Assembly: GCF_026898095.1 (NCBI RefSeq)
Contig: NZ_CP114015.1
Location: 124,001 to 188,000, forward strand
Direction: 5' to 3'
DNA length: 64,000 nucleotides
From: Arthrobacter sp. ATA002
Lineage (GTDB): Bacteria > Actinomycetota > Actinomycetes > Actinomycetales > Micrococcaceae
The notes beneath the pieces were generated by a model, which was not told the origin of the DNA, made no database searches, and saw only the letters and a program-made list of their open reading frames with translations. The position numbers and the translations under genes were made by a program. How positions within the stretch are numbered: the first letter of the stretch is position 1; each line of letters starts with the position of its first letter. Of the stretch, positions 1 through 64,000 are shown one piece after another.

Positions 1-110
1 TCCACCTTGGTTGCCCCGCTCTGGGAAAGGCTGGGAAGAATGAGCACCAGAAGGGCCAATGCCAGGACAATCCAAATGCCCGGCCCCTTGAAGAAGTTCT
101 TAGATTTCAT
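1..110 (-). CDS. ftsH: ATP-dependent zinc metalloprotease FtsH, N-terminal fragment
   Basis: Only the first 36 codons lie in the window; the gene continues beyond position 1. The translation begins MKSKNFFKGPGIWIV and runs into a hydrophobic stretch, which matches the N-terminal membrane anchor of actinobacterial FtsH. FtsH is a membrane-bound AAA+ protease that degrades misfolded membrane proteins and short-lived regulators. Its place directly downstream of hpt and tilS is the usual actinobacterial order and supports the call. The AAA and peptidase domains are not in the window, so the identification rests on the N-terminus and context. No strong ribosome binding site precedes the ATG. Confidence 0.8.
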   Translation of the reverse strand, partial: MKSKNFFKGPGIWIVLALALLVLILPSLSQSGATKV

Positions 111-271
111 TCGTCGTCAGGGCGTACGCCCCGTCCCTCCTGATCAACAACGCTGATAATGCGCGGAAATATACTTCAACTAGCTATACACCGTTACCTG
201 AAAGAACACGTCCCGAATACCCCGAAAGTTCCCTCTGGGCGTAGCACGCCGCCGTGATGTTGATCGCGGAC

Positions 272-313
272 GCAGAACCGGACGGCAGCCTGCGGGCCGC
301 CGTCCGGTTCTGC
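272..313 (-). terminator. Hairpin downstream of hpt
   Basis: A perfect 15-bp inverted repeat (272-286 with 299-313; arm GCAGAACCGGACGGC on the plus strand) lies 18 bases past the hpt stop codon. It most likely ends the tilS-hpt transcript, so ftsH would have its own promoter in 111-270. That leader shows no promoter I can name with confidence. Confidence 0.6.
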
Positions 314-330
314 CTGCGCTGATACGGGAT

Positions 331-882
331 CTACTCGTACACGTGCGGTGCCAGGGTTCCGATGAAGTCGAGGTTGCGGTAGCGCTCGGCAAAGTCCAGG
401 CCGTAGCCCACCACAAACTCATTGGGGATCTCGTAACCGACGTACTTCACGTCGATTTCCACCTTCGCGGCGGTGGGCTTGCGCAGCAGCGTGCAGATTT
501 CGACGCTGGCCGGGCCGCGGGACTGCAGGTTCGTGCGCAGCCAGGACAGGGTCAGGCCGGAGTCGATGATGTCTTCGACGATCAGCACATGCTTGCCCAG
601 GAGGTCCGTTTCCAGGTCCTTGAGGATGCGTACGACGCCGGAGGACTGGGTGCCGGAGCCGTAGGAGGACACAGCCATCCAGTCCATGGTCACGTGGCTG
701 TGCAGGGCACGGGAAAGATCGGCCATGATCATCACGGCACCCTTGAGCACGCCGACCAGCAGGATGTCCCGCCCGGCGTAGTCGCGGTCAATCTCGGCTG
801 CGAGTTCGGTGACCCGCGTTTGAATCTGTTCCTTGGTATAGAGAACGTGCTTGAGGTCTGACTGGACGTCGTGTGAATCCAC
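331..882 (-). CDS. hpt: Hypoxanthine phosphoribosyltransferase
   Basis: This purine-salvage enzyme converts hypoxanthine or guanine plus PRPP to IMP or GMP in the cytoplasm. The 183-residue length is normal for bacterial Hpt. The PRPP-binding loop is visible as VLIVEDIIDSGLT at about residues 98-110, and the active-site loop around SSYGSGTQSSG follows the expected order. It sits 36 bases downstream of tilS on the same strand and is followed by a hairpin before ftsH; tilS-hpt-ftsH is a conserved order in many bacteria. Frame and length are intact. Confidence 0.96.
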   Translation of the reverse strand: MDSHDVQSDLKHVLYTKEQIQTRVTELAAEIDRDYAGRDILLVGVLKGAVMIMADLSRALHSHVTMDWMAVSSYGSGTQSSGVVRILKDLETDLLGKHVLIVEDIIDSGLTLSWLRTNLQSRGPASVEICTLLRKPTAAKVEIDVKYVGYEIPNEFVVGYGLDFAERYRNLDFIGTLAPHVYE

Positions 883-918
883 GAATGGCTCCCGGGTGCG
901 AGATGTTGCAGCTGGATT

Positions 919-2067
919 TTAGGTGCTGCTCTTTTTCCTAAAGACAAGATTGCCATAGCCGGAGGTGCCTTGGGGAACCGCATTTGTACGCGCCTGGCGG
1001 TACACGCTCACTTTGCCGACGAGTTCCACGGGGCCGGCGGATCCGGTGCGGCGCAGAAGCGCCTCGACCGACCGGAGCCTTTCGTAGCTGGGCTGGGCGG
1101 CTCCGAGTTCGACGGCGGCTAGAGCCAGGACACGCTGGCGCACGGCGGGAGCCAGCTTCCGCAGCTGCGCTTCAGGCAACAGGACGGTTCCGGAGTCCGC
1201 CGCCTGCGAACCGGCTGCTTCTTCGGGAACGACCCGCAGCCGGGCGTAGGTTTCTGCACTCACGGCGTCGAGGTAGTCGGCGTCGCCCGCCAGGATACGT
1301 GAGGAACGGAACAGTGCCTCAGCGATTCCCGGGCCCAGTTTCTCCTCCAGGAACGGGAGGACCTCTGCCCGCACCCGGGACCGGGCAAAGGCCGGATCCG
1401 CGTTGGTGGGATCAAACCACGGGTCCAAGTTTTCGCTTTGGCAGATTTCCTCGGTCTCGCTGCGCCGCAGTCCGAGCAGCGGGCGCAGGTATTTCCCGCG
1501 CACGGCCCGCATGCCGGCCAGGGACCGGGTTCCGGAACCGCGGGCGAGGCCCAGCAGCACCTGCTCGGCCTGATCATCGAGGGTATGTCCGAGCAGCACG
1601 GCGTCGGCACCGGTCTCCGCCACGGCGGCGTCGAGGGCTTCGTAGCGGACCGTCCGGGCAGCTGCCTCGGGGCCCATGCCGGTGGCCGGCACTGCCACGG
1701 TGCGGACCTGGACCGGGTCCAGTCCCATGCCGCGGAGCTTGTGCGCGGCGGCTTCGGCGAGGTCCGCTGATCCGGGCTGCAGGGCGTGGTCCACCACGAC
1801 GGCGCCCACCCGGTAGTCGCCGCGGCGGCCGAAGAAGGACGCGGCTTCGGCGAGTGCCAGGGAGTCCGGACCGCCGCTGCAGGCCACCAGCAGCAGCGGC
1901 GGCGGCGCGGCAGCCGTGCCGCGCGGCGCCAGCCCGGCGTCGTCGAGCGCTTCCTTGATCATGTTGCGGGCCTTGCCCAGGGTCGGGTTCAGGCGCTTGC
2001 GCGGACGGCCGGAGCCGGTGCCGCCCGCAGGGGCATTTTCGGAAATATCAGGGTCTTGCAGGTGCAC
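919..2067 (-). CDS. tilS: tRNA(Ile)-lysidine synthase TilS
   Basis: TilS ligates lysine to C34 of the AUA-decoding tRNA-Ile using ATP, which changes the anticodon specificity from AUG to AUA. The PP-loop signature SGGPDS appears in LLVACSGGPDSLAL near residue 65, followed by the substrate-binding region with LGHTLDDQAEQ. The 382-residue protein is in the normal range for actinobacteria. The ATG at 2067 lies 6 bases after the stop of the upstream metalloprotease gene, which suggests translational coupling; an internal ATG (MIKEALDDAG) is an alternative start. The C-terminal substrate-binding domain is present and the frame is intact. Confidence 0.95.
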   Translation of the reverse strand: MHLQDPDISENAPAGGTGSGRPRKRLNPTLGKARNMIKEALDDAGLAPRGTAAAPPPLLLVACSGGPDSLALAEAASFFGRRGDYRVGAVVVDHALQPGSADLAEAAAHKLRGMGLDPVQVRTVAVPATGMGPEAAARTVRYEALDAAVAETGADAVLLGHTLDDQAEQVLLGLARGSGTRSLAGMRAVRGKYLRPLLGLRRSETEEICQSENLDPWFDPTNADPAFARSRVRAEVLPFLEEKLGPGIAEALFRSSRILAGDADYLDAVSAETYARLRVVPEEAAGSQAADSGTVLLPEAQLRKLAPAVRQRVLALAAVELGAAQPSYERLRSVEALLRRTGSAGPVELVGKVSVYRQARTNAVPQGTSGYGNLVFRKKSST

Positions 2068-2073
2068 GTGCGG

Positions 2074-3222
2074 TTACAGTCCCATCCGGGTCATCCACAG
2101 GGACGGATTATGGATTTCAGCTTCGCTGGGCAGGTTGGCGGGGCCTTCCCAGACCCGGTTGAACCCGTCCATGCCGGCGCGGTCCACCACGGCGCGGACA
2201 AACTTTGAGCCGTCCTTGTACTGGCGCATTTTGGCATCCAGTCCCATGATTTGCCGGAAGAAACGGTCCAGCCACCCGTGGCTCCTGCCGCGGGCGTTGA
2301 AGCGCTGCCGGATGGTCTTCACACTGGGAACCACCCGGGCGTCAACGGCGTCCATCACCACAGTGGCGTGTCCCTCCAGCAGGGACATCACCGCGGTGAG
2401 GTGGGACATCCGCTCCTTGTCCTCGGGGTCCTGCAGCAGGGACATGATGTCCGTGGGGCGCTGGGGAACACCGTCACCGCCGGTGCCGCGGCCGCCGCCG
2501 GCCAGGGCGTCACGGGCGGGCGAAGCGAGGGTCTTCGCGGCCTGTCCCAGGCGCTCGGAGAGAGTCTGGGCCTTATCCATCAGGCCGTTCGTGAGCATGC
2601 CGATCTGCTCCAGCATGTGATCGCGCAGCCACGGCGCCGCAGCAAACTGGACCCGGTGCGTCTGCTCATGCAGGCATACCCACAACCTGAAATCAGCCGG
2701 AACCACGTTGAGTTCGCGTTCCAGGGCGATGATGTTCGGAGCGACCAGGAGGAGCCGGCCGCCGGACGGGCCGCCGGGCGTCTTGGCGGAGAAGGGGTCG
2801 TACTGGCCGAGGACCTTCGAAGACAGGAAAGCCAGCACCGCACCGAGCTGGGCACCGGTAACCGTACTGCTGAAGGCCGTGTTCGCGCCGGACAGCTGGT
2901 CCGGCCGGGTGCGGGCCAAGTGGTCCAGCGCCGGGTTCATCAGTGCGGCGAAGCTGCGGGAATTGGCCTTGGCCCAGGAGGCGCGGTCCACTACCAGCAC
3001 CTCGGAATCGCGCAGGTCGCGGGCGGCTTCCAGCCCGGTGATGCGGTGCACATGGGTCACTGCTTCATCTGCCAGGGCACGAAGTTCCGTCACGGCTTCA
3101 CGAATCTCGCGGGCCGGCATCTTGGGACCGGCGGACACAAGGGTGGCTGCCGTGCCGGCGGCCAGGTCCCAATTCACCAGATCGGGGGTGGCTGGGGCGG
3201 GGTGGCGCTGATAGCTCTCCAT
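2074..3222 (-). CDS. Zinc-dependent metalloprotease, DUF2342 (F420-associated) family
   Basis: The 382-residue protein carries a clear HExxH zinc motif (HEQTH, residues 185-189) in the context LWVCLHEQTHRVQF, typical of the actinobacterial DUF2342 family annotated as zinc-dependent metalloprotease or coenzyme-F420-associated hydrolase. No substrate is established for the family as far as I know. I start it at the ATG at 3222 (MESYQRHPAP); a longer in-frame reading would run into dacB and has low-quality sequence. It lies between dacB and tilS in the conserved dacB-DUF2342-tilS-hpt order, so it is probably cotranscribed with cell-wall and translation genes. Confidence 0.88.
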   Translation of the reverse strand: MESYQRHPAPATPDLVNWDLAAGTAATLVSAGPKMPAREIREAVTELRALADEAVTHVHRITGLEAARDLRDSEVLVVDRASWAKANSRSFAALMNPALDHLARTRPDQLSGANTAFSSTVTGAQLGAVLAFLSSKVLGQYDPFSAKTPGGPSGGRLLLVAPNIIALERELNVVPADFRLWVCLHEQTHRVQFAAAPWLRDHMLEQIGMLTNGLMDKAQTLSERLGQAAKTLASPARDALAGGGRGTGGDGVPQRPTDIMSLLQDPEDKERMSHLTAVMSLLEGHATVVMDAVDARVVPSVKTIRQRFNARGRSHGWLDRFFRQIMGLDAKMRQYKDGSKFVRAVVDRAGMDGFNRVWEGPANLPSEAEIHNPSLWMTRMGL

Positions 3223-3283
3223 CCGTCCATCAGACCACACGCCGCCCCGAATCGGAGCCGGGTTCGCTGAACGCCAAACAGCG

Positions 3284-4791
3284 TCAGCGGCAGCCGCAGG
3301 CGGCAAGCACCGTGGCCGCCGAGTCCACGGCGGCCCGGGCCTGGGCGGTGTTCGCTTCCAGCCCGTTTGCCACAAAGGCAAAGGACAGCAGCCGCCCGTC
3401 GGCATCCGTCACGAACCCGGTGAGCGAGGTAACCGCGAACAGGGTTCCAGTTTTTCCCCGAACCACGCCGGCCGGTGACACGTCCGGTTCGCCGGCGGAC
3501 GTGTCCCCCGGTTCACCGGCGGACGTGTCCCCCGGTTCACCGGCGGAAAATCGGGTGGCTAGGGTTCCGCTCAGGCCGGCCACCGGCAGGGAATAGGGCA
3601 GCGTCCGCACATCGTTGTCCGTGGACGTCAGCGCCGCCTGCATGGTACGGGCGAGCTGCAGGGCGGAGATCCGGGTACCGGCGCCCAGGCCGGAGGCATC
3701 GGCCAGCACCAGTCCGGAAGTGTCCACGCCGAGCCGGGAAACCGCGGCCTTCACGGCCTGTGTTCCACCGTCGAAGGTCGCTTCCCTGCCCGTGGCCAGG
3801 GCACTCATCCGGGCCAGTGCCTCAGCCAGGTAGTTATCGGAGGTGAGCAGCATATGCCGCACCTGTTCGGAAACGGGCGCCGATTCCACGGCGGCCAGCT
3901 GCTCAGCCCCTCCGCTGCCGTGCCGCGTTCGATGACCGTATCGACCGTGAACCCGTTATCCACGGACGCTGTTTCGAGCGCGGCGGCGAAGGCTTCGGCG
4001 GCGGTGAGGGCGGCGTCGTCGGCCCGCAGGCCGGACGAGGCGCCCTCGGCGGCCCAGGCTGAATTGATGGCCAGCGGAAAGAGCGGTGCCATTTCCCCGG
4101 CCTCCACGTCCTCGCTGCTCCACGCCGGGGACAGCGTGTCACCGGTGAACAGCGTGTCATCGAGGCGGATGCGCACGGTTCCGCCGGTCCCGCGCTTTTC
4201 CAGGGCCGCTGCCGTCTTTTCGGCGAGGGTCTGCAGCCCGGCCCGGCCCGTAATCTGCTCCCCGTCCGACTCCCCGTCCGACTCCCCGGCAGCCAGGAGG
4301 ACGTCCCCTCCGCCCTTCAGCACGATGGTGCTGGGGGCGTTTCCGGCATAGACAGCCGTTTCAAACCGGGTATCAGCCCCGAGGTCCGAGAGGGCGGCCG
4401 CGGCCGTGAGGATCTTAAGGCTGGAGGCCGGTGTCACGGCGGTGCCGCCGTCGAGATCGTAGAGGACCTCGCCCGTCAGGGCATCGAGGACGGTCCCGTG
4501 GAACGTGCCGCTTCCGGAGACCGCCAGCTCGGCGTCCAGCAGGTCCTTCAGCGTGTCCGTGTCCGGGGCGGTGTCCGGGGCGGACTGGCCTGCGCCGGCC
4601 GGCACCGGAAAGTCTCCGCCGCTGAACGCCAGCCGTCCCGGGCCCTGCTGGTACGGGGGCACCACGACCTGGCGCTGGGGCTGCTCGCCGCGCAGCGCGG
4701 TGAGCAGCGGAGGTCCGGCGTAAAACGCCAGCGGAACAACCAGCACGGCCAGGACCAGGGTCAGCAGAAGGCCGGTAAGCACCCGAGCCAT
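3284..4791 (-). pseudogene. dacB: D-alanyl-D-alanine carboxypeptidase/endopeptidase (PBP4-type), frame broken by one missing base
   Basis: DacB is an exported penicillin-binding protein that trims or cleaves peptidoglycan cross-links. The N-terminus has a hydrophobic signal/anchor segment (residues ~3-30). The serine-acylase motifs appear in order: SxxK as SSLK in TPASSLKIL, SDN in LTSDNYLAEA, and KTG in RGKTGTL. The frame changes at the C4 run 3907-3910: upstream reading ends in a tail starting SSWPPWN, while the continuation (AEQLAAVESAPVSEQ) lies in the next frame. Adding one base restores a continuous protein of about 502 residues, so I treat this as one gene and the break as a probable sequencing error. 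It is the first gene of the leftward block and divergent from ppa. Confidence 0.88.
3486..3547 (-). repeat. 24-bp in-frame tandem repeat inside dacB
   Basis: A 24-bp unit is present about 2.6 times (3486-3509, 3510-3533, 3534-3547) with one base difference between the first two copies. It encodes repeated SAGEPGDT octapeptides placed just before the KTG active-site motif of the PBP4-type protein. The unit length keeps the frame, so copy-number change would alter only a surface loop. Confidence 0.9.
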
Positions 4792-5017
4792 CGCTTCACC
4801 GCTGCTTTCCGTAGCTGCATCCGCTGCGCGAGACAGTGAATGGGGACCAAGACATATATCTTTAAGACTAGACCGGCGCCGCAGCCCGCGCTGACGCGGA
4901 CAGTTGGGCGGCTGCCGGTGTGTTGATCAGCCTACGTTCACGGCAGTGTTTTCGTTGACGCCGCGTTCGCCAACCCGTTCTGCGGAGCCCGCCGGGCCCC
5001 GCGCAAGAGGAGTATCC
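4792..5017. promoter_or_regulatory. Divergent intergenic region dacB / ppa
   Basis: This 226-bp region separates the divergent dacB and ppa starts, so promoters for both must lie here. A Shine-Dalgarno sequence AAGAGGAG sits at 5005-5012, 5 bases before the ppa ATG. I cannot assign -35/-10 elements with confidence. Confidence 0.5.
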
Positions 5018-5563
5018 ATGAAGCTCGACGTCACCATCGAGATCCCCAAGGGATCCCGGGTCAAGTACGAAATTGACCACGAAACGCACCGCCTGCGCCT
5101 GGACCGCATCCTGTTTACGTCCATGGCGTACCCCACGCACTACGGCTACTTCGAAAACACCCTGGGCGAGGACGGCGATCCCCTGGACGCCCTGGTCATG
5201 CTCCAGGACTTCGACCTGATGCCCGGCGTGCTCGTGGAATCCCGCCCGATCGGCGTGTTCAACATGGTGGACGACGGCGGCGGAGACGCCAAGGTTCTCT
5301 GCGTCCCGGTGGACCCGCGCTTTGACCACATCCAGGACATCTCCGACGTCTCCGATTTCCTGCTGGACGAGATCAAGCACTTCTTCACGAAGTACAAGGA
5401 CCTGGAGCCGGGCAAGTGGGTTGAAGCCGCAGACTGGGCCGGCCGCGAGGCCGCAGAGGCCGAGGTCGAGGCGTCGCTGAAGCGTTTTGAAGCCCTTGGC
5501 GAGCGGAGTGAAGAGGACGAGCCCCAGGGCCGCGACGTCGACGCCGCACCCGACAACAACTAG
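5018..5563 (+). CDS. ppa: Inorganic pyrophosphatase (family I)
   Basis: This soluble enzyme hydrolyses pyrophosphate to phosphate and so pulls biosynthetic reactions forward. The sequence begins [18 protein letters not shown] and contains the family signature in [10 protein letters not shown] (metal-binding aspartates) around residues 54-63, plus the substrate-binding YPTHYGY. The 181 residues include an acidic C-terminal tail ([17 protein letters not shown]) beyond the usual core, which is common in actinobacteria. The start at 5018 is supported by AAGAGGAG upstream; a longer reading frame exists but has no family similarity. It is divergent from dacB. Confidence 0.96.
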
Positions 5564-5610
5564 CACTCCCCTGCCGGGCCGCCGTGCGGTGCACGGGCCG
5601 GCAATAAACC

Positions 5611-5655
5611 GCACGACGGCGGCTGCTCCCTCCCGGGACGGCCGCCGTCGTCGTT
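5611..5655 (+). terminator. Hairpin downstream of ppa (ACGACGGCGG family)
   Basis: An 11-bp perfect inverted repeat (ACGACGGCGGC at 5613-5623, GCCGCCGTCGT at 5641-5651) lies about 50 bases after the ppa stop and is followed by a short CGTTT. The same outer arm occurs in three other gene-end hairpins of this window. Confidence 0.65.
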
Positions 5656-5693
5656 TGTGCAGTTGTCGCCGCTTTCCCGCGGGCGCCCCTCTG

Positions 5694-5861
5694 CTGTCGG
5701 AACGATGCGGCTTAGGCCCGCCCCCTCCCCTGCCCATCCAGTGTCGGAATGATGCGGCTTTTCCCAGTCGAGTGTCGGAGTAATGCCGCTTTGGCCGAAG
5801 AACTCCGACATCTGCGCGTCACTCGACGGGTGGGTCCGACACCTGCGCGTCACTCGACGGC
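5694..5861. repeat. Intergenic repeat cluster, GTGTCGGA family
   Basis: Three direct copies of a (GAG)TGTCGGAAxxATGCGGCTT-like element begin near 5694, 5740 and 5770. They are followed by two 25-bp copies in inverted sense (CCGACAyCTGCGCGTCACTCGACGG at 5804-5828 and 5836-5860, 32-bp period, one base different). The two arms share the core CGAGTG/CACTCG, so the region could form alternative hairpins. No credible gene lies in 5656-5936. Related elements recur at 48.7-49.1 kb. Confidence 0.85.
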
Positions 5862-5936
5862 AGGCGCGGATAGCGGTACGGGGCGCGCCGCAACCGGATC
5901 CGGTTGTTTTTGAAGCAGCTCTGGCATGCTGAGGCC

Positions 5937-6566
5937 ATGCATTATGTGCTGACCATCAACCAGCGGGACTCCCGCGAGTACGGCGACCTCGTCCCCGGGC
6001 TGATCCGCTCGCTGCGGCATCTGCCGGCCGCGGTCCCGTTTCAGCGATCGGTCGGCGACGAGGCGCAGGGCGTGCTGGCCGACGCCCCGGCAGCTGTCGA
6101 AGCGGCGCTGACGGCCATCCGGCAGCGGCGCTGGAACGTGGGAATCGGCGTCGGCGAACTGCGCCCGCCACTGCGGCAGACCGTGCTGGACAATGACGGG
6201 TACGGGCTGGTCTACGCCCGCCGGGCGGTGGACCGTGCCCGAAAGACGGGAGAACGTATTCCGTTGGCCGTCGAAGGCCCGGATCAGGAAATTGCAGCCG
6301 AGGCCGAAGCCGTCCTGCGGCTGCTGGGCCAAATTGTGGCCAGCCGGACCGACGCCGAGTGGAAGGTCCTGGACCTCATGACGCCAGGCGCGCGGGGCCA
6401 GCAGAAATACGTGGCGGAGATCCTGGGCATCACCACCCAGGCCGTCAGCAAGGCTGTGGTGCGTTCGCACTGGCAGGAGGAGTGGGCAACCCGTCCCGCG
6501 GCAGCCCGGCTGCTGTCGCTTTGTTACGGACCGGCCGCTCTGCCACCGGCCGCGCTGACCTACTAA
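5937..6566 (+). CDS. SatD-like protein with C-terminal helix-turn-helix
   Basis: The 209-residue protein begins MHYVLTINQRDSRE, resembling the N-terminus of SatD-type proteins, and ends in a likely helix-turn-helix (YVAEILGITTQAVSKAV, around residues 155-172). A sequence-specific DNA-binding role is therefore likely, but I know no target. I prefer the ATG at 5937 because the upstream TTG reading adds only unconserved residues. It stands alone: the repeat cluster lies upstream and the next gene is convergent. An alternative view is a MarR-like regulator; the family assignment is moderate. Confidence 0.6.
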   Translation: MHYVLTINQRDSREYGDLVPGLIRSLRHLPAAVPFQRSVGDEAQGVLADAPAAVEAALTAIRQRRWNVGIGVGELRPPLRQTVLDNDGYGLVYARRAVDRARKTGERIPLAVEGPDQEIAAEAEAVLRLLGQIVASRTDAEWKVLDLMTPGARGQQKYVAEILGITTQAVSKAVVRSHWQEEWATRPAAARLLSLCYGPAALPPAALTY

Positions 6567-6588
6567 GGCAAACAGGAGAGCGCCGGAG

Positions 6589-7440
6589 TTAGGCCTGCGG
6601 GTTGCACAGCCCGCGAAGAATAACCGCCGCCCCATCCTCGTAGACGGTGCCGGTGACCTCCGTGGCTGCTTCCAGGACCTCCCGCGGAGCCTGGCCCATC
6701 GCCACTCCGCGGCCCGCCCAGCCCAGCATCTCGATGTCGTTGCGGCCGTCACCCATGGCCAGAGTGTGCCTGGGGTCAATGTCCAGGGTGCTGCGGACCT
6801 TTTCCAGGGCACTGGCCTTGGTGACGCCCTCGGCGGCGATATCCAGCCAGGCGGTCCAGCCCACGGAATAAGTCACACCGTGCAGCCCGATGGCCCGCAC
6901 TGCCTCGCCGAACTCCTCCGCCGTGGAATCGGTGCTAAACACCACCACGCGGACGGCCTCGGCGCTGCGCAGCCGTTCGAAGTCAACGGGCTGGGCCTCA
7001 ACCCCGAAGCTGGCGTCCTGGAACCGTTCGGTGGAGAGGAAGTCGCCGGAGGAATCTTCGAGGGCGAATTTGGCCGTGGGCAGGCTCACCCGCAGGGCAT
7101 CCAGTGCCACCGAGGGATCAAAGACCACCCGGTCCAGCACCCGGTATCCGTCCGGCAGGGAGGTGTCGATTTCCAGGGTGACGCCGCCGTTGGAGCAAAC
7201 GCAGTAGCCCTTGGTGATGCCGATGCGTTCCAGGATGGGAAGGGCGGCTCCGTAGGAGCGTCCGGTGGCGATAACCAGGTGGTGTCCTGCGGCGATGGCC
7301 GCCTGCGCAGCTTCGCGGACACCGGCGGACATGTGTCCGTCGTGGTCCACGAGGGTGCCGTCAACATCCAGGGCTACCAGGTGGGGCTGTGATTGGGGTT
7401 CCTGCCGGTCTTCGATGCCGGCGCTTGTCAAAGTAGTCAT
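6589..7440 (-). CDS. HAD-superfamily hydrolase, Cof-type sugar phosphatase
   Basis: The 283-residue protein has all HAD motifs: motif I DVDGTLVDHDG near residue 24, motif II (VIATGRS), and motifs III/IV in MGDGRNDIEML near residue 230. The large cap between motifs II and III places it in the Cof/IIB phosphatase group, which dephosphorylate sugar phosphates or flavin precursors; the substrate cannot be read from sequence. I start it at the ATG at 7440 (MTTLTSAG), since the upstream extension is not typical. It follows serS on the same strand after a strong terminator hairpin. Confidence 0.87.
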   Translation of the reverse strand: MTTLTSAGIEDRQEPQSQPHLVALDVDGTLVDHDGHMSAGVREAAQAAIAAGHHLVIATGRSYGAALPILERIGITKGYCVCSNGGVTLEIDTSLPDGYRVLDRVVFDPSVALDALRVSLPTAKFALEDSSGDFLSTERFQDASFGVEAQPVDFERLRSAEAVRVVVFSTDSTAEEFGEAVRAIGLHGVTYSVGWTAWLDIAAEGVTKASALEKVRSTLDIDPRHTLAMGDGRNDIEMLGWAGRGVAMGQAPREVLEAATEVTGTVYEDGAAVILRGLCNPQA

Positions 7441-7517
7441 CGCCTCATTTAAACAGATGGCTGCGGATCCTGAAAGGACGCGGCTCACATAGGTGCTCAG
7501 GTGAGGTGCGGAAAAGC

Positions 7518-7549
7518 GGTTCCTGTTCCGGCACGCCGGAACAGGAACC
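7518..7549 (-). terminator. Rho-independent terminator of serS
   Basis: A perfect 14-bp stem (GGTTCCTGTTCCGG at 7518-7531 with 7536-7549) and 4-base loop lie just after the serS stop. On the minus strand the stem is followed by CTTTTCC, giving a short U tract. This fits a factor-independent terminator for serS. Confidence 0.8.
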
Positions 7550-7580
7550 GCCGCTCGGCTGGATAGGAACGGCGGCCCTT

Positions 7581-8857
7581 CTACAGGACGGGCAGAACCT
7601 CAAGTCCCCCGAGGTAGGGGCGCAGGGCGGCCGGGACCGTGACGGAGCCGTCCGGGTTCTGGTGGTGTTCCAGGATGGCCACGAGCCAGCGGGTGGTGGC
7701 CAGTGTTCCGTTCAGGGTTGCCACGGCGCGCGTTCCTTGCCCTCGCCGTCCTGGCGTTCACGGATGTTCAGGCGGCGGGCCTGGAACGTGGTGCAGTTGG
7801 ACGTGGACGTCAGCTCCCGGTAGGCGTTCTGGGTGGGAACCCAGGCCTCACAGTCAAACTTCCGGGCCGCGGACATGCCCAGATCACCGGCTGCGGTGTC
7901 GATGACGCGGTAGGGCAGCTCCACCTTGGCCAGCATTTCCTCTTCCCAGGCCAGAAGGCGCTGGTGCTCGGCGGCGGCGTCCTCCGGCTTGGTGTAGATG
8001 AACATTTCCACCTTGTTGAACTGGTGGACGCGGATGATGCCGCGGGTGTCCTTCCCGTGCGAGCCGGCCTCGCGGCGGTAGCAGGAAGACCAGCCCGCGT
8101 ACCGGACCGGGCCGCCGTTCAGGTCCAGGATCTCATCGGCGTGGTAGCCGGCCAGCGGCACCTCGGAGGTGCCGACCAGGTACAGGTCGTCGTCGGCCAG
8201 GCGGTAGATTTCGGCGTCGTGGGCCACATCGAAGCCCGTGCCCTGCATGGTCTCGGGGCGGACCAGCGTGGGAGTGATCATCGGAACGAAACCGGCCTTC
8301 ACGGCCTGGTCCATGGCCATGTTCAGCAGCGCCAGCTCCAGCCGGGCACCAACTCCGCGCAGGAAGTAGAAACGGGAGCCGGATACCTTCGCACCGCGCT
8401 CCATGTCGATGGCGCCCAGCAGCTCGCCGATCTCCAAGTGGTCCCGGGGAGTGAACCCCTCGGCTTCGAAGTCGCGCGGCTTGCCAACCGTCTTGATAAC
8501 CTCGAAATCGTCTTCGCCGCCGGCGGGAACGCCGTCGGACACCAGGTTCGGAATCCGGCGCAGCAGCGCATCCGACTCGGCCTGGGCGGCGTCGGCTTCG
8601 GCGCCGGCTGCTTTCACGGCGCCGGCCAGTTCCTTGACCTCGGCCAGCAGGGCCTGCTTTTCATCCCCCTTGGCCTTGGCAACGCGTTTGCCGAAGGCAT
8701 TCTGCTCGGCCCTCAGGTTCTCGAAGCGGGTGCGGGAATCGCGGCGGGCAGCGTCGGCAGCAATGATCGCGTCCACCAGGGACTCGTCCGCCTGGCGGGC
8801 GCGCTGGGAGGCTCGGAATTTTTCGGGGTTTTCGCGGAGCTCATTAACATCGATCAC
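7581..8857 (-). pseudogene. serS: Seryl-tRNA synthetase, frame broken near the C-terminus (probable sequence error)
   Basis: SerRS charges tRNA-Ser and is essential. The N-terminal coiled-coil arm ([14 protein letters not shown] to about residue 110) and class II motifs are present, including motif 2 in [16 protein letters not shown]. The protein then reads through to [13 protein letters not shown] and stops early. The expected C-terminus ([15 protein letters not shown] ... LEVLPVL) follows in another frame and ends at 7581. Adding one base at the CC pair 7735-7736 restores a 425-residue protein of normal length. No second serS is visible in the window, so a true inactivation is unlikely. It is divergent from the lipid kinase and has its own terminator. 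Confidence 0.93.
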
Positions 8858-8921
8858 GCTTCAAGGGTACCCAAAACCGCGGCGGGCCCGGGCACAGACC
8901 CGGGTTAGGCTGGGAACCACT

Positions 8922-10051
8922 ATGTCCGCTTCCCAGATCTTCCTCATTTCACTGCTCGCTGCCGCCGCGGCCGCGGCCGCGGTGTGGGTGACGGTACGGC
9001 GGCGGCGGCGGCAGGCCGCGCGGCGGACCGTAGTCAAGACCCTCGCTCCCGGCCACCAAAGAGTTGCCGTGGTCATCAATCCCATTAAGGTCCAGGCACC
9101 GGCAGCCCGGACACTGCTGGCCGAAGCATGCGAGCTCGCCGGGTGGGATCCGCCCCTGATGATGGAAACGACGCCGGAGAGCCCGGGTTACGAACAGGCG
9201 CGGCGGGCCGTGCAGGCAGGGGCCGACGTCGTTATTGCCGCCGGCGGGGACGGCACCGTCCGCCAAGTGGCCCGTGCCCTGGCCAATACTCCGGCCGCCA
9301 TGGGGCTGCTGCCGCTGGGAACCGGAAACCTGCTGGCGCGGAATCTTGGCCTGCCCGTGGTGGACCTTGCGGCGGCCGTCAGCACCGCGCTGCACGGGAG
9401 GAACGGCGCATTGACATGGGCACCATGACGCAGGAAAACTCCGTCACCGGAGAAACCGGCAGCAGCGCTTTCCTGGTGATGGGGGGCATCGGACTCGATG
9501 CCGAAGTGCTGGCCGCCACCCGGGACGACTTGAAGAAACGCGTCGGATGGATGGCCTACAGCGAGGCGGGGGTGCGGCTCATGCCCGGGCGCCGGACCAA
9601 GATGACCATCTCCCTGGACGGTGAGCCCCCGCGGGTCCGCAAAGCGCGCAGCATCCTGTTCGCCAACATTGGGCGGCTACCCGCCGGGATCGACTTCATT
9701 CCCGAAGCCAGGATGGACGACGGACTCCTGGACGTGGTCGTCATGAGTCCGCGGAGCCTGGCGGGCTGGCTTTGGGTGGCGGGCAAGGTGGTCACGAAAT
9801 ATCCGAAGGACATCCCGGTCATCGACCACCGCCGCGCCCGGACCGTGGAGATCACGGTGGCGCAGCCCACCCGCACCCAGCTGGACGGCGATGTCACCGG
9901 AGCGGCCACTACCGTGCGGGTCGAGGTGGACCCGCTGGCGCTGCTGATCCGGGCGCCGGCTCCGGTGCCGCAGCGGCCCCGGCCGTTCGCCGGCAGGAAC
10001 CAGTCGGTTCCCGGCGAGCGGAACGGGGCCGTGCCGGGCACCCGCGCCTAG
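8922..10051 (+). pseudogene. Diacylglycerol/sphingosine kinase-like lipid kinase, frame broken by one missing base
   Basis: The protein has an N-terminal membrane segment (residues ~4-22) and a DAGK catalytic domain with the nucleotide-binding GGDGTVRQVA and LGTGNLLARNLG motifs. The second half (GGIGLDAEV, then an ADIDG-like beta domain) lies in another frame after the GG at 9400-9401. One added base gives HGRERRIDMG and a protein of about 376 residues. The family phosphorylates diacylglycerol or related lipids, feeding phospholipid turnover. It is divergent from serS with a 64-base gap. Its stop codon overlaps the stop of the convergent small gene at 10048. Confidence 0.87.
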
Positions 10052-10326
10052 GAGTCCTGCGTTCCTTCGGCGTCCGTGTAGCCGCCTTCTTCCTTGGCCG
10101 GCGTGCCGCCGGTGCTGCCTGCGCCCTCGGCGTCGGTGTATTCGCCCTCATCGTCGCGGTTGACCGACGCAGGCGACGCCTGCTCCCGGATCAGCTGCTC
10201 TTCTTCGGCGAAACGGATGTCGTTGCCCTGGTCGCCGGCGTCACCGCGCCAGTTGTCGTCACCGGTGGACTGTCCGCTGGGCTTGGGGTCGGTCAGCTGT
10301 TCTTCCTCATTGGGGTACTCAGACAT
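10048..10326 (-). CDS. Small acidic hypothetical protein with YTDAEG repeats
   Basis: A 92-residue acidic, hydrophilic protein with no membrane segment. Near its C-terminus it carries two copies of a short motif, EGEYTDAEG and EGGYTDAEG, separated by 16 residues. It is probably intrinsically disordered. I do not recognise a characterised family. It starts at the ATG at 10326, about 80 bases downstream of the element TAAGTATGCTGATA (minus strand, 10404-10416), which may be part of its promoter. It is convergent with the lipid kinase gene and overlaps it by four bases. Confidence 0.7.
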   Translation of the reverse strand: MSEYPNEEEQLTDPKPSGQSTGDDNWRGDAGDQGNDIRFAEEEQLIREQASPASVNRDDEGEYTDAEGAGSTGGTPAKEEGGYTDAEGTQDS

Positions 10327-10453
10327 GTGCTTACCTTCCTGAACGTTGAGACAGGACCGGCTGTGGTCCTGCGCCGCGGGTGCGGCCGGGCCGCACTCTT
10401 AATATCAGCATACTTATGAACCGTGAAACAGGGAAAGTCAGCGGCGGTCCGGG

Positions 10454-11425
10454 CTAGGAAGTGAGCATCAGCCGGACCGCGGTTTCAGACGCCGAGAACC
10501 CCGCCACCTCGATCACATCACCGTCGAAGAACCGGTCCACCACCCGGGGATCGATATACGATTTCCGGGCCACGGCGGGAGTGTTTCCCAAGTGGTCGGC
10601 AACCTTCCGGACCGTGGTCACCACCGCCTTTTGCTTGTCCTTCTTGGTGGACGCCAGGCGGAAGGCCCGGGCCAGGTGCATGGCTGCCACCACCGTTGCC
10701 TGCCAGGTGCGGAAATCCTTGGCGGTGAAGTCACCGCCGGTCACCTCCTTCAGGAACGCGTTCAGCGACGAGCCTGCAACGCTGTGCCACCGGCCGTCGC
10801 TGCCCCGGTAGGCAAGGGCAGTGTCCGGATCCGGCCGGGCCAGCATTGGCTCCAGCGCCGCCACCAGGTCAGGGTCCTCAATGAGGGTGTGCCACTCCTG
10901 TCCGCTCTTGCCGGGAAAATCGAACCGCACCTCGCTGCCCTGCACCTGAACATGCTCCACGCGCAGGGTGGTGGTCCCGTAGGACCCGTTGACCTCGGCG
11001 TACCGCTCTCCGCCGATCCGCAGGGCCCCGGCGTCGACAATCCGCAGCGCAGCGGCGTAGGCGCGCTGCGGTCCGCTGCCCTCCGTGCGCAGGTGCTTGG
11101 TAATCAGCCGGCGGGCGGCCGGAAGCGTCTGGGCGAAGGCCAGCGACCGGTCAAACTTCTCCCGGTCTTTCATTTCCCGCCAGTGCGGGTGATAGATGTA
11201 CTGCCGGCGGCCGGCCCCATCGGTTCCGGTGGCCTGGATGTGGCCGTTCGGATAGGGACTGATCCATACCTCAGTCCACGCCGGAGGAATGGCCAGGGAA
11301 CGGATCCGCTCCAGGGTGTCCCGGTCGGTCAGGACGTCGCCGCGCAGTCCCCGGTAGCTGAAACCGCGGCCCCACCGCCGCCGCGAATATCCCGGATGCT
11401 CACAGTTGCTCCGCCGCAGCCGCAT
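10454..11425 (-). CDS. DNA topoisomerase IB (eukaryotic/viral-like)
   Basis: Type IB topoisomerases relax supercoils by nicking one strand through a 3'-phosphotyrosine. The 323-residue protein has the poxvirus-like catalytic fold: RTW of KDFRTWQATVVAA and the active tyrosine in ARKSYIDPRV near residue 283, with the catalytic arginine in ALRIGGERYAE. The length fits bacterial TopIB. It follows pheA on the same strand but is separated by a hairpin, so it is probably transcribed on its own. The start context on the minus strand is not strong, and the N-terminal border could shift by a few codons. Confidence 0.92.
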   Translation of the reverse strand: MRLRRSNCEHPGYSRRRWGRGFSYRGLRGDVLTDRDTLERIRSLAIPPAWTEVWISPYPNGHIQATGTDGAGRRQYIYHPHWREMKDREKFDRSLAFAQTLPAARRLITKHLRTEGSGPQRAYAAALRIVDAGALRIGGERYAEVNGSYGTTTLRVEHVQVQGSEVRFDFPGKSGQEWHTLIEDPDLVAALEPMLARPDPDTALAYRGSDGRWHSVAGSSLNAFLKEVTGGDFTAKDFRTWQATVVAAMHLARAFRLASTKKDKQKAVVTTVRKVADHLGNTPAVARKSYIDPRVVDRFFDGDVIEVAGFSASETAVRLMLTS

Positions 11426-11460
11426 GGTGTTCTCGTTTCACGTCGGTCTTTTTCCGGGCC

Positions 11461-11488
11461 ACCCGGAACGGGTCTTTCCGTTCCGGGT
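11461..11488 (-). terminator. Terminator hairpin downstream of pheA
   Basis: A perfect 11-bp stem (ACCCGGAACGG at 11461-11471 with 11478-11488, 6-base loop) lies between pheA and topoisomerase IB. On the minus strand it is followed by GGCCCGGAAAAAG. It probably ends the rhodanese-pheA transcript. Confidence 0.6.
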
Positions 11489-11526
11489 GCGGGCCTGGTT
11501 TTTACCGGAAAGCCCCTGCGGCGAGG

Positions 11527-12492
11527 TTAGCCCCCAAGGAGCCCCTGAAGCCAGAGGTCCGCGGAACGGAAGGCTTCGTCGCTGGTGTGTTTGGGGATCT
11601 CCGGCTCGCGGCCGTCCGCCCGGGGATAGGAACCGAGGAACGTCAGGTTCGGACTGATCCGGTGCAGGCCCTTCAGGGCATCGGCCATGCGGGCATCCCG
11701 GATGTGGCCGTCGGCATCGATGCTGAAAAAGTAGTCCCCCAGGAATAATCCGGTGGGCCGGGACTCGATGCGGCTGAGGTTGACCCCGTGCGTCGAGAAC
11801 TGGTCCAGGATTTCCATCAGAGCGCCGGGATGATCCTCCGGCAGCGGCACCACCAAAGTGGTCTTGTCCGCGCCGGTGGGTTCCGGCAAAACGCCCGGCC
11901 GGCTAAGCAGCACGAAGCGGGTTACGGCATCGGAGACGTCTCCGATATCCGCCCGGAGCACCTCCAACCCAAGCCGCTCGGCAACCAGCGGCGAACAGAT
12001 GGCGGCGTCGTATCCCGGATCCGGGGACTGCAGGCCGGTGGCAGCGGCAGCAGTAGACGATGCGGGAAGGTATTCCGCCTGGGGAATATTCTTTTCCGCC
12101 CAGTCCCGGCATTGGGCCCAGGCATGGGAATGCGTGGACACGGCGGCAATGGCGGCCAGCTCCACGCCTGGCCGTACGGCCAGGACGAAGGTGATCGGCA
12201 CCAGGATTTCGCGCTGGATGCGCAGCGGCTCGCCGGCGGAAATCGCGTCAAGGGTGGCGCTGACGCCGCCCTCGACGGAGTTCTCGATGGGCACCACCGC
12301 GGCGGCGGCGCGGCCGGTCCGGACCATTTCCAGAGCAGCGGTCACACTGGTGGCGGGAATCCGCGCAGCCGCCCCGGCACCGGGAACCTGCAGCAGGGCG
12401 GCCTCGGTGAAGGTGCCCTCCGGTCCCAAAAAGGTGTAAACCGTACCTCCGTTACCCGGCCCGCCGTCTGCGGCATCGAGCGGAGCACTCAT
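11527..12492 (-). CDS. pheA: Prephenate dehydratase
   Basis: PheA converts prephenate to phenylpyruvate in phenylalanine synthesis. The 321-residue monofunctional form has the catalytic domain beginning YTFLGPEGTFTEAALL and VVPIENSVEGGVSATLD, with the catalytic threonine region in DAVTRFVLLSR. A C-terminal ACT domain follows (HPGALMEILDQF and the Phe-binding ESRP in SRIESRPTG). ACT binding of phenylalanine normally gives feedback inhibition. The ATG at 12492 overlaps the rhodanese stop by four bases (ATGA), which indicates translational coupling; an upstream ATG within the rhodanese gene is unlikely to be used. Confidence 0.95.
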   Translation of the reverse strand: MSAPLDAADGGPGNGGTVYTFLGPEGTFTEAALLQVPGAGAAARIPATSVTAALEMVRTGRAAAAVVPIENSVEGGVSATLDAISAGEPLRIQREILVPITFVLAVRPGVELAAIAAVSTHSHAWAQCRDWAEKNIPQAEYLPASSTAAAATGLQSPDPGYDAAICSPLVAERLGLEVLRADIGDVSDAVTRFVLLSRPGVLPEPTGADKTTLVVPLPEDHPGALMEILDQFSTHGVNLSRIESRPTGLFLGDYFFSIDADGHIRDARMADALKGLHRISPNLTFLGSYPRADGREPEIPKHTSDEAFRSADLWLQGLLGG

Positions 12493-12806
12493 ACGACCGT
12501 GGGATCCTGCCCGTTGTCGGAGACCATGGGCTTGCCTGCTTCCAGCCATGCGCCCATTCCGCCGTTGACGTTGACGGCGGAGTAGCCGTGCGATTCCAGC
12601 CAGGCGGTGGCGCGGGCACTGCGGCCGCCGGTACGGCAGATCACGGCGAGGTCCTGGTCCGGATCCAGGTCATCGAGACGTTCAGGCAGCGCATCGAGCG
12701 GAATGTGGATGGCCCCGTCAATGTGGCCGGCTTCCCACTCGTAGTCTTCGCGCACATCCAGAATCCTGGCGTCAGCACTGATGTCGTCTACGGGTACGTT
12801 TTCCAT
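12489..12806 (-). CDS. Single-domain rhodanese-like sulfurtransferase
   Basis: A 105-residue single rhodanese domain beginning MENVPVDDISADARILDVRE. The active-site loop is CRTGGRS with the catalytic cysteine near residue 66, so it is probably active in sulfur transfer from thiosulfate or a persulfide. The ATG at 12806 is chosen because upstream codons show no domain similarity. It overlaps pheA by the ATGA tetranucleotide and is therefore likely cotranscribed with it. It is divergent from the amidase gene. The physiological acceptor is unknown. Confidence 0.88.
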   Translation of the reverse strand: MENVPVDDISADARILDVREDYEWEAGHIDGAIHIPLDALPERLDDLDPDQDLAVICRTGGRSARATAWLESHGYSAVNVNGGMGAWLEAGKPMVSDNGQDPTVV

Positions 12807-12980
12807 TTTCCGGTTCCTGTCCTTACAAATGCGGCCCCGATACTGCGGGCCTGAGCGGGTGAAACCCCGGGCTGATCCGCGGCTCCGGCGGCATGCCGGA
12901 ACGCCGGCCCGGGCGTCAACTTCTTCCCAGCCTATAGTGGGAGCCCTGCCCGGAAAATAATTCCCCCTCCCGGAGGTCAC

Positions 12981-14417
12981 ATGTCCGCTTCACCGCTGCC
13001 CGGTCCCGTTCCGCCTCCCGCCGAACCCACGGCCCTGCAGTGGCGGAACCGCCTGGCTTCGGGCGAGGTCAGCGCACGAGAGGTGACCGGGTATTTTTTG
13101 CGCCGGGTTGAGGAACTGAACCCGGCCCTGGGCGCTTTCCTGCTGACAACCCCGGAGGCCGCCCTGCGGGAAGCGGCGGCAGCGGACAGTTCCTTTGCCC
13201 GCGGTGAACCGCTGGGACTTCTTCACGGCATGCCCCTGGCCCACAAGGACCTGACCGACGTTGCCGGGGTGCCCACCACCCTGGGCACTGCCGCACTGCC
13301 GCCCTACACTCCGGCCGAGGACGGGCCGCTCGCGGCGGTCCTGCGCCGGGCCGGGGCCATCAGCCTGGGCAAGACGCAGGTTCCGGAGTTTGGGCTGAGC
13401 AGCTACAGCGAGAACTTCGTGGGCGCTCCGGCACGCAATCCCCTCGATCCGGCCCGCAGCCCCGGCGGATCCAGCGGCGGCAGTGCCGCTGCGGTGGCGG
13501 CAGGCATGCTTCCCTTCGCACCCGGAACGGACGGCGGCGGTTCGATCCGCATTCCCGCCGCAGCCACCGGGCTCACCGGACTCAAGCCCAACCGCGGCCG
13601 GGTTCCGGCGGGTGCGGGCCAAAATGACCTGGGACAGTTTGTGGTGGCCGGACCGCTGGCGCGGACCGCCGCCGACGCCGCCCTGCTGCTGGATGCCATG
13701 GTGGCCGGCCCCAACCACCACGCAACCTCGGCCGCACCGGCTGACGGGAGTTTCCTGGCAGCCGCGCAGCGTGCGGCCGGCACCTTCCGGATTGGAGTCA
13801 GCACCCTCTCCCCGTTTTCCCCGCGCCTGGAGATCACGCTGGATCCGGAGGCGGTGGATGCGCTCGACGCCGGCATCCGCAGCCTCACCGCCGCCGGGCA
13901 CGACGTCGTCGAAGCACAGCTCAGCTACGACGCGCGCTATCCCGAGGCGTTCCAGACCGTATGGACCGCCTCGCTGGCGAATCTGGAACTGCCGGAGGGC
14001 GCCGAAACCCGGCTGACCCCGCTGACGGCGGCGGTCCGCGGCCGGGCGTTGCAGCGCTCGGGCGCCGAGCTGGCCGCGGCGCTGGACATCCTGCGCCGGT
14101 TCGAAGAGGACACCATCCGGGCCTACAGCGCCTATGACATGATTCTTACTCCCGCGCTGGGCATGACTCCGCGGCCCATCGGCTGGTACTGGAACAGCGG
14201 ATCCGAAGCAGCAGGCCCGGACGCGCAGGGCCTGGAGGACTATGAGCGGCAGTGCCGCTACTCCCCCTACACGTCAATGGTGAATGTGTGCGGACTGCCG
14301 GCCATCACCGTTCCGACCCTGCGGACACCGGACGGATTCTCCATGGGCATCCAGCTCATCGGACGCCCCGGGGCCGAGGCCCAGCTGCTGGCTGTGGCGG
14401 CCCAGCTGGAAAACTAA
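12981..14417 (+). CDS. Amidase (amidase-signature family)
   Basis: The 478-residue protein shows the Ser-cisSer-Lys catalytic triad of the amidase-signature family: the lysine in [11 protein letters not shown] (near residue 93) and the serines in the glycine/serine-rich [15 protein letters not shown] (near 160-175), with [13 protein letters not shown] completing the signature. Relatives hydrolyse carboxylic amides; the motif alone cannot separate a general amidase from an aryl-acylamidase. GatA is less likely because no gatB or gatC is adjacent. An SD-like GGAGG precedes the ATG. It is divergent from the rhodanese-pheA pair. Confidence 0.9.
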
Positions 14418-14594
14418 ACCGTGCATCATATCCCGTCCCATCCCGGACCCCCGCCCGCCTGCCGTAACAGTGTGCCGCGGAACCAATTTACCGGTGATGT
14501 TTCTCACCCGCCGGGAGCCGGCAAAAGCCGCAGGGCGGAGTTTTAAGCCCCGGAGCCGCTGGTGGCACTCATGCTCCGGTGCGAATATGTTTGG

Positions 14595-16064
14595 GTGAGT
14601 TCTAATCCCAGCACCTCAGCCGCTCCGCCGGCCCGCAAGTCCTTTTTCGGCCATCCCCGCATGTTGGCGAACCTCTTCAGCGTCGAGCTGTGGGAACGGT
14701 TCTCCTTCTACGGCATGCAGGGCATCCTGCTGTACTACATGTACTACTCGGCCACGGAAGGCGGGCTGGGCATTGACCTGGCCGTCGCAACCGGTCTTGT
14801 CGGTGCGTACGGAGGTGGCGTTTACCTGTCCACCATCCTCGGTGCCTGGATCGCGGACCGCCTGCTGGGTTCCGAACGGGTACTGTTCTACTCCGCTGTC
14901 ATTGTCATGCTCGGCCACATCGCCCTGGCCGTACTGCCGGGCGCCGCAGGCCTGGCCGCCGGCCTGATCCTGATTGCCCTCGGCTCGGGCGGCGTAAAAG
15001 CCAATGCCACGTCGCTCGTCGGAACGCTGTACGAAGAAAAGGACGAGCGGCGCGACGCCGGCTTCTCCATCTTCTATATGGGGATCAACATCGGCGCCCT
15101 GGTCGGCCCGCTCCTGACCGGCCTGGCCTGGAGCGAGTACGGCTTCCACTACGGCTTCGGCCTGGCAGCCGCCGGCATGGCCATTGGGCTCGTCCAGTAC
15201 GGCATGACGCGCAAGTACCTGCCGGAATCCGCCCACCAGGTCAGCAACCCGCTGCCCCGTGCGCAGTTCAACAAGGTTGCCCTGGGGACGGCTGCCGCCC
15301 TTGCCGTGATCATCCTGGCCGTGGTCTTTGGGCTGCTGACCGCCCAGAACCTGGCACCCATCATGGCTGTCCTGGCGATCCTGGCCTCCATCGGCTACTT
15401 CGTGGTGATCCTCACCAGCAAGAAGGTCAGCACGCTCGAACGCCGCCGTGTGTACTCCTTCATGCCGCTGTTCGTTGCCAGCGCGGCGTTCTGGGCCCTG
15501 TTCCAGCAGCAGTTCACGGTGGTCGCCATCTACGCCGACACGTCCCTGGACCGCGACCTGTTCGGCTGGGAAATGCCGCCGAGCTTCGTGCAGTCCATCA
15601 ACCCGATCTTCATCATCATTTTCGCCGCAGTTTTCGCCGGCGTGTGGACCAAGCTGGGCGACAAGCAGCCGTCCTCGCCGCTGAAGTTCGCCATGGGCCT
15701 GGCCGTCATGGGCCTGGCGTTCCTGGCCTTCATTCCGTTCTCCGGCGGCGGCGCCAACAGCACCCCGCTGCTGGCCCTGGCCGGCATCCTGCTGCTCTTC
15801 ACCTTTGCCGAGCTGTTCCTGTCCCCGATCGGCCTGTCCGTGGCAACCAAACTGGCGCCGGCGATCTTCCGGACCCAGATGGTGGCCCTGTTCTTCCTGT
15901 CCGTTTCCCTGGGCACCACCCTGGCCGGCTGGCTGGCACAGTTCTACAGCACGGACACTGAAGTCAGCTACTTCATGTTCAGCGGCATTACAGCGATCGT
16001 CCTGGGCGTTGCCCTGGCCGCTGCCACTCCCGCCATCAAGAAGCTGATGGGCGGCGTGCGCTAA
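14595..16064 (+). CDS. Proton-dependent oligopeptide transporter (POT/PTR2 family)
   Basis: The 489-residue polytopic membrane protein imports di- and tripeptides with protons. It contains the POT signature region (SVELWERFSFYGMQGILLYY near residues 26-45 carries the ExxERFxYY motif) and about 12-14 hydrophobic segments. I choose GTG at 14595, giving MSSNPSTSAAPP, because that N-terminus suits the family. An alternative GTG at 14562 adds 11 unlikely residues. No Shine-Dalgarno is seen before 14595, so the mRNA may be leaderless. A perfect 17-bp hairpin follows the gene. Confidence 0.93.
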   Translation: MSSNPSTSAAPPARKSFFGHPRMLANLFSVELWERFSFYGMQGILLYYMYYSATEGGLGIDLAVATGLVGAYGGGVYLSTILGAWIADRLLGSERVLFYSAVIVMLGHIALAVLPGAAGLAAGLILIALGSGGVKANATSLVGTLYEEKDERRDAGFSIFYMGINIGALVGPLLTGLAWSEYGFHYGFGLAAAGMAIGLVQYGMTRKYLPESAHQVSNPLPRAQFNKVALGTAAALAVIILAVVFGLLTAQNLAPIMAVLAILASIGYFVVILTSKKVSTLERRRVYSFMPLFVASAAFWALFQQQFTVVAIYADTSLDRDLFGWEMPPSFVQSINPIFIIIFAAVFAGVWTKLGDKQPSSPLKFAMGLAVMGLAFLAFIPFSGGGANSTPLLALAGILLLFTFAELFLSPIGLSVATKLAPAIFRTQMVALFFLSVSLGTTLAGWLAQFYSTDTEVSYFMFSGITAIVLGVALAAATPAIKKLMGGVR

Positions 16065-16095
16065 CCGGTTCACACCCCGGGCCCCGGGCCTGCAC

Positions 16096-16132
16096 AGCGA
16101 CGACGACGGCGGCCCCCGCCGTCGTCGTCGCT
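16096..16132 (+). terminator. 17-bp perfect hairpin downstream of the peptide transporter
   Basis: Left arm 16096-16112 (AGCGACGACGACGGCGG), 3-base loop CCC, right arm 16116-16132. The stem is perfect, and GTTCTGCT follows. It belongs to the same ACGACGGCGG gene-end hairpin group as the hairpins at 5.6, 36.7 and 62.3 kb. Confidence 0.75.
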
Positions 16133-16232
16133 GTTCTGCTGGATCCGGCCCCGTCCGCGGTGGTACACCTGAAACAGCAAGGTTACTGATGGTTTACCGC
16201 GGGGATTCGCCGCTCCGCAAAAGGAGGCAACC

Positions 16233-16460
16233 GTGGTTCAGGATAGTTCCAAGCACAACGGCAAGGATCCCGCCGAAACAGCGGACAATCCCGTGGAGGC
16301 CCTGATGGAGGACGGGGCTGATTTCGTTCCCGACGGCACCGGCGATCCCAATGAAACGGATGACCGGGTGGAAGTACACGCCAGCATTTCCGAAGGAACG
16401 AATGCGGCCAGCAAGACATCCGGCACCACCGGATCAGCCGGGCCGGGCCGGGAATCCTAG
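16233..16460 (+). CDS. Small acidic hypothetical protein
   Basis: A 75-residue hydrophilic acidic protein (MVQDSSKHNGKDPAE ...) rich in Asp, Glu, Thr and Gly, without membrane segments or a known motif. The GTG start is well supported by the strong Shine-Dalgarno AAAAGGAGG (16219-16227) five bases upstream. It is probably disordered. It lies alone between the peptide transporter hairpin and pgm. I cannot assign a function; such small acidic proteins are common in Micrococcaceae. Confidence 0.65.
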   Translation: MVQDSSKHNGKDPAETADNPVEALMEDGADFVPDGTGDPNETDDRVEVHASISEGTNAASKTSGTTGSAGPGRES

Positions 16461-16571
16461 AAAGCCCGGACCGCCCTCCCGCGCACGGCCGGCCCGCCGG
16501 GAGCCGGCCGCACTGCGGATCCCGGCCTGCCCTCCTGCCGCGGCAGGATTTTGTTTGGCATGCTTAGGGGT

Positions 16572-18203
16572 ATGTCTAACCGAGCTGGCACAGTTGCCCA
16601 ACCCTCCGACCTTGTTGACCTGACGGCGCTTGTGGATGCCTACTACGACATCACACCCGATATGCAGGACCCCGCGCAGCGGGTGGTGTTCGGCACCTCG
16701 GGACACCGCGGAACCTCGCTGAACGGAGCGTTCAACGAACCGCACATTGCCGCCATAACCCAGGCGATCGTGGAGTACCGCAGCGGACAGGGCATCACCG
16801 GTCCGCTGTTCATGGGCAGGGACACCCACGCGCTGTCCGAACCGGCGCAGAACACCGCCCTGGAGGTGCTCGCCGGCAACGGAGTGGGTGTGCTGATCGA
16901 TGCCCGCAACGGGTTCACCCCCACGCCGGCACTGAGCCACGCCATCTTGAAGCACAACGCCGGCCGCACCGAGGAAGCCGACGGCATCATCATCACGCCC
17001 TCGCACAATCCTCCGGCCGACGGCGGGTTCAAATACAATCCGCCAACCGGCGGCCCCGCCGGGTCCGAGGCCACCAATTGGATCGCCGGGCGCGCCAATG
17101 AACTCCTGGAAGACGGACTGCGCGGCGTGAAGCGCATCCCGCTGGGCCAGGCCCGCCTGGCGGACTCCGTGGGGACCTACGACTTTTTGCAGTACTACGT
17201 GGATGACCTGCCCTCCGTCCTGAACCTGGACGCCATCCGTGAAGCCGGCCTGCACATCGGCGCCGATCCGCTGGGCGGCGCGTCCGTGGACTACTGGGGT
17301 GCCATCGCCGAGATGCACCGGCTGAACCTGACCGTCGTCAATCCGGACGTGGACCCGCAGTGGGCCTTCATGACCCTGGACTGGGACGAGAAGATCCGCA
17401 TGGACTGCTCCTCCCCGTACGCGATGGCCTCGCTGATTTCCCGCGCGGGCGAGTACGACATCGCCACCGGCAACGACGCCGACGCCGACCGCCACGGCAT
17501 CGTCACCCCGGACGCCGGGCTGATGAACCCCAACCACTACCTCGCCGTTGCCATCGATTACCTGTACCGCAACCGTGCGGACTGGCCGAAGAACGCCGTC
17601 GTGGGCAAGACCCTGGTGTCCTCCTCCATGATCGACCGGGTCACCGGCGACCTGGGCCGGACCCTGATGGAGGTTCCCGTTGGCTTTGGGTGGTTTGTTC
17701 CGGGCCTGCTCACCGGCGAGGCAGCCTTCGGCGGCGAGGAATCCGCCGGCGCGTCCTTCCTGCGCCGGGACGGCAAGGCCTGGACCACCGACAAGGACGG
17801 CATCCTGCTGGCCCTGCTCGCGTCGGAAATCACCGCCGTCACGGGCAAGACCCCGTCCCAGCGGTACCGGGAACTGACGTCGCAGTTCGGCGATCCTGAA
17901 TACGCCCGGGTGGATGCCCCGGCCAGCCGGGAACAGAAGGCAGCGCTGGCCAAGCTCTCGCCGTCGGACGTCACCGCCACCACGCTGGCCGGCGAGGAGA
18001 TCACCGCCCGGCTTACCGAGGCTCCCGGCAACGGCGCTCCGATCGGCGGGCTCAAGGTCACCACGGAGAACGCCTGGTTCGCGGCGCGCCCCTCCGGCAC
18101 GGAGGACGTGTACAAGATCTATGCGGAGTCCTTCAAGGGCTTGGAGCACCTGCACCAGGTCCAGGCCGAGGCCAAGGCCATTGTGGACGGGGTCATTTCC
18201 TAA
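16572..18203 (+). CDS. pgm: Phosphoglucomutase (alpha-D-glucose-phosphate-specific)
   Basis: Pgm interconverts glucose-1-phosphate and glucose-6-phosphate, linking glycolysis to glycogen, trehalose and cell-wall sugars. The 543-residue protein has the phosphoserine loop [12 protein letters not shown] (near residue 145), the metal-binding DADADRHG (near 305), the sugar-binding GGEESAG (near 388) and the phosphate-binding [12 protein letters not shown] at the C-terminus. The start is the ATG at 16572 ([10 protein letters not shown]). The gene is convergent with the aldehyde dehydrogenase gene, only 12 bases apart. All four family motifs are intact. Confidence 0.97.
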
Positions 18204-18215
18204 CCCGGCCTCCGG

Positions 18216-19628
18216 TCACAGCAGGCGGCGCAGCAGCCGCCGCTTGAGGCCGTTGTAGGGCGGATAGGCAACCTTCAGCGTGTCCAGCGCCGTGCCCTTG
18301 GTGAAAACCGGACGCAGCTGGCTGAAGGTGTCGAAGGAATATTTGCCGTGATAGGCGCCGGTGCCGCTGGCACCGGCGCTGCCGAACGGCAGTCCGGGAA
18401 CGGCCAGCTGCACGGTGCTTACGTTGTGGTTTACGCTGCCTGCCCGCACGCCGCGTTCGAAGCTCTTCCGGGCAGCGGCTGACTGCGTGTACAGGTAGGA
18501 CGCCAGCGGAACGGGGCGTGCGTTGATGAAGCTCATCGCCTCATCCAGGTCCCTCACGGTCAGCACCGGCAGGATGGGTCCAAAGATCTCTTCCTGCATG
18601 ACCGGGGACTCCGGGGACACATCCGTCAGGATCGTCGGCTCCAGGTACAGCGCATCCCGGTCGCCGCGCCCGCCGGCAAGCACGGTGCCGCTGTCCAGCA
18701 GACCGTGGAGCCGGTCCCAGTGCTGTTCATTGATGATCCGGCCCAGGTCCGGGCTCTTGGCCGGGTCCTTGCCGAAAAGTTCCGTCACGGCGCGGACCAG
18801 GTGCTTGCGCAGCTTGGGCGCGGCCTCCTCCGTGACGAGGACATAGTCCGGCGCCACGCAGGTTTGGCCGGCGTTGAGCAGCTTTCCGTACACCAGGCGC
18901 CGGGCGGTGGCGGCAAAGTTGCCGTCCAGCACGACGGCGGGTGACTTGCCGCCCAGCTCCAGGGTGACTGGGGTGAGGTACTTGGCGGCTGCCTGCAGCA
19001 CCACGCGGCCCACCCGTTCGCCGCCGGTGAAGAAAATGGAATCGAAGCGCTCGGCCAGCAGTGCGGTGCTCACTTCCCGGCCGCCTTCCACGACGACGGC
19101 GGCGTCCGGATCCAGGTAGCGGGGCAGCAGTTCGGCCACTGCCGCAGAGGTGGCCGGAGCCAGCTCCGAAGGTTTCAGCACTGCGGCGTTGCCTGCTGCC
19201 AGGGCGCCGATGAGCGGAGCCAGCAGCAGCTGCACCGGATAGTTCCACGGGGCAATGATCAGCACGACCCCCAGCGGCTGCGGCTCCGTCTTCGCCGAGG
19301 CCGGCTGCAGGCCCAGCGGCACCGGAACCTTTGTGACGCGTGTCCACTCGGACAGGTGCTTCAGGGCGTACTCCGCTTCGGCCCGGGTAATGGAGAGTTC
19401 GGTGAGGTACCCCTCGAGCCGGTTCTTCCCGAGGTCGCGGGCCAAAGCCGCACCGAGGTCCGTTTCGCACTCGGCCAGCATGCGGATCAGGCCCTGGAGC
19501 TGGGCCCGGCGCCAGGCCAGTGGCCGGGTCCGGCCGGAATCGTAGGTGCGGCGGACCGCCGCCACCGTGGCACCAATCATGGGCGCCGAGCGCGCGCCGG
19601 GGAGCCCTGAGGCAGTTTCCGCGCTCAT
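18216..19628 (-). CDS. NAD(P)-dependent aldehyde dehydrogenase
   Basis: The 470-residue protein oxidises an aldehyde to the acid. Catalytic glutamate is in TLELGGKSP (near residue 212), the nucleophilic cysteine in AGQTCVAPDYVL (near 246), and the NAD-binding IFFTGGERVG segment precedes them. The short length and C-terminal AYHGKYSFDTFSQLRP are typical of class 3 (fatty/aromatic aldehyde) enzymes rather than betaine aldehyde types. The start is ATG 19628, which overlaps the stop of the upstream SDR gene (ATGA). That coupling suggests the SDR makes the aldehyde or ketone the partner handles. Confidence 0.93.
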   Translation of the reverse strand: MSAETASGLPGARSAPMIGATVAAVRRTYDSGRTRPLAWRRAQLQGLIRMLAECETDLGAALARDLGKNRLEGYLTELSITRAEAEYALKHLSEWTRVTKVPVPLGLQPASAKTEPQPLGVVLIIAPWNYPVQLLLAPLIGALAAGNAAVLKPSELAPATSAAVAELLPRYLDPDAAVVVEGGREVSTALLAERFDSIFFTGGERVGRVVLQAAAKYLTPVTLELGGKSPAVVLDGNFAATARRLVYGKLLNAGQTCVAPDYVLVTEEAAPKLRKHLVRAVTELFGKDPAKSPDLGRIINEQHWDRLHGLLDSGTVLAGGRGDRDALYLEPTILTDVSPESPVMQEEIFGPILPVLTVRDLDEAMSFINARPVPLASYLYTQSAAARKSFERGVRAGSVNHNVSTVQLAVPGLPFGSAGASGTGAYHGKYSFDTFSQLRPVFTKGTALDTLKVAYPPYNGLKRRLLRRLL

Positions 19629-20502
19629 CGACGGGCCTCCTGCGCCGCAGCCTCTGCCGCTGCTGTTGCCGGGGCGGATGGGCGGCCGGTGAAATGGTCC
19701 ATGGACTGGTACACCTTGAACACCCGCCCGGCCACGACGTCCCACAGCTGCTGGGGCAGCAGTCCGCGCAGGGCGCTGCCCAGGGGACAGTCCAGGGCAG
19801 CTGGAGCCGGGCTCTGCCGGCCAGCATTGCGGTCCAGGCCCGGTCCACCACGTACTCCGGTTCCATGAGCGGTGTCAGCAGCGGTCCGCGGGCGCCGGCA
19901 AACATGCCGGTCTTGATGTAGCTCGGAATGAGGGTCGTGACCTGGACATGCCCGTTGCCGGATTCGTTCAGTTCCAGCCGCAGCGAATCGCTCCAGCCAA
20001 TTACCGCCCACTTGGACGCGGTGTACACGCTCATTTTCGGCACCGACAGGGTGCCCGACGCCGACGCGACGTTCAGGATCCGCGCCGGAGTGCGGCGGGC
20101 AATCATGTGCGGCAGGAAAGCCCGCGTGACCTGCATGGGCGCGACCGCGTTGACCTGCATGACGGCGGCAATGTCCGCCTCCGGATCGTGGTCCCAGAAG
20201 TACTTGCCGCGCACGATGCCGGCATTGTTGATCAGGACGTCGGGAACGCCGATTTCCGCAGTAACCCGGCCGGCGGCGGCGGCCACTTCCGGCACGGAAC
20301 CGACGTCCAGGGCGAAGGTATGGACGGCGCTGCTGCCCCGGGCACGCAGTTCGGCGGCTGCGGCCTCCAGGGCTCCGGCGTTGAGGTCCCAGAGGACCAC
20401 GTGCGCTGCGCCGTCACGCACCGCACGCTCCGCATACAGCCGCCCCATGCCCATGGCCGCACCGGTGATGAGGACCGTCCGGCCTGAAACTGAAATGCCC
20501 AT
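19625..20502 (-). pseudogene. Short-chain dehydrogenase/reductase, frame broken near the C-terminus
   Basis: The Rossmann motif is ITGAAMGMGRLYA (near residue 12), NNAG appears in DVLINNAGIVRG, and the catalytic Tyr-Lys pair in SVYTASKWAVIG, so the core is a complete SDR. The frame then breaks at the G4 run 19783-19786. The C-terminal part (LGSALRGLLPQQLWD ... AQEARR) lies in the next frame and ends at 19625. One added base gives about 292 residues. It is coupled by ATGA overlap to the aldehyde dehydrogenase gene. Substrate unknown; a long-chain alcohol or ketone is plausible from the partner. Confidence 0.87.
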
Positions 20503-20646
20503 GCTGATCCGTCCGTTCGCAGCGGACTGCTGCGTCCGCCCTCTGTTTTGCCGGTAAAATAGTTCCGCCTGCAACGTAACACCGTGGACATCAACGCCCG
20601 GTACTATTCTGCACGAACCCTCCCCTGGTCTTTGAAAGGCACCTCC

Positions 20647-21960
20647 ATGAGCAGATTCGGTACGGCCTGGACCCTTCATGGTGACGGCAAAACCATCAAA
20701 CCGGGTGAATACGTAGCTCCCGGCGAACGGCTGAGCTGGCCCCGGACCATCGGCATCGGAGCCCAGCACGTGGTGGCCATGTTCGGAGCGACGTTCCTGG
20801 TTCCCCTGCTGACGGGCTTCCCGCCCGCCACCACCCTGCTTTTCTCCGGCATCGGCACCATCCTGTTCCTGATTATTACGGCCGGACGGGTTCCCAGTTA
20901 CCTGGGTTCCAGCTTCGCTTTCATCGCCCCCATCACCGCCGCAACCAGCCAGCACGGTCCGGGCGGCGCGCTCGGTGGGATCATCATGGCGGGGGCGGTT
21001 CTGTTCCTCGTCGGTTGGGCTGTGCAGGTCGCGGGCACCAAGTGGATCCAAATCCTGATGCCGCCGGTGGTCACCGGCACGATCGTTGCCCTGATTGGCC
21101 TCAACCTGGCCGGTTCGGCGCGGGACAACTTCGAACAGGGACCGCTGACCGCCACCGTCACCGTGGTCGCCATCCTCGTGTCCACCGTCCTGTTCAAGGG
21201 CTTCCTGGGCCGGCTCTCGATCCTGATCGGCGTGGCCGCGGGCTATCTCGCCGCGATCTGGCAGGGGGAAGTGGATTTCCAGGCCATTAACGACGCCGCG
21301 TGGTTCGGCCTGCCCGAGTTCCAGTCCCCGACCTTCCACCTCTCCGTGATCGGCTTGTTTGTGCCGGTGGTCCTGGTCCTGGTGGCCGAGAACATTGGCC
21401 ACGTGAAATCCGTTGCCGCCATGACCGGCAGCGACCTCGACCCGTACGCCGGCCGGGCCCTGATGGCCGACGGCCTGGCCACCGTGCTGGCCGGCTCCGC
21501 CGGCGGCTCCGCCACCACCACCTACGCCGAGAACATCGGCGTCATGGCGGCCTCCCGGGTGTACTCCACGGCGGCCTACTGGGTAGCCGGCATCGTGGCC
21601 ATCCTGCTGAGCCTGTTTCCCAAGTTCGGGGCCATGATTGCCACCGTTCCCGGCGGCGTGCTGGGCGGCGCCGGCGTCATTCTGTACGGCATGATCGGCA
21701 TCCTTGGCGTGCGGATCTGGGTGGACAACCGGGTCAGCTTCTCCAATCCGATCAACCTCTCCACCGCCGGCCTGGGCCTGATCATTGCCATCGCCAACTT
21801 CACCTGGGTGGTGGCCGGTGTGGAGTTCGGCGGCATTGCGCTGGGCACCGGCGCCACACTGCTGGCCTTCCACGGCATGCAGGCCATTGCCCGGTGGCGC
21901 GGCACCGATCCGGACCAGCCGGCGGAAGACCGGGGCGCGAAGCCCAGCCGGCTGGGCTAG
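20647..21960 (+). CDS. NCS2-family nucleobase permease (uracil/xanthine type)
   Basis: The 437-residue membrane protein belongs to the NCS2 family of proton-coupled nucleobase importers. It has about 14 hydrophobic segments, the N-terminal FGATFLVPLLTGFPP region, the QH motif in GAQHVVAMF (near residue 40), and the family segment GGSATTTYAENIGVMA (near residue 290). These features suit uracil or uracil/xanthine transporters (UraA/PyrP-like). I start at the ATG at 20647, preceded by AAAGGCACC. The next gene is convergent. No pyrimidine genes are near, so the substrate is inferred. Confidence 0.9.
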   Translation: MSRFGTAWTLHGDGKTIKPGEYVAPGERLSWPRTIGIGAQHVVAMFGATFLVPLLTGFPPATTLLFSGIGTILFLIITAGRVPSYLGSSFAFIAPITAATSQHGPGGALGGIIMAGAVLFLVGWAVQVAGTKWIQILMPPVVTGTIVALIGLNLAGSARDNFEQGPLTATVTVVAILVSTVLFKGFLGRLSILIGVAAGYLAAIWQGEVDFQAINDAAWFGLPEFQSPTFHLSVIGLFVPVVLVLVAENIGHVKSVAAMTGSDLDPYAGRALMADGLATVLAGSAGGSATTTYAENIGVMAASRVYSTAAYWVAGIVAILLSLFPKFGAMIATVPGGVLGGAGVILYGMIGILGVRIWVDNRVSFSNPINLSTAGLGLIIAIANFTWVVAGVEFGGIALGTGATLLAFHGMQAIARWRGTDPDQPAEDRGAKPSRLG

Positions 21961-21971
21961 GCGGGCTAGGT

Positions 21972-23078
21972 CTAGGCCCCTTCGAGGGCGTGGACGGTGG
22001 CCCGGGTCAGCCAGCGGCCGGCCTGGGTCATCGCGTCCTGCGGGTCAGCCACCAGGTCCAGGAGGCTGACGGCTGCCACCACCCCGTATTCCGCCAGGAC
22101 ATGCGGCGGAAGGGTGATCCGCCCGGCGAGGGCGACCACCGGAATGCCGGCGTCACGGGCACGCTCGGCCACGGACAGCGGAGCCTTTCCGTACCGGGAC
22201 TGTTCGTCCAGGATCCCTCTCCCGTCAGCACCAGGTCCGCTTTCGCCAGGGCGGCGTCCAAGCCGGTGAGCCGCGAAATGACGTCGAACCCGCTTTCCAG
22301 GGTGGCACCGGTAAACGCCAGGAACGCTGACGGAAATCCGCCCGCCGCCCCGGCTCCCGGAATGTCGACGTCGGTGCCGGTCGCTTCCCGGAGCAGCGCG
22401 CTCCAGCGCACCAGCGCTTCATCCAGCAGCAGGCGTGCCGACGCGTCAGCGCCCTTTGTTCCCCAAACACGTGGGCCGCTCCCTCAGGGCCGGTCAGCGG
22501 GTTGGTGACGTCGGCGGCGATGCGGACCTGCACGCCGCGCAGCCTGCCGTCCAGGGCTGAGGCATCAATGGCCGCGGCCAGGGACAGGCCTGCTCCCCGG
22601 GCGGCACCGGCTCTCCGGCATCGTCCAGGATGCGCAGCCCCAAAGCTGTGAGTGCACCCGATCCACCGTCGGTCATGGCCGATCCGCCGATGCCGAGCAC
22701 GATTTCGGTGGCTCCTGCGTCGAGTGCCTCCTTAATCAGCTCGCCGCTGCCGTAGCTCGACGCCGCCAGCGAGGACTGCACCGAGGGATCCACCAGCATC
22801 AATCCGGAGGCGCGGGCAGTCTCGATGACTGCGGTCGTTCCGGTCATCGCCCAGACGGCGGTGACGTATCCGCCCAGCGGGCCGCGCACGCCGGCAGTGT
22901 ACTCCGCCGCTCCGGCGGCGAGCGCCGCTTCCAGGGTGCCTTCGCCGCCGTCGGCCACCGGCACCAGGGTCACGTCGGCTTCCGGATACACGGCGAGCAC
23001 GCCTTCCGCCATGGCGGCCGCTGCTTCCACTGCTGAAAGGGAGCCTTTGAACTTATCCGGGGCAATGAGTACGCGCAT
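21972..23078 (-). pseudogene. Glycerate kinase (GlxK/GarK family), three frame breaks
   Basis: The enzyme phosphorylates glycerate in the glyoxylate/glycerate pathway. The N-terminus MRVLIAPDKFKGSLSA is diagnostic, and VADGGEGT and LGIGGSAMTDGGSGA follow as expected. The reading frame changes three times: at C4 22595-22598, at the CCCTTT stretch 22452-22457 (restoring FGEQKGAD), and at GG 22211-22212 (restoring TGEGSLDEQS). Adding one base at each point gives a continuous 369-residue protein ending HALEGA, the normal family length. Three independent deletions in one otherwise well-conserved gene favour sequencing error over decay, but a real pseudogene cannot be excluded. Confidence 0.88.
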
Positions 23079-23129
23079 ATCCCCATACTGCCAGCCCGGG
23101 GGCCGATTCGGGCGGCATGCCGCAGCGGG

Positions 23130-23924
23130 TCAGGACTGCGGGTGCCCGCCGCGGTGCTGCGGCCAGGTGCCCCGCTGGGCCAGCAGGCCGGCGAGCAGGT
23201 CCGCGCGGTCCGAGACCAGGCCGTCCACGCCCAGGTTAAGCAGCCGTTCCATGTCGGCCGGCTCGTTTACAGTCCACACATGCACCTGCAGCCCGGCCCG
23301 GTAGCAGCGGCGGATGAACCCCGGGGTGACTATGCGCAGCGGACCCTGCCGCTCCGGCACCTGCAGGCACTGGTACCGCCCCAGGCGGGCGAGCAGGCCC
23401 GCCAGTCCCGCCGGAGCAAACAGCACGGTCAGGGCGGTGAAGAGCGCACCCGCGGAGCTGGCCGCCGGACGGTCCAGGCGCCGCAGCGCGGCCAGCCGCC
23501 GCCGGTCGGAGAATGACGTGACGAGCACACGGTTGTGGGCTTCATGCTTGTCCAGCAGCCGCGCCAGCTCAGCGGCTCCGGCGGCGTCCTTGATATCCAC
23601 GTTCAGGCGCACCTCCGGCAGTGCGGTCAGCAGCTCCTCGAAGGCGGGAACCGGCTCGGTTCCGCCCACGCGGGCTCCACCCTGAACTTCACGGAAGCTG
23701 AGGTCCCGCACCGGCCCGCCGCCGCCGGCAACGCGGTCCAGTGAGGCGTCGTGGAACGCCAGGAGCACGCCGTCGCGGGTGGTCCGCACATCGGTCTCGA
23801 GATAGCCGAACCCCAGGGCGGCAGCCGCGCGGAAGGCCGTCATGGTGTTTTCCAGGCCCTCAGGGGAAAATCCGCGGTGGGCAAGGCCCAGCGGGGCGGG
23901 AGAGTCGAAATACGGATAGGTCAC
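23130..23924 (-). CDS. Glycerophosphodiester phosphodiesterase
   Basis: The 264-residue protein hydrolyses glycerophosphodiesters to glycerol-3-phosphate and an alcohol. The GDPD signature is clear: catalytic HRG in LAHRGFSPEGLENT (near residue 16), metal-binding ETDVRTTRDGVLLAFHD (near 43-59), and the C-terminal VHVWTVNEPADM. There is no signal peptide, so a cytoplasmic UgpQ-like role is likely. It is divergent from the aminoacyl-lipid synthase operon, which begins 135 bases away, so lipid turnover genes are neighbours here. Confidence 0.93.
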   Translation of the reverse strand: MTYPYFDSPAPLGLAHRGFSPEGLENTMTAFRAAAALGFGYLETDVRTTRDGVLLAFHDASLDRVAGGGGPVRDLSFREVQGGARVGGTEPVPAFEELLTALPEVRLNVDIKDAAGAAELARLLDKHEAHNRVLVTSFSDRRRLAALRRLDRPAASSAGALFTALTVLFAPAGLAGLLARLGRYQCLQVPERQGPLRIVTPGFIRRCYRAGLQVHVWTVNEPADMERLLNLGVDGLVSDRADLLAGLLAQRGTWPQHRGGHPQS

Positions 23925-24059
23925 CCGTGTACTTTATCCATCGGAAAGCCCGCAGCCGCACAGCACATCCTCAACCGGCTTCCCGGGACCTACACTGGCA
24001 GCACCGGCAGCCGCTGTTCCGGCACCGGGAGCGGCGAAGCGGTGCGGAGGTACCCGGAT

Positions 24060-26625
24060 TTGGCGACTCAGGCCCCTGCAACAAGACCACGAAGATTCAT
24101 CCGGGCCCTGCCCTGGCTCGCGCAGCGGATTCGTGGAAGCGTCCGGGCGGCCCCGGTAACGGTGGCGTTTACCGCGTTCTTCTGGATCGCCGGACTCGCC
24201 ACCGGCAGTCTCGCCTCCGGCCCCCGGGGCGCCCTGGGCAGCTGGGTGGTCCTGTCCGCCGATTCCCTTCCCAGCCACTGGCCGGCCCTGCTGCTGTCCG
24301 GCTTTGGGCCTCCAGCCTGGGCGGATACCTCACCGGAACCCTTGTGCTCCTGTTGGTGGCCGCACCCTGCGAACGTCTCCTGGGATCCGCGCGGTTTGCC
24401 GCCGCGGCGGTTTCGACACAGGTTCTCGGCGCCTCGCTGGCCATTGGCTTCACCCGCGCAGCCAACGCAATCCCCGGCGACTGGTCCCTGGCACTGGAAA
24501 CGGAATCGTTCGTCGGCCCGCTGGCGCTGGTCTGCGGTGTCGCCGCCGCCGCCAGTGCACGCATTCCAACCCTGTGGCGCCGCAGGCTGCGGCTGGGCCT
24601 CTTCACACTCCTGCTCCTGCTGGCCCTCTACGGCGGATCGTTCCACAGCATCATGTTGCTGGGAGCAGCGGCCACCGGAGCGCTGGCCGGCCCGCTGCTG
24701 GACGGGCGCCGGCCTTCCTGCCGGGCCGGCTGGTCACCAGCCGGCGCGAAGCACGCGTGCTGGTGGGCCTTCTCGTGACGGCTTCAGCGGTGGGGCCGGT
24801 CATTTCCGCGCTCAGCACCCAGGCAGTGGGCCCGCTGGCTGTGCTGAGGTTCCTGAATACCGACATTGAACTCATCAATCCGCAGACTGTTGCTGCCCTG
24901 TGCAGCGATCCGGCCCAAACCGCGGACTGCAGCGCCGCCAGCCTTCGGCTGCGTGCAGGCCCGGCCGGGTTTTTCCTGGCAATGCTGCCGCAGGTGCTCC
25001 TGGTAGTCCTGGCCGACGGCCTGCGGCGGGGCCGCCGCTTTGCCTGGTGGGGCGCCGTCGTTCTGCAGGGACTGATGACCCTGCTGGCCGCCGTTCGAGC
25101 GGCACGGTACCTCAGCGGCGGCAATGCGGGAGCCGGCTACGCGCTGGGGGCAGCCCAAAATGCGCTGGCCCTGGCCCTGCCCGTGCTGGTGCCGCTGATG
25201 GTCTTCGTCCTGCTCTGCCTCTCCCGCCGCCTGTTCACGGTCTCCGCCCCGCCGGGCACCTACCGCCGGTTTCTCCTCCGGGTGGCCGGAGCGGCCGCGC
25301 TGCTCAGTGCCGCCTATGTCCTGGGCGGGCTGGCGCTCCGGACCTCGTTCACCCCGCAGGCGGGCGCCGGGGCGCTCATCGCTGACCTGCCCGAGCGCTT
25401 CCTGCCGGTCCTGGAGCTGGAGTTCCCCGCGTCAACACCCGGGCTCCTGCCTCTAACGGTGCCTGCTGACCTGCTGTATGAGGGCGTGGGATCACTGTTC
25501 TGGGTCTTCACCTGCGTGCTCCTGGCGGGGACCTTCCTGAAGCCGGCCCACCACAGTGACTCCAGTGACTCCGGGCAGGCCCGGACTCTGCTGAAGACCC
25601 ACGGCGGCGGAACCATGGCCTGGATGACGCTGTGGCCCGGCAACGCCTACTGGTTCTCCTCCAGCGGAAACTCCTACGTGGCGTTCCGTCCCACCCCCGG
25701 CGTGGCGCTGACTGTGGGAGGGCCGGTTGGGCCGGAGCGGGAGCTGCACAGCACCATTGAGGAGTTCATCGCCTTTTGCACGGCGAACGGCACGGCCGCC
25801 TGTTTCTACTCCATACACGGGGAGGTTGAAACCGTCACTGCGGACCTGGGATTCTCCCGCTTGCAGGTTGCCGAGGAAACGGTCCTGCCGCTCGGGAATC
25901 TGGTCTTCCGGGGCAGGAAGTTCCAGGACCTCAGAACGGCTCTGAACCACGCCCGCAAGGCAGGCATCCAGGCCCGGTGGATCAGTTATCCCACCGCACC
26001 ATTGGCCGTGGTGGACCAGCTGCAGGCCATCTCGGAGGAGTGGGTGGCGGATAAGAAGATGCCGGAGATGGGCTTTACCCTGGGCGGCCTGGATGAGGTT
26101 GACGATCCCGAGGTCCGCTGCCTGATCGCGGTGGACAAGGATGGTACGGTCCATGCCGTGACCTCCTGGCTCCCGGTCTACCGGGAGGGCAGGGTGGTGG
26201 GATGGACGCTGGACTTCATGCGCCGGCGCAGCAGCGGTTTCCGGCCGAGCATGGACTTCCTGATCGCCTCCGCCGCGGGCATGCTGCAGGACGAGGGGTA
26301 CGAGCTGTTGAGCCTTTCCGGAGCACCGCTTGCCCGCGCCGGGCCGGAATCGGGAAGCGGCGATGAGCCGGGCACGGGTGATTCCTCCCTGCTGGACTCC
26401 GTGCTGGACCTGCTGGGAACCACACTGGAACCGGTGTACGGCTTCCGGTCCCTGCTGGCCTTCAAGGCCAAGTTCCAGCCCCGCTACGTCCCGCTGTACC
26501 TGGCCTACAGTGATCCGGCCTCCCTGCCCGCCATCGGCAACGCAGTGGCGCGTGCGTACCTGCCAAGAATGTCCCTGGCCCAGGGATTAACCCTGGTGCG
26601 GACCATTGTCGACGGCGCGCGGTGA
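24060..26625 (+). pseudogene. MprF-like aminoacyl-lipid synthase (multi-TM plus DUF2156), two frame breaks
   Basis: The restored protein is about 855 residues. The first ~500 residues are two blocks of membrane segments, the N-terminal one rhomboid-like in appearance. The C-terminal ~340 residues form the DUF2156 domain of MprF/LysX-type enzymes (start near TMAWMTLWPGNAYWFSS, end near PAIGNAVARAYLP). Such enzymes transfer an amino acid from aminoacyl-tRNA to phosphatidylglycerol or diacylglycerol. Frame breaks lie at G3 24306-24308 and GG 24711-24712. The start is uncertain: TTG 24060 has GGAGG nine bases upstream; GTG 24042 is the alternative. The stop overlaps the esterase start (GTGA), so the two are coupled. 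Confidence 0.83.
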
Positions 26626-27923
26626 ACTCCGTTTCGCTGATCAGCGGAGTGGTTCCCGCGGCTGTGCTGATCCTGGGCTGCCTCTCCCTGGCCTGGCTTT
26701 TGTGGGGAGGGCGCCGCTATCTCCTCGTCGTGGTGCCCGCAGCTGCCGTGTGCGCTGCAGCTCTGACCCTCATCCTGTACGTCCTGGCCGAAGCCGTCTT
26801 TTACTGGTGGGATGCCTCCCTGCCCCGGACCCTGTATGTATATGCGGCCGCGGGAATACTCGCGGTCCTGCTTGCCGTTCCGAAGCTCAGGGCGGCGGAA
26901 AAGACCTGGACGCGAATCCTCACGGTGGCCGCGGCCGCACTGACGGTGGTGGCCGTTGCCGAAGCCGCCAACACCGCGTACCGGCAATATCCCACGCTTG
27001 AATCACTGGTCAGCCCGCCCCGGCCTGAATCCTCCGGCCTGCCGCACCGCAGCCCGTCCACAGCCGCCGGCCGTCCGGCCACCACGGAGGCCAACTGGAT
27101 TCCGCCTGCGGACCTGCCCGCCGAAGGAAAGCTCTACTCCGCGGAGATACCGGGAACAACCTCCGGATACGCCTCCGATCCGGCGCTGGTCTATCTTCCC
27201 CCCGCATATCTGGCGGAGCCACCGGCCACCAACCTTCCCGTCCTGGTGCTGATTCACGGCAAGCCCGGGGCGCCGTCCGACTGGCTAACCGGCGGACAGC
27301 TCCTCGAGGTCCTGGATTCCTTCGCGGCAGAGCACGGCGGGCTGGCCCCGGTGGTCGTGATGCCCGATGCCTCCAATGCCGGCAACAGCACCTGGCCGCT
27401 GTGCCTGGATTCGGACATTAGTTCGTCGGCCACCTATCTGGCGGTGGATGTTCCGTCCTGGGTCGGGCAGCACCTGGCGTCCGGGCTGGAGGGCAGCCGG
27501 CAATGGGCGGTGGCCGGCTATTCCTACGGAGGCACCTGCGCCCTGCAGCTCGCCGCGAACTTTCCCCAGGCCTATCCGACCTTCATCGACATCGCCGGGG
27601 AGGCCGGCCCCAGCCTTCCACAGGGCCGGGACGCACTGGTGGAAACCTATTTCGACGGGGACGCCGCAGCCTTCAGCGACCAAAACCCCCTGGACCGGCT
27701 GCGGCGCTTCTCCTTCCCGGGGTCGGCGGGAATTGTGGTGGTGGGAGCGGATGATCCCGTCTTCGCGCCGGAAGGGGAGGCGGTGTCCGCCGCGGCCCGC
27801 GCCGCCGGCATGGACATCACACTTCAGGAACTGCCCGGCGGCCACTCCTGGCAGGTGTGGAAGGCGGGGTTGGCAAACAACCTGGACTGGCTCGGGCGCC
27901 GATTGGGCATACTGTCTTCATGA
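26622..27923 (+). CDS. Membrane-anchored alpha/beta-hydrolase esterase
   Basis: The 433-residue protein begins with three or four hydrophobic segments (residues ~5-115) followed by a linker and an esterase-D-like alpha/beta hydrolase domain facing outside. The oxyanion and nucleophile region is AVAGYSYGGTCALQL (GYSYG, near residue 300), an acidic residue is likely in VVVGADDPVF, and the histidine is in LPGGHSWQVW. Its GTG start overlaps the stop of the aminoacyl-lipid synthase and its own stop overlaps the PAP2 start. Esterases paired with aminoacyl-lipid synthases are reported in Corynebacterium and Enterococcus to remove the amino acid, so this is the probable role. Confidence 0.86.
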   Translation: MNSVSLISGVVPAAVLILGCLSLAWLLWGGRRYLLVVVPAAAVCAAALTLILYVLAEAVFYWWDASLPRTLYVYAAAGILAVLLAVPKLRAAEKTWTRILTVAAAALTVVAVAEAANTAYRQYPTLESLVSPPRPESSGLPHRSPSTAAGRPATTEANWIPPADLPAEGKLYSAEIPGTTSGYASDPALVYLPPAYLAEPPATNLPVLVLIHGKPGAPSDWLTGGQLLEVLDSFAAEHGGLAPVVVMPDASNAGNSTWPLCLDSDISSSATYLAVDVPSWVGQHLASGLEGSRQWAVAGYSYGGTCALQLAANFPQAYPTFIDIAGEAGPSLPQGRDALVETYFDGDAAAFSDQNPLDRLRRFSFPGSAGIVVVGADDPVFAPEGEAVSAAARAAGMDITLQELPGGHSWQVWKAGLANNLDWLGRRLGILSS

Positions 27924-28747
27924 CCCGTGACAGTTCCGCACCTTCCCCGCAGCGTTCCGGACCCCCGGCCCGGCCCGCCTCCCGGGTGCCGGGCTGGCTC
28001 GCCGCCGCATTCCAGTGGCTGGCACAGCTGACCTCTCCGCATGCGGCGCTGCTGATCACGCTGGCGGCCGGACTGCTCCCGGCCGTTCTCCTCACGCTGG
28101 GCTCGGCGGAGGTCTATGAGTCAGTGAGCGAATCCGACGGGGTGGCCCGGCTCGACCAGCCGGTCCTGGACGCGGCCCTGGCCCTGCGCTCCCCGGACCT
28201 GGACAGCGCGGTAACGGCGTTTACCAACCTGGGCGGCACCATCGGCATGCCTATCCTGGCTGCGGCGGCAACGCTGATCATGGCCCTGAAATGGCGGTCC
28301 TGGACACCGGTGCTGCTCGTGTCCGCCGCCGCCGCGGGATCCCTGCTGATGACGGTGACCGGCAAGGAACTGATTGGCCGGGCGCGGCCCGCGCTGACGG
28401 ATGCCGTTCCGCCGTTCGAGTATTCGGCATCGTTCCCCAGCGGCCATTCCCTGAACGCCGTCGTTATTGCCGGCGTGGTGGCCTATCTGGTGGTGCTGCA
28501 CCTGCAAAGCCGCGGCGCGAAGGTGCTGACCGTGCTCCTGGCCGTGGTTTTCGCAGCGGCCATGGGCCTGAGCCGGGTCTACTTGGGCCACCACTGGTTC
28601 ACGGACGTCCTGGTGGCCTGGACCCTGGGGCTGGCCTGGCTGGCGGTGGTGATCACCGCGCACCGGCTGCTGCACTCCCGCCGGGCGGCCGGACGGGCCT
28701 CCGCCGGCGGGCCGGCCCGCGCGGACCCGGACCGCCCGCCCCGGTAG
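27920..28747 (+). CDS. PAP2-family membrane phosphatase
   Basis: The 275-residue polytopic protein has the three PAP2 motifs: KELIGRARP (K-x6-RP), the PSGH of SFPSGHSLNA, and SRVYLGHHWFTD. About six membrane segments surround them. Relatives dephosphorylate phosphatidate, phosphatidylglycerophosphate or undecaprenyl diphosphate outside the membrane. ATG 27920 overlaps the esterase stop (ATGA), so it is the third gene of a coupled lipid operon. A substrate made or consumed by the first two genes, for instance a phosphatidylglycerol precursor or diacylglycerol source, is plausible but inferred. It is convergent with the next gene. Confidence 0.92.
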   Translation: MTRDSSAPSPQRSGPPARPASRVPGWLAAAFQWLAQLTSPHAALLITLAAGLLPAVLLTLGSAEVYESVSESDGVARLDQPVLDAALALRSPDLDSAVTAFTNLGGTIGMPILAAAATLIMALKWRSWTPVLLVSAAAAGSLLMTVTGKELIGRARPALTDAVPPFEYSASFPSGHSLNAVVIAGVVAYLVVLHLQSRGAKVLTVLLAVVFAAAMGLSRVYLGHHWFTDVLVAWTLGLAWLAVVITAHRLLHSRRAAGRASAGGPARADPDRPPR

Positions 28748-28769
28748 GCTCCCGGAGCGGGCGTCCGGG

Positions 28770-29573
28770 TCAGCTCCGGCGCAGCAGCGCTTCCAGGACG
28801 CAGGCAACGCCGTCGTCCGCGAACGGCGGAGCCACCCTGTCCGCGGCGGCGAGGGCCTCGGCGTGCCCGGACGCCATCGCATAGCCACATCCGGCCCACT
28901 GCAGCATCTGGACGTCGTTTGGCATGTCTCCGAAGGCCACCACATCGCCGGGGTCGATGTCCCGGGCGGCAGCGTAGTCGGCCAGGGTGACGGACTTGTC
29001 CAATCCCAGCAGCGACATTTCCAGCAGCGCTTCCGAGGGCGCGGAATGCGTGGTCGACACCAGGTGCGCCACCGCGGGCCGGACCCGGTGCAGGAACTGG
29101 TCAGGCGTCGCGCCGTCCACACGCGCCAGGAACTTCACCACGGTGTCGGCATCGGTGAGGGTGGATTCCAGCGGCGCAGGGGTAACCCCGCCGGGCAGCT
29201 CGGCGGAACCGGGTTCCAGGAAGCCCGGCCCCAGATGGAATCCCTCAACGGTTTCGGCGGCAAAGCGGACCCGGGGATAGAGCCCCCGGATGATCTCCGC
29301 GGCGGCAAGGATCTCCGACCGGGGCAGTGCCTGCGCCTTGAGCACCCGTTCGGCTCCCAAATCATAGGTGATGGCCCCGTTGGAACAGATGACGGTTCCC
29401 TCGTGGCCCAGGAAATCCTGCAGCGGACTGAGCCAGCGCGGCGGGCGGCCGGTCACGAACACAACGTCGATGCCGGCGTCGATGCAGCCGCGGAACGCCC
29501 GGACGGTCCGGTCACTGATCCTGTTGTCGGGACCGACGATGGTCCCGTCCAGGTCACTTGCCACCAGACGCAC
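28770..29573 (-). CDS. HAD-superfamily hydrolase, Cof-type
   Basis: The 267-residue protein has HAD motif I SDLDGTIVGPD at the N-terminus, motif II in FVTGRPPRW, a conserved ICSNGAITYD, and motifs III/IV in FGDMPNDVQML near residue 215. It is a Cof/IIB-type phosphatase like the protein at 6.6-7.4 kb but only distantly similar to it. The substrate is not predictable. It is convergent with the PAP2 gene (22 bases apart). The 103 bases upstream to the next gene show no feature I can name. Confidence 0.88.
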   Translation of the reverse strand: MRLVASDLDGTIVGPDNRISDRTVRAFRGCIDAGIDVVFVTGRPPRWLSPLQDFLGHEGTVICSNGAITYDLGAERVLKAQALPRSEILAAAEIIRGLYPRVRFAAETVEGFHLGPGFLEPGSAELPGGVTPAPLESTLTDADTVVKFLARVDGATPDQFLHRVRPAVAHLVSTTHSAPSEALLEMSLLGLDKSVTLADYAAARDIDPGDVVAFGDMPNDVQMLQWAGCGYAMASGHAEALAAADRVAPPFADDGVACVLEALLRRS

Positions 29574-29676
29574 CGGGCACCTCGTTCACTTCCGGAGTTA
29601 ATCTGCGCAGCTGCGCAGGCTTCCAGCCTATCCGGCCCCGCCGGCTGCACCGCCGCCGGCCATGCTGCGGCAAGCG

Positions 29677-30213
29677 TTACTCGGCTGCGACTTCGGCCAG
29701 GCCGACGATGCGGGCGCGCGCCAGGGTGTGGGTGAACAAATTGAATCCCAGGAAGGCCGGGCTGGCGTCGGCGGGAACGTCGAGGGTTTCGACGTCGACG
29801 GCGTGAACCACCACCATGTAGCGGTGCGGGCCGTGCCCGGCGGGCGGGGCGGCCCCCACAAAGCCGCGGAAGCCGGCGTCGTTGACCAGTTCCACGGTGC
29901 CTTCGGGCAGTTCCCCGCGGTTTGCGGCACCGGCCGGCAGGGACGACGCAGTTGCCGGGATGTTGAAGGCAGCCCAGTGCCAGAAGCCGCTGCCGGTGGG
30001 GGCATCGGGGTCATACATGGTCACGGCATAACTCCGGGTGCCCTCCGGCGCTCCGGACCAACTCAGCTGCGGCGATTCATCCTGCCCGCCCGGAACGCCC
30101 ATCCTTCCGCTGTACTGCGCCGCGGGAAACGGCTCGAGATTCGAGAAACTGTCGCTGGTGACGGTAAAGGCCGGCACCTGCGGAAGCGCGTCATAGGGGT
30201 CGTAGGACTGCAT
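29677..30213 (-). CDS. YbhB/YbcL-family Raf-kinase-inhibitor-like protein (PEBP)
   Basis: The 178-residue protein belongs to the phosphatidylethanolamine-binding fold. The ligand-binding motif is visible in [20 protein letters not shown] (DPDAP and the GxxHW segment near residues 68-83), and [12 protein letters not shown] precedes it, which fits the YbhB/YbcL family closely. Bacterial members are cytoplasmic and their ligand is unknown. The start has CTTCTCTC-type spacing with GGAGAG on the minus strand upstream of ATG 30213. It follows the sugar kinase gene on the same strand by 53 bases but is probably functionally unrelated. Confidence 0.9.
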
Positions 30214-30266
30214 GTATTCTCTCCTTCTGGTAGGGCCGCGGCTCCGGATGAGAGTCCGCGGGCAGG

Positions 30267-31186
30267 TTACGGCAGTTCCAGCTCCGTGCGGCAGGGCGGG
30301 TTGGCCCCGGCGCGGGACACTGTCACAGCGGCGGCCCGGACCGCGAATTCAAGCACCGCCTCCAGGTCCCCCGTGCCGATCCGGGCAAGTTCGCTGCGGC
30401 GGGCCCCGCCGTCGAGCTCCCGGTCCATCAGTGAAACCAGCAAGGCCGACATGAACGAGTCGCCAGCACCCACGGTGTCCACGACGGTGACCGGCGGCAC
30501 CGAAGCCTGCGCTTCACCCGAGGCGGCTACCGCCCATGCTCCTTGGAGCCGCTGGTGACCGCGACCAGGGCCGGACCCAGGGCCAGCCAGCGCCGGGCGG
30601 CGTCCTGCGGTGAATCCTGCGGATACAGCCATGCGAGGTCCTCATCGGAGGCCTTGACGACGTCCGCCAGGGCCACGAATTTCTCCGCCTGTTCCCGCGC
30701 GTAGGACACGTCGGTGATGATGGACGGCCGGCAGTTCGGGTCATAACTGATGGTGACGCCGGGACGGGCGCGCTCCACCGCCTGAAGCACGGCGTCGGCG
30801 CCGGGGCGGAGCATGGCCGCGATGGAACCGGTGTGCAGCAGGGTGGTTCCGTCCAGCAGCCGCGGCAGGGCATCCGCCAGCGAGGGCAGCTCCCACTGAA
30901 GCTCAAAGGTGTAGCGGGCCCCGCCGGCCGGATCCAGGACGGCGGTGGCCACGCTGGTGGGCAGATCGTCGGCGGGCAGCGGAACCAGCACCGAGTTGCC
31001 GCGCAGGTGCTGCTCGATCAGCACGCCGTACTCGTCTTTGCCGTAGCGGCCGGCGAACTGCACCGGGCGGCCGAGCCGCGCCACGCCGACGGCCACGTTC
31101 AGCGGACTGCCGCCCGGGTGGAAACGCTTGGGGGCAGTGTCGCTGAGAACCTCGTCCACGAGGGCTTCGCCAATTACTGTGAGCAC
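30267..31186 (-). pseudogene. PfkB-family carbohydrate kinase (fructokinase-like), frame broken
   Basis: The N-terminal half shows the ribokinase fold (MLTVIGEALVDEV, PGGSPLNVAVG, GRYGKDEYG) and the C-terminal half has the PfkB signature with catalytic Asp in DTVGAGDSFMSALL. The two halves are in different frames. Adding one base at CC 30541-30542 turns TSGSKEHGR-stop into TSGSKGAWAVAASGE and gives about 306 residues, the usual length. The N-terminal GG motif and general look suit fructokinase or another sugar kinase; the substrate is not certain. It is divergent from nothing obvious and sits just downstream of the hydrolase gene's 3' side. Confidence 0.87.
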
Positions 31187-31220
31187 GTCCTCAACCTAAC
31201 AGAGCGCCCTGCCGGCTGCC

Positions 31221-32006
31221 TTAAGAACAGGTCATATCGAAGGTGCCGGCCCGTTCGGCGGCCTCGGCGAGCGCCCGGACGACGGCGGTCCAGGCCGGGG
31301 TGCCGGGCGTAATCAGGTCGAAGTGGTCACCGGGAACCCTGCGCAGTTCGGCGGGTGACCCGCAGGCGGCCGCGGCCCGCGCAAACCCGGCGGACTGGCT
31401 CAGCGGAACGTGGGAATCGGCGTCGCCGTGCAGGGCGATGACCGGTGCCGGCAGCGGCAGCAGGAACATGGGATCGGTGCTGCGGTACCGCTGCGGATCC
31501 GCGTCGGGGGTGGAGCCCAGAAAGTTGCAGACGGCGCCGTCGCTCAGGTTTAGGGCGAGCGCCTCGGCGAGGTTCAGCACACCGGCCTGGCTCACGACGC
31601 CGGTGACCCGGACGGCGGGATCCGGGCGGGCCGCCGCCCATGCCGCCAGCTGCCCGCCGGCCGAGTGGCCCAGCACGGTGACCCGGGACAGGTCCAGGCC
31701 GTATTCCCGCGACGCCGGCTCCAGCGCGTCGATCCCGGCACTGATGTCGCGGAAGGTCTCCGGCCAGCCGCCGCCGTTCCCGGCCCGCCGGTATTCCAGG
31801 TTCCAGCAGGTGAACCCCCGGGCGGCCAGATCCGCGGCTCCCGGCCGGCCCAGTTCGGCAGAGTACTTGGAACGCCAGTAGCCGCCGTGGATGATGACCA
31901 CCACCCCGGCACGGGAACCCGCGGCGGCGGCAGGGGTACCCGGAGTGAGTTCCGCGTATTGCTCCGGATGGGGCCCGTAGGGAATCCGCACGCGAAACGG
32001 CGGCAT
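31221..32006 (-). CDS. Alpha/beta hydrolase (kynurenine-formamidase-like)
   Basis: The 261-residue protein begins MPPFRVRIPYGPHPEQYA and has the HGGYW oxyanion motif (VVIIHGGYWRSKYS), the nucleophile elbow GHSAGGQ near residue 108, an aspartate in ALHGDADSHVPL, and a C-terminal histidine in VPGDHFDLI. The HGGYW/GHSAGG combination resembles esterase/lipase and kynurenine-formamidase-type hydrolases. No tryptophan-catabolism genes are near, so a general esterase is as likely. ATG 32006 is preceded by AAGGAGGGT; a much longer in-frame reading runs through the divergent alarmone synthetase gene and is not real. Confidence 0.85.
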   Translation of the reverse strand: MPPFRVRIPYGPHPEQYAELTPGTPAAAAGSRAGVVVIIHGGYWRSKYSAELGRPGAADLAARGFTCWNLEYRRAGNGGGWPETFRDISAGIDALEPASREYGLDLSRVTVLGHSAGGQLAAWAAARPDPAVRVTGVVSQAGVLNLAEALALNLSDGAVCNFLGSTPDADPQRYRSTDPMFLLPLPAPVIALHGDADSHVPLSQSAGFARAAAACGSPAELRRVPGDHFDLITPGTPAWTAVVRALAEAAERAGTFDMTCS

Positions 32007-32129
32007 GGGCGACCCTCCTTCAACTGGCCTAACCTGATATTGAGTGAGCCTAATCTGGTCCCGGGCCTCATGGCCGGATTGACCGGACTGCGAACGCACA
32101 TTGGGGCCGTGAACGAATGGAGAGTTTGT

Positions 32130-33239
32130 ATGGGCGCGTGGGACAGCCTCGATGACCGGCTGCGTCCGGTGGTCCAGGCAAGCACGGACGAGTATGCCAG
32201 GGTTCGTCCTGCCTTGGAAAAGCTCACCCGGGAGATGGAGGAAAGCCTGCGCGGCACCTTTACCGACAGCCCGGTCCGCCCGCTGTTTGTCGCCTCGCGG
32301 ACCAAGACGGTGGAGTCCTTCCGGGACAAGGCTTCCCGGACCCTGCCGTCCGAGGATCCCGATGAACTGCCGACACTGCTGTTTCCCGATCCGCTGCGGA
32401 ACCTGATCGACCTGGTGGGCCTGCGGGTCATCGTGACACTGCCGCACGAGGTGGATGAGGCAGCCAGCCTGATCAAGCGCCAGCGCGCGGAGTTCGACTG
32501 CCGCGGAGACCGGGAAAAGGACATCGGCTCCATCGAGTCCGGCACCTACGGCTACTCCAGCCGCCATCTGATCCTGCGGACCATCCAGAACGAGACGGTC
32601 CGGGAGTACCACCGGTTGCTGGATCCGGAGCAGCGGCCCAACGGCAGCTACCTGTTCGAGGTGCAGATCCGCACCGTGCTGGCCCATGCCTGGTCCGAGA
32701 TCGAACACGACATCCGGTTCAAGGCCGGTGATCCGCGCGCCTGGAGCCCGTATTTCGACCGTCAGTTCACGGCCACGGCGGCCATGCTGGAGACCGTGGA
32801 GACGGCGTTCGCCGAACTCCACGAACGCTATGAGACGGTCACCGGATTCTGGGATGAGGAAGGCGAGGGCAGTGCGCCGCTGACGCCCAACCGGATCCGC
32901 GACGTCTGGATGACTCTGCTGCCGCACGTGAACCGCAAGACCGGCGATGACTGGGGCTGGGCCGCCGAACTGCTGGCGGCGCACGGCATGAAAACCACCA
33001 TGGACCTCGCCGGGCTGCTGCAGGCCGATGCCATCACCGAGGTGCGCCAGGCCCTGGACCACCGGTATTCCCCGGGTCCGGACCGCCTGCTCGATGACCT
33101 GCTGCTGTGGCGCTTCGGCAAGGACCACATTGACCTCACGGCCGAGCCGGAGGACGCCCCGGTGAAGCCTCGCCGGGAGTCCCTGGGCCGGCGCTACCGG
33201 CAAATGCAGCTCTTCCGCGCCCGGGAAGAGAACGCCTGA
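32130..33239 (+). CDS. Stand-alone RelA/SpoT-domain (p)ppGpp synthetase
   Basis: The 369-residue protein contains a RelA/SpoT synthetase domain and no HD hydrolase domain, TGS or ACT domains. Visible motifs are ASRTKTVESFRDK (basic ATP-binding), DLVGLRVIV, YGYSSRH, and EVQIRTVLAHAWSEIEHD with the catalytic glutamate. Such small alarmone synthetases make pppGpp/ppGpp or related nucleotides from GTP/GDP and ATP. About 150 residues follow the domain, with no motif I recognise. I start at ATG 32130 with GGAGAG upstream; GTG 32109 is possible. It is divergent from the alpha/beta hydrolase with 123 bases between. Confidence 0.9.
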   Translation: MGAWDSLDDRLRPVVQASTDEYARVRPALEKLTREMEESLRGTFTDSPVRPLFVASRTKTVESFRDKASRTLPSEDPDELPTLLFPDPLRNLIDLVGLRVIVTLPHEVDEAASLIKRQRAEFDCRGDREKDIGSIESGTYGYSSRHLILRTIQNETVREYHRLLDPEQRPNGSYLFEVQIRTVLAHAWSEIEHDIRFKAGDPRAWSPYFDRQFTATAAMLETVETAFAELHERYETVTGFWDEEGEGSAPLTPNRIRDVWMTLLPHVNRKTGDDWGWAAELLAAHGMKTTMDLAGLLQADAITEVRQALDHRYSPGPDRLLDDLLLWRFGKDHIDLTAEPEDAPVKPRRESLGRRYRQMQLFRAREENA

Positions 33240-33263
33240 CCTGACCTGCCGCAGCGGCTCCTT

Positions 33264-33377
33264 TGGGGAAACGCGGCCGTTCTGGGGAAACGCGGCCGTT
33301 CTGGGAAAACCCGGTCATGGCGGACCGTCCGTCATTTCCCAAAGTGGCCGGAAAATCCCACAACGGACGGTTTTCCG
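33264..33377. repeat. Intergenic repeat cluster, TGGGGAAA family
   Basis: Two perfect 19-bp direct copies (TGGGGAAACGCGGCCGTTC at 33264-33282 and 33283-33301) and a degenerate third copy from 33302 are followed by inverted elements: GGACCGTCC at 33322-33330, TTTCCCA at 33335-33341 and CGGACGG near 33364. The 199-bp gap between the alarmone synthetase and the AlkZ-like gene (33240-33438) holds only this cluster and the start region of the latter. Confidence 0.8.
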
Positions 33378-33438
33378 GGCCGCGCCGCGAGAAGCGCTGA
33401 TCCTTGCCGCACGCCACTACGCCGCCTACCGTAAGCGG

Positions 33439-34491
33439 ATGGGAATCCAACTCAGTGGCGAGGATGCACGGCGGATGCGGGTGCACGCCCAGCTGCTGGG
33501 CGGCTCGGACCTGTTGCCGGCCGACGTCGTAAACCGGGCGGTTGCGCTGCAGGGCCAGGATCTGCCCGCCGTCCTGCGTGCCGTCGCGCTCCGCTCCCGT
33601 CCCGGCACCACGGTGCCTGATGTGCGTGCCGCGTTCGATGACGGCGGACTGGTCCGCAGCTGGCCGATGCGGGGCACCCTGTTCGTCACGACGCCGGAGC
33701 ACCTGGCCACACTGCTGTTCTTCACTGCCGAGCGCGTTCACCGGGCAACGGCGCGGAACCGGGAGGAGCTCGGGCTGGATGACCGCACGGTTGTCCGCGC
33801 CCGGGACCTGCTGCTGGAAGCCCTCCAAAGCCGCCCGCTGCGTCGGGCGGAGGTCCTTTCCCTGTGGGAGGCGGCCGGCATCGCCACCACCGGCGGCCCC
33901 GGTTATCACCTGCTGATGCACCTGTCCGTCGGCGGCCATGTGCACTGGGGCCCGTTCGATCGCGACCGACCCGAGCAGCTCCTGACACTCTCTCCGGACC
34001 ATGCGCCTGCGGATCCGGAGGCCGCGCTGGCGCAGATAGTGCGCGGGTATGTTCTCGCCCGGGGACCCGTGACTGAAGCGGACCTCGCCTGGTGGACCAA
34101 ACTGCCACGGGCGGCCCTGCGGCGCGCCGCAGCCGCGGTGGAAGACCTGACCACGGTGGAAGTGGACGGCATGCCCGCCTGGATCATCGGTGATCCACGG
34201 CCGGCCGCGCCGGCAGAAGCGGTGCTGCTGCCCGGGTTTGATGAGTGGATCCTTGGCTACGCGGACCGGTCCCTGACGGCCAGCCCTGCGATGTTCGAGG
34301 CCCTGGTGCCGGGCCGGAACGGAATTTTCCGCCCGGCAGTGGTGGTGGACGGGGTAACCGTGGGCACTTGGCGGCTGCCGCGCACCTCCTCCCGTGCCAC
34401 ACCGGAACCGGTGGTGGAGCTGCTGGAACGGGTATCCGCAGCCGTTCGGCGGCAGATTGAGCAGGCGGTTGCGGCCTGGCCGCACCGCTGA
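33439..34491 (+). CDS. AlkZ-like winged-helix DNA-binding protein (YcaQ/AlkZ family)
   Basis: The 350-residue protein resembles the HTH_42 family that includes the DNA glycosylases AlkZ and YcaQ, which remove interstrand crosslinks or bulky alkyl adducts. The catalytic-type QxQ motif is present (VALQGQD, near residue 37). WPMRGTLF and the C-terminal LLPGFDEWILGY are also characteristic. Family members differ in activity, so whether this is an active glycosylase is inferred from QGQ. The start at 33439 follows the repeat cluster; no strong SD was seen. It is convergent with the LacI gene, 13 bases apart. Confidence 0.88.
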   Translation: MGIQLSGEDARRMRVHAQLLGGSDLLPADVVNRAVALQGQDLPAVLRAVALRSRPGTTVPDVRAAFDDGGLVRSWPMRGTLFVTTPEHLATLLFFTAERVHRATARNREELGLDDRTVVRARDLLLEALQSRPLRRAEVLSLWEAAGIATTGGPGYHLLMHLSVGGHVHWGPFDRDRPEQLLTLSPDHAPADPEAALAQIVRGYVLARGPVTEADLAWWTKLPRAALRRAAAAVEDLTTVEVDGMPAWIIGDPRPAAPAEAVLLPGFDEWILGYADRSLTASPAMFEALVPGRNGIFRPAVVVDGVTVGTWRLPRTSSRATPEPVVELLERVSAAVRRQIEQAVAAWPHR

Positions 34492-34504
34492 TGTCCGGGC
34501 GGAA

Positions 34505-35506
34505 CTAGGCCGAGGCCCGCACGACGAGGCTTACCAGTTCGGCCCCGCCGGCGGCAGGCGGTCCCGCCACGGCCATCCGGGCGAAGCGCTCACCCAGCAG
34601 CCCGGAATCCACCCGCACGGTGGTCAGCGGCGGCAGCGCCAGGGCTGCCAGGGGAACGTCCTCGGCGCCAATCACGGCGAGGTCCTCCGGTGCCCGCCGG
34701 CCCAGCGCCGCAAGCCCGGCCAGCAGCGCGAAGGCGTGATCGTCGTCGAACGCGCAGGCCGCGGTGACCGGCTCCGGTCCATCCAGCCAGCCGGCAACGA
34801 CGGCGGCGGCCTCCCCGGCGTCCAGCCGCAGGTGGCCGACCAGCGGCGGAGGCATTCCGTGCCGCCGGCAGGCCTCCCGGACAGCCGCCAGCCGGATCTC
34901 CACGCGCCAGGCGTACCCGGGTTCCGGCGGCACGGCCACGGCGATCCGCCGGTGTCCCGCTTCGGCCAAATGCCGCACCTGGAGGGCTCCGATGCCGAGG
35001 TCGGGGCTGAGCGGATCGGACAGGGTTTCGTGCAGCGAGGCGACCGGAATTCCGGCGGCCCGGAGCGCGGCCAGATCCGTCTCCTCCAGCGCCGTGGTGA
35101 GGATCAGTGCGGCCGGAGCCAGCGAATGCACCAGGGGCACTGCGCCTCCCTGCCCCGGCAGCCGGTGGGCGACGAGCCGCCGGCCCTGCAGTTCCAGCTG
35201 CTCGGAGGCGGCGTCCACGATCATGGCCAGGGCCCGGCCGAGCGGTTCCGGCGGCAGCAGCATCAGCACCAGGTCGCTGCGGCCGCGGCGCAGCGTTCGG
35301 GCAGCGGTCGACGGCGTGTAGCCCAGCTGCCGGGCGGCGGCCAGCACCCGCTCCCGGGTGGCCGCTGAAATACTCTGGCCGGCGCTGCCGTTCAGCACGT
35401 AGCTGACGGTGGCGCGCGAGACTCCCGCAGCCTGTGCGACGTCGGTCGATGTGACCCTGCGATCCACCCCGCCGTACCTTTCCGTTTGGCCGTTAGTCGG
35501 GGGCAT
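34505..35506 (-). CDS. LacI-family transcriptional regulator
   Basis: The 333-residue protein begins with a short tail then the LacI helix-turn-helix (VTSTDVAQAAGVSRATVSYVLNG, near residues 18-40) and the hinge region (LAAARQLGYTPSTAARTLRRG). The rest is a periplasmic-binding-protein-like sensor. The ligand is unknown, probably a sugar or a metabolite of its neighbour. The ATG at 35506 is chosen because it keeps the HTH near the N-terminus; longer upstream readings oppose the SDR gene. It is divergent from that SDR across the double palindrome at 35571-35594, so it likely controls both itself and the SDR. Confidence 0.93.
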   Translation of the reverse strand: MPPTNGQTERYGGVDRRVTSTDVAQAAGVSRATVSYVLNGSAGQSISAATRERVLAAARQLGYTPSTAARTLRRGRSDLVLMLLPPEPLGRALAMIVDAASEQLELQGRRLVAHRLPGQGGAVPLVHSLAPAALILTTALEETDLAALRAAGIPVASLHETLSDPLSPDLGIGALQVRHLAEAGHRRIAVAVPPEPGYAWRVEIRLAAVREACRRHGMPPPLVGHLRLDAGEAAAVVAGWLDGPEPVTAACAFDDDHAFALLAGLAALGRRAPEDLAVIGAEDVPLAALALPPLTTVRVDSGLLGERFARMAVAGPPAAGGAELVSLVVRASA

Positions 35507-35570
35507 CTGCCCGCCGAATCCGGCACTTATCAGTTCCGGATTTCTCCGGTAGTCTGACGATACAGGCAAC

Positions 35571-35594
35571 TTACACGTGTAACCACACGTGTGG
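35571..35594. promoter_or_regulatory. Two abutting perfect 12-bp palindromes, probable LacI-type operators
   Basis: TTACACGTGTAA (35571-35582) and CCACACGTGTGG (35583-35594) are each perfect palindromes with the same ACACGTGT core and a central CG, as in LacI/GalR operators. They abut without a gap between the divergent LacI and SDR genes, 58 bases before the SDR ATG. Two operators on the same face, 12 bp apart, suggest cooperative or alternative binding. Confidence 0.8.
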
Positions 35595-35651
35595 AGCTGC
35601 CGGCACGACGGCGGCCGCAGCTGCGGCCGCATCCCGACCGAAAGGACCGGC

Positions 35652-36653
35652 ATGGCCACGAACCAGCCCATCACCGCCCAGAACACCGTCCAGCAGTGGC
35701 TTGACCACCCCGCAGGCGGCCCCGCCATCCGCGGCATGCTCGCGCAGGCCGGCAGCGACGAGTCCACCCTGGGCCCGGCACTGACCCTGAAGCTGCAGCA
35801 GCTGGTGGATCTGAGCCAGGGCCAGTTCCCGCAGGCGGCCGTGGATGAACTGGTCAAGGCCGCCAACGGCGGGGTTATGCCTGAAACCGCAGCAGCAGCC
35901 CTGCCGACCGTGCCCGGCCGGTTCGAAGGCCGCACCGTGATCGTCACCGGCGCCGGGTCCGGCATTGGCCGCGCCACCGCCGCCCGGATTGCCCGCGAAG
36001 GCGGCCGCGTGATCGCCGTGGATATCGCCGAGCCCAGGATCAAGGAGCTCGCCGAAGAGCTCGGCGACGCCGTTGTTCCGGTGGCCGCCGACCTCACCGA
36101 CCTCACCGCCGTGGACCGCATTGTTGCCGCCGCCGGCGGCACCATTGACGGCCTGGCCAACGTGGCCGGCATCAATGACGACTTCAGCCCGCTGCACGAG
36201 GTCGCTGACGCCATGTGGCAGAAGGTCTTCGCCGTGAACGTGGACGGCCTGGTGCGCCTGACCCGCGCCGTGCTGCCGTCCATGCTCGAAGCGCACAAGG
36301 GCTCGATCGTCAACATCACCTCTGAGGCAGGCCTGCGCGGCTCCGCGTCCGGCGTGGCCTACACGGCCTCCAAGCACGCCGTGGTCGGCATTACCCGCAG
36401 CACCGCGTTCATGTACGCCAAGGAAGGCATCCGCGTGAACGCCGTGGCTCCGGGCGGCGTCGCCACCGGTATTCCCATGGGCGGGGCGACCAGCGAATAC
36501 GGCGAAGCCCGCCTCGGCCCGGCCCGCATCAACATCCCGGGCCTGGCCTCCGCCGAGGAGCTGGCAGCGTCCATCACGTTCCTGCTCAGCGACGACGGCG
36601 TGAACATCAACGGTGCCATCCTGCCCTCCGACGGCGGCTGGTCGGCGGTTTAA
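35652..36653 (+). CDS. SDR-family oxidoreductase with an extra N-terminal domain
   Basis: The 333-residue protein has a complete SDR from about residue 93: VIVTGAGSGIGRA cofactor motif, NVAGIND (in place of the usual NNAG), and YTASKHAVVGITRS with catalytic Tyr and Lys. The first ~90 residues are an extra helical domain with TVQQWLDHPAGGPAIRGML and LVDLSQGQFPQAAVDEL. From memory, that module also occurs at the ends of actinobacterial glycoside hydrolases; a profile search would confirm. ATG 35652 has AAAGGACC upstream. It is divergent from the LacI gene and probably repressed by it. Confidence 0.9.
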   Translation: MATNQPITAQNTVQQWLDHPAGGPAIRGMLAQAGSDESTLGPALTLKLQQLVDLSQGQFPQAAVDELVKAANGGVMPETAAAALPTVPGRFEGRTVIVTGAGSGIGRATAARIAREGGRVIAVDIAEPRIKELAEELGDAVVPVAADLTDLTAVDRIVAAAGGTIDGLANVAGINDDFSPLHEVADAMWQKVFAVNVDGLVRLTRAVLPSMLEAHKGSIVNITSEAGLRGSASGVAYTASKHAVVGITRSTAFMYAKEGIRVNAVAPGGVATGIPMGGATSEYGEARLGPARINIPGLASAEELAASITFLLSDDGVNINGAILPSDGGWSAV

Positions 36654-36680
36654 CCGCATCGCTGCTTCATCCACTGTCTA

Positions 36681-36728
36681 ACGACGGCGGCCGGCACCTC
36701 CCCAGGGGGAGGCACCGGCCGCCGTCGT
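36681..36728. terminator. Bidirectional hairpin between convergent genes (ACGACGGCGG family)
   Basis: Outer arms ACGACGGCGGCCGG (36681-36694) and CCGGCCGCCGTCGT (36715-36728) pair perfectly, and the inside also pairs (CCTCCCC with GGGGAGG). It lies between the convergent SDR and SRPBCC genes and can serve both. Confidence 0.75.
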
Positions 36729-36745
36729 ACTGCTGTCAGGACCCG

Positions 36746-37213
36746 CTAGGAACCCGAGACCGCTGCCGCGAGCTTGTTCAGCGATTCCTCGAGGTCATCC
36801 TTCGACACCATCGGGAAGGACACCTGCTTCAGGGTGTCCTTGTCGGTGACGTGGGACCAGTCGTAGGTCAGCGTGACTTCGGTGGAGTCAGCGCCGTTGG
36901 GCTGCAGTTCCCAGACCCACTGCCAGCCCTTGGGCTCGGTGCCGGCCGGGGCGGTCTGCCAGGCCAGGATCTTGTTGGAGTCATACCCGGTGACGTGGTT
37001 GTCCGTCTGGTAATCGCCCATTTTCTCGTTGTGCATGTTCATGGTGAACACCTGGCCCGAGGCGGTGATGCGGTCGGTCTTCTCGTCCGAGACCACCATG
37101 CCCGATCCGTCCAGTTCGTGGTGCCGCTCCGGGTTGGACAGCAGATTGAAAATGTCCGCTGCCGAGGCATCGATGAACCGGGAAACTACTACGCTCGTCT
37201 GATCAGTGGTCAA
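36746..37213 (-). CDS. SRPBCC-fold protein (polyketide-cyclase/START-like)
   Basis: The 155-residue protein begins MTTDQTSVVVSRFIDASAADIFNLLSNPERHHELDGSGMV, the usual start of SRPBCC proteins that bind a hydrophobic ligand in a deep pocket. The remaining sequence (GWQWVWELQPNGADSTEVTLTYDWS) fits the fold. No catalytic motif can be named. SD-like GGAGAG precedes ATG 37213 on the minus strand. It is downstream of the phosphoketolase in map order but on the same strand ahead of the hairpin; cotranscription with xfp (41 bases apart) is possible. Confidence 0.83.
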   Translation of the reverse strand: MTTDQTSVVVSRFIDASAADIFNLLSNPERHHELDGSGMVVSDEKTDRITASGQVFTMNMHNEKMGDYQTDNHVTGYDSNKILAWQTAPAGTEPKGWQWVWELQPNGADSTEVTLTYDWSHVTDKDTLKQVSFPMVSKDDLEESLNKLAAAVSGS

Positions 37214-37254
37214 TGAACTCTCCTTCAGTAGATGGATCGTACGTACCCGCAGGC

Positions 37255-39714
37255 TCAGTCCGCGGTCTGTTCCGAGGCTTCCTGCAGTTCCCAGCCGGTA
37301 ATGTACGGCGGATCCTGCCCTTCGTCCCGGGTATATTGCCGGCAGCGTGCCCGTTCATCCTGCAGCCACTGCCGGAAACCGGCCTGCGTTGATCCCAACG
37401 ACGCTACCCGGTCCAGCACGTCGATGGCCAACTGGAAACGGTCGATCTGGTTGAGCATCGCCATGTCGAACGGCGTGGTGGTGGTGCCTTCCTCCTTGTA
37501 GCCGCGCACGTGCAGATTGCCGTGGTTGGCCCGGCGGTAGGTGAGCCGGTGGATCAACCAGGGGTAGCCGTGGTAAGCGAAAATGACGGGCCGGTCCTTG
37601 GTGAACAGGGTGTCGAAATCCCGGTCGGAAAGCCCGTGCGGGTGCTCTGCGGCGTCCTGCAGGCGCATCAGGTCCACCACGTTGACCACCCGGATTTTCA
37701 GCTCCGGGAGCTGCTCCTTCAGCAGGGCGGCGGCGGCCACGGTTTCCAGGGTGGGCACGTCCCCGGCGCAGGCCATAACGACGTCGGGATCGGTCTTTTC
37801 GCCGGGACCCGGGGTTTCGCTGCCGGCGAAGTCCCAGATACCGATGCCGCGCTCCACATGCAGCAGGGCTTCCGGCGGATTCAGCCACGCCGGGGTGGGC
37901 TGCTTGCCGGAGACCACCACGTTCACGCGGTCCCGGGTGCCCAGGATGTGTTCGGTGACGGCCAGCATGGTGTTCACATCCGGCGGCAGGTACACCCTGA
38001 TGACGTCCGCTTTCTTGTTCACCACGTGGTCAATGAAGCCCGGGTCCTGGTGCGAGAACCCGTTATGGTCCTGTTGCCAGACGTGGCTGGACAGCAGGTA
38101 GTTCAGCGAAGCCACCGGCTGCCGCCAGGAGAGTTCACGGCTGACCTTCAGCCACTTGGCATGCTGGTTGAACATGGAATCGACAATGTGGACAAAGGCC
38201 TCATAGCAGTTGAAGATGCCGTGGCGGCCGGTCAGCAGATAGCCCTCCAGCCAGCCTTCGCACAGGTGCTCGGAAAGGACTTCGGCCACGCGCCCGCTGC
38301 GGGCCAGGTGCTCGTCGATCTCGTCGATGCGCTGCTGCCAGGCTTTGTCGGTCACGTCGTACACGGCCTGCAGCCGGTTGGAGGCGGTTTCGTCCGGGCC
38401 GAAGATCCGAAAGTTGGACGGGTTCTTCGCGATCACGTCCCGCAGGTAGCCGCCGGCGGTGATCATGGGTGAAATGCGCTGGGATCCCGGCTTCTCCACG
38501 TCCACGGCGTGCTCTGCGTAGGCCGGCAGCGCCAGGTCCTGCAGCAGCCGGCCGCCGTTCGCGTACGGGGTGGCGCTCATCCGCGCGTCGCCCGCCGGAG
38601 CGAGCGCCGCAATTTCGGCGCGCAGCCGGCCGGCGCTGTCGAAGAGTTCCTCCGGGCGGTAGGAGAGCATCCACTCTTCCAGCTGCGCCAGGTGCTCCGG
38701 ATTGTCATGGATTTCGGACAGCGGCACCTGATGCGCGCGCCAGGTGCCCTCCACCTGTTTGCCGTCCACCACAGCCGGCCCGGTCCAGCCCTTGGGCGAG
38801 CGGAAAATGATCATCGGCCAGCGCGGCGCGTGTTCGTTCCGGTCTTCGGCATCCGGGGCGTCGGCCGGTACGGCTGTCCGTTCACCGCTGCGGTAGGGCG
38901 CCTGGATGGCATCGATTTCGGCCAGGCAGGCTTCCAGCGCGGCGGCGAAATCGGCGTGCGCCTGCGCCGTCGACGCCGGATCCTCCACCGCGACGAGATA
39001 GGGGCGGTAGCCGTAGCCTTCCATCAGCTTCACCAGCTGCTCCTCCGGCATCCGGGACAGGATGGTCGGGTTGGCAATCTTGTACCCGTTCAGGTGCAGG
39101 ATCGGCAGCACGGCACCGTCCACCGCCGGATCCAGGAAGCTGTTCGAATGCCAGCTGGCGGCCAGCGGACCGGTTTCGGCCTCGCCGTCGCCGATCACCG
39201 TGGCGGCGATCAGGTCAGGGTTGTCGAACACCGCACCGTAGGCATGCGCCAGCGAGTATCCCAGTTCACCGCCCTCATGGATGGAACCGGGGGTTTCCGG
39301 TGCCGCATGGCTGGGAATGCCGCCGGGATAGGAAAACTGCCGGAACAGGGTCCGCAGCCCGTCCTCATCCTTGCCGACATGGCTGTAAATCTCGGAGTAG
39401 GTGCCCTCCAGCCACGCGTTGGCCACGTTGGCGGGGCCGCCGTGCCCGGGCCCGGTAATGAACAGGACCTCCCGCTGCTGTGCGCGGATCAGCCGGTTCA
39501 GGTGGGCGTAGATGAAATTCAGCCCGGGCGTGGTGCCCCAGTGGCCCAGCAGCCGGGCCTTGACGTCCTTCTTTTCCAGCGGCCGGCGCAGCAGCGGGTT
39601 GTCGCGCAGGTAAATCTGTCCGGCGGAGAGATAGTTGGCGGCCCGCCACCAGGTGTCGACGTCGTTCAGGGACTCGCTTTGAGGGCGTTCCGGTGCAGTT
39701 GGAGCAGAGATCAT
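37255..39714 (-). CDS. xfp: Phosphoketolase (xylulose-5-P / fructose-6-P)
   Basis: The thiamine-diphosphate enzyme cleaves xylulose-5-phosphate or fructose-6-phosphate with phosphate to acetyl phosphate plus glyceraldehyde-3-phosphate or erythrose-4-phosphate. The 819-residue length fits the family. The N-terminal [15 protein letters not shown] and [16 protein letters not shown] are characteristic, [10 protein letters not shown] follows, and the ThDP motif is [17 protein letters not shown]. The protein is intact. It lets the cell bypass the lower glycolytic carbon loss, and it fits with the gluconate genes at 60 kb, which can feed the pentose phosphate pool. A non-coding 55-bp gap separates it from ligD. 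Confidence 0.95.
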
Positions 39715-39769
39715 GCGGTGCCTCCTTGGCAGGATCGGTTCAGCGGTTGACGACTCACCGGCTCTCGGC

Positions 39770-42351
39770 TCAGTGGTGGGGAATTTCCACCACCACGTCC
39801 GAGGGTTTCTTGTCCGGACGCAGTCCCCGCCACGCGGGATGGCGCAGTTTTCCGGTGGCGGTGCGCTCGGAATAGGTCACTTCCCCCACCAGGACGGGCC
39901 GCACCCACTGCGCGTCGGAGGCGTCCGCGGCGGGAACATCACCAAGCGGCGCCGTTTTGCGGCCCAGTTTCCGAAGTTTGCCGCCCACCAGGGCCAGGTC
40001 CTTTTCGCTGAGTCCTGACCCAACCCGCCCAATGTAGGTCAGGTCGTGTCCGTCCGGAACGGCGACCAGCAGGGATCCGATTTTGTGCGCCCGGCTGCCC
40101 TTGCCGGGGCGCCAGCCCACCACCACCACCTCCTGGGTGAAGGAGTTCTTGAGTTTGATCCAGTTCCTGGTCCGGCGCCCGGAGGAATAGGCACTGTCCA
40201 GGCGCTTGGCCATTACCCCTTCCAGTCCCAGTTCCCGGCTGGAGTCCACCGCGTCGTCCAGGGACATTTCCAGTGCCGGCGGTACCTGGACGTGGCCGGC
40301 TTCCTCCGCCGGTTCCACCGCCTGGTGCAGGATTTCGCGGCGCTGGGCGTAGGGCAGGTCCAGCAGGGAGTTGCCGTCCAGCCACAGCAGGTCAAAGAGC
40401 ATCAGGTGTACGGGGGTCCGGGCTGCGGCGGCTTCGATTTCGCGCCGTTTCGTCAGGTGCATGCGCGGCTGCAGCAGCCCAAAGTCGGGCCGGCCGGCTT
40501 TGTTGATGGCCACGATCTCCCCGTCCAGGACGGCCCGCTCACCGAACAGGCGCTGCCCCAGCTCCTGCAGTTCGGGATAGGCGGCGGTCATGTCGTTGCC
40601 GTTGCGGCTGATCAGCCGGGTTCCCTCCGGCGTCACCTCCGCAATGGCGCGGACACCGTCCCACTTCATTTCGAAGCCCCATTCCTCCTCGTCACTAACG
40701 TCGGCACGGGTGCCCAGAGTGGCAAGCATGGGTTCCACCGGCGGCATACCGTGCTCCGCAGCGTCAGCGGCGGCCGCCTTCGCGACACCGGCGGTGTCCG
40801 GTAGCTCCCTGCCCGCGGGGACGGGAGCGTCAGCCGCGGCAGCCACTGTGTCAACGGGTGAGTCTTCCCCCGCGGCTCGGGACTTTGCCGCCGGCCCGGG
40901 CGGCTGGTGCTTCATCAGGTGGATGAGCCAGTTGTTGGCTCCGCCTTTGCCGCCGGTGTGGATCAGCGCGAACCGCCGGTCGGCGCTGCCTTCGGAGGCG
41001 AGTCCGCCGTCGGGCTGGCCGTGCAGCACCGCGATGACTTCCTTGCCGTCCCGCCATTTTTCCTTCTCGTACGTGCCGTGGTCCCAGATCCGCACTTCGC
41101 CGGCCCCGTATTCGCCCTTCGGGATGCTGCCTTCAAAAGTGCCGTAATCCAGCGGATGGTCCTCGGTCTGGACGGCGAGGTGATTCTGGTCCGGCGAGTC
41201 CGGCGGCCCTTGGGCAGCGCCCAGGACACGAGGACGCCGTCGTGCTCCAGCCGGAAGTCCCAGTGCAGCCGCCGGGCGTGGTGTTCCTGGATCACGAAGC
41301 TGTTGCCCTCGGACGCTTCCGCCGGTTCCTCGGGCACCGGTTCGGGGGTCTTGGCGGCGTCGCGCATGCTGCGGTACTTGCTGAGCCGGTCGGTGCGGGC
41401 GGATCCGCCGCCGGCGGTTTCCTCCAGCGCATCCGCGTCCAGTCCGCCGGCGTCCATTCCCGCCAGCAGGTCGCCGTCGCCGGCTAGTCGCTGCATCACC
41501 TGTTCATAGTCCAGCTGCGCCAGGTCCGGGTCCTCCAGCTCTTCCCAGGTCCGCGGAGCGGCAACCGTGGGGGTGAACCGGCCGCGCAGGGAGTACGGGC
41601 AAATGGTGGTCTTATTGGCGTTGTTCTGGCTCCAGTCCAGCAGCACCTTTCCGGTGCGCAGCGACTTTTTCATGTCCGAGACGATCAGGTCGGGATGGTC
41701 GGCTTCCAGCGCCCGGGCGAGCTCGTGGGCGACGGCGCTGACTTCCCCGGACGTCTGCTGCCCGTCCAGCGCCGCGTACAGGTGGATCCCCTTCGAACCG
41801 CTGGTTACCGGCCGGGCATCAAGCCCCATGTCGGCCAGGATGGCGCGGGCCAGCCGGGCCACTTCCGCGCACTGCGCCAGGTCCGCCCCCTCTCCCGGGT
41901 CCAGGTCCAGCACCAGCCGGTCGGGATTGTTGATCCTGCCGCGCGGGCCGAACCGCCACTGCGGAACATGGATTTCCAGGGCAGCGCTCTGGGCCAGCCA
42001 GGTCAGGGTCGCCAGGTCGTTGACCAGCGGATAAATGTTGGTGCCGCTTTTGTGCTCAATCGAAAACCGCTTCACCCACGTGGGCGCGGAGGAATCGATG
42101 TTCTTCTGAAAGAAGACCTGCCCCGGGTCGCCGGGAACTCCGACGCCGTGCACCCAGCGCTTGCGGGTGGCCGGACGGTCCCGGGAGTGCGGCAGCAGCG
42201 CCCCGGCGACGGCTGCGTAATACGCCAGGACCTCGGCCTTAGTGGTTCCGGTCTGCGGATAGAGCACTTTGTCGAGGTTGGTCAGCCGCAGCCGGTGGCC
42301 GTCCACATTGACGGTTTCCTGCTGCTTCAGACCCGCTCCGCTGCTCGCCAT
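39770..42351 (-). pseudogene. ligD: DNA ligase D (NHEJ polymerase-phosphoesterase-ligase), frame broken
   Basis: The domains follow the mycobacterial order. The polymerase domain is N-terminal (TNLDKVLYP, DLDPGEGADLAQ with catalytic aspartates, residues ~20-300). Then comes the 3'-phosphoesterase domain (HHARRLHWDFRLEHDG, ~380-520) and the ATP-dependent ligase with nucleotidyl lysine in FEMKWDGVRAI (~540-860). The frame breaks in the phosphoesterase domain at C3 41207-41209: ALPKGRRTRR should read ALPKGPPDSPDQNHLAV. One added base restores about 860 residues. LigD works with Ku (50.1 kb) in end joining. The start is ATG 42351 (MASSGAGLKQQ). Confidence 0.92.
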
Positions 42352-42473
42352 GGTCCCTAGTCTTACCGGGATCAGCGGCCGAATTCCACTCTTGGTCAGA
42401 CTGCTGAGCAAATTATGCCAAGGGCGTTCCTGCCACCCTCGGCTCCGGAGACCGACCTGTGTATGTTGGAAAA

Positions 42474-43951
42474 ATGAGTGAACCAGAGCGGGTTTTGGTA
42501 ACGGGCGCCACGGGCTATATCGGCGGGCGGCTGGTGCCGCTGCTGCTGCAGGACGGACACAAAGTGCGCGTCCTGGCCCGCTCCCCGAAAAGCTAAGCGA
42601 CGTGCCGTGGCACGACGACGTCGAGATCGTCCAGGGCGACCTCACGGACCGCGGCTCCGTGGCCGGTGCCATGCAGGACACGGACACCGTGTACTTCCTG
42701 GTCCATTCGATGGCCTCCGGCAAGGGGTTCGCGGCCCAGGAGGAGGACATCGCGAACATCGTGGCCCGCGCCGCTGACGAGGCCGGAGTTGAGCGGATCG
42801 TCTACCTGGGCGGCCTGCACCCCGAGGGCGAACTGTCCCCGCATATGCGTTCCCGCACCGAGGTGGGGCGGATCCTGCTCAACGGGAAGGTTCCCGCGGT
42901 GGTTTACCAGGCCGGTGTGGTCATCGGATCCGGGTCGGCGTCGTTCGAAATGATCCGGCACCTGACCGAAACCCTCCCGGTGATGCCGGCGCCGAGCTGG
43001 GTGCGCCGGAAGATCGAGCCCATCGCCGTCCGCGACGTCCTGCACTATCTGGTCCGCGCCGTCGACCTCCCGGCGGATGTGAACCGAACCTTCGACATCG
43101 GGTCCCGTGAGGTGCTGACCTACGCCGAGATCATGAACGGCTACGCCGAGGAGGCGGGACTGCCGCGGCGGCGGATCTACGCGCTGCCGCTGCCCGCGCC
43201 CCGGCTGGCGGGCATGTGGGTGGCCCTGGTGACGCCGATTCCGCGGTCCATGTCGCTGCCGCTGGTGGAGTCGCTGCAGCACGACGCCGTGTCCAAGGAA
43301 CACGACATTGACGAGTATCTGCCCGCGCCCGACGGCGGCCGCAGCGGCTACTCCGAAGCGGTCAAGCGGGCACTGGGCAAGGAAAAACGCGGCGAGGTGG
43401 AAACCACCTGGGCCGGCGCTTCACCCGCGGCGGACGAAGCGTCCTCCCCGCTGCCCAGCGACCCGGACTGGGCCGGACAGACCGTCTACGTGGACTCCCG
43501 CCAGCGCCGGTCCTCGGTGGCACCCGAGCACGTCTGGAAGGTGATCGAGGGCATCGGCGGCAAGAACGGCTGGTATTCGCTGCCCATGGCCTGGGCCATC
43601 CGCGGCGTGCTGGACAAGACCGTGGGCGGCGCCGGGCTGACCCGCGGCCGGCGCAACCCCACCACCCTGTTCACCGGTGACGTGGTGGACTGGTGGCGGG
43701 TGGAGCTGCTCGAGCGCGGCAGCCTGCTGCGGCTGCGCGCCGAAATGCGGGTGCCGGGCAAGGCCTGGCTGGAGCTGCGGGTGGATCCCGACGGCGGCGG
43801 CAGCCTCTACCGGCAGCGCGCCATTTACTTCCCCAAGGGTTTGGGCGGCAAGCTGTACTGGTGGGTGATTGCCCCGTTCCACGGACTGATTTTCCCGTCC
43901 ATGGCCAAGAACATCATCAAGAACGCCTCCAAGGTGGCCCAGGAGAGCTGA
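42474..43951 (+). pseudogene. SDR/NmrA-like oxidoreductase fused to DUF2867, frame broken near the start
   Basis: The gene begins MSEPERVLVTGATGYIGGRL, an NAD(P)-binding SDR motif, and stops early at RSPKS. The continuation in another frame (SDVPWHDDVEIVQGDLTD ...) runs to 43951. Adding one base at 42587-42590 (a G, or an A in the AAAA run) joins them into about 492 residues. The C-terminal half after residue ~330 (SVAPEHVWKVIEGIGG, GRRNPTTLFTGDVVDWWRVE) is the DUF2867 domain, often fused to such SDRs in actinobacteria. Function unknown; a lipid or ubiquinone-like substrate has been suggested for relatives only by analogy. It is convergent with the pentapeptide gene. Confidence 0.86.
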
Positions 43952-43952
43952 G

Positions 43953-44654
43953 TCAGCCTTCCACGCGCAGGCCCAGGTTCGCGGCCAGCAGCGGTGCCAG
44001 CATCATCAGCTGGCCATCATCCACCGTGGCCCCGCTGAGGCCCGGCAAATGCGCGATGGACCGGAAGCCGGTGGTGCGCAAATCCACGTCCTGCAGGACC
44101 GCTCCGGACAGGTTCAGGCTGCCGATCCGGCAGTCCCGGAACGCCACCCGGGTGGCCTGGACGCCGTCCAGGTCCAGCTCCTCGATGGTGCAGCCGCTGA
44201 AGAGCACGTCCGTCAGCCGGGAGCTGCGCAGGTTCACGAAGTCGAGCTTGCCGCCGTCCACGTGGACGGAGTTCCAGACGTTGTCGTAGAGCTCGGCCGA
44301 TCCCAGTCTGCTGCCCTCCAGCACCACGTCCCGGAAAGTCGCCCGCGGCGCCCGGAACACCGGTGCGTACAGGGCCGCGGCGCGGCACTCCAGGAACCTG
44401 GCGCCGCGCAGCCCGGTGTCCGTCATGGATACCGAGCTGAATTCACATTCCAGGAACGAGCTGCCCTGCAGGTCCGCACCGTCGAAGGATTCGCCGTCAA
44501 AGCGCAGTCCCTCAAAGGTGCCGGCGGCTTCCGGTGCCGGAGCCTCCGTCAGCCCGTGGAGCCGGACCGGGTCCAGTGACGGCGCCCGGGTCTTTGCGTT
44601 GCCGGTTTTCCCCCCGGCGGTCCTGCCGGAGCCGGTTCTGCGGTCGGCGGCCAC
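43953..44654 (-). CDS. Pentapeptide-repeat protein
   Basis: The 233-residue protein contains tandem pentapeptides of A(D/N)LxG type (for example GADLQGSSFLECEF, LDLDGVQATRVAFRDCRIGSLNLSG) from about residue 50 to 200, which fold into a right-handed beta-helix. Some members protect DNA gyrase from quinolones; nothing here shows such a role. The GTG start at 44654 lies two bases after the stop of the PLDc_N gene, so the two are probably cotranslated. The N-terminal ~35 residues are Gly/Lys/Arg rich. Confidence 0.85.
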   Translation of the reverse strand: MAADRRTGSGRTAGGKTGNAKTRAPSLDPVRLHGLTEAPAPEAAGTFEGLRFDGESFDGADLQGSSFLECEFSSVSMTDTGLRGARFLECRAAALYAPVFRAPRATFRDVVLEGSRLGSAELYDNVWNSVHVDGGKLDFVNLRSSRLTDVLFSGCTIEELDLDGVQATRVAFRDCRIGSLNLSGAVLQDVDLRTTGFRSIAHLPGLSGATVDDGQLMMLAPLLAANLGLRVEG

Positions 44655-44656
44655 GC

Positions 44657-44875
44657 CTACTTGCGCCGGCCGAAGATGAAGTAGGACAGCGGGCCGAAGA
44701 AGTTCACGGCGCAGGCGGCGGACCAGAGCGCCCGGGACCCGCGGACTTCGGCCGCCGGCCGGCGCCACATGTCCGCGAGGGCAAAGCCGGCCAGGAGCAC
44801 CTGCACGGTGGCTCCGACGCCGGCCATTTTCTTCTGCTGGGCGGTGAGGTCCTTTACGGACTTTTTCTTGACCAT
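44657..44875 (-). CDS. Small membrane protein with PLDc_N-type domain
   Basis: A 72-residue protein starting MVKKKSVKDLTAQQKKMAG, with a hydrophobic segment (TVQVLLAGFALADMW) and a second one ending NFFGPLSYFIFGRRK. The C-terminal WSAACAVNFFGPLSYFIFGR pattern is typical of the small PLDc_N (phospholipase D nuclease N-terminal) membrane domain. It is not an enzyme itself. It lies just upstream of the pentapeptide gene with a one-codon gap and after a promoter region at 44876-44991. Confidence 0.75.
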   Translation of the reverse strand: MVKKKSVKDLTAQQKKMAGVGATVQVLLAGFALADMWRRPAAEVRGSRALWSAACAVNFFGPLSYFIFGRRK

Positions 44876-44991
44876 GGTGTTCACCGTTTCTCTCGCTGAT
44901 GGGTCTTCCCTCATCTTTCCAGTAAACGCAGCTGCCGCCACAGGTCCTCCGTGCCCGCGTGTCCCCGGACACACGGGCACGGAGCAGCCCG

Positions 44992-45873
44992 CTACGGAAT
45001 CCGCTCGGACGGAGGCTCCGCCAGCCCGCGTTCCCATACCCCGTGGAAGTGGTGTACCGGACCGTGGCCGGCACCGACGTCGAGCTCGTCGGCGCTTTCC
45101 AGTGCCTCCTGCAACCATTCCTTGGTGGCCGTGAGAGCCCGGTCCCAGCGCCCCAGCCGGGCGTACAGCGTTGCCATGGCCGCCGACATGGAACACCCCG
45201 TGCCGTGGGTGTTGGCCGTGTCCACCCGGGGTGTCCGCACCTGCAGCACCAGCGGGTTGGCGGCTCCGGCATCCACCAGGGCATCCGGACACCAGCTGCC
45301 GGCCAGGTGGCCGCCTTTGACCAGGACCTTGACGCCGTAGGCCGCGGACAGCCGTTCGCCCTGAGCCAGGGCCGCGGACCAGGACTGTGCAGCGGATTCC
45401 TGCGTCAGCACTGCCAGCTCGGGCAGGTTCGGCGTGACCAGGTCCACGCGGTGCAGCAGCTGCCGCAGGGCGGCCTCCGCGCCGTCGTCGAGCAGGCGGT
45501 CGCCGCTGGTGGCAATCATGACCGGATCCAGGACCACGGCGGGCGGTTCCGTTTGCGCCAGCCACGCCTCAACGGTCTGCATGATGGCAGCATTACCGAG
45601 CATGCCAATCTTCACCGCGTCGATCCCGACGTCCTCGCTGACGGCATCCAGCTGCCCGCGGAGGAAGTCGGCGGGCGGAGTATGCACCGAGCGCACGCCG
45701 CGGGTGTTCTGGGCGACCAGTGCGGTGACCGCCGCCATGCCGTAGCCGCCGGTCGCCGCAATGGATTCAAGGTCGGCGTGGATGCCCGCCCCGCCGGTGG
45801 GGTCGGTGCCCGCAATACTGAGGATCCGGGGAATCCTGCGGCCGGCCAGGCCGGGGCCCGGTCCGGCGCTCAT
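44992..45873 (-). CDS. thiD: Hydroxymethylpyrimidine/phosphomethylpyrimidine kinase
   Basis: ThiD phosphorylates HMP to HMP-phosphate and then to HMP-pyrophosphate for thiamine synthesis. The 293-residue ribokinase-fold protein has ILSIAGTDPTGGAGIHADL (substrate/phosphate region, near residue 18), DPVMIATSGD (near 130) and the catalytic THGTGCSMSAA near residue 230. Length is a little above the usual 260 because of a C-terminal tail (PSERIP). It overlaps thiE by ATGA and is the last gene of thiM-thiE-thiD under the TPP riboswitch. Confidence 0.96.
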   Translation of the reverse strand: MSAGPGPGLAGRRIPRILSIAGTDPTGGAGIHADLESIAATGGYGMAAVTALVAQNTRGVRSVHTPPADFLRGQLDAVSEDVGIDAVKIGMLGNAAIMQTVEAWLAQTEPPAVVLDPVMIATSGDRLLDDGAEAALRQLLHRVDLVTPNLPELAVLTQESAAQSWSAALAQGERLSAAYGVKVLVKGGHLAGSWCPDALVDAGAANPLVLQVRTPRVDTANTHGTGCSMSAAMATLYARLGRWDRALTATKEWLQEALESADELDVGAGHGPVHHFHGVWERGLAEPPSERIP

Positions 45874-46565
45874 GCCGGGCTCCCGGCATGCCAGGCCCGG
45901 ACGAGGTCCGCGGCTGCCGTCTGCGGATTAGCCGCCGCGCAGATGGCCGACACCACCGCGGCACCGGATGCACCGGCGGCCCGCAGCGCCCCGATGTCCT
46001 CCCGGAGGATGCCGCCGATCGCCACAACCGGCACCGGCGCCCGTGCGGCGAACTCGGTGAATCCGGAAATCCCCAGCGGTTCCGGATGGTCCGGTTTGGT
46101 GCGGGTGGGACGGATGACCCCGGCACCGAGGTAGTCCACGGTTCCCGGCGGCAGGGCTGCGAGCACCGCCAGGTGCTCTGCCGTGTTGGCGGTCAGGCCG
46201 ACGACGGCGTCCGGGCCCACCAGGGTGCGCACCAGTTCGGCGGGAAGATCGCTTTGGCCCACGTGAACCCCGTGCACTGCCGCGCCGGCCGCCCGGGCCG
46301 CAAGGTAAATATCCACCCGGTCATCCACCAGCAGCGTGGCCCGGTTTCCGGCCGCTTCGGCAACCGCCAGGACCAGGGAGTAGAAGTCGGCGGCGGAAGC
46401 GTCCTTTTCCCGCACCTGAATGGTCTCCACGCCGCCGGCGACTGCCGCCCGCACGGTCTCGACGACGCCGCGCGGCCCGCACAGGACAGTATCCGTCACC
46501 AGGTAAATGCCGCTGCTGCGGATACGCTCCCGGGACCGGGACACATCAACGACTCCGGCCCTCAT
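45870..46565 (-). CDS. thiE: Thiamine-phosphate synthase
   Basis: ThiE joins HMP-pyrophosphate and hydroxyethylthiazole-phosphate to make thiamine phosphate. The 231-residue TIM-barrel has the phosphate-binding [13 protein letters not shown] (near residue 46), [30 protein letters not shown], and [24 protein letters not shown] (C-terminal pyrophosphate site). The gene begins at ATG 46565, overlapping thiM, and ends overlapping thiD, so all three are translationally coupled. Confidence 0.96.
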
Positions 46566-47370
46566 GCGCTCACCAGCCGCTGCTCCAGGTCCGCGCCGCT
46601 GAGGGAGGCAAGGCGGTCCAGGAAACCGGCGGCAAAGCTGCCCGGCCCGGAGCAGGCCTCCGCTGCGGGCTCCGCCGCTACTGTGTACACGGCGGTCGCC
46701 GCTGCCACGGCGGCCAGCTCACCGCCGTCGTCCGCCACCGCCAGGAACGCGGCGGTGACCGCGCCCAGTGCGCAGCCGCCGCCGGTAACCCGGGTCAGCA
46801 GCGCGTCGCCGTTGCTGACCCGCAGGGTCTGCACCCCGTTTGTAATCAGGTCGGTAGGCCCGGACACCGCCACCACGGACCCGTATTTTTCGGCCAGCAG
46901 CAATGCAGCCGGGAGGGCGTCTTCGGGGTTGTCGGTGGCGTCGACGCCGCGGCCGCCGGTCCCCAGACCGGCGAGGGCGATGACCTCCGAGGCATTCCCG
47001 CGGATCGCCGTGGGCCGCAGGGCCAGCAGTTCCGCCGCGAGCGCAGTGCGCACCGGCAGGCTGCCCACGGCCACCGGATCCAGTACCCAGGGCGTGCCGG
47101 CGTCGTTGGCTGCCCCTGCGGCCTCCAGCATGGCCGCGCGCTGTTCCGCGTGCGGGGTCCCCAGGTTGATCAGCACACCGGAGGCCAGCCGGGCGAACGG
47201 CCCTGCCTCCCCGGGATGTCGGTCATGGCCGGTGCCGCCCCCAGGGCCAGCAGCACGTTGGCCGTGAAGTTCGTGACCACGGCATTGGTCAGGCACTGCA
47301 CCAGGGGCGGTTCCGCACGCAGGCGCGCCAGGAGAGTGGAAACAGTTAACGGTGTCAGGCGAATAGTCAT
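46562..47370 (-). pseudogene. thiM: Hydroxyethylthiazole kinase, frame broken in the N-terminal third
   Basis: ThiM phosphorylates salvaged hydroxyethylthiazole. The N-terminal part has the substrate site [32 protein letters not shown], then stops making sense. The rest ([41 protein letters not shown] catalytic cysteine/phosphate region) lies in another frame. Adding one base at C4 47209-47212 ([11 protein letters not shown]) gives about 269 residues, the family norm. It starts at ATG 47370 next to the TPP riboswitch and overlaps thiE by ATGA. The first gene of the thiamine operon. Confidence 0.92.
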
Positions 47371-47371
47371 C

Positions 47372-47446
47372 CGCGACATCCCTTCGCTAGTTCGAACTAG
47401 ATCAGGTTCAACGGGTGTTATCTCAGCCGGTCGGCACCCCGTGTCA
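47372..47446 (-). ncRNA. Thiamine pyrophosphate (TPP) riboswitch
   Basis: Read on the minus strand, the conserved TPP aptamer landmarks appear in order: ACGGGGTGCC, the CTGAGA internal loop, ACCCGTTGAACCTGATC, and the closing GCGAAGGGATGTCGC. The 3' side of the closing stem ends about one base before the thiM ATG. Because AAGGGAT near 47380 is the likely ribosome binding site, ligand binding probably blocks translation start of the thiM-thiE-thiD mRNA. Confidence 0.93.
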
Positions 47447-47527
47447 CTGCACAGCACTCTAGGCCATCGGCGCGCAGGTTCCCACCCGCTCCGCCCTGCC
47501 CGCCGTGCCCGCGTCTCCTCCCTGCCG

Positions 47528-48015
47528 TCAGAGCGTGGAGTGCCCGCCCAGCCGGTGGTACGTGCGGTTGTGGTAGACCAGCGGCTCGTCCGGGGCGCCC
47601 GGGCTCAGGATCTCCAGGACCTCGGCGGTGACCAGTACCGAGGAGCCCACAGGGTGCGCTGCAGAATCCGGGCACGCAGGGCACGCGGCACATCCCGCAG
47701 CAGCGGTTCCCCGGTGGGAAGCTGTTCCCAGGCCAGCGTTGAGGTGAAGCGCGCCGACCCCGGACGGGCAAAGAGGTCGGCCAAACCGGCATTCCGGGCG
47801 CCCAGGAGATGCACCACGATGGTGTCGGCCGAAGCAATAACTCCGGCTGAGCCGGCGGCGGACGCCAGCGAGAACACCAGGATGGCCGGATCGGCCGAAA
47901 CCGACGACACAGACGATGCAGTGAGGCCCACCGGTCCGGAGTCACCGGCTGCGGTAATGACGGCCACTCCCGCCGGATGGGCACGGAAAGCGTCCTTGAA
48001 ATGGTCTGTGAGCAT
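47528..48015 (-). pseudogene. Flavin reductase-like FMN-binding protein, frame broken near the C-terminus
   Basis: The protein begins MLTDHFKDAFRAHPAGVAVITA and has the FMN-binding SSVSADPAILVFSLA segment of the flavin-reductase-like family (HpaC/split-barrel). The frame breaks at C3 47646-47648 (LWAPRYW should be [17 protein letters not shown]). The true end is [16 protein letters not shown] at 47528. The restored protein has about 162 residues, the usual size. Such enzymes make reduced FMN for a monooxygenase; no partner is adjacent. It is in line with soxR 98 bases upstream and may share its transcript. Confidence 0.85.
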
Positions 48016-48112
48016 ACGTCCTACGCTAGAACCTCAACATTGGTTGAGGTCAAATCGGTGCCGCTTGCCGGGCCGGGGCCCCGGGATGCGGCCCGGGGCT
48101 CCGTCCGGCAGC

Positions 48113-48595
48113 TTAGTAGTCCAGGGCCGGGGCGCCGGTGCCCCGGCCGGCCGATTCGTCGTCGGGGTTTACGAACCGGCACTCCGTAAGCGAGAGGCAG
48201 CCGCAGCCGATGCAGCCGCCGAGGCGGTCCCGCAGGGCCTCCAGCGAGTGGATCCGGGCGTCCAGTTCCTGCCGCCAGGCCAGGGAGAGCCGCTGCCAGT
48301 CGCCGTGGTCGGGCACCGCATCGGTGGGCAGCTCGGCAAAGGCCCGGGAAATCGTGGACAGGGGGATCCCCGCGCGCTGGGCTGCCCGGATCACCGCCAC
48401 CCGCCGGAGCACCGACCGGTCGAAGCGGCGCTGGTTCCCCGCCGTGCGGCGGCTGGCGATGAGGCCCTGCCGCTCGTAGAAGTGCAGGGCGGAGACCGCC
48501 ACGCCGCTGCGCTCCGCCACCTGGCCGACCGTCAGCTCGGACCGGGCGGAGCCGCCCGCATCCGTCAAAGAGTCACTGTCCGCCATCTTGCCCAT
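48113..48595 (-). CDS. soxR: SoxR-type redox-sensing MerR-family activator
   Basis: A MerR-type helix-turn-helix (VGQVAERSGVAVSALHFYERQGLI, near residue 22) is followed by the dimerisation helix and the [2Fe-2S] cluster motif CIGCGCLSLTEC (C-x2-C-x-C-x5-C) near residue 133. SoxR activates target promoters when the cluster is oxidised by redox-cycling compounds. I choose ATG 48595 because GGAGG lies 5 bases upstream; ATG 48616 and 48586 are alternatives. It is upstream of the flavin reductase gene. Its usual target genes are not visible here. Confidence 0.93.
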   Translation of the reverse strand: MGKMADSDSLTDAGGSARSELTVGQVAERSGVAVSALHFYERQGLIASRRTAGNQRRFDRSVLRRVAVIRAAQRAGIPLSTISRAFAELPTDAVPDHGDWQRLSLAWRQELDARIHSLEALRDRLGGCIGCGCLSLTECRFVNPDDESAGRGTGAPALDY

Positions 48596-48699
48596 GTTCG
48601 CCTCCGTCCCTCCCATTATCCGCCCCGCGCCGCCCCGCGTTCATTCCTGTGTCCCGGCCCAACCCCGCCAACCCCGCCGACCCCGCCGACCCCGGCCGT

Positions 48700-48940
48700 T
48701 GACCCCGCCCTACCCCCGCCGAGTGTCGGGATCGTGCTGTTCCCCCCGCCCTTCCCCCGCCGAGTGTCGGGATCGTGCTGTTCCCCCCGCCCTTCCCCCG
48801 CCGAGTGTCGGGATCGTGCTGTTCCCCCCGCCCTTCCCCCGCCGAGTGTCGGGATCGTGCCGGAATCCGGCCCGGTTTGCCGCATTGCCGCGTCACTCGA
48901 TGAGGCAAAGGGACCTGATTCCGACACTCGCCGGACGCCG
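48700..48940. repeat. 41-bp tandem repeat, GTGTCGGGATCGTG, with inverted arms
   Basis: Four copies of a unit starting GAGTGTCGGGATCGTG occur at 48721, 48762, 48803 and 48844, a 41-bp period with near-identical units (C-rich tails). The inverse core (CGTCACTCGA at 48891-48900, CCGACACTCG at 48921-48930) follows. The 41-bp period does not keep a reading frame, so it is not protein. It is the densest member of the CGAGTGT repeat family, also seen at 5.7 kb. The region 48596-49153 has no credible gene apart from these repeats. Confidence 0.9.
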
Positions 48941-49003
48941 TTGCACCCTCCGCCTCTGGCGGTCCGGACCCGCAGGTGTGAGAGTAGCGCCGTGACTACG
49001 CGC

Positions 49004-49106
49004 GGAAAGCTCCACCGAGTGTGGAGCTCCTGCCGGAAAGCTCCACCGAGTGTGGAGCTCCTGCCGGAAAACGGCGCGGATTGCCGCAGCATTCCGACAC
49101 TCGGCG
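49004..49106. repeat. Two 31-bp hairpin repeats and inverted core
   Basis: The unit GGAAAGCTCCACCGAGTGTGG plus the following AGCTCCTGCC is present twice (49004-49034 and 49035-49065, perfect). Each copy contains an 8-bp hairpin (AGCTCCAC / GTGGAGCT) with CGAGT in the loop. An inverse CCGACACTCGGC lies at about 49094. They sit directly upstream of the next gene (start 49154), so they may act in its leader. Confidence 0.85.
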
Positions 49107-49153
49107 TGATGAAAGGCCCTGAGCTCAACACTGGTTTCCCCGGAAAGGCCGCT

Positions 49154-50116
49154 ATGACTTCCACACTTCCATCCGCCGGAACCCTGGTTTTCCTGCAGGG
49201 CACCGGCGGCCCTGACCCGGTTCCAGCCGAAACCATCCGCGGCCAGCTGGCGCTGGAGTCCGACTTGTCCCGCTACACCGTCCTCGATGTGGCGTGGGCC
49301 GCCGGCGCTGCCGCGGAGGCCAGCGTGGTGCCCGCCCTGCCTCCGCGGTACCGGAACGGGGCCGATGCCGCGGCAGCGGAACTGCCCGGTGCGGACGGTG
49401 GGCGGGGCCTGGCATTGGCCGGAATGGACGTCCTGCGGGCGGCCGCGGCGCCGTGGCCGCCGACTACCGGACCGGCAGCCCCGGCCACCGAAGCGGCAGC
49501 GGCAGCGGCGGAAGAGCAGCTGCTGGCCGGCAGCGTGCAGCGGCTGGTGTTGGGGCTGGTCACCGACGCCGCAGTACGCCGGCGTGTTCCGCTGGCCGAA
49601 GCGGCCTCGGATTTTTCCCGCAGCATCCTTTATTACCTCCGCCGCGGAGACGCTGCCCGGTCCGTCATCGCCGACGCCCTCCGGATACTTCCGCAGGATG
49701 CCCCGGTCATCCTGTTCGGCCACAGCCTCGGCGGGGTGGCCGCGGTGGATCTCCTGACCACACCTGACTGGGCCGCAGCCGGAAGCCGGGTCGACCTGTT
49801 GGTGACGGCCGGTTCCCAAAGCCCGTGGCTCTACCTGCTGGGCGCTCTGGCTCATCTGAGTCCCGGGATGCCGGGCCGCATGCCGGTGCCGTGGCTGAAC
49901 TTCTGGGATGAGCGTGACCTGCTGTCCTTCTGCGCCGAGGAGGTCTTTGCCGGCCGGGGCACAGTGATCCGTGACGTCGAACTTGCCTCCAACGAACCTT
50001 TCCCGGCATCGCACAGCGCCTACTTCACCGACCCCGCCCTTTACGCCGCGGTCCGTGAGGCGCTGGCAGGCACGGGTCCGGCCCGGGACCGCTCTGGTCC
50101 GGACGCCGGGGTTTAG
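49154..50116 (+). CDS. Alpha/beta-hydrolase-like protein of unknown function
   Basis: The 320-residue protein starts MTSTLPSAGTLVFLQGTGG and has a nucleophile-elbow motif GHSLGGVAAVDLL (near residue 195) plus a VTAGSQSPWLYLLG segment and FPASHSAYF, where the histidine could complete a triad. An N-terminal GTGG oxyanion loop is plausible. There is no signal peptide. I do not recognise a specific family or substrate. It follows the repeat cluster and precedes ku by 15 bases, so the two could be cotranscribed. Long readings extending far upstream of 49154 are artefacts of the repeats. Confidence 0.7.
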   Translation: MTSTLPSAGTLVFLQGTGGPDPVPAETIRGQLALESDLSRYTVLDVAWAAGAAAEASVVPALPPRYRNGADAAAAELPGADGGRGLALAGMDVLRAAAAPWPPTTGPAAPATEAAAAAAEEQLLAGSVQRLVLGLVTDAAVRRRVPLAEAASDFSRSILYYLRRGDAARSVIADALRILPQDAPVILFGHSLGGVAAVDLLTTPDWAAAGSRVDLLVTAGSQSPWLYLLGALAHLSPGMPGRMPVPWLNFWDERDLLSFCAEEVFAGRGTVIRDVELASNEPFPASHSAYFTDPALYAAVREALAGTGPARDRSGPDAGV

Positions 50117-50131
50117 TGTTCACTGGACTAC

Positions 50132-51048
50132 ATGAGAGCCATTTGGAAGGGTGCGATCGCTTTTGGACTGGTGAACGTGCCGGTCAAGGTGTACGCCGCC
50201 ACCGAAGACCACGACGTCAGCCTGCACCAGGTCCATGAAAAAGACGGCGGGCGCATCCGCTACCAGCGCCGCTGCGAGATTTGCGGTGAGGTGGTGGAGT
50301 ATAAGGACATCGCGAAGGCGTACGACGACGGCGAGCAGACCGTGGTGCTGACCGACGAGGATCTGGCTTCCCTGCCGGTGGAGAAGAGCCGGGAAATTGA
50401 TGTGGTCGAATTCGTGCCCAGCGAGCAGGTGGACCCCATCCTGTTCAACAAGACCTACTATCTGGAACCGGATTCGAAGTCCACGAAATCCTATGTGCTG
50501 CTCCGCCGGACGCTGGAGGACACCGACCGCACTGCCATCGTGCAGTTTTCGCTGCGCCAGAAGAGCCGGCTTGGCGCGCTTCGGGTCCGGGGGACGTCCT
50601 GACGCTGCAGACGCTCCTGTGGGAGGACGAGGTGCGCGAGGCGTCCTTCCCGTCCCTGGACGAGAAGGTCAGGATCAGCGTAAAGGAGCTGGAAATGTCC
50701 TCCGCCCTCGTGGAGTCCTTCAGTTCGGACTTCAATCCGGCCGAGTTCACCGATGATTACCAGGAACAGCTCAAGACCCTCATCGAAGCCAAGCTCGAGA
50801 AGGGCGAGGCGCTGGACACCGAGGAAACTTTCGGCGCCGAGGACGACGACGAGGGCGGCAAGGTCCTGGACCTGATGGAAGCGCTGCGCCGCAGCGTGGA
50901 AAAGAACCGCGGCAAAAAGTCCGGCGGTGCCAAGTCCGGCAGCCCGGGCTCGCGCTCCTCATCCGGTAAGAAGAGTGATGACGGGGAAACCACCGGCAAG
51001 AAACCTGCGGCACGCAAAACCGCCGCCAAAACGAAGAAGGGTGCGTAG
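50132..51048 (+). pseudogene. ku: Non-homologous end-joining protein Ku, frame broken mid-gene
   Basis: Prokaryotic Ku forms a ring on DNA ends and recruits LigD. The N-terminal half is clear (MRAIWKGAIAFGLVNVPVKVY, LHQVHEKDGGRI, CEICGEVVEYKDI). It stops at LRVRGTS because one base is missing in the G5 run 50589-50593. The correct continuation LRVRGDVLTLQTLLWEDEVREAS lies in the next frame and runs to 51048 with the Lys-rich basic tail (KKPAARKTAAKTKKGA), which binds DNA and supports recruitment. Restored length is about 305 residues. LigD lies 8 kb away. Confidence 0.94.
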
Positions 51049-51051
51049 GGC

Positions 51052-51312
51052 ATGGCCATCACGAACTTTTTCCGCGACCGCAACGGACGGGTCCGCATTT
51101 TTGAAGCACCCAATCTTCCCCTGCTGGCCTGGGCAGGGTTCGGCGCGGCGTCAATGATGGCCCTGACGCCGAGGTTCCAGGGGCTCATGGGCCGTTTGAG
51201 TAAGGTATCGCTGCTGTTCTGGGCACTGCTGGAGACGGCGGGCGGACGCAGCCCGTTCCGCCGGACTGTGGGGGCCGCCGTGCTTGCCGGGGAGGTGCTG
51301 CCCCGCAGCTGA
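51052..51312 (+). CDS. Small hypothetical membrane protein
   Basis: The 86-residue protein starts MAITNFFRDRNGRVRIFEAPN and has two hydrophobic segments (LLAWAGFGAASMMA and VSLLFWALLETAGG), so it is probably a small integral membrane protein. It begins 3 bases after the ku stop and may be cotranslated with Ku. I do not recognise a family, though small proteins of this shape are common after ku in actinobacteria from memory. Function unknown. Confidence 0.6.
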   Translation: MAITNFFRDRNGRVRIFEAPNLPLLAWAGFGAASMMALTPRFQGLMGRLSKVSLLFWALLETAGGRSPFRRTVGAAVLAGEVLPRS

Positions 51313-51323
51313 CAGCGGACAAG

Positions 51324-51386
51324 GCGCAGCCTGTGCGGCAGGGCGCGCAGCCTGCGCGGCAGGGCGGGCAGCCTGCGCGGCAGGGC
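51324..51386. repeat. 21-bp tandem repeat, three copies
   Basis: Three near-identical 21-bp units (GCGCAGCCTGTGCGGCAGGGC at 51324-51344, then 51345-51365 and 51366-51386) lie between the hypothetical membrane protein and the DUF2630 gene. The period is a multiple of three, but no ORF with support covers them, so I treat the array as non-coding. It could fold back on itself through GCGCAGCC/GGGCNGCGC parts. Confidence 0.8.
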
Positions 51387-51410
51387 GGGAACTGCCGCTC
51401 AACGCGGTTG

Positions 51411-51650
51411 TTACTGCTTGTAGCCTTCGACCTCACCGACCGGGCGCAGCGTTGCCTCGTCCGGGTCCTCGCCCGCGTCCAGGCGTGCCCGGCGCTGGCG
51501 CAGCAGGTCCCAGCATTGGTCCAGTTGCTCTTCCACCCGGCGCAGCTGCTCCAAGCGCTCTTCCGGGTTCTCGCCGGCGGGCGCATCCCGCAGGGACTGT
51601 TCCTTCTCGACTAGTTCTGAAATCCTGTGCTGAATCTCGCTGGCATCCAT
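51411..51650 (-). CDS. DUF2630-family small protein
   Basis: A 79-residue mostly charged protein (MDASEIQHRISELVEKEQSL ...) with a predicted helical coiled-coil and the LDAGEDPDEATLRPVGEVEGYKQ end that fits the DUF2630 family of actinobacteria. Function unknown. It follows the glycosyltransferase cluster on the same strand with a 61-base gap and may be the last gene of that operon, or independent. Confidence 0.8.
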   Translation of the reverse strand: MDASEIQHRISELVEKEQSLRDAPAGENPEERLEQLRRVEEQLDQCWDLLRQRRARLDAGEDPDEATLRPVGEVEGYKQ

Positions 51651-51711
51651 TCCCCTACGCTAGCCATCCGCCGCTGCCGTGACCAGCACCGGGCGGCCGG
51701 CGCGACGCTGT

Positions 51712-52412
51712 TCAGCCCGGCAGCAGCTGGCGCAGGAACCCGGAAAATCCCTCGGGCGTCCGCCCGTCGCGGCGTCCGGAGGTGACCACCCGGAGGGTGT
51801 CGGTGGCAATCCATGCGGTTCCGGCCGCCTTGAGCCGTGCCGCCAGGTACACGTCCTCATGGGATGCCAGCGGCGCGAATCCTCCGGCCCGGCGGTAGGC
51901 CGCAGCGCTGAATCCCATGTTGGCTCCGTGAATATGGGGGTGGCCCTCCCCAGTGAATGCAGCCGCTGCCAGGCTTCAAGTTCACCGGCGGTGAGATCGG
52001 CCGGATCGGGCACCACGGTTCCCAGCACGAAGCCGTAGCCGGCTGAAGCAAGCGCATGCTGGCGCACGAGCCAGTGGTGCGGAACCACTGTGTCGGCATC
52101 GGTGTTGGCGATCCACAGCCCGGGTTGCGGCCGCTGGGCGGAAATCCCGGCGGCGCGGGCAGCACCGACGGTGCCGAACGACCCTGACACGATGCGCAGG
52201 TCCAGTTCGGGCATCCACAGGCCCTGGATCCGGGCGGCGGTCTTTTCGGAGCCATCGGTGCAGGAATCGAGCACGACGGTCACGCTCACTTCCACCTGCT
52301 CAGCCGCGACCAGCGCCCGGACGGCCGTGCGGATGGACGACAGGGCGGCCGGGAGCAGCTCTTCTTCGTTGCGTGCTGGAAGGACGACGGCCAGGCGGTC
52401 CGGAGCGGTCAA
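51712..52412 (-). pseudogene. GT2-family glycosyltransferase, frame broken
   Basis: A family-2 glycosyltransferase with RLAVVLPARNEEELLPAAL, SVTVVLDSCTDGS and the sugar-nucleotide/metal-binding ANTDADTVVP. The frame breaks at C4 51948-51951 (LHSLGRATPIF should be LHSLGEGHPHIHGANMGFS). The acceptor-side part (ASHEDVYLAARLKAAGT) follows in the next frame to 51712. Restored length is about 233 residues. The start is uncertain: TTG 52412 lies 4 bases after the stop of the deacetylase/methyltransferase gene, while ATG 52475 would overlap it. The protein is probably soluble; the sugar donor is unknown. It is the third gene of the cluster. Confidence 0.8.
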
Positions 52413-52416
52413 CCGG

Positions 52417-53774
52417 TCACCGCGGGTCCGCTCGCGCGTCCGGCGGGGCCTCCACCGCAGTGCGGACGAGGACATCGATCCGAAAGTCCTCTTCCCTGTG
52501 CTCCGCGAACACCCGCAGGCCGGGCCGGGCCCGGAACGCACCGTGGACCTCGTCGCCGGTCAGTTCCCAGCCCTCGTTGCGGTGCCGCCAGTGGCAGAGC
52601 AGGACCACGCCGTCCTCCGTCAGCGAAGTTTCGGTGCGGGCCGCCAGTTCGCTGAGCTCGCTGTGCTGGAGGAAGTAACCGATTTCGGAGATGACCACCA
52701 AGTCGAAGCGGCCCTCGGGCCAGTCCTGCGGCACCGCTCCCCGGGCGAGCGTGACCTGGGGCGTACCGGCCAGTCGGATCCGGGCCAGGTCCAGGGCGCG
52801 GCGGCTAATGTCCGTGGCAGTCACCGCATCCGCGCGGGCGGCCAGGTCCGCAGTAAGGACACCAATGGAGCAGCCGGGTTCGAACACCGAAGCGAAATGC
52901 GGCCGCGGCAGCATCGCCATGCTAAGGGCCCGCTTGCGGTGCTCGTAGAAGCTGCTCTCGAACTCCCAGGGGTCCGGGGAGCGCCGATAGAGGTCCTCGA
53001 AAACTTCCCGGGGCGGGCGCGGACGGGTCACGGCAAAGGACTCAAAACCGCGTTCGAAATGGGCCAGCACCGTTTGGCTGAGCAGGGCTTCGTCGCCGGG
53101 TGCGTCCGAGAGCGGTTCGACCTGGCTCACGTGGGTTGCCATAGCCCGGGCCTTCGCGGCAGCAGCGGCGGGGTCGAGAGGCAGCACCGCCAGGCCGGCC
53201 GGAATGTCGGCCGGCGTTCCCCAGTGCCAGAGCCAGATCGGATACTCCAGGAGCGGTATTCCCAGCGTCCTGGCCAGCCCAGCAGCTGCCAGGCCGGCGG
53301 TGTCGTGGTCAGTGTGGCCGTCAGTCCGCCAGGGCGCGGCGAGAACGGTGTTCTCCACCGCCGGCCCGACAATGGCAGCCAGGGCGGCGTCGAGCCCGCT
53401 CCGTGACGCGGCGAGGCCGCCGTCGGGCAAATTCAGCAGATGAACGGTGGCATCGGGAGCCAGCTGTGCCACGGCCGCCGCCAGCTCCGTCCTTCGGATG
53501 CCGGCCAGTTCCCTGCGGGTGTGGGTGGGCGAGCCGGGATGGGAAGCCTCCCCTGCGGTAGCGACAATGACGTCGACGGCGGCGCCGCGGGCCGCCATGG
53601 CTGCGATCAATCCGCCCGCGCCCAGCGTTTCGTCGTCGGGATGGGCGGCCAGGACCACCAGGCGCCCGGGTTCGCCGGGAAGAGCTCTTCCAGTGCCAGC
53701 GTCCCGCAGCCCGCCAGTGCACTAATCCACGCCTCTTCGGGCATGGAGTCATCCAGGTGGCTGAAATTCACCAT
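52417..53774 (-). pseudogene. PIG-L deacetylase fused to a NodS-like SAM methyltransferase, frame broken near the start
   Basis: The N-terminal half is PIG-L: LVVLAAHPDDETLGAGGLIA with the zinc motif AHPDDE and the later AAPWRTDGHTDHD histidine pair. PIG-L proteins de-N-acetylate GlcNAc-type sugars. The C-terminal half (residues ~240-450) is a class I methyltransferase resembling NodS (VFEPGCSIGVLTADLAARAD for SAM binding, LVVISEIGYFLQHSEL). The frame breaks at C3 53665-53667; one added base joins ANPG to RLVVLAAHPDDE and the start at ATG 53774, giving about 452 residues. The upstream acyl-CoA dehydrogenase gene overlaps by 7 bases. Confidence 0.88.
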
Positions 53775-54810
53775 GGGGCCCTGTTTCCCTGCAGCAGGGA
53801 GGCGCCCAGCGCTGCATTGTCGCGTTCGGCGTGGTGCTGGCGCAGGTAAATCCGCAAATCTGCGGTCCGCCGGGCGTGCTCCTCTTCCAGCGCAAGCGGG
53901 CCCGGCCCGAGGCCGTGATCAGCCAGGACCAGGACCTCTTCCGCGGCGTCGGCCACGATGCTTCGCACTCTCCGGGCCAGCAGGGCGCCGTCGTGCCCCT
54001 TGGCCCTGCCTGCGTCCACATCACCGGCGGCGGAGTCCAGCGCGGCACGCGCCGCCTGGAGTCTCACGTCAGCCCTGCCCAGCAGCAAGTGGGCTATCTG
54101 GTCAGGTTCCCGGTCCTGCGCCGCCAAGAACATTCGGCGCGCCACGCCCACCGCTCCCCGTACCAGCAGGCGGCGACGCCGATCCCTCCCCAGGCGAAAC
54201 CGGGCCGTTCGAGGTACCAGTTGTCGTCCCCGACGGGACGGGCCGCGGCGCAGTGAAAATCCACCGGTCCGCTGTCCACCTGGGCCAGTCCGCGGCTAAC
54301 CCATGTTCCGGGCACTGCCGACACGCCGGGCTGGCGCAGGTCAACGGCGAAGGCCCGGCGCAGGCCCGGTTCGGTGTGGGCGGTAACCACGGCATGGTCG
54401 AGACTGCCGGCGAGGGAGCACCAGGGCTTGCGTCCGGACAGCTCCCAGCCGCCGGGCACCTGAGTGGCTTTGAGGACGGTGCCGGGCGCTTCCGCCGCGA
54501 ACACGCCCCATGTTCCGGAGTTGGCAGTGTCTCTGGCCTGCTCCAGGATGGCGAGGGCATCCAGATGGGGTTCGACGGCGCGGGCAGCCGTCAGGTCGGC
54601 GGCGGCGACGACGGCGAGGATGGACCACAGGCTCCGGGTGCGGCCTTCTCCGGGAAAAGGTGCGGCTGAGGCGACGGTGCCGGCCAGTTCGAGCGCCGCG
54701 GCCGCGGAGCCGCGCACCTCCGCTGCCTGCGTGGAAAGCCAGGGCAGGCCGGGCAGCGTCCCCTGCGCCCCAAAGCCCGGATTAGGTGCCGGAATAGCTG
54801 GAGTGTCCAC
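53768..54810 (-). pseudogene. Acyl-CoA dehydrogenase-like flavoprotein, frame broken near the C-terminus
   Basis: The 347-residue restored protein resembles acyl-CoA dehydrogenases (ELSGRKPWCSLA for the central beta domain, RPGFAWGGIGVAACWYG, and the C-terminal helices LLGRADVRLQAARAALDSA), but it is short and I cannot place a catalytic glutamate with certainty. The frame breaks at C4 54156-54159 (WYGERWAW should be WYGGAVGVARR). It begins at ATG 54810 and its stop overlaps the PIG-L gene by 7 bases, so it is coupled to it. In this set it may introduce or remove an unsaturation on a lipid or oxidise an amine-bearing substrate. Confidence 0.8.
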
Positions 54811-54984
54811 CGTGTCCTTACTCCGAGGATCGGTTTAGCCGACGCGCCCCAGGTGCTCTTCTAGATAATGTTGTCCCCAGTTTGCCAGCTTTCCGGAGTG
54901 GTTTCCTCTTTGCCGCCGGGCGGCGGGGTGCGGGCCGGGCCCGGGCCGAAGCCGGGCAGTAAATTACCTGGGCAGCACAGGGAA

Positions 54985-55011
54985 AAGGACCGGCAGGCCG
55001 CCGGTCCTTTC
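54985..55011. terminator. Hairpin downstream of the DUF4383 gene
   Basis: AAAGGACCGGC (54985-54995) pairs with GCCGGTCCTTT (55001-55011) around a 5-base loop. On the minus strand, the stem is followed by TTTTCCC, giving a terminator for the DUF4383 gene. The 211-bp gap 54811-55021 otherwise holds the upstream region of the acyl-CoA dehydrogenase operon. Confidence 0.75.
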
Positions 55012-55021
55012 CGCGGGTTGG

Positions 55022-55489
55022 CTAGGCGGCGGGGGACGTCCTCCCCGTCGTAGCCGAACGGCTGCCGAACAGCACGCCCAGTCCGACCATGACGACACCG
55101 AGAACCAGGTGCAGCCAGTTGTCGGCGTTGTTGACGGGTACGAAGTTCCCGGCTGAGTGGTGCGGCACGATGAGGCCGTAGATCCACAGCAGCAAATAAA
55201 TAATCCCGCCGCCGATGAGGTAGATCCGGGCCGAGTTGTTGGCCCTGGCCATGATCAGTCCGAGGAAGCCGAACAGCAGGTGCACGATGTTATGCAGGAC
55301 GGAAACCTGAAAAACCCCGAGCAGGACTGCTTCGGAGGTGTAGCCGGAGAAATACAGGGCTTCGTAGTTCTGGGTGATTCCCGGAACGAAACCCAAAACA
55401 CCAATAACGATGAAGATAAAGCCGAAATACCATGATGCGCGTTGGGCATTGGTGCGGCGGAGTGATCTGCCGCCGGTGGGATAGGACAT
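55022..55489 (-). CDS. DUF4383-family membrane protein
   Basis: A 155-residue protein with four hydrophobic segments (SWYFGFIFIVIGVLGFVPG, FGFLGLIM, IYLIGGGIIYLLLWIYGLIV, and LHLVLGVVMVGLGVLFG) and the NIVHLLFG-type motif seen in DUF4383. Members are small integral membrane proteins of unknown function, frequent in Actinobacteria and often near stress genes. ATG 55489 is preceded by AGGAGAT. It is divergent from the SDR gene that starts 167 bases away. Confidence 0.85.
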   Translation of the reverse strand: MSYPTGGRSLRRTNAQRASWYFGFIFIVIGVLGFVPGITQNYEALYFSGYTSEAVLLGVFQVSVLHNIVHLLFGFLGLIMARANNSARIYLIGGGIIYLLLWIYGLIVPHHSAGNFVPVNNADNWLHLVLGVVMVGLGVLFGSRSATTGRTSPAA

Positions 55490-55655
55490 AGCGATCTCCT
55501 CTTGCTTTGCCGAACTCCTTTGCCATACCGGTTCCGAAACCGGCTGCGGCCGTTATCCGGGATATATTCCCTGACACGAATGGTTCTTCAACTGTTGCAC
55601 AACGTCCCTAACATGGGAAGCATACTTAGCATCACCGACAGAAGGGAACGCAGTC

Positions 55656-56452
55656 ATGGCTTTCACTCCCCGCACCGCGATCGTCACCGGCTCCGACTCC
55701 GGGATAGGCCGTTCCACGGCCGTGGCGCTGGCGGCTTCCGGAATGGACGTGGGCATCACGTGGAATACCGATGAGCAGGGCGCCAAGGAGACCGCCGAAG
55801 AAGTCCGCTCCCACGGCCAGCGGGCCTTTACCGCGCGTCTGGACACCACCGATCTGCCCGGCTGCGGACGCGTCATTGACCAACTCGTGAGGGAGCTGGG
55901 GTCCCTGGATGTGTTCGTTAACAATGCCGGCGCCGGCGACGGAAAGCCGTTTCTGGACCTGGACTACGAAACGTGGATGCAAACCCTGGACACCAACCTC
56001 AACGGCGCCTTTGTTTGCCTGCAGCATGCCGCCCGGACGATGGTTGATGCGGGACAGGAGGGCCGGCTCATCGCGGTGACCAGCGTTCATGAAACCCAGC
56101 CCGGGTGGGCTCGTCCGCCTACACGGCGTCCAAGCACGGACTGGGCGGGCTGATGAAGGTTATGGCCCTGGAACTGGGCCGGTACGGGATCACCGTGAAT
56201 TCGGTGGCACCGGGAGAAATTGCCACCCCCATGACGGACCAGCACAACGAGGACCCGCATCTGGCCGACCGCCCGGGCATTCCCCTTGGAAGGCCCGGCG
56301 ATGCGCGGGAGATTGCCGCGGTGGTGGCCTTCCTCGCGTCTCCCGCCGCCAGCTATGTCACCGGCGCTTCCTGGCCGGTCGACGGCGGGATGCTGCAAAT
56401 GGGACCACAGGGCGGTTCCCACATCACGTCAACCGACTGGCTGGAGGCCTGA
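55656..56452 (+). pseudogene. SDR-family oxidoreductase (glucose-1-dehydrogenase-like), frame broken
   Basis: The N-terminal half has AIVTGSDSGIGRSTA, FVNNAGAG (NNAG) and the IAVTSVHE catalytic serine. The C-terminal half has SSAYTASKHGLGG (Tyr-Lys). The frame breaks at C3 56100-56102 (ETQPGWARPP should read ETQPRVGSSAYTASKHG). One added base gives about 265 residues. The motif set suits glucose-1-dehydrogenase-like or 3-oxoacyl-ACP reductase-like SDRs, but the substrate is unknown. It is followed 3 bases later by the Rieske oxidoreductase, so they probably form an operon. Confidence 0.87.
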
Positions 56453-56455
56453 TCC

Positions 56456-57940
56456 GTGAAGTCGCTATGGCTGGCCACCGCCCCGCCCGTTCCTGCCGAC
56501 CCCTTCGCTCCGGGAGCGTCCTACGACACAGTGGTGGTCGGGGCCGGCCTGACCGGACTCACCACCGCCCTGCTCCTGGCCCGCCGGGGCCAGAAGGTCG
56601 CTGTACTGGAAGCCCGCCGGGCAGGAGCCGTCACCACCGGAAACACCACGGCCAAGGTCTCCCTCCTCCAGGGGCTGCAGCTGTCGTCGATCTCCTCCCA
56701 TCAGGGGGCCGACGGCGTCCGCGGCTATGTGGAGGCAAACCGGGCAGGCCGTGACTGGCTGCTGGAGTTCTGCCGGGAGCACGGCGTGGACCACGATCTC
56801 CGCACCGCCTACACCTATGCGAACAGTGACAAGGGCCGGCAGAGCCTGGAGAAGGAACTGTCCGCCGCAACCGGGGCTGGGCTTCCGGTCCGGATGACCC
56901 GGGAGACGGAGCTGCCCTTTGAAGTATCCGGAGCCCTCGAGCTTCCCGGGCAGGCACAGATCCATCCGCTGCAGGCCCTGGCCGCCCTTGCCGCCGAGTT
57001 CCGCGCCGGCGGAGGGACCCTGGTCCAGGGTGTCCGGGTCACCGGGGCGGGCACTGCCGCCGGAGAGCGGATCCGCGTGATCACTTCTTCGGGTTCGGTG
57101 TCCGCGCAGCATCTGGTGCTGGCCACCGGCATTCCCATTCTCGACCGGGGCGGTTATTTCGCCCGGCTCCTTCCGCTCCGGTCCTACGCTGCGGCGCATC
57201 CGGTTCAGGGAGAGGTTCCGCAGGGAATGTACCTGTCCGTCGACGCTCCCTCGCGGTCGCTGCGCACGGCCCGGGTGGACGGCACCGACTACCTGATCTC
57301 GGGCGGCAACGGGCACGCCGTCGGGCGCCATCCGCATCCACAGGCACTGGTCGATGACCTGGCGGACTGGACGGTACGACATTTCCCGGTATCGGCTCCG
57401 GCCTACGCATGGTCCGCGCAGGACTATGAGCCGGCAGCCGGCCTGCCCTATGTGGGAAAGGTGCCGTTCGGCAACGGCAGCATTCTTGCCGCAACCGGCT
57501 TCAACAAGTGGGGCATGACCAACGCGGCAGCCGCGGCGCTGGGGATGAGCGATGCGATAACCCCGGCTGCGGTAGAACACCCGGCCCGAAACTGGTACCA
57601 GCCGAAACTGTCGTCCCGGGATGTACTTTCCGCCGTGCGGGACAACGCGGAGGTGGGACTGGCAATGCTGGCCGGCTGGGCATCGTCGATGGCCGGCACT
57701 GATGAGTCGGCACCCCCGGAGGGGCAGGGCAAGGTGGTGCGCCGGAACCTGAAGCCGGTGGGCATCTGCACAGTAGACGGGGATGTTTCCCGGGTGTCGG
57801 CCGTATGCCCGCATCTGGGCGGAGTGCTCGGCTGGAACGACGCCGAAGCATCCTGGGACTGCCCGCTGCACGGCTCCCGCTTTGCCGCCGACGGAACTCT
57901 GCTGGAGGGCCCCGCCGTCCGCGGCCTGGACCGGGCCTGA
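56456..57940 (+). CDS. FAD-dependent oxidoreductase with C-terminal Rieske [2Fe-2S] domain
   Basis: The 494-residue protein starts with a DAO-type FAD-binding fold (YDTVVVGAGLTGLTTALLLAR, near residue 23) and TGNTTAKVS, and ends with a Rieske domain: CPHLGGVLGWNDAEASWDC PLHGSRF in two parts gives C-x-H and C-x2-H (residues ~447-470). Such oxidoreductases transfer electrons from an unknown substrate to the Rieske cluster, with cofactor FAD and NAD not visible. The protein is intact. It is cotranscribed with the SDR, which may supply or use its product. A strong terminator follows at 57971. Confidence 0.9.
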   Translation: MKSLWLATAPPVPADPFAPGASYDTVVVGAGLTGLTTALLLARRGQKVAVLEARRAGAVTTGNTTAKVSLLQGLQLSSISSHQGADGVRGYVEANRAGRDWLLEFCREHGVDHDLRTAYTYANSDKGRQSLEKELSAATGAGLPVRMTRETELPFEVSGALELPGQAQIHPLQALAALAAEFRAGGGTLVQGVRVTGAGTAAGERIRVITSSGSVSAQHLVLATGIPILDRGGYFARLLPLRSYAAAHPVQGEVPQGMYLSVDAPSRSLRTARVDGTDYLISGGNGHAVGRHPHPQALVDDLADWTVRHFPVSAPAYAWSAQDYEPAAGLPYVGKVPFGNGSILAATGFNKWGMTNAAAAALGMSDAITPAAVEHPARNWYQPKLSSRDVLSAVRDNAEVGLAMLAGWASSMAGTDESAPPEGQGKVVRRNLKPVGICTVDGDVSRVSAVCPHLGGVLGWNDAEASWDCPLHGSRFAADGTLLEGPAVRGLDRA

Positions 57941-57970
57941 GGCTCCCGCTGGTCCGGTGGCCGGCGCGGC

Positions 57971-58000
57971 AAAGGGCGCACCCCGGGGTGCGCCCTTTTT
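57971..58000. terminator. Strong rho-independent terminator
   Basis: AAAGGGCGCACC / GGTGCGCCCTTT with a CCGG loop forms a 12-bp perfect stem followed by TTTTT on the plus strand. On the minus strand the stem is followed by weak T's only. It ends the SDR-Rieske operon and may also serve the convergent SRPBCC gene. Confidence 0.9.
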
Positions 58001-58042
58001 GCCTCGGCTAGTCCATTGCCGGCGGTAGCGGTGCCCGTCAGG

Positions 58043-58618
58043 TCATAGACCCGCCCGGGGACCGCCGGACTCCGGATCGTCCATGGCCGGATCGGCTTCC
58101 GGAGCTGCCGCCAGCCCGGACGTGGAGGTGGCTGCGGGGGCGGCCGGCGCCGGGTCCGCTGTGGGCGGGGCGTCAACGTTGCCGCGCCAAGCTCCGGTGG
58201 GAGCGCCGCGTCCCTCGATGAACTCCTTGAAGCGCTTGAGGTCGGACTTAATCTGGCGGTCGTCAGCGCCGACCACTGACCCGACCTTCTCGATGAACGT
58301 TTCCGGATCCCAGTCCAGCTGAACCGACACCCGGGTTTCGGCGTCCCCCAACCGGTGAAAGGTCACCACTCCGGCATGGGAAGTGCCGTCGGTGCTTTTC
58401 CAGGCCACCCGCTCATCCGGGTGTTGTTCGGTGATCTCCGTGTCGAATTCCCGCTCCACCCCGCCAATTTTGGTCACCCAGTGGCTGGAAGTTTCGGAGG
58501 TTTGGGTTATGGATTCAACACCTCCCATAAACTGGGGAAATGATTCGAACTGCGTCCACTGGTTGTAGGCGGCGGACACGGGAACAGCAACATCGATTGA
58601 TTCTTCTACGGTGGTCAT
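58043..58618 (-). CDS. SRPBCC-family protein (cyclase/dehydrase-like)
   Basis: The 191-residue protein begins MTTVEESIDVAVPVSAAYNQWTQFESFPQFMGGVESI, which is the start of the polyketide-cyclase/dehydrase SRPBCC family. The core ends near residue 140; the C-terminal ~45 residues are an alanine/proline-rich disordered tail (ADPAPAAPAATSTSG). Such proteins bind lipophilic ligands; the ligand is unknown. It is divergent from dps, with 183 bases between. The N-terminal region is similar in type to the SRPBCC protein at 36.7 kb but not a close copy. Confidence 0.85.
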   Translation of the reverse strand: MTTVEESIDVAVPVSAAYNQWTQFESFPQFMGGVESITQTSETSSHWVTKIGGVEREFDTEITEQHPDERVAWKSTDGTSHAGVVTFHRLGDAETRVSVQLDWDPETFIEKVGSVVGADDRQIKSDLKRFKEFIEGRGAPTGAWRGNVDAPPTADPAPAAPAATSTSGLAAAPEADPAMDDPESGGPRAGL

Positions 58619-58801
58619 TATGTGTCCCTACGGTAGTCGGATCGTGCGTCATTCAGATGTTCACGCTACCCAACGCACCTGCGTACTTCAACCGGAAGGT
58701 AAGCTTACTTAGGTTGACGGCTGCCGGTTCCTTCCCCATCCGGGGCAGCGGCACTAAGCAGGCGTCTTTCGTCAACATATTTCGTCACTATTGGAGGAAA
58801 C

Positions 58802-59299
58802 GTGAAGGCATCTAAAGAACTGACCACCAATCTGCAGGCCGTGCTCGTGGACCTGATCGAACTGCATCTGCAGGGCAAGCAGGCGCACTGGAATGTTGTG
58901 GGCAAGAACTTCCGCGATCTCCACCTGCAGCTCGATGAAATCATTGAGGACGCCAGGCTGTTCGCGGACGAGCTGGCCGAGCGGATGCGCGCCCTGGAAG
59001 CCGTCCCCGACGGCCGCAGCGTGGCCGTTGCCCAGGGAACGTCGCTGCCGCCCTTCCCCGCAGGCCTGGTGGACACCCGGGACACCGTTACCCTGACCGT
59101 CGGAATGCTGAACGCCGCCGTGGGGACCATGCGGGAGGTTCATGACCAGGTGGATGAGGAAGATCCCACAACCGCGGACATCCTGCACGGTTTTATCAGC
59201 AAGCTGGAGCAGTATGCGTGGATGGTGAACGCCGAAAACGTGAAGCCCACCGCCTCGGTGGTCACCCCGGACCACGCCAACGCCCAGGCCACGCTGTAA
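58802..59299 (+). CDS. dps: Dps-family DNA-protection/ferritin-like protein
   Basis: The 165-residue protein has the Dps ferroxidase features: HLQGKQAHWNVVGKNFRDLHLQLDEIIEDARLFADELAERM (His and Asp/Glu iron ligands) early in the sequence and QYAWMVNAENV at the end of the four-helix bundle. Dps stores iron and shields DNA in stationary phase and oxidative stress. The GTG start is supported by TTGGAGGAAAC directly upstream (58790-58800). A near-palindromic AAGGTAAGCTTACTT (58697-58711) lies about 90 bases upstream and may be an iron- or stress-responsive operator. It is divergent from the SRPBCC gene. Confidence 0.92.
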   Translation: MKASKELTTNLQAVLVDLIELHLQGKQAHWNVVGKNFRDLHLQLDEIIEDARLFADELAERMRALEAVPDGRSVAVAQGTSLPPFPAGLVDTRDTVTLTVGMLNAAVGTMREVHDQVDEEDPTTADILHGFISKLEQYAWMVNAENVKPTASVVTPDHANAQATL

Positions 59300-59382
59300 C
59301 CGCTGCCGGCGTCGGACCAGCGGCCGGTCCGTCCCGCAGGGGCGGCCGGCCGCAGCCGTGTTTAAACCGGATTAAATCCCCG

Positions 59383-59400
59383 GCCGGCGGCGCCGCCGGC
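59383..59400. terminator. GC-rich palindrome between convergent genes
   Basis: GCCGGCGGCGCCGCCGGC is a perfect 18-bp palindrome between the convergent dps and gntR genes. It is a plausible two-way terminator without a clear U tract. Confidence 0.45.
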
Positions 59401-59408
59401 TCCTGCCG

Positions 59409-60116
59409 TTATGCAACTGCGGTTCTGACCTCTTCGAGCAGCGCAGCCATCTGCAGCATCGCTTCGTCACCGTCGCCGTCGGCCACCGCCCTGGCCACCA
59501 GCTCATGGCCCTGCAGGGCCACTTCCCGCGGATGGTCGGGCATGAGGCCCTGCTGAGTCCTCCCGGTCAGCACTTCCGCCACGACCGAATCCAGGGACGA
59601 GAACATTTCGTTGCCGCTGGTGTGCAGCAGGAGAGTGTGAAAGGCGATGTCCACGGCCAGGAACTCATCCAGCCTGCCTTCCTCTCCCAGCCTCCGCATC
59701 TGCGCGGCAAGCTCCACCAGTGTCCGCCGTTCCTCGCCGCCCGCGTTCCGTGCTGCGCCGCAGGCGGCCATTGGTTCCACGGCCACCCGGAGTTCGGTCA
59801 GGGTCCGGTACTGCTCGGCCCGGCCCGGGCCGTTCAGGCGCCAGCGGATGATTCGGGAATCAAACCAGTTCCAGTGCCGGGACTCCTGAATGACAATGCC
59901 GATCCGGCGCTTGGAGTAGACCAGGTTCATTGATTCCAGGATCCGCATGCAGTCCCGCACAACGGTGCGGGAAACGCCGAAGTCTTCCTGCAGGCCGTCC
60001 AGGGTCAGCCGGGATCCGGGTTGGAGGACACCGGAAATGATGTCGGCTCCGATGGCATCAATGATGGCCCCGTTCATGACGGGTGCCGCCGACTGCGGCG
60101 ACACGCTGCGCTCCAC
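59409..60116 (-). CDS. GntR-family regulator, FadR subfamily (probable gluconate repressor)
   Basis: The 235-residue protein has an N-terminal winged helix-turn-helix (SRLTLDGLQEDFGVSRTVVRDCMRIL split as LQEDFGVSRTVVRDC, near residue 38-55) and a C-terminal FCD ligand domain of the FadR type, where metal-binding residues are seen in VDIAFHTLLL and later histidines (MPDHPREVALQGHELV). FCD domains bind carboxylates such as gluconate. It is divergent from gntK-gntP, with 154 bases between, so gluconate-dependent control of those genes is the obvious inference. Confidence 0.88.
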   Translation of the reverse strand: MERSVSPQSAAPVMNGAIIDAIGADIISGVLQPGSRLTLDGLQEDFGVSRTVVRDCMRILESMNLVYSKRRIGIVIQESRHWNWFDSRIIRWRLNGPGRAEQYRTLTELRVAVEPMAACGAARNAGGEERRTLVELAAQMRRLGEEGRLDEFLAVDIAFHTLLLHTSGNEMFSSLDSVVAEVLTGRTQQGLMPDHPREVALQGHELVARAVADGDGDEAMLQMAALLEEVRTAVA

Positions 60117-60175
60117 GCTGTTCCCCTGACTGCCGGTTACGGCAAGATCTACGGAACCAAGCCTAGCGCGGCATT

Positions 60176-60210
60176 GGTGTTATCAATCACTTGTATGGTG
60201 ATACCTTTGT
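60176..60210. promoter_or_regulatory. Candidate GntR operator in the gntR/gntK divergent region
   Basis: TTGTATGGTGATACC (60191-60205) contains a partial dyad GTAT...ATAC, and GTTATCA upstream echoes TGATACC inverted. The arrangement fits an FadR-type TxGT...ACxA site, between the divergent gntR and gntK genes. This is pattern-level evidence only. Confidence 0.4.
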
Positions 60211-60270
60211 CCTCATATTACTTCGGAGGGGCCTGCCCGCTCCGGCGACAACGGCGTCCAAGGAGAAACC

Positions 60271-60789
60271 ATGAGCCCCACCCCGCAGCACCTTGTCATT
60301 ATGGGCGTATCCGGTTCCGGCAAGACCACCATCTCCACCCTGCTCTCTGAGCAGCTGGGCTGGATTGCCGCCGAAGCCGATGAATTCCACCCCGCAGCCA
60401 ATATTGCAAAGATGTCCTCCGGTATCCCGCTGACCGACGAGGACCGCTGGCCCTGGCTGGACTCCATCCGCACTTGGATGGACACCCAGGCCGGGAACGG
60501 ACGGTCCACGATCGTTACCTGTTCCGCGCTCAAGCGCGCGTACCGAGACGTTCTGTCCACCGCAGCGGGAGAGGTCCACTTCATCCACCTCGAAGGGGAC
60601 GTTGCCGTGCTGCGCGAACGGATGAAGACCCGCAGCGGTCATTTCATGCCCGCCTCGCTTCTGCCGTCCCAGATCAACACGCTGGAGCCGCTGGCGGAGG
60701 ATGAGCCGGGCATCGTCGTCGACATCCTGAAGCCTCCGGCCGAAATCTCCGCGGACATCGTCACCCGCCTGAACCTCCCAGCCAACTAG
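60271..60789 (+). CDS. gntK: Gluconokinase
   Basis: GntK phosphorylates gluconate to 6-phosphogluconate, which enters the pentose phosphate or Entner-Doudoroff route. The 172-residue protein has the P-loop GVSGSGKTTIS at residues 11-21, followed by EADEFHPAANIAKMSSGIPLTDEDR, and TCSALKRAYRD and GHFMPASLLPSQ of the family. ATG 60271 follows AAGGAGAAACC. It precedes gntP by 83 bases in the same direction, forming gntK-gntP. Confidence 0.96.
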   Translation: MSPTPQHLVIMGVSGSGKTTISTLLSEQLGWIAAEADEFHPAANIAKMSSGIPLTDEDRWPWLDSIRTWMDTQAGNGRSTIVTCSALKRAYRDVLSTAAGEVHFIHLEGDVAVLRERMKTRSGHFMPASLLPSQINTLEPLAEDEPGIVVDILKPPAEISADIVTRLNLPAN

Positions 60790-60872
60790 CCCTTCAGACC
60801 GGCCCCTGCTCCGGCACCAGCCGCAGCAGCCACCCACCCAGCAGCACCCCCTAACAACAACGGAGCACATCC

Positions 60873-62273
60873 ATGACAATTGAAGGCTGGTCCCAAACCC
60901 TCGGTGCGGGACCCCTCCTCCTGATCGCGGCAGGAGCCATCGCGCTGCTGCTGTTCCTGATTCTGAAACTGCGCCTGCATGCCTTTGTCTCGCTGATCCT
61001 GGTCAGTTTGCTGACGGCGTTCGCCACCGGCATCCCGACGGCCAGTGTGGTTACGGTGCTCACCGGAAGCTTTGGGTCGACACTGGCCACGGTGGCCCTG
61101 CTCGTGGGCCTCGGCGCGATGCTTGGCCGGCTGGTGGAAACCAGCGGCGGCGCCAAGGTCCTGGCCGACACCATGATCCGGGTCTTCGGCGAGAAACGGG
61201 CCCCCTTCGCCCTGGGTGTGGCCTCACTGATTTTCGGCTTCCCCATCTTCTTTGACGCCGGCCTCGTGGTCATGCTCCCGGTGATCTTCTCGGTGGCACG
61301 GCGCCTGGGCGGCGGTGTGCTCCGCTACGGCCTCCCCGCTGCCGGAGCATTCTCCGTCATGCATGTCTTCGTGCCCCCGCACCCGGGCCCCGTTACGGCC
61401 TCCGGGTTCTTTGAAGCCAATATCGGCGTTGTCCTGATCCTCGGTCTCATCATTGCCCTGCCCACCTGGTACGTCACGTCCTATCTGTTTGGCCTCTGGG
61501 TCGGCAGGAAGTTTGTCCTGCCGGTCCCCGCAGTGCTCGGCGAGATTGACGGCGACGAAATCAAGAACCCGCCCAAGTTCGGCACCGTGGTGGCCGTTCT
61601 GCTGCTGCCCCTGATCCTGATCTTCCTCAATACCGGGCTGAACACGCTGGCCTCGGCCGGCGTCGTCTCCGCCGCAGCCGCGGAGCAGCCCTGGTTCGCC
61701 TTCCTTCGCACCCTGGGTGAAACACCGGTGGCACTGCTGATTTCCCTCCTCGTGGCCTGCGTGGTCCTGGGAACCCGACGCGGCGAATCCAAAACCGCCA
61801 TCGAGAAAGTGCTGGAATCCGCACTGGGCCCGGTCTGCTCCGTCATCCTGATCACCGGCGCCGGCGGCATGTTCGGAGGCGTCCTGCGCACCTCCGGCAT
61901 CGGTGACGCGCTGGGCGATGTCCTCAGCGACCTCGGTGTCCCGCTGATCCTCGCCGGCTTCCTGATCGCCGCCATCCTGCGTATCGCCCAGGGTTCGGCC
62001 ACCGTGGCCCTGACCACCGCCGCCGCCCTGGTCGCCCCCGGCGTCCTGGATGCCGGCTACAACACGGTCCAGACGGCCGCCGTGGTGGTGGCCGTTGCAG
62101 CCGGCTCCGTGGTGGTCAGCCACGTGAACGACTCCGGCTTCTGGCTGGTGGGCCGGTTCATGGGCATGGATGTCAAAACCACGTTGAAAACGTGGACCGT
62201 GCTGGAAACACTGATCGGCGTCATGGGCTTTGGCCTGGCGGCAGCAATCTTCGGTCTGGCTTCGCTGGGCTAA
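60873..62273 (+). CDS. gntP: GntP-family gluconate:proton symporter
   Basis: The 466-residue polytopic membrane protein has about 12-14 hydrophobic segments and the GntP-family regions FGFPIFFDAGLVVMLPVIF, HPGPVTASGFFEAN and ITGAGGMFGGVLRTSGIGDAL (near residues 110-345). It imports gluconate with protons. It is the second gene after gntK and uses an independent ATG at 60873. A hairpin of the ACGACGGCGG type follows the stop at 62281. The gene is intact. Confidence 0.95.
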   Translation: MTIEGWSQTLGAGPLLLIAAGAIALLLFLILKLRLHAFVSLILVSLLTAFATGIPTASVVTVLTGSFGSTLATVALLVGLGAMLGRLVETSGGAKVLADTMIRVFGEKRAPFALGVASLIFGFPIFFDAGLVVMLPVIFSVARRLGGGVLRYGLPAAGAFSVMHVFVPPHPGPVTASGFFEANIGVVLILGLIIALPTWYVTSYLFGLWVGRKFVLPVPAVLGEIDGDEIKNPPKFGTVVAVLLLPLILIFLNTGLNTLASAGVVSAAAAEQPWFAFLRTLGETPVALLISLLVACVVLGTRRGESKTAIEKVLESALGPVCSVILITGAGGMFGGVLRTSGIGDALGDVLSDLGVPLILAGFLIAAILRIAQGSATVALTTAAALVAPGVLDAGYNTVQTAAVVVAVAAGSVVVSHVNDSGFWLVGRFMGMDVKTTLKTWTVLETLIGVMGFGLAAAIFGLASLG

Positions 62274-62280
62274 TCAGCGC

Positions 62281-62324
62281 ACGACGGCGGCGGGGCACCC
62301 GGGCGGGTGCCCCGCCGTCGTCGT
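62281..62324 (+). terminator. 20-bp hairpin downstream of gntP (ACGACGGCGG family)
   Basis: Left arm 62281-62300 (ACGACGGCGGCGGGGCACCC) and right arm 62305-62324 pair over 20 bp with one G-U wobble and a 4-base loop. It immediately follows the gntP stop. It shares the outer arm with hairpins at 5.6, 16.1 and 36.7 kb. Confidence 0.75.
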
Positions 62325-62438
62325 GCCAGGCGGGGCGGATGGGGCTCTGTGTAAGGAGTGTCAGCGGCGCGTGAAAACATGAGAAGTTACGAAAGTTTTC
62401 GGTGCTTCACACCGCCCTAGGGAAGGACCCCACGCACC

Positions 62439-63212
62439 ATGATGGGTGGTCATCACGCAGCATCAGGCGCAGCAGCCTGGATTGCTGTCGCTTCAACCGC
62501 ACCGCACGCCCTCGGCTGGTATCCGGTGACACCGCTGGGAGTGGTCACCGGAGCCCTGCTCACCGCCGGAGCAGCCCTGCTCCCGGACCTCGACCACCAC
62601 AGCGGAACCATTGCGCATTCCCTGCCGCCGCTCACCAAGATCCTGGCCCGGATCACCGAACAGATCAGCGGCGGACACCGCCGCGGCACGCATTCCCTGC
62701 TGGGACTGGCAGTGTTTGTTGCCCTGTCCACCGCCTTGGGCAAGGTCACCGCCGTTGTCCCCTTCTTCGGCTCCGTGGCCGTGGGCGCAGGTCTGCTGTC
62801 GGTGCTGTTGATGGGCTTTGCGCTCAAAGCCCTGAAGATCGCCGGCGGTCCCGGCCGCAGCTGGCTGCTGGCCCTGGGGCTTTCGGCTTTCATTGCCATC
62901 TACGCCCCCGAAAACAACGACTGGCTTCCCGTGGCCGTCGGGCTGGGCGTCGCCGTACACATCGTCGGAGACCTGCTGACCCATCAGGGTGTCATGATCC
63001 TCTGGCCTCTTCGGATCAAGCGTCCGCGTTCCCTGGCGGGAATGCCGGTGCTCAATAAGCTGTGGCGCAGCAGCGGCTGCCTGTCCCTGCCGCTGATTGG
63101 TGCTGCCGGATCCTGGCGGGAATGGGCCCTGATGGTTCCCGTCACTGTCTATGCCATCTACGGGGTAATCCACGCAGCGTTCCTAACGCTGACCCACTGG
63201 GCCGTTGCCTAA
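62439..63212 (+). CDS. Membrane-bound metal-dependent hydrolase (YdjM/DUF457-like)
   Basis: The 257-residue protein begins MMGGHHAASGAAAWIAVAS and has the DUF457 metal motif LPDLDHHSGTIAH (near residues 47-60), then HRRGTHSLLG (near 80-90), and a later HIVGDLLTHQGV. Four or five hydrophobic segments surround these histidine-rich loops. YdjM-type proteins are inner-membrane hydrolases of unknown substrate. ATG 62439 is chosen although two ATG are adjacent. It is preceded by 165 bases that hold the gntP hairpin and a promoter region. Confidence 0.85.
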   Translation: MMGGHHAASGAAAWIAVASTAPHALGWYPVTPLGVVTGALLTAGAALLPDLDHHSGTIAHSLPPLTKILARITEQISGGHRRGTHSLLGLAVFVALSTALGKVTAVVPFFGSVAVGAGLLSVLLMGFALKALKIAGGPGRSWLLALGLSAFIAIYAPENNDWLPVAVGLGVAVHIVGDLLTHQGVMILWPLRIKRPRSLAGMPVLNKLWRSSGCLSLPLIGAAGSWREWALMVPVTVYAIYGVIHAAFLTLTHWAVA

Positions 63213-63319
63213 GGATGCTTCCGCCCGCACCGGAAATCCCCTGCCGGCGCGCTGAGCCGGGACAGGCTGATACGCCCTGTCCGCAGGTTCATGGGCCGAA
63301 GTAGTTACTATCGTGAACA

Positions 63320-63409
63320 ATGATGGCAGTTGTGGAACCAGCCCTTTTCGCGGGCAGCAGTAAGCCTCCGGTGAACTTCCGGCGGAAGCCCCAGCTGGGC
63401 GAGCACTAG
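63320..63409 (+). CDS. Possible short ORF, 29 residues
   Basis: A short ORF MMAVVEPALFAGSSKPPVNF (then RRKPQLGEH) lies between the membrane hydrolase and the glyoxalase-like gene. Upstream TAGTTACTATCG (63302-63313) could serve as a -10 region at a distance that would give a leaderless mRNA. It has no SD and no family that I know. It overlaps the VOC stop by four bases. Low confidence; listed because nothing else occupies 63213-63405. Confidence 0.25.
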   Translation: MMAVVEPALFAGSSKPPVNFRRKPQLGEH

Positions 63410-63792
63410 CCGGCTCCGTCCTGATGCAGCTGGATGTAATTTCCGCAGCCGTCGTCGAACACAGCCTGGGTACCCATCGCGTCAATGGACGGCGGGCCGG
63501 TGAAGCGGACGCCCCGGGCCTCCAACCGCTCCATCTCCGCGGCCACATCCGGCACCCCGAAAACAATGGCCGGCATGCCCAGGTCATACAGGCCGCTGCG
63601 GTAGGCCCCCGCCACGGGATGGTCGCTGGGTTCCAGCAGCAGGCCGGGGCCATCGGGGATACCGGGCGCCTGCACGATAAAGAGGTTGTAGTCCGGCATC
63701 ACCATGAGCGGCTCAAACCCCAGGGTGCCCGTGTAAAACTCGAAGGCGGCGGCCGGATCAAGGACGTGGATGCTGCTCATCTTTACGCGCAT
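63406..63792 (-). CDS. VOC-superfamily (glyoxalase/bleomycin-resistance-like) protein
   Basis: The 128-residue protein has two beta-alpha-beta-beta modules typical of VOC metalloenzymes, seen as HVLDPAAAFEFYTGTLGFEPLM and FGVPDVAAEMERLEARGVRFTG followed by FDDGCGNYIQLHQ at the C-terminus, where a metal-binding acid or Gln lies. ATG 63792 (MRVKMSSIHV) is chosen because the upstream codons do not fit. Function could be a glyoxalase, a dioxygenase or a resistance protein; it cannot be set from sequence. Confidence 0.85.
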   Translation of the reverse strand: MRVKMSSIHVLDPAAAFEFYTGTLGFEPLMVMPDYNLFIVQAPGIPDGPGLLLEPSDHPVAGAYRSGLYDLGMPAIVFGVPDVAAEMERLEARGVRFTGPPSIDAMGTQAVFDDGCGNYIQLHQDGAG

Positions 63793-63868
63793 GGGCGACA
63801 CGCTACCCCGTCCGGCAGCGGATGGCCCCGGGCTGCCGAAAAACAACTTGGTCGGCTGACTCTAACAG

Positions 63869-64000
63869 CTAGCGGCCTCCACGCGGTTTGCCGCCCTTGC
63901 GGCTGCCCCCGGATTTACCGCCGGCGCCTTTGCCGCCGGTGTTCCGTTTGCCGCCTGACCGGCCGCCCGGCTTCGTTCCTGCCTGCTCCGCGCTTCTGCT
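63869..64000 (-). CDS. C-terminal fragment, probable DEAD-box RNA helicase
   Basis: The window ends inside this gene. The visible tail is extremely Gly-, Lys-, Arg- and Ser-rich (GGKRNTGGKGAGGKSGG, ending SRKGGKPRGGR and a stop at 63869). Such RGG/GGK-like basic tails are typical of the C-terminus of DEAD-box RNA helicases in Arthrobacter and relatives. The helicase motifs are outside the window, so the assignment rests on the tail alone and another RNA-binding protein is possible. Confidence 0.5.
   Translation of the reverse strand, partial: SRSAEQAGTKPGGRSGGKRNTGGKGAGGKSGGSRKGGKPRGGR

What the first reader, a model, noticed from the sequence alone, without database searches (positions are those of the whole stretch)
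1..64000. Nineteen single-base deletions break sixteen genes, nearly all in G/C runs
Seen: dacB, serS, the lipid kinase, SDR 19.6 kb, glycerate kinase (three), aminoacyl-lipid synthase (two), PfkB kinase, ligD, SDR 42.5 kb, thiM, flavin reductase, ku, GT2, PIG-L fusion, acyl-CoA dehydrogenase and SDR 55.7 kb each regain a full family-length product by adding a single base per break. No insertion or substitution-type break is seen. The restored lengths all agree with net -1, -2 or -3. This pattern is expected from homopolymer under-calling and not from gene decay, because unlinked genes of all ages are equally hit, including essential ones.
Basis: partly seen in the sequence, partly recalled or inferred. 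Interest (0 to 1): 0.75.

Follow-up and report, generated by a model that had tools for sequence, protein, structure and literature searches.

The report
Assembly deletion errors, not pseudogenes
The many broken genes in this stretch of a soil Arthrobacter chromosome are almost certainly single-base mistakes of the genome assembly, not real gene loss, so the organism should be taken to have working copies.

Summary
Aligning proteins of five same-genus genomes to the window finds 19 one-base deletions in 16 genes. Eighteen are supported by at least 4 of 5 relatives; the thiM break by the one relative of the five that carries the gene there. The five relatives treated alike show none at 4 of 4. 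In 764 kb of this genome I count 163 such deletions. They fall on genes roughly in proportion to length and include serS, RpoD, a GyrB-type topoisomerase, Dxs and GlnA. The share of G/C runs that lost a base rises steeply with run length. The six rRNA copies of this chromosome disagree at 42 gap columns; those of four relatives at 8, 0, 0 and 0. Amendments: runs are short (none over 5 as written), loss is about three to five times likelier where the G run is followed by AG, and rRNA copies also carry insertions. Decay and programmed frameshifting fit poorly. No reads were available, so platform and the cause of the AG effect are inferred. Ordinary; some 800 to 1,000 false breaks are expected genome-wide.

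The parts
3287..4904 (-). dacB-type D-Ala-D-Ala carboxypeptidase; one -1 frame break at about 3905-3911 (upstream limit depends on the relative)
   Evidence: 5 of 5 relatives
7584..8857 (-). serS, seryl-tRNA synthetase; one -1 frame break at about 7737
   Evidence: 4 of 5 relatives at this site; full length in 28 of 28 other genomes of the genus searched, no second copy found here
8391..10039 (+). diacylglycerol-kinase-type lipid kinase; one -1 frame break at about 9400
   Evidence: 5 of 5 relatives
19649..20520 (-). short-chain dehydrogenase; one -1 frame break at about 19787
   Evidence: 4 of 5 relatives on this strand
21975..23078 (-). glycerate kinase; three -1 frame breaks at about 22212, 22457-22463 and 22597
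   Evidence: 5 of 5 relatives each
23903..26622 (+). aminoacyl-lipid (phosphatidylglycerol lysyltransferase-type) synthase; two -1 frame breaks at about 24304 and 24717-24720
   Evidence: 5 of 5 relatives each
30270..31186 (-). PfkB-family kinase; one -1 frame break at about 30543
   Evidence: 4 of 5 relatives
39779..42504 (-). ligD, DNA ligase D; one -1 frame break at about 41210
   Evidence: 4 of 5 relatives
42474..43948 (+).
   Evidence: 5 of 5 relatives
46565..47379 (-). thiM, hydroxyethylthiazole kinase; one -1 frame break at about 47216
   Evidence: 1 of 5 relatives, the only one of the five with the gene here
47531..48015 (-). flavin reductase; one -1 frame break at about 47651
   Evidence: 5 of 5 relatives
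50132..51045 (+). ku; one -1 frame break at about 50589
   Evidence: 5 of 5 relatives
51715..52412 (-). family-2 glycosyltransferase; one -1 frame break at about 51949-51955
   Evidence: 4 of 5 relatives
52420..53774 (-). PIG-L deacetylase / methyltransferase fusion; one -1 frame break at about 53668-53674
   Evidence: 4 of 5 relatives
53771..54822 (-). acyl-CoA-dehydrogenase-like protein (two Pfam matches, both below their cut-offs); one -1 frame break at about 54158
   Evidence: 4 of 5 relatives
55656..56449 (+). short-chain dehydrogenase; one -1 frame break at about 56104
   Evidence: 4 of 5 relatives

Best explanation
The 19 frame breaks are consensus errors of the assembly. When the single-contig chromosome was called, one base was dropped from short runs, mostly of G or C. 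Shown: the breaks are -1, the share of runs affected rises with run length, they fall on genes roughly in proportion to length, they are absent from separately assembled relatives, and rRNA copies of the same chromosome disagree by single bases. Inferred: the data came from error-prone long reads without effective accurate-read polishing, and the higher loss before AG is a k-mer effect of the base caller. The living organism is expected to carry intact genes.
For: Relatives: 18 window deletions at 4 or more of 5 relatives against 0 at 4 of 4 in each of five relatives treated alike. Essential genes: serS is full length in 28 of 28 other genomes of the genus searched and broken, with no second copy found, here. 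Of 151 broken ORFs in the wider sample I named ten of the most conserved by their G007 orthologues: RpoD, a GyrB-type topoisomerase, Dxs, GlnA, AcnA, pyruvate carboxylase, a Clp-type ATPase, DisA, a dGTPase and a thioredoxin; second copies of these were not sought. Genome-wide: 163 -1 events in 764 kb (159 by the two-relative rule, 4 window sites added by hand). The two-relative rule gives a mean of 0.17 deletions per 23,000 residues in 30 control tests on relatives, about 1.5 for the 210,000 residues of the sample, and about 3 with the same pair of relatives. Breaks per ORF are 464, 135, 14, 2 for 0, 1, 2, 3 against Poisson 473, 119, 20, 3; broken and intact ORFs are equally conserved, 0.882 and 0.871 identity to G007. 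Dose response: about 0.15, 1.4, 3.9 and 19% of runs of 3, 4, 5 and 6 lost a base, and 0.7, 4.4, 19 and 50% when followed by AG (the assignment of sites to runs is approximate and the last figure is 3 of 6). Non-coding control: the six rRNA copies disagree at 33 (23S) plus 9 (16S) gap columns, against 5 plus 3, 0, 0 and 0 in G001, G003, G004 and G007. Completeness estimate 94.24% against 99-100% in the 24 same-genus relatives.
Against: The run-length spectrum is not visibly truncated: 5-runs are 137 per 100 kb here against 142 and 137 in G007 and G004, 6-runs 9.4 against 9.6 and 10.6 (summed); the GGGGGAG class is the one clearly short (17.0 against 22.1 and 23.7 per 100 kb). Of 163 sites, 101 have a longest G/C run of 3 or less as written. 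rRNA copies show as many minority insertions as deletions (20 and 16 columns, counted by hand), which a pure deletion model does not predict; about four of the insertion columns lie in blocks that look like natural variation. Single-relative comparisons have real background: G007 and G004 against each other give 14 and 7 deletions and 10 and 14 insertions in the 264 kb region, where this genome gives 75 and 68 deletions and 19 and 13 insertions. No reads or platform record were available.
Confidence: 0.97

Rival explanations
1. Real gene decay: the strain has many recent frameshift pseudogenes, for instance after loss of mismatch repair.
For: Single-base losses in runs are also what a mismatch-repair-deficient strain makes (recalled, not tested). 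In one search, 21 of 615 aligned ORFs show a crude in-frame body stop; many are low-identity, and none was verified.
Against: Essential genes are broken, serS without a second copy; hits follow ORF length; broken ORFs are as conserved as intact ones, though very recent loss would not show there; rRNA copies are hit one or a few copies at a time at positions shared by 24 relative copies.
Confidence: 0.02
2. Programmed -1 ribosomal frameshifting reads through the breaks.
For: Heptamers of the X XXY YYZ type are more common near the sites than at random (35 of 163 against 9.9 expected, any frame).
Against: The excess is what G/C runs would give. In 124 ORFs with a single break the heptamers near the site fall 10 in the slippery phase and 10 and 8 in the others; upstream in the same ORFs the split is 68, 69 and 112. 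GGAG and GGGG lie on either strand relative to the gene (34 against 24 and 35 against 24, p 0.36 and 0.15). The relatives compared carry the plain frame. rRNA, which is not translated, is hit as well.
Confidence: 0.005
3. The errors mark a DNA modification that the base caller was not trained on, rather than run length alone.
For: GGGGAG-type sites are strongly over-represented (CGGGGAG 18 against 0.8 expected; runs followed by AG lose a base about three to five times as often). Modified motifs do cause consensus errors in nanopore data (PMC6591954, passages seen).
Against: No longer motif separates lost from kept G(n)AG runs (best p 8.7e-4 in 136 tests for 22 lost and 103 kept, 1.1e-2 in 136 for 14 and 238); 101 of 163 sites have no GGAG within 7 bases; run length matters in both classes.
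Confidence: 0.06

Closest known systems
Gene-fragmenting indel errors of long-read bacterial assemblies (assembly Pss508 of the Kastor paper, PMC12007338; passages seen)
   Same: Most indels are false deletions, most often after runs of 4 to 5; 1,101 frameshifted genes against 25 in a short-read assembly used for comparison.
   Different: There A/T runs led; here G/C runs lead in a genome whose window is about 67% G+C, with an excess where a G run is followed by AG. The platform here is unknown.
Methylation-motif consensus errors in nanopore assemblies (PMC6591954; passages seen)
   Same: Errors concentrate in a sequence context.
   Different: There the context was the Dcm motif; here no fixed motif was found beyond G(n)AG, and run length matters.

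Membership tests
Run-length consensus errors of long-read assemblies | Single-base indels, deletions in excess | tested here: met
   19 to 0 in the window; 163 to 22 in 764 kb, the 22 not clearly above noise
Run-length consensus errors of long-read assemblies | Frequency rises with run length | tested here: met
   both context classes
Run-length consensus errors of long-read assemblies | Not seen in separately assembled relatives | tested here: met
   0 events at 4 of 4 in five relatives; serS full length in 28 of 28
Run-length consensus errors of long-read assemblies | Also in non-coding sequence, inconsistent between repeat copies | tested here: met
   42 disagreeing gap columns among six rRNA copies; four relatives 8, 0, 0, 0
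Run-length consensus errors of long-read assemblies | Run-length distribution truncated against relatives | tested here: inconclusive
   only the GGGGGAG class clearly depleted
Run-length consensus errors of long-read assemblies | Reads show the longer run; long-read platform on record | not testable with these tools
   no reads, no assembly metadata
Genuine pseudogenisation | Spares essential single-copy genes | tested here: not met
   serS broken with no second copy found; RpoD, Dxs and others hit, copies not sought
Genuine pseudogenisation | Relaxed conservation of the hit genes | tested here: not met
   0.882 against 0.871 identity to G007; would not show for very recent loss
Programmed -1 frameshifting | Slippery heptamer in the upstream reading frame | tested here: not met
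   10 in phase, 10 and 8 out of phase
Programmed -1 frameshifting | Break site shared with relatives | tested here: not met

The most novel reading that the evidence does not exclude
The three- to five-fold higher loss of a G before AG could be the footprint of a DNA modification in G(n)AG sequence that distorts the sequencing signal, so that the error map of a public assembly would report a methyltransferase specificity.
Probability: 0.06. Interest if true: 0.3.

Novelty: not a real feature. Interest (0 to 1): 0.1.

Why it matters
Gene-content, pseudogene and metabolic statements made from this assembly would be wrong for about one gene in four (151 of 615 aligned ORFs carry a -1). Scaling 163 per 764 kb to 3.9 Mb gives about 830 deletions; the two-relative rule finds 15 of the 19 window sites, so the true figure may be nearer 1,000. 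Claims that this strain lost Ku/LigD end joining, thiazole salvage or serS should not be made from it.

Tried and rejected
Simple 'long run' model: rejected as too narrow, since most sites have runs of 3 or less as written (101 of 163) and 6-runs are not depleted overall. Coding insertions: 22 pass the two-relative rule, but control tests give 0.30 per 23,000 residues over 30 tests and 1.67 with the same pair of relatives, that is about 3 to 15 in a sample of this size, so they are not claimed. An excess of TGTACA in this genome looked like a second error signature; 18 of the 59 copies listed belong to a dispersed repeat, and the lead was set aside. A first rRNA alignment mixed orientations and is not used; one search replaces it, with 24 of the 25 relative copies found (one G004 copy of each rRNA had no locus). 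The plasmid search gave matches of 60-80% identity only and was not used. Literature: searches listed the papers cited; (Arthrobacter with complete genome sequence, nanopore, frameshift) listed three papers, none on this genome by title; (GGAG with nanopore deletions) listed 15 of 778, none on this bias by title or abstract start. PMC11927395 was seen by passages: deletions in runs, no occurrence of AGG, GGA or motif as search terms. The 21 crude in-frame body stops were not verified. No tests of second copies were made for RpoD and the other conserved genes.

Full report
What it is. The window is bases 124001-188000 of a 3.90 Mb single-contig genome. Named matches of its amidase put it in Arthrobacter: 23 of 25 named loci are labelled Arthrobacter and the best, A. 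gandavensis, is 82% identical. The genome's completeness estimate is 94.24%, while the 24 same-genus relatives have 99 or 100%.

Check of the observation. I fetched the syntenic 80 kb from five relatives (79 to 83% DNA identity) and aligned their ORFs to the window with an aligner that allows one-base frame changes. In one search, 18 of them are supported by at least 4 of 5 relatives. The thiM site has one supporting relative because only G007 of the five has an aligned block there. Applied to each of the five relatives, the same rule finds 0 events at 4 of 4; at 3 of 4 one event each in G001 and G003; at 2 of 4 the counts are 1, 0, 2, 3 and 4 in G004, G007, G019, G001 and G003. Events that were seen with one relative only, and two seen with two (51306/51312 and 5921), I set aside as ORF ends or antisense ORFs without testing each. 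A +1 at 58616-58619, seen with three relatives, lies upstream of the likely start. The 42.5 kb gene is NmrA-like plus DUF2867, and the two acyl-CoA dehydrogenase matches are below Pfam's cut-offs.

Size of the effect. With G007 and G004 as references, 764 kb of this genome (264 kb around and with the window, 500 kb at 2.5-3.0 Mb) give 163 -1 and 22 +1 events. Four of the 163 are window sites added by hand because the two-relative rule missed them; the rule finds 15 of the 19. In 30 control tests on relatives the rule gives on average 0.17 deletions and 0.30 insertions per 23,000 residues, and with the same pair of relatives 0.33 and 1.67. For the 210,010 residues of the sample that is about 1.5 to 3 deletions and 3 to 15 insertions, so the deletions stand far above noise and the insertions do not clearly. 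Per ORF the counts are 464, 135, 14 and 2 for 0, 1, 2 and 3 breaks, against 473, 119, 20 and 3 from a Poisson model by length. Highly conserved genes are hit: of ten broken genes chosen among the 25 most conserved of 151, nine were named (RpoD, a GyrB-type topoisomerase, Dxs, GlnA, AcnA, pyruvate carboxylase, DisA, a dGTPase and a Clp-type ATPase) and the tenth is a thioredoxin. serS is full length in 28 of 28 other genomes of the genus searched and broken only here.

Independent test outside coding sequence. The six 23S and six 16S copies of this chromosome were aligned with 24 copies of each from four relatives. Copies of this genome disagree with each other at 33 and 9 gap columns; for G001 the figures are 5 and 3, for G003, G004 and G007 they are 0 and 0. 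Counting by hand from that output, 16 columns have a deletion in one to three of the six copies, all 16 in runs of three or more, and 20 have an insertion in one copy; about four of the latter lie in blocks that look like natural variation between copies. Copy-specific single-base indels at positions that 24 relative copies share point to the assembly, not to biology. That insertions are as frequent as deletions in rRNA, unlike in coding sequence, I cannot explain; repeats may have been polished differently.

Where the errors fall. As written, 62 of 163 sites have a G/C run of 4 or more within 7 bases (14.9 expected) and none a run over 5. Assigning each site to its nearest longest G run, the share of runs that lost a base is 0.15, 1.4, 3.9 and 19% for runs of 3, 4, 5 and 6, and 0.7, 4.4, 19 and 50% when the run is followed by AG (the assignment is approximate and the last figure is 3 of 6). 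CGGGGAG is seen at 18 sites against 0.8 expected, and the parent class GGGGGAG is depleted across the sample, 17.0 per 100 kb against 22.1 and 23.7. No longer motif separates lost from kept runs. Run totals by length are otherwise close to the relatives', so the spectrum alone would not have shown the effect.

Rivals. Decay is disfavoured by essential genes, by equal conservation of broken and intact ORFs and by the rRNA result. Programmed frameshifting is disfavoured because the slippery heptamers near the sites show no phase preference (10 in phase, 10 and 8 out), the G-rich side falls on either strand and the relatives have the plain frame. A DNA modification as cause of the AG effect is possible but no motif supports it.

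Known background. Long-read assemblies with many false frameshift genes, mostly deletions after runs of 4 to 5, are described in PMC12007338 (passages seen); methylation-motif errors in PMC6591954 (passages seen). This case works like the first kind; whether it is one depends on the platform, which I could not see. The finding is an artefact of record quality, useful as a warning about this assembly.

Noticed in passing
window 47362-47451 (-) and about 44960-47520: TPP riboswitch upstream of thiM and two further ORFs that I did not name; of the five relatives only G007 has an aligned block at this place.
   Followed up: partly
window 48654-48899, 49003-49064, 5804-5860, 51324-51386: Short tandem repeats, among them a 41-base unit and a 31-base unit that both hold CCGAGTGT; the latter looks like a hairpin by eye.
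   Followed up: no
L078, L080-L082 (genome about 2.915-2.984 Mb), e.g. L080:4706-4890: Dispersed repeat with core CCGTTGTACAG.TAACGGG, in places at 41-base spacing; 18 of the 59 TGTACA copies listed.
   Followed up: partly
L173, L178, L183, L188, L193, L198 and 16S loci L203, L208, L213, L218, L223, L228: rRNA copies of this genome disagree at 42 gap columns and carry about as many minority insertions as deletions.
   Followed up: partly
genome 3446511-3447870 and 3518693-3520040: Two further amidase genes appear split into adjacent pieces.
   Followed up: no
L187, L192, L197, L222, L227: Relative G001 also shows a few copy-specific rRNA gaps, so its assembly may hold some errors of the same kind.
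   Followed up: no
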